IMG/VR virus record: IMGVR_UViG_3300020473_002122
Coordinates: 1-30,850 of that record
Length of the DNA stretch: 30,850 nucleotides
Strand: one strand, 5' to 3'
Source: a virus
Below the pieces are notes generated by a model. It was not told where the DNA came from. It did no database searches and was given only the letters and a program-made list of their open reading frames with translations. Shown piece after piece: positions 1 to 30,850 of the stretch. The position numbers and the translations under genes are program-made. Within the stretch, counting starts at the first letter, position 1; every line of letters begins with the position of its first letter.

Positions 1-9
1 AATATATTT

Positions 10-32
10 ATATCCAGAAGGCATCTGGATAT
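10..32 (+). promoter_or_regulatory. Perfect 9-bp hairpin over the first ribosome binding site and start
   Basis: Positions 10-18 (ATATCCAGA) are the exact reverse complement of 24-32 (TCTGGATAT), with loop AGGCA. The likely Shine-Dalgarno AGAAGG (16-21) lies partly in the loop and the first two bases of the ATG at 31 close the stem. Seen directly: the inverted repeat. Inferred: possible translational control. It could also be chance in AT-rich DNA. Confidence 0.4.
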
Positions 33-678
33 GACATCAGGTATGAAAATAATCTTAGAAGAGTGGAGAGGTTTTTTAAAAGATCCTGTCCCTAGCACTT
101 CTATGGAAAAGCCCACTATAGTTCCAAATATGATATCAGAAGATCTCAAATACCACAGAGATCACAACGTTGGAGTAGATAGAAACATATTTAGACCAGG
201 CTCTAGTAGGTTTTTTAAACTCTTTAGAGAGGCTAGACACCTTAACAGCGTTGGGTTGTATTCTTTAAATGAATCTGAGAGATTTTTAATAGAAGAATTA
301 GACATAGGAGAATTTGGAATTTATGAAGGTGAAATAGTACCTCTAGACTTTCCTATGCTTTACGACGATAAAGAGCTAAAAGAGGCAGAGTACAAGGGTA
401 GAAAGGTCAAACTTAATAAGCCAAAGAGGGGCGGCGGAAAGGCATATGTGTATGTCAATTCAGGCAAGAAAGATAAAAAAGGAAGAATAAAGGTTAAGAA
501 AGTTAGCTTTGGTTCTTCAATGCCTGATGCTATGGGTGATAGCAAGGCGCATAAAAAACGAAGAAAAAGCTTTGGTGATCGTCACAACTGTGCTGACAAG
601 AAAGATAAGACAAAACCCGGATACTGGTCCTGCAGGGCGACGAAGTTTTTTGGAAGAAATATAGCAGGTTGGTGGTAG
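31..678 (+). CDS. Basic phage protein with C-terminal RHNC/WSCR motif, function unknown
   Basis: 215 residues. The N-terminal part, from the second Met at residue 5 (MKIILEEWRGFL), resembles the opening of many marine-phage proteins. The middle (residues ~15-115) is of no family I recognise. The last ~90 residues are very Lys/Arg-rich, carry a stretch KVSFGSSMPDAMGDS and end in GDRHNCADKKDK followed by YWSCRATKF. I recall similar RHNC...YWSC endings in hypothetical proteins of marine T4-like phages; that is memory, not a search. The two cysteines could bind metal. The frame stays open to the left edge, so the true start could lie upstream; ATG 31 is chosen for the AGAAGG 9 bases before it. 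The stop abuts the next ATG at 679, suggesting one operon. Function unknown; a virion or DNA-associated role is a guess from its charge. Confidence 0.75.
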   Translation: MTSGMKIILEEWRGFLKDPVPSTSMEKPTIVPNMISEDLKYHRDHNVGVDRNIFRPGSSRFFKLFREARHLNSVGLYSLNESERFLIEELDIGEFGIYEGEIVPLDFPMLYDDKELKEAEYKGRKVKLNKPKRGGGKAYVYVNSGKKDKKGRIKVKKVSFGSSMPDAMGDSKAHKKRRKSFGDRHNCADKKDKTKPGYWSCRATKFFGRNIAGWW

Positions 679-1632
679 ATGAGTGATAGATATCCGTTTA
701 CTCAAAGAAAGCTAAGTGAGAATGTTATCCTTAGAAAGTTTTCTAGAGATGTTTCAGAGACTATGCTAGAGTGGCATAGAGATAGGCAGGACCGTGTTGT
801 TGAAGTTATCCATGGTGATGGTTGGATGTTTCAACGAGATAACTCTATTCCTATCCAGATCAATGAAGGGTCCACGTTTAAAATTAGAGCAAATGAGTGG
901 CACAGGGTTATTAAAGGAAAGGGCGACCTTATTGTCAAAATTACTGAAACCAAGAAGAAAAAGCCTGATGGGATGAGAAGCATAAGAAAGGGTGCAGATA
1001 GCAATCCCAAAGTTACCAAAATGGACTTTCTTCCCGATGAAGTTCTTGACGATATCGCCGATGAAATAGATGAAGCAGCATCAGATAATCCTCAATATGC
1101 TGCAGGAAGATCAGCATCAAATCAAGCGTGTCTTGATGCTGCTGTTAATGCATATAATAAGGCAAAAGATACACCAGGCAAGAAAGATGATCAGGCTGCC
1201 ATAAAGAGAAGAGAAAAGTGTGCAGAAGGAAAGTCTCCAGTCAAACTTTCAGAAAGTCAGCTTAGGGTAATGATTAACGACGCTGTAGAAGAAGCAAAGC
1301 TAGATGCTATTTTAAATGAGATAGAAGATCAAATCAATGAAAGAAAGAGAAAGAAAAAAGGAAGGAAGAAAAAGAAGAAGTCTGGCAGTCGAAAGCTCTC
1401 AAAGGCAGTAAAAAAATCGTTAGATAAGAAAGCAGATAAGAGATGTCTTACTCGAGGCTCTGTTTATAAAGAATTTAGAGCAGGACTAGGTGCATATTAT
1501 ACATCTGGATCTAGAAAAGGAATGTCTCCACATCAATGGGCACATGCCAGAGTTAACTCTGCAAGCCCAAGTAAAAAGTGGGCTAACGTTAAGAAACGAA
1601 AGAAGTGCCCTAAAAAGAAGAAAAAGAAATAG
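679..1632 (+). CDS. Cupin-like N-terminus fused to a lysine-rich cysteine-containing tail
   Basis: 317 residues, starting directly after the preceding stop (TAG then ATG). Residues ~25-90 look like a small cupin barrel: EWHRDRQDR, then GDGWMFQRDNSIPIQI and an AxEWHRVIKG strand give the two-histidine pattern of single-domain cupins. Residues ~110-190 are acidic and helical (DEVLDDIADEIDEAA). Next comes LSESQLRVMINDAVEEA, a short segment reminiscent of the SQLRxxIxEA motif common in marine phage proteins. The final ~90 residues are extremely basic (KRKKKGRKKKKK) and contain RCLTRGSVYKEFRAGLGAYY and GMSPHQWAHARVNSA before a poly-Lys end. The enzyme activity, if any, is unknown. The pairing with another basic Cys-bearing protein suggests both act on the virion or on nucleic acid, but this is inference. 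Confidence 0.75.
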   Translation: MSDRYPFTQRKLSENVILRKFSRDVSETMLEWHRDRQDRVVEVIHGDGWMFQRDNSIPIQINEGSTFKIRANEWHRVIKGKGDLIVKITETKKKKPDGMRSIRKGADSNPKVTKMDFLPDEVLDDIADEIDEAASDNPQYAAGRSASNQACLDAAVNAYNKAKDTPGKKDDQAAIKRREKCAEGKSPVKLSESQLRVMINDAVEEAKLDAILNEIEDQINERKRKKKGRKKKKKSGSRKLSKAVKKSLDKKADKRCLTRGSVYKEFRAGLGAYYTSGSRKGMSPHQWAHARVNSASPSKKWANVKKRKKCPKKKKKK

Positions 1633-1684
1633 ACACACGTGTAACCCTTGTCACTCTGTGATAAAATAGTATCCAGGAGGTAAT

Positions 1685-2608
1685 ATGACAGTAAGATTTG
1701 GTTATGCGTGTATGAATATGACTCTTCAAAAGGGCAATCGAGACAGAGTCACCTGTAATAGGGGAATGATAAAAAGGACATTTGTAGAAAAGGGTCTAGA
1801 GTATGCATCAGAGCTTTCACTTAAAAATTCAATGGACCTTATTAAAATCATCGACTGGAACAACCAGCAGGGTATCAAGGTATTCAGAATCACATCCTGC
1901 CTATTTCCATGGATGAGTGAGTACGAACTAGAAGAGCTACCGGACTTTGAGAGCATCAAGTTCAATCTTGAGTATGCAGGCAGGCTTGCTCGTGAAAACA
2001 ATCAGCGCCTCTCTTTTCACCCAGGACATTTCAATATTCTAACATCCAATAGAGAAGAAGTTGTCAACAACTCTATCGTAGATCTGACGAGACATGGACA
2101 GATTTTTGATCTAATGGGCATGGAAAGAAATCACTGGTCAAAGATCAATATTCACATTGGTGCATCTTATGGCGATAGAGACTCTGCAATTACTAGATGG
2201 CTTAAGAATTTTGATCGACTTCCAGACTCTGTAAAGTGTCGGCTTACTGTAGAAAATGATGATAGAGAGCGGCTGTTTTCTACCAAGATGCTCTATCATG
2301 GAATCTATAAGACGGCAGGTGTTCCAATTGTATTTGACTCACACCATTTTACTTGTGGCCATCAAGACTCATCGTATGACGAGGCACTAGGCATGGCAGT
2401 AGAATCCTGGCCAAAGGAAGTTACTCCACAGTGTCACCATTCAAATTCAAAGAAAAATTATGAAGACCCCAAGGTTGGCAAGACTGCACACAGTAGTTGG
2501 TACTATGAGCCATTTCAAGACCTCGGTCACACTCTAGATGTTGTTCTTGAGTCAAAAATGAAGGAAAAATCTTTAATAAAATATAAGAAAGATTTTCTTA
2601 CTGTATAG
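1685..2608 (+). CDS. uvsE: UV-damage endonuclease, UvdE/UVE1 family
   Basis: 307 residues, the normal length of bacterial UvdE. The family is a TIM-barrel metal-dependent nuclease that nicks DNA 5' of pyrimidine dimers and other lesions. The metal-ligand blocks appear in order: FHPGHF (111-116), NIHIGASYGD (155-164), LTVENDD (187-193), VFDSHH (216-221), HHS (251-253), AHSSWYY (268-274) and VLESKMKEKSL (287-297). The FRITSCLFPWM block near residue 67 matches the family's FRxSS..FP signature. I see no missing catalytic residue. Start ATG 1685 is set by a textbook AGGAGGT at 1675-1681. The likely role is repair of phage DNA in sunlit water, an established theme for marine phages. It is followed after 7 bases by the acetyltransferase-fold gene. 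Confidence 0.93.
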   Translation: MTVRFGYACMNMTLQKGNRDRVTCNRGMIKRTFVEKGLEYASELSLKNSMDLIKIIDWNNQQGIKVFRITSCLFPWMSEYELEELPDFESIKFNLEYAGRLARENNQRLSFHPGHFNILTSNREEVVNNSIVDLTRHGQIFDLMGMERNHWSKINIHIGASYGDRDSAITRWLKNFDRLPDSVKCRLTVENDDRERLFSTKMLYHGIYKTAGVPIVFDSHHFTCGHQDSSYDEALGMAVESWPKEVTPQCHHSNSKKNYEDPKVGKTAHSSWYYEPFQDLGHTLDVVLESKMKEKSLIKYKKDFLTV

Positions 2609-2615
2609 TTCACAT

Positions 2616-3374
2616 ATGCATACATGTGAATCTCTAGCAACAGAAATAAAAAATCTAGGAGTTTCTTCAGGTGACACAGTACTAGTCCACTCTTCCTATA
2701 AGAGCTTAGGAAAGATGGAAAAGGGTGCTGAAACAATAGTAAGAGCTCTTCAGCAAGCCGTAACTTATCAAGGCTTGCTCCTCATGCCCTCTTTTAATAT
2801 GGTTGCTGAGGGCAATAAGAAAAGAAGGCGGTCTGACACTTGGGATATTGAAAAATCTAAATCTACAGTTGGATGGATTACTGAATATTTTAGGCAGCTG
2901 CCGACAACATATCGGTCAAATAACTATTCTCATTCAATTGGAGCCTGGGGGAGGGATTCAATTCCCTTTCTTTGTGGTCACATGTCCAATAGGGGGCCTG
3001 TCTCTCCGTGGGATAGACCTCCATGGGGAAGAACATATGGTCAGGACTCTCCATTCTATAGGGCATATGAGCAATCCGGAAAGATCATGATGATTGGTGA
3101 TATACCGTGGGCTTCTTGCACACATATTCACTTTATAGAGACGCTTTATTGGAATATTTTATTAGAATCAGATGGCAGTGTCCCATATCCCAAATTAAAT
3201 AAGAAAGCTGTTGGAAAGCTCTGGATGGATCTACATAAAAAAGGATTGCTAGGTCAGTCCATGAGCCTTGGAAAGGTAGGTAGTGCAAATTGTAAGCTAT
3301 TTCAAGTTAGCAAGTTTGTTGACACTATTTTAGAAAGTGTTAAAGAAAGCCCGAGTCATTTTTTAAAAATATAG
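2616..3374 (+). CDS. Aminoglycoside N(3)-acetyltransferase-fold protein (Antibiotic_NAT family)
   Basis: 252 residues, close to the family's usual ~260. Family hallmarks in order: VLVHSSYKSLG (residues ~23-33), GLLLMPSFN, a central STVGWITEYFR helix, the YRSNNYSHSIGAWG block that carries the likely catalytic His, DSPFYRAYEQSGKIMMIGD and the following THIHFIETL. Members acetylate amino groups with acetyl-CoA. Many family members outside drug-resistance loci act on amino sugars or unknown amines, so the name should not be read as resistance. The start lacks a clear Shine-Dalgarno; ATG 2616 sits between CACAT (2611-2615) and ATGTG (2624-2628), a short inverted repeat. It is probably co-transcribed with uvsE 7 bases upstream. 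Its amine substrate might be a sugar made by the downstream glycan genes, but it is 9 kb away from them. Confidence 0.87.
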   Translation: MHTCESLATEIKNLGVSSGDTVLVHSSYKSLGKMEKGAETIVRALQQAVTYQGLLLMPSFNMVAEGNKKRRRSDTWDIEKSKSTVGWITEYFRQLPTTYRSNNYSHSIGAWGRDSIPFLCGHMSNRGPVSPWDRPPWGRTYGQDSPFYRAYEQSGKIMMIGDIPWASCTHIHFIETLYWNILLESDGSVPYPKLNKKAVGKLWMDLHKKGLLGQSMSLGKVGSANCKLFQVSKFVDTILESVKESPSHFLKI

Positions 3375-3384
3375 AGATTCTGAA

Positions 3385-3414
3385 TTGTTTAACTTTGTTT
3401 GGACTTTTTAATAT
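3385..3414 (+). promoter_or_regulatory. Candidate sigma70-type promoter for the exported protein gene
   Basis: TTGTTT at 3385-3390 and TAATAT at 3409-3414 with an 18-base spacer, in a 76-base gap. A second TTGTTT at 3395-3400 is too close to serve. Downstream, CTGTG (3424-3428) and CACAG (3434-3438) form a short hairpin before the AAGGAAG Shine-Dalgarno. Confidence 0.4.
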
Positions 3415-3450
3415 ATTTACGAACTGTGTCTATCACAGAAAGGAAGAAAA

Positions 3451-3978
3451 ATGTTTAAGAAAATTTTGGCATGTATGTTATGCCTTGGACTATCAACACC
3501 AGCCCTTGCAGATGATCATGCAGTCGGAGGGGAAGATAGGAGTTCAGACATGGATTGGACTAAGCGTATGGGAATTCGTTTTGGATATAACTACGCAAAT
3601 AAGGCAGATGAGTCAGACAGACTAGACAGTCCTCATATGTTTGCAATGGGTTTCGAAGCACAACAGACAATGGATGGAGGAACTTGGCTTGATCTTCTCT
3701 TTATTCAAAATCTGACAATTAGCGGACTAGATCAAAGTGTAGTCTTGCCTTCTGCAAATGCACTAGTTGGATTTGAAATTAATGACGCTTTACAGATAGC
3801 TGTTGGAGCAAATGCGACTGTGGTGGATCCTTCAGATGAAAATCATTACTTTCACCTGGTCACCGCCGTTGGGTGGACTCAAGATGCAGGTATCTTTAGT
3901 GTACCTCTTCATCTAGTCTTTATCCCGGATGTAAACAACTACTATAGAGTTGCAATCACCACAGGTGTTAACTGGTAA
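3451..3978 (+). CDS. Small exported protein, probable 8-stranded outer-membrane beta-barrel
   Basis: 175 residues. A clear Sec signal peptide covers residues 1-20: KK, a hydrophobic core, then TPALA with cleavage likely before DD. The two Cys in the hydrophobic core do not form a lipobox. The mature part alternates polar and apolar residues in about eight stretches: IRFGYNYAN, MFAMGFEAQ, WLDLLFIQNL, ALVGFEI, LQIAVGANAT, LVTAVGWTQ, SVPLHLVFI and YYRVAITTGVNW. It ends in an aromatic Trp, as barrels recognised by the BAM machine usually do. The size matches OmpX/PagL-type eight-stranded barrels. I see no enzyme motif. It has its own candidate promoter and a strong terminator, so it is probably a single-gene unit. 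A phage-encoded outer-membrane protein could block superinfection or alter the host surface; that is inference. Confidence 0.75.
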   Translation: MFKKILACMLCLGLSTPALADDHAVGGEDRSSDMDWTKRMGIRFGYNYANKADESDRLDSPHMFAMGFEAQQTMDGGTWLDLLFIQNLTISGLDQSVVLPSANALVGFEINDALQIAVGANATVVDPSDENHYFHLVTAVGWTQDAGIFSVPLHLVFIPDVNNYYRVAITTGVNW

Positions 3979-4001
3979 TTTAAAATAGATCTTATTTTTT
4001 T

Positions 4002-4033
4002 CCCTGCCATACTTAGTATGGTGGGGATTTTTT
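4002..4033 (+). terminator. Intrinsic terminator after the exported protein gene
   Basis: Stem 4002-4012 pairs with 4016-4026 (11 pairs including two G-T pairs) around the loop TTA, followed by ATTTTTT (4027-4033). The U-tract is on the plus strand only. The stop codon of the convergent minus-strand gene (4032-4034) lies within the T-run, so the two genes meet at this hairpin. Confidence 0.85.
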
Positions 4034-4253
4034 ATATCTCTATGTTGCTAATTTTCTTGAGGATCTTTTTTTCAAGCTGACATATGCGCATTCTAGTTAC
4101 ACCAAAAATATCACCTATCTGCTGTAGAGTCATAGGCCCTTCTCTGGCTGCAACTATCGTGCAATTCATAAATTCTTTATTTTCTATCAAATACCTGCAT
4201 GAATTATTTTCACAAGGCTTTTGTAAGATGTTACACTTTTCAAAACACTTCAT
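4032..4253 (-). CDS. Small Cys-rich protein with sigma-region-4-like helix-turn-helix
   Basis: 73 residues, the only minus-strand gene I accept. Residues 41-68 (MTLQQIGDIFGVTRMRICQ, then LEKKILKKI) closely match the sigma70 region 4.2 helix-turn-helix, with the typical MTLxxIGxxxGVTxxRIxQLExxxLKKL pattern. The N-terminal half has Cys at 3, 7, 14, 19 and 31, spaced so as to suggest a metal site (C14-x4-C19 and C31 most plausible). I recall small proteins of this CxNxxCR...NC...MTLxEIG type in marine phages. AGGAAAG lies about 9 bases upstream on the minus strand, supporting this ATG. It lacks regions 1-3, so it cannot be a full sigma factor; a regulator, a sigma appropriator or a late co-activator are all possible. 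It diverges from phoH2 across a gap containing a dyad. Confidence 0.82.
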   Translation of the reverse strand: MKCFEKCNILQKPCENNSCRYLIENKEFMNCTIVAAREGPMTLQQIGDIFGVTRMRICQLEKKILKKISNIEI

Positions 4254-4293
4254 ATTTTATAGCTTTCCTAATATTCTTGATATTTTAATTTAC

Positions 4294-4311
4294 ACACGAA
4301 ACATATCGTGT
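4294..4311. promoter_or_regulatory. Perfect dyad ACACGA-N6-TCGTGT in the divergent gap
   Basis: ACACGA (4294-4299) and TCGTGT (4306-4311) are exact reverse complements with six bases between them. The spacing would suit a dimeric helix-turn-helix protein. The site lies between the minus-strand HTH gene and phoH2, overlapping where either promoter could be. A second, weaker repeat, TGTAC (4309-4313) with GTACA (4325-4329), encloses the phoH2 Shine-Dalgarno. Seen directly: the repeats. Inferred: an operator, possibly autoregulatory. Confidence 0.4.
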
Positions 4312-4331
4312 ACATCCACCAGAGGTACATA

Positions 4332-5630
4332 ATGTCAAACACAGGTAAGAGAAAAACTTTTATAGTCGACACGTCAGTCCTTCTATATGACATGAACTCC
4401 ATACATTCTTTTCCAGGGAACGATGTTGTTATTCCCCTCATTGTCCTAGATGAAATTGATAGATTTAAAGAAAAGCCAGGAATATTAGGAGAAAGTGCTA
4501 GATACATCAATAGATTTCTAGACGAGCTAAGAAAAGCAGGAAGTCTTCACGACGGTGTGAGTTTGGAAAATGATCAAACGATTAGAGTTGAAACCTCTCA
4601 TCCTGAAGAAGTTCCTAGCTCTCTTGACCTTAGTTCTGGAGATAATATAATAGTTGGTGTTGCAATGCACTTAATGTCGTCTCAAGAGAATGATGTCATA
4701 GTCATTACAAAGGATATAAATTTTCGTGTTAAGTGCGATGCATTAAAAATTAAATCAGAAGATTATTATAAAGATAGAATTATTACAGAAGAAGACACCA
4801 TCTATACAGGTCAAAGAAAAGTTGAAATATTTTCACCAGATATTGTTAATAAATTTTATGAAAAAGGTTCTATTTCATGTGAAGATGTCAACTTAGATCT
4901 AAATCCCAATGAATTCTTTGTTGGAAAGCATCAAAATAGCTCTATGATAGGAATAGAAAAGAACGGAAAAATATCTCACCTAGAAACAAGAATTGAGCAA
5001 ATGTGCTCTGTTAATGCAAGAAATAAAGAGCAAAAATTTGCACTAGAGCTTCTCTCTAGGCCTGACATTCCCCTTGTCACCCTGACTGGAAAAGCTGGAT
5101 CAGGAAAAACGTTTTTAACTCTAATGACAGCTCTTTCTGGACTTCAAGAAAAAAGATACGAGCGGGTAGTCATTACAAGGACACTTCAACCTGTTGGAAG
5201 AGATATCGGATATCTTCCAGGTGACATTAATGATAAGATGGACCCTTGGATGGGTGCAATTGTAGATAACGTACGACATGCCTTTAAAGATTTAACATAT
5301 TTCTCCCTTATGAGAGAAAAGGGATTAATTGAAGTTACACCCTTGGCCTTTATTAGGGGAAGAACATTTAATGATACGTTTTTAATAGTTGATGAAGCAC
5401 AAAACTCTACGATTCATGAGCTAAAGACAGTTATAACCAGAGTCGGTGAGGGTTCAAAGATTGTACTCCTGGGAGACATAGACCAGATAGACACACCCTA
5501 TATTGATAGCTTTTCAAACGGATTAACAGTAGTTATAGAAAAGCTTAAAAATGAAAAGCTAACAGGTCACATTACACTAATGAAGGGAGAGAGGTCCGAG
5601 TTGGCCACATTGGCGTCAAAAGTCATTTAA
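4332..5630 (+). CDS. phoH2: PIN-PhoH fusion protein (PhoH2-type RNA helicase/RNase)
   Basis: 432 residues from ATG 4332, chosen for AGAGGT at 4321-4326; a GTG at 4308 in frame would add eight residues but has no binding site. Residues ~8-145 form a PIN nuclease domain: FIVDTSVLLYD (D13), VLDEIDRF (~D40), SGDNIIVG (~D104) and ITKDINFR (~D128) give the four acidic positions. A linker follows, then the PhoH ATPase with Walker A GKAGSGKT (253-260), the TRTLQPVGRDIGYLPGD block, the PhoH-typical KMDPWMG, and Walker B FLIVDEAQN (ending ~358), then LLGDIDQID. PhoH2 proteins couple RNA unwinding to cleavage. phoH genes are common in marine phages, but most are single-domain; the full PIN-PhoH form is less usual there. 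Both active sites look intact. Confidence 0.92.
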   Translation: MSNTGKRKTFIVDTSVLLYDMNSIHSFPGNDVVIPLIVLDEIDRFKEKPGILGESARYINRFLDELRKAGSLHDGVSLENDQTIRVETSHPEEVPSSLDLSSGDNIIVGVAMHLMSSQENDVIVITKDINFRVKCDALKIKSEDYYKDRIITEEDTIYTGQRKVEIFSPDIVNKFYEKGSISCEDVNLDLNPNEFFVGKHQNSSMIGIEKNGKISHLETRIEQMCSVNARNKEQKFALELLSRPDIPLVTLTGKAGSGKTFLTLMTALSGLQEKRYERVVITRTLQPVGRDIGYLPGDINDKMDPWMGAIVDNVRHAFKDLTYFSLMREKGLIEVTPLAFIRGRTFNDTFLIVDEAQNSTIHELKTVITRVGEGSKIVLLGDIDQIDTPYIDSFSNGLTVVIEKLKNEKLTGHITLMKGERSELATLASKVI

Positions 5631-5661
5631 CCTGAATAATTAGTTCATGGAGTGACACGCC

Positions 5662-6003
5662 ATGCCTGCAACAAAATTTAAAAAGAGAGATAGAAATAGA
5701 TTTAGAAAAGTCTATCCTTATCTTAGGGTAAGGCCTAACAATACATACTGCGCTGATAGTGAAGTTATTATTGAGGTTGGATCAGTAACATTTTCAAACT
5801 CAAATGGTCCTATAACATATACTTTTACAGAAAATTTTACTACAGCCCCGTATGTGACAGCAACTTCTATAGATAGTAGTTCAAATAATACAGCTGATGT
5901 TAATGTGTTTATTGACTCTATTTCAACAACTGCTGTTCAAATATCTGTCAGTCAGGACTTTACCGGAACTGTTCACTTTCATGCAATAATGGTGGGGACA
6001 TGA
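5662..6003 (+). CDS. Small beta-rich structural protein, first of a paralogous pair
   Basis: 113 residues. After a basic N-terminus (KFKKRDRNRFRK), residues ~38-113 form a beta domain: VGSVTFSNSNG, then FTTAPYVTATSID, VNVFIDSISTTAVQISVS and a closing FTGTVHFHAIMVGT. The same plan, with GTVHYHAI near the end, is repeated in the next gene, so the two are paralogues. The pattern (F..P.V, strand, xGTVxxHAI) resembles the short lectin-like or fibre-tip domains (H-type-lectin-like) in phage tail proteins; I hold that loosely. GGAGTG at 5649-5654 supports the start. The stop overlaps the next start as ATGA (6000-6003), so translation is probably coupled. It lies just before the giant fibre gene, so a fibre or baseplate accessory is likely. 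Confidence 0.75.
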   Translation: MPATKFKKRDRNRFRKVYPYLRVRPNNTYCADSEVIIEVGSVTFSNSNGPITYTFTENFTTAPYVTATSIDSSSNNTADVNVFIDSISTTAVQISVSQDFTGTVHFHAIMVGT

Positions 6004-6227
6004 GTGCAAACCTTATCATGGAGGCAGGAGAGGCAACCTTTAGCAATAACGTAGAGTCAACAGTTACGCTTTCATCATTGCATAAAAATACCCCTCAAAT
6101 CACCCTGACATGTAATGATGACAACTTGAATGTATATGTGAAAAGCCTCACAGTCTCATCTTTAACAATAGGTGTCAGTAGCCCATTTAGCGGCACTGTC
6201 CACTATCATGCAATTAGCAAACTATAG
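6000..6227 (+). CDS. Small beta-rich structural protein, second paralogue
   Basis: 75 residues, essentially only the beta domain of the upstream protein without the basic N-terminus. It runs AGEATFSNNVESTVTL, NTPQITLTCND, LNVYVKSLTVSSLTIGVS and SPFSGTVHYHAISKL, matching the neighbour strand for strand. The start ATG overlaps the previous stop (ATGA). Ten bases separate it from the fibre gene. Tandem duplication followed by divergence is the simplest history. Its role is unknown but presumably shared with its neighbour, such as a subunit of a fibre tip or a binding knob. No signal peptide or enzyme motif is visible. Confidence 0.72.
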   Translation: MSANLIMEAGEATFSNNVESTVTLSSLHKNTPQITLTCNDDNLNVYVKSLTVSSLTIGVSSPFSGTVHYHAISKL

Positions 6228-6237
6228 GAACCATTAA

Positions 6238-9200
6238 ATGCCTAGAGATTTTAGAGCCAAGCAAATAAGAACAACTCAAATAATAGCATCTGGAGGTGTC
6301 GGAGCTTCAAATGGAAGCGTAGGTCTTCTAATATACAGCTCATCCGATGCTACCAATCTTCAAGGGGGCATGTCACATAATATGACCGCTTCTGTTGGAA
6401 CTGACGTGTGGATGTTTGTGTCAGGTGCCAACGAAGGAAAGGCAGTCAAGAAGAAAGGTGTTGTTGTTTTTGGAGGAGACGTTCTGGTATCTGGTACATT
6501 CTATGCCGATAAGATGATTGTAGAAGTTCAAGAGCACATGTCGGGAGGCCTATATGTGTCAGGAAACCTTCTGGTCTCAGGCAGCGGAAGAATTAGAGGT
6601 GGGCTAATTGTCAATGACGACGGAAACAAAAGCGGCGGAATTACAGGTGACTTTAGAGTAGAGTCTGATGGAGAAGACGAGGCCTTATTACTTGACTCTT
6701 CTGCTAACATCTTCTATGTTAACAAGGGTGAGACAGCCTTTGAGACTGTCATTGGAAATACAAGTGATGAAGCCCTAAGAGTTGATGCGGAAGGTGTTGT
6801 TATCAATGAAGACAGCCATGCTGATATCGACTTTAGAGTTGAATCAAACTCAGTAGCATCAGCAATTGCTGTTAATGCAGGTACTGACAAAGTTACTATC
6901 GATGGAGGTGCTGCAGCTGCTGATGCAGTTACAATTCAATCATCTAATGCGGCTGGCGGAGTAGATGTAAATGCAGGAACTGGTGGAATTACAATAGATT
7001 CAACCGGTACAGTCTCTATTGATGGTGCAGACGATATGAACTTTACCATTACGTCTAGCACAGGCGGTGAAGATCTTACAATCCAGCAGGTCGGTGCCAA
7101 TGATTCATCAATTATTATTACAGCAGCCGGTACAGGAGCAGATGCTGTTAAGATTGATGCCACAGCAGGAGACATGGTTATTGCACCATCTCTTGCTGAT
7201 GGGAAGACACTTAAGCTTGGTAAAAATGGTGCTGTTGAGGTTATTATTGCTCCTCACGGAACAGCAGCTAATGAAAAGTACACTGTAACAAATACTTCTG
7301 GAGATGCTGCTGATGCAATCTCTCTAAATGCTTCTGCAGGTGGTATTTTAATTAACGCTGATGCTTCAAAGATTCATCTAGATGCAGAAGGTACAGGATC
7401 TGATGCAATAGACATTGACTCTGCTGGTGGTCTAGATGTTGATGTTGCTGACGCTATCGAGTTAACAACTACATCAGCAGACGGACATATTAAGCTTGAG
7501 TCTGCTCATACAGCTGGAATTGCAGTTCACATTGATGCAGATGCTAATGCTGGTTCAATTGTTGATATTGACGCAGGAATTCTTGACATCGATGTAACGG
7601 GTAATGCTAACATAGATGCCGGAGGAGCTTTCTCAGTTGATGCTGTAGGTGCATCTAATATAACCGCCAACGGAGCTCTTACAGTCTCTGGATCAACAGC
7701 GTTAAATCTTGCATCAGACAGCGGTGAAATTGATATTACCACCAGACAGGGAAGTATCGATATTAATGCAGGAGATGATGTTACAATAGATGCAGCAGAT
7801 AATATGACATTAACGGCTGGAGATAATTTTAATGTTAATACTTCAACTGCAGATGGAAAAGTTACACTATACTCAGCCCACACAGCAGGAGCAGCTTTTC
7901 ATATAGACTCAGATGCTGCTGCTGGCTCAATTTTAGATATTGATGCTGGTATTCTTGATATTGATGTTACAGGAAATACAACAATAGATGCAGGTGGAAC
8001 ATTCTCAATAGATGGTGTAGGAACCTCTAACATAACAACACATGGTAATTTGGCCCTATCGGGATCGGACTTGGTTTCAATTGAGTCAGATGGTGGAGAG
8101 ATTGACATAACAGCTCGTCAAGGAAACATTGATATCAATGCAACAGCAGGAAATGTTACTATTGACTCTGGTGGAACATTTTCAGTTGACGGGGTCGGTG
8201 GCTCTAACGTTACAACAAAAGGAATTCTAACTCTATCAGGTTCAACTAAGTCTCTATTGACATCTACTGCTGCAACTGCACTCGCTGTTCAACTTGATGC
8301 ATCTCATGCAGCTGGTGGTGTGGATATTAGGGCAGGAACTTCCGGTGTAAATATTGCAACAAATGCATCCGGAGTTCCAATAAACATTGGTCACACAACC
8401 TCTGAGACTCGGGTCAACGATAATTTGACTGTACTGGGTGTTACTGAAGTCAGAGGTCTCCTCAGTGCATCAGCAAATCTAACTGTCGAGGGTGATGCAA
8501 ATATTGCTGAATACATTAAGCACTCCGGTGACACTGATACCTTTATTAGATTTCAAGCTGATAACATTAACTTTCAAGCAGGCGGCGTTGATCTTTTACA
8601 CCTAGTTGAGGCTGCTACAGATCTTGTAGTGTTCAATGAAGGCGGTGCAGATGTAGATTTTAGAGTAGAGACTTCTGGAGAGGATGAAGCGCTTTACATT
8701 GATGGTGGAAATAATAGGCTGTACATCAATAAAGGTGAGACAGCTTTTACCACGATAATTGGATCTACAAACGATGAAGCAATTAGGGTTGGAGCTGCAG
8801 GTGTTATCTTTAATGAAGACGGACATGCTACCAATGACTTTAGGGTTGAGACAGATAATAAACCTCACGGACTATTTGTTGACGCGGGAAGTGATCAAGT
8901 TCTAATCCTATCTGGTGGTGCTGCTACTTCATATAATGAAGCTGCGGGAGGAGACGTTAATTTCTATGTCTCTGGATCATCAGGAACCAGGGGAAAGACA
9001 GTCAAAGGAACTGCGGTCTTTGGAGGAGATGTTCACATCTCAGGAACGATCACAGCTGGCTCTGGAATTACCGGAGGAAGCCCTGGAGGCTCCGATACTC
9101 AGCTCCAATTCAATGACGGCGGTGCATTTGGTGGACTTGCCAAATTAACCTGGGATGATACTAACTTCCTACTCGGAACCGGAGCAGCAACAAAGCTTCA

Positions 9201-12200
9201 ATTTAGAGATGCAGGGTTGTTTATAAACTCTCCGGCTGACGGTCATCTTGATATAGTCTCAGATACACGATTGACAATTACCGGATCTGGCGCTGTTGCA
9301 GATGCAATTGCTCTTCAAAATAGCAATGCTGCTGGCGGTATCGATATAGATGCTGGAAGTAAGGGAATTACTGTAGACACTACTGGTATTTTATATCTCA
9401 CATCGTCCAACAATAATGCCAATGCGATACAGATGTTTGCATCAGCTGGTGGTCTGTCTTTAGTTGCCGCAGGAGCTGCAGGTGAAGATATTGACATTAG
9501 AAATACAAATGGATCAATAACAATTGTAGGTGGAGAAAATCAAGCAAATGCTGTTAGGCTTCATGCATCAAACGCAGCTGGCGGACTGGATATTGACACA
9601 GGAACAGGTGGTGTTGCAATAGACACTACAGGTGTTATTAGTATCGATGCTGTTGGAACTTCCAATCTAACGACAAAAGGTGCACTCACAGTATCGGGAT
9701 CTTCAGCCCTAAATCTTGCATCTGACAGTGGGGAAATTGATGTTACCACAAGACAGGGCAATATTGACATTAATGCCACAGCAGGAAATATTGACATAGA
9801 TGCTGGTGGAACTATTGATATAGATGCTGCAGGTGGAATAAACATTGGAAAGGCGGCTGATGTTGCCTTTGATGTAGATACAGCTGCTCTAGATATAGAC
9901 TCTTCTGGTGCAGTAAATATTACCACTTCTGGTGCAGCATCTGATATTACTCTTGTTACAGCTCATACTGCTGGTGTAGCGTTCTTACTTGATGCCGACG
10001 CCAATGCAGGCTCAATTGTTGATATTGATGCAGGTATTTTACAAATAGACGCTGCTGGTGTTGCAGGAATCAACTCGGGAGACACCCTAAGCCTGGGAAC
10101 AGCTAATAGCGGAGTTGCTGTTTCAATTGGCCACACAACATCTGAGACAACTATCAATGATAACCTGTCTGTTACGGGTGATGCAACCATTTCTGAATAC
10201 CTCTACCACGGAGGTGATACCGACACATTTTTAAGATTTAAGTCAGATCAAGTTAGATTGGCAGCTGGGGGAAATACTAATCTTAAAATGTCGACCGATG
10301 CGTTCCTTGTACTTTCCGGCGGAGCTGCAACATCATTCAATGAATCTGCTGCTTCTGATGTAGCATTTCACGTATCTGGCTCTATTGGGTCAAGAGGTAC
10401 GGCTACCAGAGGTGCAGCGCTATTTGGCGGAGATCTTGTAGTTTCCGGAACGCTATCTGTAAATAGAGGCCAGGCAGGAGCAGGAAGCGTTGTAACGGTT
10501 ACGGATGATGGTAAAGTGGGAATCGGTACTGACTCTCCATCATACAAGCTAGAAGTCGGCGGCAACATGGCTGTGGGAGAATACATCTATCACAGGGCTG
10601 ATGCAGATACTTTTATTAGATTTCAGGCAGACTCTGTGAAGGTAAATGTTGGAAACGTCGACATGATTTCAATCACTGAGGACGGTTCACAAGACAAGAT
10701 AGTTCTTAATGAAGGTGGTGCAGATGTAGACTTTAGGGTTGAATCTAGCGGTGAAGATGAGGCAATACTTCTTGATGCCGGAGACAATACACTCTATATT
10801 AACAAGGGTGAGACAACATTTACCACAATAATCGGATCTACAAATGATGAAGCAGCTAGATTTGGTGCGGCAGGAATCATCTTTAACGAAGATGGGCATG
10901 CTACCAATGACTTTAGGGTAGAATCCAACAACAAGCCTCACGCATTCTTTGTTGATGCAGGATCAGATCAAGTTCTAGTTCTATCAGGTGGTGTAGCTAC
11001 CTCCTTTAATGAAGCAGGTGCTGCTGATGTTAACTTCTATGTATCTGGTTCATCCGGAACTAGGGGGACAGCCACCAGGGGAACATCTGTTTTCGGAGGA
11101 GATGTTCATATATCTGGTACAATTACTGCCGGTGGAGGAATAAGCGGAGCTGTTTCAGCTGTTGCAAATGGAGCTGATAATAGAGTTGCAACGTTTAGTT
11201 CTAGTGATGCACTTAATGGAGAGTCCAATCTCACATTTGATGGAACAGACTTAGGTGTCTCTGCCAAGGTGTTTCATGTAGGTGATACAGACACATTTAT
11301 CAACTTTACAGATGACGACATAAACATCACAGTTGGTAATGTCAGTATGCTGGACTTTAATGAGGGAGCTAATGACTCAATAGTCTTTAACGAAGGTGGT
11401 GCTGATGTTGACTTTAGAGTTGAATCTGATGACAATACACACATGCTATTCATCAATGGTAATACGAATAGACTTTCAATCGGAACAGCAGGAAATTCTC
11501 CTGAAACGACTGTCCATATACAGGATGCGACACCTTCTCTAAGGATTCAGAGAAGCGACAATTCACAAAACAGCACAATAGAGTGGGCAGGTGCAGCAGG
11601 TGTAAGGGCCAATATGTTCCACCTTGGTACAGATAATGATCTAATTATCTCATCATGGAACGGAAGTGCTGTTGAGGAATCTCTAAGATTTGCACCTATC
11701 ACAAGACAGATACTGTTTAACTCAGGTTCATCAAACGGTGGAACATCTCCAAATGAAGCAGCTGCTGCTGACGTATCATTCTATGTATCTGGAACTGTGG
11801 ATTCATCAAATAGTGCAGTAAGGGGATCGGCCCTATTTGGTGGTGACCTAGTCACCTCTGGGGGTATGTATGGAAAACAACTAGAGTATACCTACCACAC
11901 CTATAATAGAAGCAATGATGATATGGTCTTTATTGGGTGGTTTAATAACAATGAATCTCCTAGTGCAATAGACGATGTTCAGGCAGTTATGCCAATGGCC
12001 GGAAGGCCGGTTAGAGTAATTGTTAGACCTCAAAACGATCTTGGATTGACAGAGGTGGGCTTTCACAAGGCTTCTGACGGAACTAGGAATATTTCTACAA
12101 CTGCAGTGGAAACAATTAAAAACTTTAGTGCAGCAGATAACACTTGTGTTATATTTGACTTTACAGTTACAGGTTCAGCTATTCCTACTGCTAATTTCGC

Positions 12201-12321
12201 TGCCGGCGATGTTGTTGGAATTTCAATAAAACCACAGGGATCGAAGTCTCCAGGCGATTGTAATGTAACTTGTATCTGGGAGTACAGATCACATAGAGTC
12301 CTTTCAGGATCAGCCATCTAG
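6238..12321 (+). CDS. Giant mosaic tail-fibre-type structural protein
   Basis: 2,027 residues. The N-terminus (MPRDFRAKQIRTTQIIASGG) is of a type I associate with phage structural proteins. Most of the length is a low-complexity, Asp/Ala/Gly/Ile-rich beta-repeat shaft built from two module kinds. Module A, with DTDTFIRF, NEGGADVDFRVE, INKGE and NEDGHATNDFRVE, is fullest at residues 758-940 and 1448-1631. Module B, with SAHTAG, AGSIVDIDAGILDID and DSGEIDITTRQGNIDINA, lies at ~412-674, 1101-1200 and 1229-1270. A third element, DVxFYVSG...GGDVxVSGT, occurs five times. VGIGTDSPSYKLEV (~1427-1440) is a motif frequent in phage fibres. The last ~150 residues (1880-2027) are non-repetitive and probably the distal domain. 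No S74 chaperone peptidase or enzyme domain is seen. The fibre role is inferred from repeats, size and context. The reading frame is intact throughout. Confidence 0.88.
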   Translation: MPRDFRAKQIRTTQIIASGGVGASNGSVGLLIYSSSDATNLQGGMSHNMTASVGTDVWMFVSGANEGKAVKKKGVVVFGGDVLVSGTFYADKMIVEVQEHMSGGLYVSGNLLVSGSGRIRGGLIVNDDGNKSGGITGDFRVESDGEDEALLLDSSANIFYVNKGETAFETVIGNTSDEALRVDAEGVVINEDSHADIDFRVESNSVASAIAVNAGTDKVTIDGGAAAADAVTIQSSNAAGGVDVNAGTGGITIDSTGTVSIDGADDMNFTITSSTGGEDLTIQQVGANDSSIIITAAGTGADAVKIDATAGDMVIAPSLADGKTLKLGKNGAVEVIIAPHGTAANEKYTVTNTSGDAADAISLNASAGGILINADASKIHLDAEGTGSDAIDIDSAGGLDVDVADAIELTTTSADGHIKLESAHTAGIAVHIDADANAGSIVDIDAGILDIDVTGNANIDAGGAFSVDAVGASNITANGALTVSGSTALNLASDSGEIDITTRQGSIDINAGDDVTIDAADNMTLTAGDNFNVNTSTADGKVTLYSAHTAGAAFHIDSDAAAGSILDIDAGILDIDVTGNTTIDAGGTFSIDGVGTSNITTHGNLALSGSDLVSIESDGGEIDITARQGNIDINATAGNVTIDSGGTFSVDGVGGSNVTTKGILTLSGSTKSLLTSTAATALAVQLDASHAAGGVDIRAGTSGVNIATNASGVPINIGHTTSETRVNDNLTVLGVTEVRGLLSASANLTVEGDANIAEYIKHSGDTDTFIRFQADNINFQAGGVDLLHLVEAATDLVVFNEGGADVDFRVETSGEDEALYIDGGNNRLYINKGETAFTTIIGSTNDEAIRVGAAGVIFNEDGHATNDFRVETDNKPHGLFVDAGSDQVLILSGGAATSYNEAAGGDVNFYVSGSSGTRGKTVKGTAVFGGDVHISGTITAGSGITGGSPGGSDTQLQFNDGGAFGGLAKLTWDDTNFLLGTGAATKLQFRDAGLFINSPADGHLDIVSDTRLTITGSGAVADAIALQNSNAAGGIDIDAGSKGITVDTTGILYLTSSNNNANAIQMFASAGGLSLVAAGAAGEDIDIRNTNGSITIVGGENQANAVRLHASNAAGGLDIDTGTGGVAIDTTGVISIDAVGTSNLTTKGALTVSGSSALNLASDSGEIDVTTRQGNIDINATAGNIDIDAGGTIDIDAAGGINIGKAADVAFDVDTAALDIDSSGAVNITTSGAASDITLVTAHTAGVAFLLDADANAGSIVDIDAGILQIDAAGVAGINSGDTLSLGTANSGVAVSIGHTTSETTINDNLSVTGDATISEYLYHGGDTDTFLRFKSDQVRLAAGGNTNLKMSTDAFLVLSGGAATSFNESAASDVAFHVSGSIGSRGTATRGAALFGGDLVVSGTLSVNRGQAGAGSVVTVTDDGKVGIGTDSPSYKLEVGGNMAVGEYIYHRADADTFIRFQADSVKVNVGNVDMISITEDGSQDKIVLNEGGADVDFRVESSGEDEAILLDAGDNTLYINKGETTFTTIIGSTNDEAARFGAAGIIFNEDGHATNDFRVESNNKPHAFFVDAGSDQVLVLSGGVATSFNEAGAADVNFYVSGSSGTRGTATRGTSVFGGDVHISGTITAGGGISGAVSAVANGADNRVATFSSSDALNGESNLTFDGTDLGVSAKVFHVGDTDTFINFTDDDINITVGNVSMLDFNEGANDSIVFNEGGADVDFRVESDDNTHMLFINGNTNRLSIGTAGNSPETTVHIQDATPSLRIQRSDNSQNSTIEWAGAAGVRANMFHLGTDNDLIISSWNGSAVEESLRFAPITRQILFNSGSSNGGTSPNEAAAADVSFYVSGTVDSSNSAVRGSALFGGDLVTSGGMYGKQLEYTYHTYNRSNDDMVFIGWFNNNESPSAIDDVQAVMPMAGRPVRVIVRPQNDLGLTEVGFHKASDGTRNISTTAVETIKNFSAADNTCVIFDFTVTGSAIPTANFAAGDVVGISIKPQGSKSPGDCNVTCIWEYRSHRVLSGSAI
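6397..6501 (+). repeat. Fibre punctuation element, copy 1
   Basis: Residues 54-88 of the fibre. The pattern is GTDVWMFVSG, a short charged turn, then VVVFGGDVLVSGT. It is the most divergent of five copies and the only one ahead of the repetitive shaft. Confidence 0.65.
7471..7839 (+). repeat. Fibre shaft module B, copy 1
   Basis: Residues 412-534. It contains SAHTAGIAVHID, AGSIVDIDAGILDIDVTGN, NITANGALTVSGS and SDSGEIDITTRQG. Copy 2 follows directly, in tandem. Confidence 0.75.
7840..8259 (+). repeat. Fibre shaft module B, copy 2
   Basis: Residues 535-674, adjoining copy 1. It shares SAHTAGAAFHID, AGSILDIDAGILDIDVTGN and EIDITARQGNIDINA, and within it the segment GGTFSxDGVGxSNxTT occurs twice. 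Confidence 0.75.
8509..9057 (+). repeat. Fibre module A, full copy 1
   Basis: Residues 758-940, from EYIKHSGDTDTFIRFQAD through FGGDVHISGTITA. It aligns end to end with 10579-11130 and is nearly identical from NEGGADVDFRV onward. Its end includes punctuation element copy 2 (8950-9051). Confidence 0.85.
9538..9837 (+). repeat. Fibre shaft module B, copy 3 (shortened)
   Basis: Residues 1101-1200. It keeps NLTTKGALTVSGS, ALNLASDSGEIDVTTRQG and NIDINATAGNIDIDAGG but lacks the SAHTAG segment, which reappears separately at about residues 1241-1272 (9958-10053). Confidence 0.7.
10357..10455 (+). repeat. Fibre punctuation element, copy 3
   Basis: Residues 1374-1406: DVAFHVSGSIGSRGTATRG, then ALFGGDLVVSGTL. 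It is preceded by a module A start (GGDTDTFLRF at ~1325) from which the middle NEGGADVDFRV-to-NDFRVE portion is missing. Confidence 0.75.
10579..11130 (+). repeat. Fibre module A, full copy 2
   Basis: Residues 1448-1631. It is the partner of 8509-9057, sharing NEGGADVDFRVE, LYINKGET, FTTIIGSTNDEA, NEDGHATNDFRVE and FGGDVHISGTITA. Its end includes punctuation element copy 4 (11026-11124). The first ~40 residues are more divergent than the rest. Confidence 0.85.
11770..11862 (+). repeat. Fibre punctuation element, copy 5
   Basis: Residues 1845-1875: DVSFYVSGTVDSSNSAVRG, then ALFGGDLVTSG. It marks the junction between the repetitive shaft and the unique C-terminal domain. Confidence 0.75.
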
Positions 12322-12328
12322 TGATAGG

Positions 12329-12357
12329 TTGTACAATTTAAAAAATATTCTTATACT
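12329..12357 (+). promoter_or_regulatory. Sigma70-like promoter at the head of the sugar island
   Basis: TTGTAC (12329-12334), a 17-base spacer starting with AATTTAAAAAA, and TATACT (12352-12357), in the 88-base gap before the first sugar gene. The -35 and following A/T tract are almost the same as at 15375-15390. Hexamers and spacing fit a housekeeping-sigma promoter. Confidence 0.6.
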
Positions 12358-12409
12358 AGATAATGGTATGTAGATTATACTACCGTATAGTCAAATAAAC
12401 GAGAGTATA

Positions 12410-14011
12410 ATGAAAGGTCATTATAAGGTCTGCATTCTTTCAGCTGGAAAGGGAATGCGGCTTGGAGCCTTAACTAAGACTTTTAACAAGGCTCTTCTTC
12501 CAATTAATCAAAAAGCAATTATTTCTCATATAATAGAGAAATTTCCAAAGAATATTGAATTTGTAATTGCTACTGGGTTTCAGGGAGAAAAGGTTGAAGA
12601 GTATCTTAGTCATGCTCACAGTGATAGAAAGATCTCTATAGTAAATGTAGAAAATTTTGACGGCCCAGGATCAGGCCCAGGCCTCTCCCTTCTGGCTTGT
12701 AGGGAATACCTTCAGTGTCCATTTGTTGTATATGCTTCTGACACGATGGTCCTTGAAGAGTCCATTCCTGAGCCTGATAAAAATTGGATGGGGGTTTCTA
12801 GTGAATTTGAAGATCCTGAAGATTTTTGCACTGTATTTGTTAAGAATGGTATGATAGATCGAATAGATGATAAAAAAGCAGTTGATAACGATTTAGCGTT
12901 TATTGGAATTTCTGGAATTAAAGATTTTAAAATATTCTGGGATTCTCTTGAGACAGACAGAAAGTTAATTAATAACGAGCATCAGATATCTAACGGTCTT
13001 CTATCCTTGATTGACATGAAGTGCTATCCAGAAAATTTTAATTGGCTTGATACCGGAACTTTAGAAAACTACACCCAGACAAGAAAGGAATATGAGTCAA
13101 ATAGCCTTACTGAGACTTTTAACTTTGATAAAATTAATGAATTTACTTATTTTGTCAATGAAAAGGTTATCAAGTATTTTGGAAATCCATCACATGTAAC
13201 CCTGAGAAAGAAAAGAGCTGAGGGTTTGGGAGACTTATGTCCCAAACTTGATCTAGTTACAAGCTGGTTTTTTTCTTATCATTACGCTCCAGGTGATGTA
13301 CTTTATGAAAATATTACGCCTAGAATGACTAGTGACTTCTTAGGCTGGCTTGGAAAAAACCTTTGGAAAAGATCAAAGTATGTTTCAAATAGTGAATTTT
13401 TAAAGGCCTGTAAGTCCTTCTATAGAGATAAGACTTACAGCAGGCTAGATTTATTTTATAAAAAAAATAAAAAGCATAGTGATAAAATACTTGTTAACGG
13501 AATGGAACTACCTGGAATTAAAGAGCTTCTTGAATCTATTCCGTGGGAAAGTCTATTCGACGGAATTCAATCTAATTTTCATGGTGATCTACATTTTGAC
13601 AATGCCATTGGTCTTCAAAATAGTGTCGGAAGGATTGTAGACTTTAAACTACTAGACTGGAGGCAGGACTTTGGAGGTCTTGTTGAATGTGGAGATATAT
13701 ACTATGATTTGGCAAAATTTTATGGAGGACTAACACTTCCATACAATTTAATTAAAAAGAATAAATTTTCATATTTTGAGAGTAGAAGTTCCGGAATTAG
13801 ATATGATTTTCAAACATCGAATAGTCTAAATGAGGCAAAAGAGATATTTGAGTGCTTTATTGAAAAATCAAAATACTCTCTTAAAAAAGTTAAAATTATT
13901 AGAGGTCTTATTTTTCTTAACATGTCGCCCCTTCACGAGGAACCCTTCGATAAAATGCTATATCACATGGCCAGATACTATCTTAATCAGGTATTAAATG
14001 AATCTAAGTAA
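12410..14011 (+). CDS. Bifunctional sugar nucleotidyltransferase-APH-type kinase
   Basis: 533 residues, two domains. Residues 1-~230 are an NTP_transferase (GT-A-like) domain: CILSAGKGMRLG (8-19), FNKALLPIN (25-33) for phosphate and substrate binding, ENFDGPGSGPGLSL (81-94), YASDTM (108-113) with the metal Asp, and NWLDTGT near 211. Residues ~250-533 form an aminoglycoside/choline-kinase-like domain with the catalytic loop HGDLHFDN (391-398) and LDWRQDFGG (415-423) as the metal-binding motif, then GDIYYDLAKF. The likely reaction is phosphorylation of a sugar or small alcohol followed by transfer to a nucleotide; LicA/LicC do this for choline as separate proteins. The substrate cannot be told. 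It is first in the array, behind a good promoter, and overlaps the next gene by 14 bases. Confidence 0.88.
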   Translation: MKGHYKVCILSAGKGMRLGALTKTFNKALLPINQKAIISHIIEKFPKNIEFVIATGFQGEKVEEYLSHAHSDRKISIVNVENFDGPGSGPGLSLLACREYLQCPFVVYASDTMVLEESIPEPDKNWMGVSSEFEDPEDFCTVFVKNGMIDRIDDKKAVDNDLAFIGISGIKDFKIFWDSLETDRKLINNEHQISNGLLSLIDMKCYPENFNWLDTGTLENYTQTRKEYESNSLTETFNFDKINEFTYFVNEKVIKYFGNPSHVTLRKKRAEGLGDLCPKLDLVTSWFFSYHYAPGDVLYENITPRMTSDFLGWLGKNLWKRSKYVSNSEFLKACKSFYRDKTYSRLDLFYKKNKKHSDKILVNGMELPGIKELLESIPWESLFDGIQSNFHGDLHFDNAIGLQNSVGRIVDFKLLDWRQDFGGLVECGDIYYDLAKFYGGLTLPYNLIKKNKFSYFESRSSGIRYDFQTSNSLNEAKEIFECFIEKSKYSLKKVKIIRGLIFLNMSPLHEEPFDKMLYHMARYYLNQVLNESK

Positions 14012-15020
14012 GTCTAAAAAATATCCAAACTTTTATTTTGGACCAATGAGTCTAAATATTGTAGATGCCATAATTGAAATATCAAATGACGAAGGAATTA
14101 ATTTAGGCTTTATTCCCTCTAGAAGGCAAATTGAATGCAAAGAGCTAGGTGGGGGCTATGTAAACAGATGGACCACTGAGGATTTTTCTAAGTACGTTAG
14201 AGGTCGATGCGAAAAAATAACTCTAGAAAGAGACCACTCAGGACCTCACCAGGGCTCATTAAAAGATAGCGGAGAAAGATCAGTAATTGTGGATTGTAAT
14301 TCCGGGTTTGATGTAATTCATATCGATCCATGGAAGGCATACACGACTATTGCAACAGCTGCTTATTTTACTCACACCCTAATGGAGACTTGCCTATCCT
14401 CTAATCCAGATATTTTATTTGAAATAGGGACAGAAGAGGCTATTAGAAAATATACGCCCGTAGAGCTCGAAATATTTTTAAAAATGCTTCAAAACTATAA
14501 TGTTGATTTTTCTAAAATCATCTATTGTGTAGTTCAATCTGGTACAAGCATTAAGGGTTTAAGGAATACTGGAAGTTTTAATCTTATAAATTCTAAAAAA
14601 ATGTGTGAAATCTCTAGAAGCTTTGGTCTAGTGCCAAAGGAGCACAATTCCGACTATTTGTCAACCGAAGAAATAAAAAAGAGAATTTTAGCCGGAGTTG
14701 AATCATTCAACATAGCACCAGAGCTAGGAGTTCTTGAATCGGATACGATATTAAGCATAACAGATAATGATAAGCTTTCTACCACCAGAGATGAATTTAT
14801 TGATATGTGTGTAAAGTCTAAAAAGTGGAAAAAATGGATCGATAAAGGTTCTGAAATAGATAGAGAAAAGCTTGCTAGAATATCAGGTCATTATATCTTT
14901 TCATCTGATGAGTTTTTACAAATTAGAGATAGAATTTTAGAAACTGTAGATTTAGATAACGTAGTAAAGAACAAAGTTAAAAAAAGAGTAATGGAGATAG
15001 CTTGTTTAATAAAATCATAG
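13998..15020 (+). CDS. KbaZ/GatZ-like TIM-barrel protein (tagatose-bisphosphate aldolase non-catalytic subunit type)
   Basis: 340 residues. The pattern GFIPSRRQIE (37-46), GGYVNRWTTEDF (52-63), ERDHSGPHQG (77-86) and GFDVIHIDPWK (103-113) parallels the class II tagatose-bisphosphate aldolase accessory family (KbaZ/GatZ), in which GGDHLGPN and KIHLD stand at the same places. In Enterobacteriaceae these partner a separate catalytic subunit (KbaY/GatY) and are longer, about 420 residues. No such partner is in this window. Here, between a kinase/nucleotidyltransferase and a HAD phosphatase, it may make or cleave a sugar phosphate on its own. The start overlaps the previous gene by 14 bases. Family placement is fairly firm; the reaction is unknown. 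Confidence 0.75.
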   Translation: MNLSKSKKYPNFYFGPMSLNIVDAIIEISNDEGINLGFIPSRRQIECKELGGGYVNRWTTEDFSKYVRGRCEKITLERDHSGPHQGSLKDSGERSVIVDCNSGFDVIHIDPWKAYTTIATAAYFTHTLMETCLSSNPDILFEIGTEEAIRKYTPVELEIFLKMLQNYNVDFSKIIYCVVQSGTSIKGLRNTGSFNLINSKKMCEISRSFGLVPKEHNSDYLSTEEIKKRILAGVESFNIAPELGVLESDTILSITDNDKLSTTRDEFIDMCVKSKKWKKWIDKGSEIDREKLARISGHYIFSSDEFLQIRDRILETVDLDNVVKNKVKKRVMEIACLIKS

Positions 15021-15373
15021 CATTTGACCTAGATGATGTTATTTGCAAAAGAGATGTTGAGGGAAACAATATAGAAAAATACCTAACATGTGAGCCCATT
15101 CTAGAAATGATCAATATTGTCAATGAGTGCTATGATTCTGGTAATAAAATTATAATTTATACTGCCAGAGGTATGAGTGTATTTAACAAGGATGTAGATC
15201 TAGTCTATGAAAACCTCTATGAGCTTACATACAACCATCTTAAAGAATGGGGTGTAAAGTTTCATGAGCTTGTTATGGGAAAAATTCACTACGACATTCT
15301 TATAGATGACAAGGCTTTAAGTTCTTTTAGAGTTAGATCGATCAAAGATATTGACAATCATTTTAAAAAATAA
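15002..15373 (+). CDS. Small HAD-superfamily phosphatase
   Basis: 123 residues, starting at TTG 15002 with GGAG 14993-14996 upstream, and overlapping the previous gene by 19 bases. HAD motif I is DLDDVI (9-14), with the second Asp intact. Motif II is YTARGM (53-58), and the acidic motif IV is DILIDDKA (98-105). There is no room for a large cap domain, so it is a minimal HAD of the type found in capsule and lipopolysaccharide loci, likely acting on a phosphorylated sugar or sugar intermediate. With the two genes before it, it could complete a kinase, aldolase or isomerase, phosphatase and nucleotidyl transfer route. It ends the first sub-operon; a promoter follows in the gap. Confidence 0.85.
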   Translation: MFNKIIAFDLDDVICKRDVEGNNIEKYLTCEPILEMINIVNECYDSGNKIIIYTARGMSVFNKDVDLVYENLYELTYNHLKEWGVKFHELVMGKIHYDILIDDKALSSFRVRSIKDIDNHFKK

Positions 15374-15374
15374 A

Positions 15375-15404
15375 TTGTACATTTAAAAAAGATGTCACTA
15401 TATT
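15375..15404 (+). promoter_or_regulatory. Second TTGTACA-type promoter, before the glycosyltransferase run
   Basis: TTGTAC (15375-15380), an 18-base spacer beginning ATTTAAAAAA, and TATATT (15399-15404). The left part is almost identical to the promoter at 12329-12357. The downstream leader of ~95 bases is extremely AT-rich. Confidence 0.55.
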
Positions 15405-15464
15405 AAAGAAGAGGTCTAATTAATCAGCTTCTTCTACTATAGATTATATTAATTAAATAAAATA

Positions 15465-15497
15465 AGTAGAATAAACTATAAATTAAATCTACTGGAG
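15465..15497 (+). promoter_or_regulatory. AT-rich box, short inverted repeat and Shine-Dalgarno before the GT4-GT2 gene
   Basis: AGTAGA (15465-15470) is the reverse complement of TCTACT (15488-15493), which abuts GGAG (15494-15497). Between them lies TATAAATTAAA (15477-15487), close to the T4-type late-promoter box TATAAATA. The stretch TAAATTAAATCTACTGGAGA matches 25199-25218 in 17 of 20 positions. Confidence 0.4.
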
Positions 15498-15502
15498 AAT
15501 AG

Positions 15503-17431
15503 ATGATATCATTTAATAATGATCTTTTTTCTGCTAAAGAAGAAATAGAGATCCCATCAGATTGTGAAATAGTTTTTGTTTCAGATATGTTCACATCAGA
15601 CTATATGGGTGGAGCTGAGATGACTACAGATTCACTTATTGATAGTTCACCCCTGTCTGTATTTAGAATTCACTCTAAGGATGTAGATCTTTCTGTTCTT
15701 GAAAAAGGTGTAAAGAAATACTGGATATTTGGAAATTTTTCTCAATTAGATATGAATCTAATACCAAGCATTGTTTCAAATATGAGATATTCTATACTGG
15801 AGTATGACTATAAATACTGCAGATATAGATCACCTGAAAAGCATCTATTCTCAGAAAATTCTCCATGTGACTGCCATAATCAAATTCATGGAAAGATTGT
15901 TTCTGCATTTTTTCATGGAGCAAAATCTCTCTGGTGGATGTCTGAAAAACAGATGGAAAAATATCACAATGTCTTTCCTTTCTTAAGAGAAAATCAGAAT
16001 ACTGTTCTATCTTCAGTTTTTAATGAGGGATTTTTTGGATTTATAAAAGAGCTTAAGAAAAAATATGAGAATCAAGAAAGAAAGGGCTGGGTAGTCTTAG
16101 GTTCTACTTCTTGGGTAAAGGGTGCTCAAGATGCCGAAGACTGGTGTAAGAAAAATAATAAAGAATATGAAGTAGTCTGGAATGTTCCATACCAAGAAGT
16201 CTTAAACAAACTAGCTAGCTCAGAAGGTTTTGTGTACCTTCCTAAAGGGTCGGATACATGCCCTAGAATGGTTATAGAGGCAAAGCTTCTTGGGTGTAAG
16301 CTTGAAATAAACGAGTATGTTCAACATAAAGATGAGATTTGGTTTGATACAGAGGATATGTTTGATACGGAAGCATATCTCTATGCTGCAAGGGGTAGAT
16401 TTTGGAATGGAATAAAGCACAATATGGGATTTAATCCAACAGTTAGTGGGTATACAACAACAAAAGATTGCCTATCTCAAAACTATCCCTTTGAACAGTC
16501 TATTACGTCACTAATAGGATTCTGTGATCAAGTTGTTGTTGTCGATGGCGGATCAACCGATGGAACATGGGAAAGGCTGGTTGAATTAGCAAAGAGTCAT
16601 GAAAGTCTATTAGTCCATCGAGAAGAAAGAGACTGGAGCAGTAATAGATCTGCTGTTTTTGACGGTCAGCAAAAGGCACTCGCTAGGTCACTATGCACGT
16701 CAGACTTTTGCTGGCAGCAAGATGTCGACGAAGTGGTTCATGAGAATGACTATGATAAAATTAAAAATTTAGTTCATCAACTACCCAAGGGCATCGAGCT
16801 AGTTGCACTTCCAGTTATTGAGTATTGGGGAGGTCCTGAGAAAGTTAGAATGGATATTAATCCCTGGAAGTGGAGGCTTTCTAGAAACTTACCGCACATC
16901 ACACATGGAATTCCTGCCAGCCTAAGAAGATTTGATGACAATGGTGAAATGTACTCTGCACCAGGTAGCGATGGCTGTGACTATGTTAGAAGTGATACAT
17001 TTGTCCCAATTCAATTTGTCTCTTTTTATACAGCAGATATTGATCAATTAAGAAAAGATGCAATCAATAATCCACTATCTTTGGAAAAATATCAAGACTG
17101 GTTTGGTAAAATAGCAGACAGGCTGCCATCAATTCATCACTATTCATGGTTTGATATCGAAAGAAAGATAAAGACATATTCCGGATTTTGGTCTAGACAT
17201 TGGCAAAGCCTCTATAACATAGAGCAGAAAGATACTTCGGAAAATAATATGTTTTTTGATAAGCCCTGGTCAGAAATCAGCGATAAAGATATATCAGATT
17301 TAGCATCAAAGCTTAAAGAGAAAATGGGCGGTTGGATTTTTCATTCCAAAGTTGACTTTTCTAATCCCACGCCCCATATAAAACTAGAAATAGATCACCC
17401 AGAAATTATAAAAGAATGGATTAAAAAATGA
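15503..17431 (+). CDS. Two-domain glycosyltransferase: GT4-like then GT2
   Basis: 642 residues. Residues ~20-300 resemble a GT-B (GT4-like) glycosyltransferase: FVSDMFTSDYMGGAEM, a VVLGSTSWVKG strand (197-207) and FVYLPKGSDTCPRMVIEAK (243-261), where the family's donor-binding Glu segment lies. Residues ~312-560 are a GT2 (GT-A) domain: PTVSGYTTTKDCL, VVVDGGSTDGT (345-355), HREERDWSSNRS (372-383) and QQDVDEVVHE (405-414) as the DxD motif. The last ~80 residues are unassigned. The protein probably adds two sugars in sequence, although one half could be structural. Start ATG 15503 has GGAG six bases upstream. The stop overlaps the next start as ATGA. Confidence 0.87.
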   Translation: MISFNNDLFSAKEEIEIPSDCEIVFVSDMFTSDYMGGAEMTTDSLIDSSPLSVFRIHSKDVDLSVLEKGVKKYWIFGNFSQLDMNLIPSIVSNMRYSILEYDYKYCRYRSPEKHLFSENSPCDCHNQIHGKIVSAFFHGAKSLWWMSEKQMEKYHNVFPFLRENQNTVLSSVFNEGFFGFIKELKKKYENQERKGWVVLGSTSWVKGAQDAEDWCKKNNKEYEVVWNVPYQEVLNKLASSEGFVYLPKGSDTCPRMVIEAKLLGCKLEINEYVQHKDEIWFDTEDMFDTEAYLYAARGRFWNGIKHNMGFNPTVSGYTTTKDCLSQNYPFEQSITSLIGFCDQVVVVDGGSTDGTWERLVELAKSHESLLVHREERDWSSNRSAVFDGQQKALARSLCTSDFCWQQDVDEVVHENDYDKIKNLVHQLPKGIELVALPVIEYWGGPEKVRMDINPWKWRLSRNLPHITHGIPASLRRFDDNGEMYSAPGSDGCDYVRSDTFVPIQFVSFYTADIDQLRKDAINNPLSLEKYQDWFGKIADRLPSIHHYSWFDIERKIKTYSGFWSRHWQSLYNIEQKDTSENNMFFDKPWSEISDKDISDLASKLKEKMGGWIFHSKVDFSNPTPHIKLEIDHPEIIKEWIKK

Positions 17432-18132
17432 AAGTAGTTTTTATATCACCGTGTTTTAATGCATCTAGAAATCTTAAAAACTTAATAGACTCTGTCAGAT
17501 CACAAGATGATAATAGATGGTCCCATATTTTTATTGATGACATGTCTGTAGACGACACAGCTGAAGAATACTCTAAAGTTGTCCAAGATGACAAAAGATT
17601 CTCAATTATAAAAAATACTGAAAAGAAATATGCACTTAGAAATATAGTAGAAGTTGCAAGAAAGTTTGAAAATGACAAAGATGTGATAATTGCTGTTATT
17701 GATGGAGATGATCAGCTGTGTAACAATAAGGCTGTTACTCTTCTAATAGAAGAATATGAAAATGGAAATGATGTTGTATGGACAGGGCACAGGTGGGATG
17801 TTAATGGTATAAATATATCTAGAGACATGCCTAACAAGGTAGATCCGTATGGGTGGCCCTGGTGTACTTCTCACCTAAGGACGTTTAGATCTACGCTTTT
17901 ATCAAAAGTATCAGATAGAAACTTTAAAAATCATCAGGGAGAATGGTTTCAAAGAGGCTATGATCAAGCTTTAATGCTTCCACTCTTAAAGCTGACAAAT
18001 AAAAGAAAGTATATTGATGAGATATGCTATCTCTATAATATAAAGTCTGTTTCAGTAAACGATAGAGATTGGGCAGAAATGAATCAGCTTTCTACAATAA
18101 ATCTTGTTAGAGCAAGAGGCTTCTTGAGTTGA
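17428..18132 (+). CDS. GT2-family glycosyltransferase
   Basis: 234 residues, a compact GT-A domain. It begins VVFISPCFNASRNL, followed by SVRSQDDNRWSHIFIDD and MSVDDT, the usual nucleotide-binding strand and loop. IAVIDGDDQL near residue 93 gives the metal-binding DxD. The acceptor half has WTGHRWDVNG and GYDQALMLPLL. No membrane segment follows, so it is a soluble transferase. It is joined to both neighbours by overlaps: ATGA with the gene before, TTGA with the one after. It lies in the central run of five transferase genes, so it probably adds one residue of the same oligosaccharide. Donor and acceptor cannot be read from the sequence. Confidence 0.9.
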   Translation: MKVVFISPCFNASRNLKNLIDSVRSQDDNRWSHIFIDDMSVDDTAEEYSKVVQDDKRFSIIKNTEKKYALRNIVEVARKFENDKDVIIAVIDGDDQLCNNKAVTLLIEEYENGNDVVWTGHRWDVNGINISRDMPNKVDPYGWPWCTSHLRTFRSTLLSKVSDRNFKNHQGEWFQRGYDQALMLPLLKLTNKRKYIDEICYLYNIKSVSVNDRDWAEMNQLSTINLVRARGFLS

Positions 18133-19037
18133 AAATATTTTTTGACAACGTTAACTTTAATTCAACAAGTGGCCCAAATTCATTTGCCACAAGGCTTTCT
18201 TCTGAGCTACTAAAAAGAGATCATGAAGTATTTAATCAAGTCTCAATGGACACCATTCCAGATGTTCAGTTATCATTTATTATGTCGCAAAAAAAAGTCG
18301 CACCAATGATTCAAAGATTGGACGGTATATACTTTAACACTGATCAGGATTTTAAATCGCTAAATAAGCCAATCTTAGAAACATATGAGAATTGTGAGGC
18401 TGTAGTCTTTCAGACAGATTTTAATAAAAGGCTATCTGAGCATTACTTTGGGAATCACTGGAATTCCCACGTTATAAGAAACGGAACTGATATTGACTTA
18501 ATAACAGATATCAAGCCCAACCAGAATGATCTTCTTAATTCATTTGAAGGTGTGTGGTGCTGTGCATCATCCTGGAGACCTCACAAAAGATTGTCGGAGA
18601 ATATTAGATATTTCCTTGAAACAGCCCCAGATACACACTGTCTTGTTGTCCTTGGTTCTAATCCTGATTTTACTATAAAGCACCCTAGAGTTCTCTATGG
18701 GGGCCAGTTAGCCTGGAAAGATCTTATCTCTATATACAAGAGATCAGAATATTTTATACACCTTGCATGGCTTGATCATTGTCCTAATGTTGTGGTCGAT
18801 GCCCGTGCTGCAGGATGTAAGATCATATGTTCCTCATCTGGCGGAACAAAAGAAATTGCAGGACCAGAAGCAACACTAGTAATAGAAGATGATTGGGACT
18901 TTTCTCCAGTTAAGCTTTATAGTCCACCAAGGATGGATTTTTCTAAAACATCTATTAATACTTACAATGAGAATATTTCAATCACCAGAGCAGCAGATGA
19001 ATATCTTGACGCCTTTAGCTCGGTTTTAAGTAAATGA
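18129..19037 (+). CDS. GT4-family glycosyltransferase
   Basis: 302 residues. The start is TTG 18129, overlapping the previous stop as TTGA; no better start is nearby. The N-terminal domain has STSGPNSFATRLSSELLKR, the usual GT-B opening with an acceptor-side Gly loop. The C-terminal half has CCASSWRPHKRLSENI, then YGGQLAWKDLISIYKRSEYF and LAWLDHCPNVVVDARAAGC, which corresponds to the family's PN-hhhE-AxAxG donor site but with Asp where Glu is usual. SSGGTKEIAG follows as expected. It is probably an active transferase of unknown donor. It is part of the overlapping run and ends in ATGA with the next gene. Confidence 0.87.
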   Translation: MKIFFDNVNFNSTSGPNSFATRLSSELLKRDHEVFNQVSMDTIPDVQLSFIMSQKKVAPMIQRLDGIYFNTDQDFKSLNKPILETYENCEAVVFQTDFNKRLSEHYFGNHWNSHVIRNGTDIDLITDIKPNQNDLLNSFEGVWCCASSWRPHKRLSENIRYFLETAPDTHCLVVLGSNPDFTIKHPRVLYGGQLAWKDLISIYKRSEYFIHLAWLDHCPNVVVDARAAGCKIICSSSGGTKEIAGPEATLVIEDDWDFSPVKLYSPPRMDFSKTSINTYNENISITRAADEYLDAFSSVLSK

Positions 19038-20011
19038 AAATATACTATCAAAAGGCAAATGAGAGCTGGATAGTAGACAGAATAGGCGAAGAGTTTAAAG
19101 ACAACAGCATTCATACCGTAGAGTTTGGCTTTCATGGAATTAATAACTTTAATTTTGATGCCATCTGGCTTGGAGCATCATATGCATGGAGAATGATTAC
19201 AAGAGATATTGATGAGCTTAGGCTTATTTTAGAAAATACACCGACCTTTTGCACAATTCACCATATTGTTCCCTGGAAGTGGAATGAGGATAAGCATAGA
19301 GAGTTCATGCTTAGAGATCAATTTGTTGATATGTATCACACTTATACAAAAGAAACAGCTTCAATAATAAAAGAAATTTCTAATAAACCAGTTATAGTAA
19401 TTCCTCACTGGGTAAATTCTAAAATTTGGCACCCTCTAGATAAGAAGAAGTGTAGAGAAGAGCTTGGATTGGGAGAAGATAAATTTATTATAGGATCATT
19501 TCAAAGAGACACAGAAGGATCGGATTTAAAATCACCCAAGCTAGAGAAGGGTCCTGATATTTTTATAGAAATGTGTAAAGAATTCAATATGAACAAGTGG
19601 AATGTTGAAGTTCTTCTTGGTGGAAATCGTCGGCAATTTGTCATAAATGAGCTAAATAGGCTTGGAATTTCTTATAAGTATTTTGAAAATTCTCCCACAG
19701 AGAGTGTAAATAAAATGTACTCTGCCTGTGATCTATACGCAGTTTCTTCTAGGTGTGAAGGCGGTCCCCAGGCAATATTTGAAGCATCTGCAACTAAAAC
19801 AAGCATTATATCAACAGACTGCGGACAATCTAGAGATATCCTCGACAGCAGGTGTATCTACCAGCTAGAATCAATAAGCTTAGGCCAGCATATGAATTAT
19901 GAAGTTCCTGATAATTCTTGTATAGACATTAATTACAAAAGCGCTATGAAGTATGATATTACCAGGCATATTAAAAATTTTGACAAAGCCATTAGTGAGA
20001 TTGTTAAGTGA
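19034..20011 (+). CDS. GT4-family glycosyltransferase, first of a tandem pair
   Basis: 325 residues. Motifs include ESWIVDRIGEEF, TIHHIVPWKWNEDKHREF, RDQFVDMYHTYT, IIGSFQRDTEGSDLKSPK with LEKGPDIFIEM, LLGGNRRQFVINEL, MYSACDLYAVSSRCEGGPQ and AIFEASATKT. The last block is the GT4 donor site with its paired Glu residues intact. The next gene carries the same motifs in the same order (DRIG, CTIHH, ARDQFVD, GSFQRDTEG, LEKGPD, RRQYVINRL, MYSACDLYVVGSRHEGGPQ), so the two arose by duplication. The start is ATG with an ATGA overlap; the end is GTGA with the next gene. They may add similar sugars in succession or make a repeat. Confidence 0.9.
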   Translation: MKIYYQKANESWIVDRIGEEFKDNSIHTVEFGFHGINNFNFDAIWLGASYAWRMITRDIDELRLILENTPTFCTIHHIVPWKWNEDKHREFMLRDQFVDMYHTYTKETASIIKEISNKPVIVIPHWVNSKIWHPLDKKKCREELGLGEDKFIIGSFQRDTEGSDLKSPKLEKGPDIFIEMCKEFNMNKWNVEVLLGGNRRQFVINELNRLGISYKYFENSPTESVNKMYSACDLYAVSSRCEGGPQAIFEASATKTSIISTDCGQSRDILDSRCIYQLESISLGQHMNYEVPDNSCIDINYKSAMKYDITRHIKNFDKAISEIVK

Positions 20012-20946
20012 ATATATTTTGTGTAACACCTGGTGAAAATTGGATATGTGATAGGATCGGATTCGAATATCAGAAGAGCTCTAGCCATAATGTAATATTG
20101 GATAGACTTGGTTTGGAAACTGATATTATTTGGATTCTTGCAGGATGGTGCTGGCAGCAGATTCCTAAAAATGCACTCTTATCTAGAAGAGTTGTTTGCA
20201 CAATTCATCATGAAGTTCCTGAAAAATTTAATAAGAACAAGCTTCGAGATTTTTTAGCTAGAGATCAATTTGTCGACTGCTATCACACACCATGTCAAAA
20301 AACACACGACTTCATCAGAGGGCTTACAAAAAAACCTATCAAGATTCTTAGCTATTGGGTAAATCCAGATCTATGGAAAAATAGAAATCTTCTGGAAATG
20401 AAGAAAAAGTACGGAATTGGTGAGGGTGAATTTTCTGTTGGATCTTTTCAAAGAGATACAGAGGGTCACGATCTTAAAACACCCAAGCTAGAAAAAGGAC
20501 CAGATAGATTTTGTGACTATGTTGAGAAACTAAAAGAATCAGGAAAGAATGTCCATGTTCTTCTTAATGGCTGGAGAAGACAGTACGTCATTAATAGATT
20601 AGAGAGTTCAAAGGTTAAATACACCTATATTGAACTACCTCCAATGGAAACAGTCTCTGAAATGTATTCTGCATGTGATCTATATGTTGTCGGATCTAGA
20701 CATGAAGGAGGCCCGCAGTCAGTCTTGGAGTGTGCAATATCAAAGGTACCAATTATTTCAACAGACGTCGGAATAGTTTCCAACATTCTTCCAGCAAGCT
20801 GTATAATTGACATGGATAAAGAATACCAGATATATCTTCCTACAGATAGTGATATTGATCATTGCTTTAAAAATGTTCAAAATTACTTATTGTCTGATTA
20901 TTCTAAAGAGTATGACAAATTCTTTAATCAAATTTTGAGATCATAG
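20008..20946 (+). CDS. GT4-family glycosyltransferase, second of a tandem pair
   Basis: 312 residues, start GTG 20008 overlapping the previous stop (GTGA). It is a paralogue of the gene before it, with ENWICDRIGFEY, VCTIHHEVPEKFNKNKL, ARDQFVDCYHT, VGSFQRDTEGHDLKTPK, LLNGWRRQYVINRLE and YSACDLYVVGSRHEGGPQS, then VLECAISKVP. The donor-site Glu pair is kept, so it is probably active. The C-terminus is shorter and has drifted most. Divergence is clear at the protein level, so the duplication is not recent. Two bases separate it from the epimerase-like gene. Confidence 0.9.
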   Translation: MNIFCVTPGENWICDRIGFEYQKSSSHNVILDRLGLETDIIWILAGWCWQQIPKNALLSRRVVCTIHHEVPEKFNKNKLRDFLARDQFVDCYHTPCQKTHDFIRGLTKKPIKILSYWVNPDLWKNRNLLEMKKKYGIGEGEFSVGSFQRDTEGHDLKTPKLEKGPDRFCDYVEKLKESGKNVHVLLNGWRRQYVINRLESSKVKYTYIELPPMETVSEMYSACDLYVVGSRHEGGPQSVLECAISKVPIISTDVGIVSNILPASCIIDMDKEYQIYLPTDSDIDHCFKNVQNYLLSDYSKEYDKFFNQILRS

Positions 20947-20948
20947 CT

Positions 20949-21995
20949 ATGAAAATATTAATAACAGGTGGAGCAGGTTTTGTTGGAGGAAATCTAGCCA
21001 TTAAATTTGCAAACAGAGGTGATCAAGTTGTCTGTATAGATAACCTGGCTAGAAGAGGAAGTGAGAATAATCTATCTCGCCTTTCAATTGCAGGTGTAAC
21101 GTTTATTCATGCTGACATTAGAAATAATGAAGATCTAGACTCTATAAAGTTTAATCCCGATGTTGTCCTAGAGTGCTCTGCTCAAACTACTGCAGTTGAT
21201 GGATATAATAATCCGATGTATGACTTTACTAATAACACATTGGGATTAATTAATGTTTTAGAGTTTTGTAGAAAACGATCTTCTGGAATTATCTTTTGGA
21301 GCACTAACAAGGTTTATAATGGAAATCTATGTAATCTCCCCCCGGTAGTTGAAAAAGATACAAGATTTGAATGGGCAAATCCAGACTTTATCTTAAATGG
21401 GTGGTCCATGAGAGGCTTTAGTGAATCTCTTAGTGTGGACGGAGGAAATCACACAATCTACGGTGTCAGTAAGCTATCCTCAGATCTATTTTGTCAGGAA
21501 TGGGCTTCTGCATTTAATGTCCCAGTAGTGGTCAATAGATTTAGCTGCCTTTACGGTCCTCATCAATTTGGCATGGTTTCACAGGGTTGGATTGTATGGT
21601 TTGTTCTTGCAAAGCTTATGTCAAAAGAGCTTACATTCTATGGATTTAATGGAAGGCAGGTGCGAGACTTTCTTCATATAGATGATTTATACTCATTAAT
21701 ATCTCTTCAAATTGATAGACTTGGAGACAATAATCCTGGTGTCTATAATGTTGGTGGGGGTTGTGAGAACACTGTGTCTGTTTTTGAATTAAGCCAAAAA
21801 TTAGATGAAATGATAGGTGTTGAGTCGAAAATTAGACATGGAGACCCTCGAAAAGAAGATCAAAAAATCTTTATTAGTGATATAGGAAAGGTCTCCAAAG
21901 AATTTAACTGGACACCTAAAGTGTCTTTGGATGACGGATTAAATGATGTGATCAAGTGGTTGAAGACTGATGATCTATCATGGCTAAAAAAGTGA
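20949..21995 (+). CDS. NAD-dependent sugar epimerase, CDP-paratose-2-epimerase-like SDR
   Basis: 348 residues, full length for an extended SDR. The NAD motif GGAGFVG is at 7-13 and IDNLARRGSENNL follows the second strand. STNKVY (118-123), the catalytic YGVSK (171-175), NRFSCLYGPHQFG (196-208) and GRQVRDFLHIDDL (235-247) are present, as is YNVGGGCENTVS. The combination ECSAQTTAVDGYNNP, FWSTNKVY and QEWASAFNVPVVVNRFSCLYGPHQFGM is typical of the CDP-paratose 2-epimerase (TyvE) subgroup rather than of UDP-galactose 4-epimerases. It probably epimerises a nucleotide sugar; the base and sugar are uncertain, since no CDP-glucose pathway genes are seen here. It overlaps the next gene by up to 16 bases. 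Confidence 0.9.
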   Translation: MKILITGGAGFVGGNLAIKFANRGDQVVCIDNLARRGSENNLSRLSIAGVTFIHADIRNNEDLDSIKFNPDVVLECSAQTTAVDGYNNPMYDFTNNTLGLINVLEFCRKRSSGIIFWSTNKVYNGNLCNLPPVVEKDTRFEWANPDFILNGWSMRGFSESLSVDGGNHTIYGVSKLSSDLFCQEWASAFNVPVVVNRFSCLYGPHQFGMVSQGWIVWFVLAKLMSKELTFYGFNGRQVRDFLHIDDLYSLISLQIDRLGDNNPGVYNVGGGCENTVSVFELSQKLDEMIGVESKIRHGDPRKEDQKIFISDIGKVSKEFNWTPKVSLDDGLNDVIKWLKTDDLSWLKK

Positions 21996-22885
21996 AAGTT
22001 TTATTAAATAGAAAACCAATTGAAGGCCCTTGGGGCGGAGGAAATCTATTAGTATCTGCTATTTGTAAATATTTTACAGAAGCAGGTGTCAAAGTTGTTC
22101 ATGAGTTTGAACCAGGGATAGATGCAATCTTTATGCAAGACCCAAGACCGGGAAACACAGGAATATCAGTAAACCAGATAATATCCTGGAAGATTAAAAA
22201 CCCAAGGGTTAAAATACTTCATAGGGTGAATGAGTGTGATGCTAGAAAGGGAACATCTGGTCTGGATCAGTTTCTTAGTGAGTGCAGTAGATACACAGAT
22301 TGCACTATTTTTGTTTCTAACTGGATGAAAGACTATCACACTGAAAAGGGATGGAGCTGTAATAATAACAGTGTAATTTACAACGGTGTAGATCTCGATC
22401 ACTTTAAAAAAAATGATAGAATCAACAATGGTAAGATAAACATTGTCACCCACCACTGGTCTAGCAATAGAATGAAAGGATTTGATGTCTATGAAGCAGT
22501 TGATAGATTTATCAAAGACAACGACGACTTTACATTTACATACATTGGAAGAGAGCTAGGCACGTTTAAAAATACAAATATAGTCCCACCCCTGTTTGGA
22601 GAAGAGCTTGGAAGAGAGCTTTCAAAATATGATCTTTACATTAGCGGATCTCTCTGGGACCCAGGCCCTAATCATATTTTAGAAAGCATTGCATGTCAAA
22701 TACCCACGTATGTCACTAGTAAGGGAGGGGGAGCAGTTGAATTTGCAGGAAAAGATCACACGTTTGAGAACATGGATCAATTGTTTAGAATTATCAGATC
22801 CCGGAGTTATGTCAATAATAGCTTATCGGTTAGTTCTTGGAGACAGTGTGCCAATTATTATCTAGATATTTTGAGGCAGCTATGA
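21980..22885 (+). CDS. GT4-family glycosyltransferase
   Basis: 301 residues. The opening VKVLLNRKPIEGPWGGGNLL has the GT-B Gly-rich loop. ILHRVNECDARKGT, TIFVSNWMKDYH and VIYNGVDLDHFKK are typical acceptor-domain and hinge segments. The donor domain has IVTHHWSSNRMKGFDVYE, FTYIGRELGTF and GSLWDPGPNHILESIACQIP, with the family's catalytic Glu segment intact, followed by VTSKGGGAVEFAG. ATG 21980 overlaps the previous gene by 16 bases. GTG 21992 is in frame and would give a GTGA overlap like others in this run; neither has a clear Shine-Dalgarno. The end overlaps the next start as ATGA. Confidence 0.88.
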   Translation: MAKKVKVLLNRKPIEGPWGGGNLLVSAICKYFTEAGVKVVHEFEPGIDAIFMQDPRPGNTGISVNQIISWKIKNPRVKILHRVNECDARKGTSGLDQFLSECSRYTDCTIFVSNWMKDYHTEKGWSCNNNSVIYNGVDLDHFKKNDRINNGKINIVTHHWSSNRMKGFDVYEAVDRFIKDNDDFTFTYIGRELGTFKNTNIVPPLFGEELGRELSKYDLYISGSLWDPGPNHILESIACQIPTYVTSKGGGAVEFAGKDHTFENMDQLFRIIRSRSYVNNSLSVSSWRQCANYYLDILRQL

Positions 22886-23376
22886 AATTTATATCACACA
22901 GAGGAAATATAGACGGCATCTCATCTGCAAACTCCCTAAGAGAAAATTCTCCTGAATATATTGATAGAGCAATTAAAAAAGGATTTGAAGTAGAGGTCGA
23001 CATAAGACTAACAACTGGATATGTCCCACCTGGCGATTTTTACCTAGGGCATGATAGTTCACAGTATGAGGTTTCTCTAGACTGGCTTGTTGAAAGAAAA
23101 AATAAACTCTGGCTTCATGCCAAAAATGTAGATTGCTTAAGATGGTTTCTAAGATCAAGTATCGGCTGGAATGTATTCTGGCATCAGAAAGATGATTACA
23201 CAATTACTAGTACGGGATACATTTGGGTATACCCAGGTAAGCTTCCGTGCTACGGGTCCATTATTGTAATGCCTGAAAAGACAGACTATTCATGGAGTTT
23301 AATTAGAAAGTGTGATGGAATTTGTAGTGACAATATAGAGAAATATTATGAAGAATTTAAAGCTAGTAATTTTTGA
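22882..23376 (+). CDS. Minimal glycerophosphodiester phosphodiesterase-like protein
   Basis: 164 residues from ATG 22882, which overlaps the previous stop (ATGA); an in-frame start 15 codons upstream lies inside the neighbour and is less likely. The GDPD catalytic set is visible: ISHRGN (residues ~4-9), ENSPEYIDRAIKKGFEVEVD with the Glu-x-Asp pair, and YLGHDSSQY with the HD pair. Later motifs are LWLHAKN, FWHQKDDYTITSTGYIWVYP and a closing DGICSDNI. Ordinary GDPDs are about 250 residues, so this is a short form of the kind I recall in capsule and surface-glycan loci. It may hydrolyse or transfer a glycerophosphate or other phosphodiester on the glycan. It overlaps the next gene by 29 bases. 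Confidence 0.8.
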   Translation: MKFISHRGNIDGISSANSLRENSPEYIDRAIKKGFEVEVDIRLTTGYVPPGDFYLGHDSSQYEVSLDWLVERKNKLWLHAKNVDCLRWFLRSSIGWNVFWHQKDDYTITSTGYIWVYPGKLPCYGSIIVMPEKTDYSWSLIRKCDGICSDNIEKYYEEFKASNF

Positions 23377-23998
23377 TCTAGACGGCGTTCTTGTTGATGC
23401 ATGTGAATGGCATCAACGAGCACTAAACGAAGCATTGATGGAGGTTTGTAATTATTCAATACCTCCAGATGAACATGAGTCAATATTTAATGGAATTCCA
23501 ACAAGAGTAAAGCTTAAAAAGCTTTCTAAAATGGGAAAAATCTCTCAAGATTGTCATGAAGAAGTATATCAAACAAAGCAGAAAAAGACAAAAGCAATAA
23601 TTCAGGAAAATTCAAAAATTCAACCGGAAAAAATTAAATTAATTAAAGATCTTAAGTCTCGAAATTTAAAAGTCTGCTGCTTTACAAATAGTATTAGAGA
23701 GACTGCTGAGCTAATGCTATCTACTTGTGGCATTCTTGATCTTTTAGATACAGTAGTTACAAATCAGGATGTTAGGCTTCCCAAGCCAAGCCCAGAGGGA
23801 TATCTTAAAATACTATCTCTTTATAAAGTATCTCCGAAAGATGCTATAATAATAGAAGATTCTCCAAAAGGGATAGAGGCTGCAATTTTATCTGGATGCA
23901 GAGTTATAGGTGTTGGTTCTGCCCTGGATGTAAACTTAGATCTTTTTAAATCAATTTTTGAGGAATGTGAGGACAGAGAAGATGAAAATAGTAAATAA
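23348..23998 (+). CDS. HAD-superfamily hydrolase, beta-phosphoglucomutase-like
   Basis: 216 residues, the usual size for HAD subfamily IA. Motif I is VIFDLDGVLVD with nucleophile and acid/base Asp, followed by the helical cap (WHQRALNEALMEV to QTKQKKTKAI). Motif II is CCFTNS, motif III the Lys in LPKPSPEGY, and motif IV IIEDSPKGIEAA. This order is that of the beta-phosphoglucomutase and phosphoglycolate phosphatase group. It probably dephosphorylates or isomerises a sugar phosphate for the adjacent enzymes. It overlaps the preceding diesterase by 29 bases and the following cupin by 17 bases, so the three are tightly coupled. Confidence 0.88.
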   Translation: MKNLKLVIFDLDGVLVDACEWHQRALNEALMEVCNYSIPPDEHESIFNGIPTRVKLKKLSKMGKISQDCHEEVYQTKQKKTKAIIQENSKIQPEKIKLIKDLKSRNLKVCCFTNSIRETAELMLSTCGILDLLDTVVTNQDVRLPKPSPEGYLKILSLYKVSPKDAIIIEDSPKGIEAAILSGCRVIGVGSALDVNLDLFKSIFEECEDREDENSK

Positions 23999-24350
23999 AC
24001 CATGGGGAAGAGAAGAGTGGATTGAGCTAAATGATAAATACTGCTATAAGAGACTTTACATAAACAAGGGGCACAGAACAAGCTTTCAATATCATGTTAA
24101 AAAATTAGAGACAATCTATATTATCGAAGGTGTCGCTGAAGCGTGGCTTGAAAATAATGATGGAGAAATAGAAAAGAAAATAATGAAAAGTGGAGAGTTT
24201 TTTACAAATCTACCAATGAGAAAGCATAGAATAGTCGCCATGTCAAACTTAATTCTACAAGAAGTCTCTACACCAGAAGTTGATGACGTTGTTAGGATTG
24301 ATGATGACACCCACAGGCCGGACGGAAGAATTATTCAGGAGCATGATTAA
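23982..24350 (+). CDS. Single-domain cupin, mannose-6-phosphate isomerase type II-like
   Basis: 122 residues from ATG 23982, supported by GAGGA at 23969-23973; a TTG 24 bases upstream in frame has no such site. The opening NKPWGREEWIEL, then YCYKRLYINKGHRTSFQYH and ETIYIIEGVAEAWLE match the cupin domain found at the C-terminus of GDP-mannose pyrophosphorylase/PMI type II proteins and in stand-alone sugar isomerases. The metal-binding pattern H-x5-H, E, and a later His (LPMRKHRIVA) is present. The likely role is isomerising a sugar phosphate, although stand-alone members of this fold vary. It sits between a HAD phosphatase and a glycosyltransferase. Confidence 0.83.
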   Translation: MKIVNKPWGREEWIELNDKYCYKRLYINKGHRTSFQYHVKKLETIYIIEGVAEAWLENNDGEIEKKIMKSGEFFTNLPMRKHRIVAMSNLILQEVSTPEVDDVVRIDDDTHRPDGRIIQEHD

Positions 24351-24352
24351 GA

Positions 24353-25183
24353 ATGAAAAGATCTTGCACCCTCCTTCTTCAAAGAAATCTTCCAGATGTA
24401 ACAGAAAAGTTTGCAGAAAACTTACTGAGACATAATAGTGATGTTACAGATCTCTATGTTGTTGAAAGCGGATCAGATGATGAAAATCTTACCGGCTATG
24501 AAACATTTCACGCCAACTGGGAAGATGCAAAAATAAATGGGCTAAGGACCGGAAGAGGCTTTAATTTTGGCCTTAAAACCCTTATTGAGAAAGATCTAGA
24601 TTATGAATTCATTATGATGGCCACAGGTGACACCCAACTTCCAGAGGAACCTGTGGTTAAAATACTAATAGATGAAATGGATAAATTTCCAAAGATGGGA
24701 ATTATTTCTCCCATTGTCTGGAGTTGGAATGAAAGAATTACTAACTTTGTCGGAAAAAAGATCACAAAAGCTATGTATGTACCCATTCCACACATATGCT
24801 GGATGTTTAGAAGAGATGCAATTAATGATATAATATCTGAAAAGCCGCTAAGTGTGTATGATGACTTTCTATATGATGGAACAAACTTTAGATGCTATGG
24901 TGTGGATACTGAGCTTATGATGAGAATGTACATGAATGACTGGATGTTCTGTGTTACTTCAGCAACATCTCAAAAAGAAGATTATGATCTAACTGATAAG
25001 AACTATAAAAAAATGAAAACTAATTCCCACAGTGAGCACAGGCGTCTAATGTGGGATGAGGGCCTGGCCTGGTTTGAGAGAAAATATGGCTTTAAAGATA
25101 AACATGGTCTAAACTCACTTTTACGTAGAGAGTATATTTCATTTTTTGATAGAAATCCTGATATGTCTAATTTTGTTTATTAG
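24353..25183 (+). CDS. GT2-family glycosyltransferase, rhamnosyltransferase-like
   Basis: 276 residues. The N-terminal strand and loop are CTLLLQRNLPDVTEKF and LYVVESGSDDE, where the loop replaces the usual VDNxSxD. FIMMATGDTQLPEE gives an Asp at the DxD position but in the order GDTQ, so the metal motif is unusual. MGIISPIV, HICWMFRRDA and GVDTELMMRMYM are the usual acceptor-side elements of this GT2 group. The product closes the second sub-operon; a 41-base gap with its own AT-rich box follows. It is probably active, but the altered DxD leaves some doubt. The transferred sugar is unknown. Confidence 0.8.
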   Translation: MKRSCTLLLQRNLPDVTEKFAENLLRHNSDVTDLYVVESGSDDENLTGYETFHANWEDAKINGLRTGRGFNFGLKTLIEKDLDYEFIMMATGDTQLPEEPVVKILIDEMDKFPKMGIISPIVWSWNERITNFVGKKITKAMYVPIPHICWMFRRDAINDIISEKPLSVYDDFLYDGTNFRCYGVDTELMMRMYMNDWMFCVTSATSQKEDYDLTDKNYKKMKTNSHSEHRRLMWDEGLAWFERKYGFKDKHGLNSLLRREYISFFDRNPDMSNFVY

Positions 25184-25196
25184 ACTGCTATTTTGG

Positions 25197-25218
25197 TGTA
25201 AAATTAAGCTACTGGAGA
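25197..25218 (+). promoter_or_regulatory. AT-rich box and Shine-Dalgarno before the carbamoyltransferase gene
   Basis: TGTAAAATTAAG is followed by CTACTGGAGA, with GGAG at 25214-25217 and the GTG start at 25225. The 20 bases 25199-25218 match 17 of 20 upstream of the gene at 15503. It may be a late promoter placed against the ribosome site. Confidence 0.35.
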
Positions 25219-25224
25219 GCCAAA

Positions 25225-26985
25225 GTGATAATTTTAGGACTTCCCTCATACCATCATAGTGGCTGGGGACTTATTAAAGATGGAAAAATAATTAGAGCAG
25301 TTCAGGAAGAGCGGCTCAATAGAATTAAAGACTATCCCTATCGAATAAATCTTAAAGAGAATCCCATGTCTTTAGGGATAGACTATTTATTTAAAAACTT
25401 AGATATTAATCTATCTGACTGTGATGCAGCCACAATTCCTCAGATACCAGTTTCTCTTTCTGAAAAAGACTTTACAATGGTCGAGTTTAAAGATGTCGAC
25501 CTTGTAATAAAATCTAATTTAATTCCGGGATACAATGAACTACTATCTCTCCTTAAGTCAAAAGGATTTAATGGAAAAATAGTTTCTGTAAATCACCAGC
25601 TATCCCATGCAGCTTATGCCTACTACTATTCAGGATATCAAAATGCTGATATTTTATCCTATGATGGTGCCGGCTGTGGAGATCCTCCAGAAGTCGTTGT
25701 TGGGTTTAATGTTGAAAATCACGAATTTAGAAAGGTATTTTCATATAGGGTCCCACACAGCCTGGGACATGCGTACTCCAATACGACGTCAAGAATATTT
25801 GGTGTTGACAAATTTATGTATAGCGAAGAGGCAGAAAGATTTATAACAAATGAAGCCCATGGAAAAGAGGGAAAAACAATGGGCTTGGCACCTTATGGAA
25901 CATTTAATCCAGATATGCAAATGCTTATACATGATCCAAAAAAGAAAATGTATGTTTCAACATATCAGAGCACCAGCAAGGTTCCATATTCAGGAATAGA
26001 ACCATATTCTAGTAGGCTCGGAGAAAGACAGTCAGGAGTCAAAAGAAGAGAAAAAAATAAACCTTGGGATTTTAACGACCCATCAGATAAGTTCTATGCT
26101 GATCTTGCAGCAACTGCACAAAGATCAATTGAGGAAGCAGGACAGTTTTATGTAAAAAAGCTAAAAGATATAACTAATTGTGAAAATCTCTGCCTAACGG
26201 GAGGAGTTGCACTGAATAGCTGTCTAAATGGAAAAATTAGAAGATCTGGTGTCTACAAATCAGTATTTGCTCCTCCGGCTTGCCATGACGGAGGTCACGG
26301 CATCGGTGCACCGCTATATTATTTTAATCAAAAATCTTCCAATAAATCAGAAATTTCTAGAATTAATAATGATTTTTTAGGATATCCCTACACGCTAGAT
26401 GATTGTAAAAATGCTGCAAACAGCCTGGGTGTAAAGGTTGAAGAAATTTCAGATATCGACTCTCTAGGCGAAGATATTGCCAAGTCAATAATTGATCAGA
26501 AGATAGTTGCTATTTTTAGAGGGTCTTCTGAGTTCGGACCGAGAGCTCTAGGCCATAGAAGCATAATGGTTGATCCAAGAACAGCAGCGATGAAAGATAT
26601 ATTAAATGAAAGAGTTAAATTTAGAGAGGCATATAGACCATTTGCTCCAATAGTCTTAAAGGATCACGCTCTTGACTATTTTGATTTTGATGATAGTGAC
26701 TTTATGCTGTTTGTTGCCAAGGGAACAGATCGAGCGATAAAAGAAGTTCCGGCTGTAATTCATGTTGACGGAACAGCAAGAATGCAAACTGTCACAGAAG
26801 GAAATGAGCCGTTTTATAGCACATTAAATCACTTCTATAAGATGACTGGTACACCAGTTTTACTAAATACAAGCTTTAATGTTGCAGGCGAGCCGATTGT
26901 TGAAACACCAGAGGATGCAATTAGATGTTTTCTAGGTACGTCAATTGATATTTTATATTTGGATAATCTTAAAATTGTTAAGTAG
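25225..26985 (+). CDS. O-carbamoyltransferase, NodU/CmcH family
   Basis: 586 residues, start GTG 25225 with GGAG seven bases upstream. The N-terminal half is the Kae1-like catalytic domain: YHHSGWGLIKDG, VQEERLNRIK, HQLSHAA (124-130) with the metal-binding histidines, SYDGAG (145-150), KEGKTMGLAPYG, LTGGVALNS (324-332) and HDGGHGIGA (354-362). The C-terminal YrdC-related region has EFGPRALGHRS (436-446) and REAYRPFAP (467-475), then TGTPVLLNTSFNVAGEPIVE. The family transfers the carbamoyl group of carbamoyl phosphate, through carbamoyl-adenylate, to a hydroxyl of a sugar or antibiotic. All expected motifs are here, so it is likely active. Its acceptor is probably a sugar of this island. The following gene starts 8 bases later. 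Confidence 0.95.
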   Translation: MIILGLPSYHHSGWGLIKDGKIIRAVQEERLNRIKDYPYRINLKENPMSLGIDYLFKNLDINLSDCDAATIPQIPVSLSEKDFTMVEFKDVDLVIKSNLIPGYNELLSLLKSKGFNGKIVSVNHQLSHAAYAYYYSGYQNADILSYDGAGCGDPPEVVVGFNVENHEFRKVFSYRVPHSLGHAYSNTTSRIFGVDKFMYSEEAERFITNEAHGKEGKTMGLAPYGTFNPDMQMLIHDPKKKMYVSTYQSTSKVPYSGIEPYSSRLGERQSGVKRREKNKPWDFNDPSDKFYADLAATAQRSIEEAGQFYVKKLKDITNCENLCLTGGVALNSCLNGKIRRSGVYKSVFAPPACHDGGHGIGAPLYYFNQKSSNKSEISRINNDFLGYPYTLDDCKNAANSLGVKVEEISDIDSLGEDIAKSIIDQKIVAIFRGSSEFGPRALGHRSIMVDPRTAAMKDILNERVKFREAYRPFAPIVLKDHALDYFDFDDSDFMLFVAKGTDRAIKEVPAVIHVDGTARMQTVTEGNEPFYSTLNHFYKMTGTPVLLNTSFNVAGEPIVETPEDAIRCFLGTSIDILYLDNLKIVK

Positions 26986-26993
26986 TGTGAGTT

Positions 26994-27704
26994 ATGAATA
27001 TTTTAATACCCATGGCAGGAGAGGGCAGCAGATTTAAAAAAGAAGGATATACTTTTCCAAAGCCGTTAATTGATGTTAATGGAAAGCCAATGATACAGTG
27101 CGTTGTTGAAAATTTAGATTTTGATGCACAATATATTTTCCTTGTTAGAAAGGAACATTTAGAAAAATATAATATTGAATCTGTACTAAAGATTGTAACA
27201 AATGGGAGATCTACGATAGTTCCTGTTGATGGGCTTACCGAGGGTGCTGCATGCACAGCGTTGCTAGCAAAAGAGCATATAGATAGCGATAGTGAACTAT
27301 TAATAGCAAATTCTGATCAAATTATTGAATATTCAAAAGAAAACTTTAACACTATAAGAAGGTTTACCAAGTTTAATTCTGCTGTTTTTACATTTAGAGC
27401 TGTTCATCCAAAATGGAGCTTTGTCAAGGTTAACTCAAGAGGGGTTGCAACAGAAGTTGCAGAAAAAAATCCAATATCTGACATAGCAACTTGCGGGGTT
27501 TATTACTATAGGTCCGGAAGCGACTTTGTTAAATATGCCACCAATATGATTGATAAGGATATTAGAGTCAATAATGAATTTTATATCTGCCCAGTGTATA
27601 ATGAGCTTATTGCAGATAGAAAAACGTTAATTCCATTCTTTGTTGATAAAATGCATGGACTCGGAACCCCGGAAGATCTTAAGAAATATTTATCAAAACT
27701 GTAG
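26994..27704 (+). CDS. NDP-sugar pyrophosphorylase (NTP_transferase family)
   Basis: 236 residues, a single GT-A-like nucleotidyltransferase domain. ILIPMAGEGSRF (3-14) binds the nucleotide, FPKPLIDVNGKPMI (22-35) the phosphates and sugar, and IANSDQIIE (~102-110) gives the metal Asp. CGVYYYRSG and NNEFYICPVYNELI are the usual sugar-binding part, and the end HGLGTPEDLKKYL is also typical. No hexapeptide-repeat domain follows. It is followed at once (2 bases) by an APH-type kinase, so the pair reproduces as separate genes what the 12410 gene holds in one chain. Nucleotide and sugar are unknown. Confidence 0.9.
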   Translation: MNILIPMAGEGSRFKKEGYTFPKPLIDVNGKPMIQCVVENLDFDAQYIFLVRKEHLEKYNIESVLKIVTNGRSTIVPVDGLTEGAACTALLAKEHIDSDSELLIANSDQIIEYSKENFNTIRRFTKFNSAVFTFRAVHPKWSFVKVNSRGVATEVAEKNPISDIATCGVYYYRSGSDFVKYATNMIDKDIRVNNEFYICPVYNELIADRKTLIPFFVDKMHGLGTPEDLKKYLSKL

Positions 27705-27706
27705 AG

Positions 27707-28558
27707 ATGATAAGAATAAAAGGGCATTCAAATTTTAATCTAGCTGTATTAGAAGAATGTAGAGAAACCAAGCCTCTAATTAGAAAATCATCTAATAGCC
27801 CGCCTGACTCCACAAGACTCATCAGACAGTGTAATAAGCAGATTGTATTTGTAGAAAAAAATATCAAAGGTATAACATCACCTCAGGTATTTTCTCAGTC
27901 ATTTAATCAAAATGGCTTTTATTTTGACATGGAGTATCTTCCTCATAGTGAGTTTTTAAATTTTTTAATTGAAAAACCTATCTTAGAAATTAAAAAATCT
28001 ATTGACACCATTCTTGATTTTGTTGATCAGTGTGTTAATGAATCTAGGGAGGAATTAATTAGTTCTGATATTTTTCTAAAAAAGTCTAAAAGCATTAAGA
28101 AAAATCTTAAAAATAATAAATTTATTAATAACAAGAATTATAAAAAAATGTGCTTAGCCCTAGATGACTCGATAGATCGGTGTCTAGGTAGCTCAATTCC
28201 CACAGGATACTGTCACGGAGATTTGACATTGTCAAATATACTGTATTCCAATGGTGAGATTGTCTTTATTGATTTTTTAGATAGCTTTATAGAGACTCCT
28301 TTGCAAGATATTGTTAAGCTTAGACAGGACACTAAGCACTTTTGGTCTCTTCGACTCTTGAGTGGAAATCACGACACTACAAAATTAAAAATAGTCCTTA
28401 GGTATATTGATAATCAAATACAATATAGATTTTCATGTTATAATTTTTATAAAGCACTATATGCTTCATTTCAGTCAATTAGTCTTATTAGAGTTGCACA
28501 ATATGCAAAATCTCATAGCACTATAGATTATATTTTCACATGTCTAGAGAACCCTTAA
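27707..28558 (+). CDS. APH/choline-kinase-like phosphotransferase
   Basis: 283 residues. The catalytic loop HGDLTLSN (170-177) and the metal motif IDFLDS (188-193), followed by LQDIVKLRQD, are those of the aminoglycoside and choline kinase group. FYFDMEYLPHSEFLNFL is the hinge expected between the lobes. The N-terminal lobe is short, and a Lys for ATP is less clear (RKSSN near 26). It should phosphorylate a sugar or small alcohol that the neighbouring nucleotidyltransferase then activates. The final TAA overlaps the preferred start of the next gene (TAATG). It is Lys/Asn-rich, like the genes around it. Confidence 0.85.
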   Translation: MIRIKGHSNFNLAVLEECRETKPLIRKSSNSPPDSTRLIRQCNKQIVFVEKNIKGITSPQVFSQSFNQNGFYFDMEYLPHSEFLNFLIEKPILEIKKSIDTILDFVDQCVNESREELISSDIFLKKSKSIKKNLKNNKFINNKNYKKMCLALDDSIDRCLGSSIPTGYCHGDLTLSNILYSNGEIVFIDFLDSFIETPLQDIVKLRQDTKHFWSLRLLSGNHDTTKLKIVLRYIDNQIQYRFSCYNFYKALYASFQSISLIRVAQYAKSHSTIDYIFTCLENP

Positions 28559-29619
28559 TGGTAAGCTTAATAGTCCCAGCAGCAGGAAAGTCTTCAAGAT
28601 TTCCTGGCATGAAGCCAAAATGGCTACTAACACACCCAAAAGGAAACTTAATGGTTGTTGAGTCTCTTATGGGATTAGATTTAAAAAATGTTAAAAAGAT
28701 ATATCTTACAGTCCTAGATGAGCACATTAGAGAATACGCATCGCTTGATGGGATAAAGCAGGCATTTTTAGATGCTGGTCTTTCTGATATGTTGGAGATA
28801 GTTTCTCTAGAAAGAGAGACAAAAAATCAGCCAGAAACTGTCTATGAGACAATAAAAAGAGCAAATATTTCTGGACCTATTTTTATAAAAGATGTAGATA
28901 ATTTCTTTTCTTGCAAGGTTAGCTCTAAAAATTCTGTTTCAATACAAGATCTTCACTCAATGGACCTGGTTCACGCTTCAAATAAAAGCTTTATTGAGTC
29001 AAATAAGCACGGTCATGTAATTAATATTGTTGAAAAGCAAATTATAAGCTCAATGTTTTGTGCAGGAGGGTATTCTTTTGCAAGTGGTGACGATTTTAAA
29101 AGATATTTTCTAAAGCTGTCTAGTCATAAAAATTTATATATTTCTCATATTATTTTTGACATGTGTCTCGATGGTCACATCTTCACAGCAAGCGAAGTGT
29201 CTAAGTATATTGATTGGGGAACCTTAATTGATTGGAATAATTTTAAATCTACGTACTCTACTCTCTTTGTAGATATTGATGGTGTTCTTGTTAATAATTC
29301 ATCTGCTTATTTTAATCCGACCTGGGGAAGTACAGAAGGAATTTCGGAAAATATTAATACAATAAATTCGCTATATGAGTCAGGAAGATCTAAAATAATA
29401 TTGACAACTTCTAGAAAGACATCTTCAAAAAAGAAAACAGAAGCACAGCTTAAGCGAGTTGGATTAAAATATCATCAAATAATTTATGATCTATTTCACT
29501 GTAAGAGAATTATAATAAATGACTATGCTCCTACAAATCCATACAAGAGCTGTGAGTCAATTAATATTCCAAGAAATAGTAATACCCTGAAAGATCTAAT
29601 TCAAGACAGTGTTGATTAA
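28558..29619 (+). CDS. Bifunctional nucleotidyltransferase-HAD phosphatase
   Basis: 353 residues from ATG 28558, which overlaps the previous stop and has AGAGAA 7 bases upstream. An in-frame ATG at 28540 has no binding site. Residues 1-~225 are a nucleotidyltransferase domain: LIVPAAGKSSRF (4-15), MKPKWLLTHPKGNLMV (18-33) and IFIKDVDNFF (~109-118) for the metal. Residues ~233-353 are a minimal HAD: TLFVDIDGVLV (235-245), ILTTSRK for motif II and INDYAPTNPY (320-329) for motif IV. It joins a sugar-activating and a phosphatase domain in one chain. The sugar is unknown. It is followed without a gap by a GT-B-like gene. Confidence 0.85.
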   Translation: MVSLIVPAAGKSSRFPGMKPKWLLTHPKGNLMVVESLMGLDLKNVKKIYLTVLDEHIREYASLDGIKQAFLDAGLSDMLEIVSLERETKNQPETVYETIKRANISGPIFIKDVDNFFSCKVSSKNSVSIQDLHSMDLVHASNKSFIESNKHGHVINIVEKQIISSMFCAGGYSFASGDDFKRYFLKLSSHKNLYISHIIFDMCLDGHIFTASEVSKYIDWGTLIDWNNFKSTYSTLFVDIDGVLVNNSSAYFNPTWGSTEGISENINTINSLYESGRSKIILTTSRKTSSKKKTEAQLKRVGLKYHQIIYDLFHCKRIIINDYAPTNPYKSCESINIPRNSNTLKDLIQDSVD

Positions 29620-30603
29620 ATGAAGATTAGCACTTATATTCCTAGATATAGTAAGAATTTTTTTGAACATGAAAATCCTTTTGATATATTCGTAGGTGAG
29701 ATTCTTATTCAATTTCTACAAATGGGTCATGAAATTGTTCAATACGATGAGTCAGCTGACGTTAATTTAATCTTTAATTATTGTGGAATAATCAGAGATG
29801 ATTCACTAAATGTCTTAATTGTTGATGACTCTTTTGTGCCAATTATAAGCATATCGGATCAATTTCACATAATAAGAGAAAAGTTTGAAAAAGTTGATTT
29901 AGTAATTTACAGATCAGAATATATTCAAAGAATCATTCATAAAAATCTTGGTAAAAAGAAGAATGAATTTATAATACCCGGGTGTGTAAATCTTGAAGCT
30001 GCCAAGCTAGCGTCTGTTATATTTCAGAAACCCAATGGGGGAGAATATGTTAGTGACGAAGACGACGTCTGGGTGTATGCAGGACATCTATATCCTGAAA
30101 ACGGCCTTAGAGATTCCATAGAGTATTTTTTAAAAAACTCTTCAGAGAATTCTATTTTAATTGTATTTGGAGATCCAGACTTTGCTAGGTGGGAAATATT
30201 TTCTGAAATGGCAGAATTTGATCGCGAAGAAATGGATAAAAAAGTCATCCAGCTTGCAGGACCTTCTGAGCTAGACATTTTAAGTGCAATATTGAAGTGT
30301 GATAAATTTATTAATTTAGGTCAGCTTATATATGATCTTAGCTTATTTTATACAGCAGCACTGTTTAATAGGCATGTTATTTGTAGAAATGAAGCATTTA
30401 AACAAAGTATAATTAAAAATAATTGCACAATACTGGACAGAGATTTAAACATTCTTTTAAAGAATGAAACACCTAAGTGCCCTAACAGTGAAATAAAAGC
30501 AAATTTAAGTCACTTTCTTATTGAGCGTGCTGCTAAAGACTATATTAGTGCAATTACTTCTATAATGATCCACAAGGAAAGCAATGACAAAAAGCCACAG
30601 TAA
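29620..30603 (+). CDS. Divergent GT4-like (GT-B) glycosyltransferase
   Basis: 327 residues, starting directly at the previous stop (TAA then ATG). The first ~140 residues look like the GT-B N-terminal domain (EILIQFLQMGHEIVQYDES, VDLVIYRSEYIQRIIHKNL). WVYAGHLYPENGLRDSIEYF and SILIVFGDPDFARWEIF form the start of the donor domain. The part that should hold the donor-site EGxPxxxxE block reads INLGQLIYDLSLFYTAALF, without the paired Glu, so activity is doubtful. It may be a diverged transferase or a structural partner of another. It overlaps the next gene by 20 bases. Confidence 0.7.
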   Translation: MKISTYIPRYSKNFFEHENPFDIFVGEILIQFLQMGHEIVQYDESADVNLIFNYCGIIRDDSLNVLIVDDSFVPIISISDQFHIIREKFEKVDLVIYRSEYIQRIIHKNLGKKKNEFIIPGCVNLEAAKLASVIFQKPNGGEYVSDEDDVWVYAGHLYPENGLRDSIEYFLKNSSENSILIVFGDPDFARWEIFSEMAEFDREEMDKKVIQLAGPSELDILSAILKCDKFINLGQLIYDLSLFYTAALFNRHVICRNEAFKQSIIKNNCTILDRDLNILLKNETPKCPNSEIKANLSHFLIERAAKDYISAITSIMIHKESNDKKPQ

Positions 30604-30850
30604 ACAATTTTTTGATTTTTTAGATGCTCTAGATGCTGCCGACGTTAGATATGTTATTATTAGAGGCTTTGGGAGACTTCCAAAAACACCTGATACGGAT
30701 ATTGATCTTTTATATCATATCGATGATCACGATAAGTATATTTCACTTGCTAGAGAAAATCTTGAGGAATTTGTAAATGCAAATGGATCTGAATGGCAAA
30801 GCTTCGGATCAGGTGAGTGGTGTGAAATGCTATATTCACCTTGTAAGACT
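30584..30850 (+). CDS. Nucleotidyltransferase-fold protein, 3' end outside the window
   Basis: The start is ATG 30584 with AAGGA at 30574-30578, reading in frame to the right edge (89 codons seen). It begins MTKSHSKQFFDFLDALDAAD, then RYVIIRGFGRLPKTPDTDID with LLYH. The pattern RGF...P...DxDxDLL is that of pol-beta-type (MNT/minimal) nucleotidyltransferases, in which the Asp pair binds metal. Similar domains occur in surface-glycan loci and other contexts. It overlaps the preceding glycosyltransferase-like gene by 20 bases. With only a third or less of the protein visible, the substrate cannot be inferred. Confidence 0.65.
   Translation, partial: MTKSHSKQFFDFLDALDAADVRYVIIRGFGRLPKTPDTDIDLLYHIDDHDKYISLARENLEEFVNANGSEWQSFGSGEWCEMLYSPCKT

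Follow-up and report, generated by a model that had tools for sequence, protein, structure and literature searches.

The window, by which we mean the whole 30,850 bases of the record analysed here, carries from position 12410 to its last base about 20 glycan genes, all on the plus strand, with a coding fraction of 0.999 and with most neighbours overlapping or lying no more than 10 bases apart. The unbroken, mostly overlapping plus-strand array described in an earlier, sequence-only reading is thereby confirmed, and it is very nearly certain that the region is a glycan-making island. The '18-kb' extent given in that reading describes a real array, but 18.4 kb is only the minimum length of the island, since the end of the record falls within it. 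To the left, on the same strand, lie a PIN-PhoH protein that serves as the left landmark (4308..5630; Pfam PhoH, 1.4e-52, and PIN_4), two small H-type-lectin-like proteins (5662..6227), the first with a weak Pfam H_lectin match (5e-4), and a 2027-amino-acid repetitive fibre-like protein (6238..12321), which was identified from its position and from homology in two relatives (L005 and L006) and matches no Pfam family above the cut-off. The lectin-like pair between PhoH and fibre is conserved in most relatives.

The island opens with g10 (12410..14011), an NTP-transferase (NTP_transferase, 1e-7) fused to an APH-type kinase (phrog_21938, C-terminal half), followed by g11 (13998..15020), a GatZ/KbaZ-like TIM barrel assigned by profile, by Pfam matches in relatives, by fold and by residues, and by g12 (15002..15373), a small HAD phosphatase (phrog_1238, 2.8e-26). 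Next comes g13 (15503..17431), a fusion of GT4-like and GT2 domains (PF00535, 8.4e-6, and an alignment of relatives) that we use as the anchor and left border. The glycosyltransferases that follow are g14 (GT2; 17428..18132; PF00535, 1.1e-16) and g15 (GT4; 18129..19037; PF00534, 1.8e-6), each present in the window and in every one of the six mapped relatives whose sequence extends into the island, and then g16 (19034..20011; PF00534, 3.8e-10), g17 (20008..20946; PF00534, 5.1e-10) and g19 (21980..22885; PF13439, 1.3e-5; phrog_2170, 1.7e-11), all of the GT4 type. Between the last two lies g18 (20949..21995), an NAD-dependent epimerase/4,6-dehydratase-like SDR protein (PF01370, 2.6e-34).

Further to the right, g20 (22882..23376) is a half-length GDPD-like protein with HRG, ExD and HD motifs identified by eye; it has no Pfam match and belongs with phrog_34507 (3.7e-27), a family of unknown function. 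It is followed by g21 (23348..23998), a beta-phosphoglucomutase-like HAD (PF13419, 7.3e-31; TIGR02009, 1.6e-30, under the cut-off of that model), and g22 (23982..24350), a cupin of the mannose-6-phosphate isomerase C-terminal type (PF01050, 5.9e-7). The probable GT2-like transferase g23 (24353..25183) gives no family match itself, and its profile found nothing in the PDB; its bacterial relatives, at 36-37% identity, match PF00535 (best 4.5e-4) and adjoin KbaZ-like genes. The O-carbamoyltransferase g24 (25225..26985) has both the Carbam_trans_N (PF16861, 3.9e-63) and the Carbam_trans_C (PF02543, 6.9e-33) domains of the NodU/TobZ family and has homologues NovN, GdmN and TobZ in the PDB. A scan of the viral contigs for carbamoyltransferases with single-sequence patterns returned nothing, and PF16861 detects the enzyme in three relatives. 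The window closes with g25 (26994..27704), a sugar-phosphate nucleotidyltransferase (PF00483, 2.6e-8; phrog_3980, 1.7e-69) that is 82-85% identical in three relatives (L025, L053 and L061); g26 (27707..28558), an APH/choline-kinase-like kinase (PF01636, 1.1e-7) that found nothing in the PDB; g27 (28540..29619), a nucleotidyltransferase fused to a HAD (phrog_3980, 4.2e-16; phrog_1238, 1.2e-9); g28 (29620..30603), a probable GT4-like glycosyltransferase (TIGR04157, 6e-6, under its cut-off) weakly similar to the g15 genes of relatives; and g29 (30584..30850), the start of a protein that looks nucleotidyltransferase-like by eye and whose reading frame is still open where the record stops.

Most of the inventory drawn up from the letters thus stands: three NTP-transferase domains (g10, g25 and g27), two APH-type kinases (the C-terminal half of g10, and g26), three HAD domains (g12, g21 and the C-terminal third of g27), and a single epimerase, NodU/TobZ-type carbamoyltransferase, cupin and KbaZ-like barrel were all recovered. 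For the nine glycosyltransferase domains, HMM support was obtained for seven; the other two have weaker grounds, namely a low-confidence GT-B-like model for the N-terminal half of g13 and, for g23, the GT2 matches of its bacterial relatives only. The GDPD-like motif is present as claimed, but it is the sole basis for naming a protein of half length, and the 'phosphodiester-bearing' product that was built on this protein finds nothing else in its favour.

The anchor gene g13 is characteristic of viruses. It has relatives in 239 IMG/VR contigs and none among 50,697 annotated phage records, against which a megablast of the island also gave no match. In bacterial data, full-length g13 was found in two MAG contigs only, both with the same phage neighbours, and these contigs look like phage. 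The g13 profile matched nothing among PDB sequences, and its AlphaFold model (mean pLDDT 57.6, with an unusable C-terminal half) gave weak matches from the N-terminal, GT-B-like half only.

Around this anchor the borders are nearly constant. Of the 51 viral loci that have 9 kb or more of upstream DNA, 49 carry PhoH upstream of g13, and a same-strand exonuclease lies downstream in all 40 spanned contigs, at a distance of 1.8-31 kb (median 20 kb). Two islands are empty, the exonuclease lying 51-89 bp from g13. Where the sequence to the right of the exonuclease could be read, it holds two glycosyltransferases, then a sigma-like gene and baseplate genes; since the window record ends early, these relatives are the source for the right border. 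The fibre gene is not always adjacent to g13, so that the placement of the island 'directly after the fibre gene' is correct for the window but not for 12 relatives, in which g13 follows PhoH within about 400 bp. Pairs of g13 at 74-78% identity share anywhere from 12 of 12 to one or two island genes: the contents of the island switch between constant borders. The same slot and border genes, with other contents, occur in more than 200 viral sequences, which suggests that the phages make glycans of their own and exchange them. We read the stretch as the left portion of an exchangeable island for glycan biosynthesis that keeps a fixed position in a lineage of large tailed phages.

One module recurs within the changing contents. 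The g10-type kinase fusion adjoins a g11-type barrel in all 80 of the viral loci examined (365 were found), a cupin related to g22 lies near the pair in 63 of these 80, and in one relative (L178) a g12 relative, 79% identical, adjoins g11. The KbaZ-like assignment of g11 is upheld by a profile match to PDB entry 3txv (E 3.4e-10), by Pfam GatZ_KbaZ-like matches to its relatives and by a confident structural model (pLDDT 92.9) with the TIM-barrel fold of the family, whose closest structure is 3txv (TM 0.80), followed by 2fiq. D79, H80, H216 and E142/E146 are invariant in 27 sequences and correspond to the zinc-site residues named for GatZ/KbaZ (PMC11907403), with either E142 or E146 as the Glu ligand. 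We predict that g11 is a zinc-dependent ketose-phosphate C4-epimerase or aldolase. It shares with the GatZ/KbaZ C4-epimerases (PMC11907403) the fold, the DH and H zinc-site motifs and the invariant Glu, but is only about 15% identical to solved members and is partnered by the NTP-kinase fusion and the cupin rather than by catabolic genes. The NTP-kinase/KbaZ pair thus offers well-defined enzymes for the study of a rare-sugar pathway that phage isolates almost entirely lack.

By a simple hydropathy rule, none of 809 island-side ORFs encodes a protein with three or more transmembrane segments, compared with 4 of 16 ORFs in the E. coli rfb/wca control. Searches of 18 large contigs found no Wzx-type or Bac_transf family, although the controls were detected. 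A flippase, a polymerase and a phosphoglycosyl transferase are therefore missing, and the island lacks the phosphoglycosyl transferase, Wzx flippase and Wzy polymerase of a Wzx/Wzy-dependent O-antigen cluster. This favours a soluble, cytoplasmic acceptor.

Domain content and synteny support a phage-borne set that makes and assembles a bespoke glycan, probably a carbamoylated one. Unusual NDP-activated sugars would come from the KbaZ-like barrel together with the HAD phosphatases, the kinases and the nucleotidyltransferases; g13 and the GT4/GT2 enzymes would string them into an oligosaccharide, and the carbamoyltransferase would cap it. The sequence itself does not reveal the donors or the linkages. 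Since the island encodes nothing to flip, polymerise or ligate a glycan carried on a lipid, assembly would most likely take place in the cytoplasm, with a virion protein (fibre, baseplate or capsid) as the acceptor, and the particle would thereby gain a glycan coat that can change. That a variable carbamoylated glycan is made in the cytosol for such a putative acceptor is, in our estimation, as probable as it is improbable, and for the virion protein as the acceptor itself the chance is even or slightly below. In bacteria, one O-antigen locus can take the place of another between its flanking genes. More tentatively, these phages might likewise have glycan serotypes of their own, a phage-specific glycosyltransferase starting the chain on a virion protein and sugar-pathway cassettes being swapped between constant borders, to give a switchable, carbamoylated, rare-sugar coat.

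There is perhaps one chance in three that the target is instead the host envelope: working in the cytoplasm, the enzymes would build or decorate the host's lipid-linked precursors of O-antigen or capsule, which would leave through host Wzx/Wzy or ABC systems, and the changed surface would block superinfecting phages. Cyanophage and pelagimyophage clusters are normally interpreted in this way (PMC2984593, PMC7029224, PMC7824862), and the island genes do resemble O-antigen sugar pathways. Host flippases could carry a lipid-linked glycan outward after the phage had altered it, so the missing membrane proteins are compatible with an envelope product; the P-SSM2 clusters, too, lack transmembrane segments, and the usual interpretation of them is still as LPS genes. 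Against it stand the lack of any export enzyme or multi-spanning protein among the 809 island-side proteins, the lack of such export families in the 18 large contigs, and the near-constancy of g13 and both borders, which one would not usually see in an accessory trait. DNA is a frequent target of phage glycosyltransferases, and sugars placed on hydroxymethylated bases against restriction have been raised for the four core glycosyltransferases of moraphages (PMC12619734). However, the thymidylate-synthase family, which includes hydroxymethylases, occurs in only 4 of the 18 large, incomplete contigs, and at least nine glycosyltransferase domains with sugar pathways exceed known DNA-glycosylation sets, making DNA hypermodification improbable; Tet_JBP was not found in the contigs, where its control was silent too. 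Still less probable is a soluble, carbamoylated, aminoglycoside-like metabolite with no polymer-bound glycan. The carbamoyltransferase is nearest, among solved structures, to the antibiotic enzymes NovN, GdmN and TobZ, all island enzymes are soluble and a secondary-metabolite reading has been proposed for a cyanophage carbamoyltransferase cluster (PMC7824862), but members of the NodU-type family act on oligosaccharides too, and nine glycosyltransferase domains, variable sugar sets and a fixed structural-gene locus speak against it. Finally, a bacterial O-antigen locus misassembled onto phage sequence, or functionless stuffer DNA, is scarcely credible despite the bacterial-like gene types: the synteny search called for earlier found the same junction and gene order in many divergent, independently assembled contigs, which excludes misassembly, g13 is nearly absent from bacteria, and the reading frames are open and conserved at 47-70% identity.

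Glycan gene clusters in large marine phages have been known since P-SSM2; as a rule they are entered as LPS genes whose use is unknown. Like the window, P-SSM2, S-SSM7 and S-SM2 carry multi-gene glycan clusters, and in the second cluster of P-SSM2 genes of the carbamoyltransferase, HAD, cupin and epimerase types lie between phoH and tail-fibre genes. The P-SSM2 homologues of g24, g12 and g22 are 29-35% identical to those of the island; no similarity to the window glycosyltransferases and no homologue of g13, g10 or g11 was detected in P-SSM2, which belongs to a different phage family and has smaller clusters. With similar clusters in P-SSM2, S-SSM7 and pelagimyophages, and with the same locus in at least 239 uncultured viral contigs, the earlier description of such a set as 'uncommon' no longer holds. 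The host recognition cluster of pelagimyophages and cyanomyophages (PMC7029224) is likewise a large hypervariable region of tail-fibre and glycosyltransferase genes near structural modules, but it is dominated by GT8, whereas the window has GT4 and GT2 enzymes with activation enzymes, and its lineage, unlike that cluster, has a phage-specific anchor glycosyltransferase and constant borders. Nor does the carrier appear to be a cyano- or pelagimyophage: g13 is absent from annotated phages, and the six annotated phage records matched by a relative's baseplate protein include no T4-like cyanomyophage or pelagimyophage, the nearest being Microcystis phage Mel-JY01 and Flavobacterium phage immuto (31-34%). 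The moraphages, compared here through their published description, are aquatic jumbo phages that carry PhoH, gp6, four core glycosyltransferases and variable genomic islands yet to be characterised (PMC12619734); PhoH, gp6 and several glycosyltransferases are conserved in the window lineage, but other phages have them as well, and the moraphage paper describes no glycan island. With many glycan genes inside a phage genome and hypervariable content at a fixed place beside tail and structural genes, the locus is of the LPS/host-recognition cluster kind already known from P-SSM2 and pelagimyophages, and is new as a variant of it, in its constant borders, virus-specific anchor glycosyltransferase, exchangeable cassettes and NTP-kinase/KbaZ module. 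For such clusters, an exchangeable locus that keeps its borders, has an anchor enzyme specific to viruses and encodes no export machinery offers a testable alternative: glycosylation of the particle.

From position 12410 to the end of the window, which is the whole IMG/VR record of 30,850 bases, every gene lies on the plus strand (coding fraction 0.999) and, since the record ends within a further gene, the island is longer than its visible part. The domain list of the sequence-only reading is correct: HMM matches back most of it, including seven of the nine glycosyltransferase (GT) domains and the nucleotidyltransferases, kinases, HADs, epimerase, cupin and carbamoyltransferase, while the KbaZ-like call stands by profile and model. 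On this content and its conservation, the island almost certainly serves glycan production.

The synteny that the same reading had proposed to look for was found, the window's gene order recurring in other viral contigs. Among sixteen contigs fetched by a PhoH scan, L006 (77% at PhoH) keeps the order UvdE, OMP-like gene, PhoH, two lectin-like genes, fibre, g13 (the GT4-like/GT2 fusion at 15503-17431), g14 (GT2) and g15 (GT4), followed in the rest of the contig by g19, g20, g21, g25, g26, g27 and a g10-like gene. Five more divergent contigs carry PhoH and then the core trio g13-g14-g15 with differing genes behind, and five contigs cover the island end to end; it stops at an exonuclease, behind which come a pair of GT4-like genes, then a sigma-like gene and the baseplate hub and wedge. 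Misassembly of a bacterial locus onto phage DNA is ruled out by this retention of island order in divergent phage contigs; the island is part of a phage lineage. Only six annotated phage records match the wedge protein, among them Microcystis phage Mel-JY01 and Flavobacterium phage immuto (31-34%), and the lineage therefore lacks a close cultured member. A virus record derived from a single cell, marine virus AG-345-E15 (MH319741.1), holds a similar unannotated island with g26-, g27-, g22-, g10-, g11- and g24-like genes within about 25 kb.

Left of the island, the UvdE UV-damage endonuclease (1685-2608) is 91-97% conserved across the two nearest relatives. The aminoglycoside 3-N-acetyltransferase family gene between UvdE and the OMP-like gene (2616-3374; Antibiotic_NAT, E 9e-34) is missing from L005 and L006, the two closest relatives, and is therefore probably a recent insertion. 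The small protein at 3451-3978 carries a signal peptide and resembles a beta-barrel in sequence; it is 97% identical in L005 and 90% in L006, above the conservation of neighbouring PhoH, and is possibly a phage-made outer-membrane protein. Upstream of PhoH in relatives lies a YeaH (DUF444)-SpoVR-PrkA trio (L010:667-5155), a bacterial stress operon whose order is kept in phage.

A profile search detected relatives of g13 on 239 viral contigs, of which 80, with lengths of up to 322 kb, were fetched, and in none of 50,697 annotated phages. A search of 84,980 species genomes of bacteria and archaea gave only two full-length copies and one fragment. All three adjoin the same phage genes (PhoH and/or exonuclease), and their contigs are hence taken to be of phage origin and to have been binned into MAGs; the other forty bacterial matches cover the GT2 domain only, at about 30%. 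L128, L129 and L130, with g13 and these same neighbours in Halobacteriovorax, Methylococcaceae and Pelagibacter MAGs, look like phage contigs. Of the 51 viral loci that reach 9 kb or more upstream of g13, 49 contain PhoH in that stretch. The exonuclease is present in 42 of 50 records searched, and each of the other eight ends about 21 kb or less from g13; where its distance was measured, in 40 viral contigs, it follows on the same strand after 1.8 to 31 kb (median 20 kb). In two contigs it comes directly after g13, with gaps of 51 and 89 bp, and the island is empty. Where g13 is about 75% identical, the L055 and L059 islands have all genes in common and the pairs L107/L124, L073/L075 and L075/L085 only one or two; with the constant borders, this indicates a fixed slot whose contents are exchanged. 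Short or almost empty islands (L076, L080, L109, L074 and L106; 51-1,842 bp from g13 to exonuclease) offer natural controls for the needs of a minimal system.

The KbaZ-like g11 has no direct family match of its own, and a profile of its relatives, present in 365 viral contigs, matches solved GatZ/KbaZ structures (3.4e-10); these relatives also match Pfam GatZ_KbaZ-like (2.4e-14), and the AlphaFold model of g11 (mean pLDDT 92.9) best matches PDB 3txv (TM 0.80). GatZ and KbaZ are C4-epimerases with a predicted zinc-dependent retro-aldol route, Asp87, His88, Glu171 and His257 being named in GatZ (PMC11907403); the g11 counterparts D79-H80 and H216 do not vary among 27 phage sequences, nor does a glutamate. 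In all 80 viral contigs examined, the KbaZ-like gene has a g10-like NTP-transferase/APH fusion at most 1.2 kb away, and a cupin is also near in 63, usually just before the fusion. The g10-g11-g12 trio stands behind g27 in contig L178, not in front of g13, and so moves as a block. The predicted route would lead from a ketose phosphate through an epimerised product, dephosphorylation and re-phosphorylation to an NDP-sugar. Of 398 Pseudomonadota genomes, 6 hold strong bacterial relatives of g11; five of these relatives adjoin a g23-like GT2, mostly together with a KdsC-like HAD. Pseudomonadota loci L258 (653-3149) and L259-L262, where a longer KbaZ-like protein of about 390 aa adjoins the GT2, usually with the HAD and once with a cupin, may point to a bacterial version of the same pathway.

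By a Kyte-Doolittle rule applied to the 809 island-side proteins that are 100 aa or longer, 22 have one or two transmembrane segments, mostly borderline, and no protein reaches three; E. coli rfb/wca controls gave nine for RfbX and WzxC, six for WbbH and four for WcaJ. Wzx flippase and phosphoglycosyl transferase families were not found in 18 large contigs, control genomes being positive. Lacking membrane proteins, the islands would carry out sugar synthesis and transfer within the cytosol and could not alone export or polymerise a lipid-linked glycan. We favour a virion protein as acceptor, at close to an even chance: the island encodes soluble enzymes, its anchor is a near-constant enzyme specific to viruses, and it lies among structural genes. 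Modification of the host envelope, with export by host machinery, is the main rival and the usual published reading (PMC2984593, PMC7029224, PMC7824862); we consider it somewhat less probable. Glycosylation of the phage's own DNA is less likely, a thymidylate-synthase-family gene occurring in only 4 of the 18 large, incomplete contigs.

The island is of the same kind as the large glycan clusters described in 2010 in P-SSM2, S-SSM7 and S-SM2, one near phoH and their function left open (PMC3037559), the hypervariable host-recognition cluster with glycosyltransferases of pelagimyophages (PMC7029224), and the moraphages' set of four core glycosyltransferases with their variable islands, which are uncharacterised (PMC12619734); the P-SSM2 clusters are likewise without membrane proteins. 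Apparently new against these published descriptions are a virus-specific glycosyltransferase fusion that forms a constant border, the swapping of contents across many contigs while the borders stay fixed, the NTP-kinase/KbaZ pair, and the complete lack of membrane proteins.
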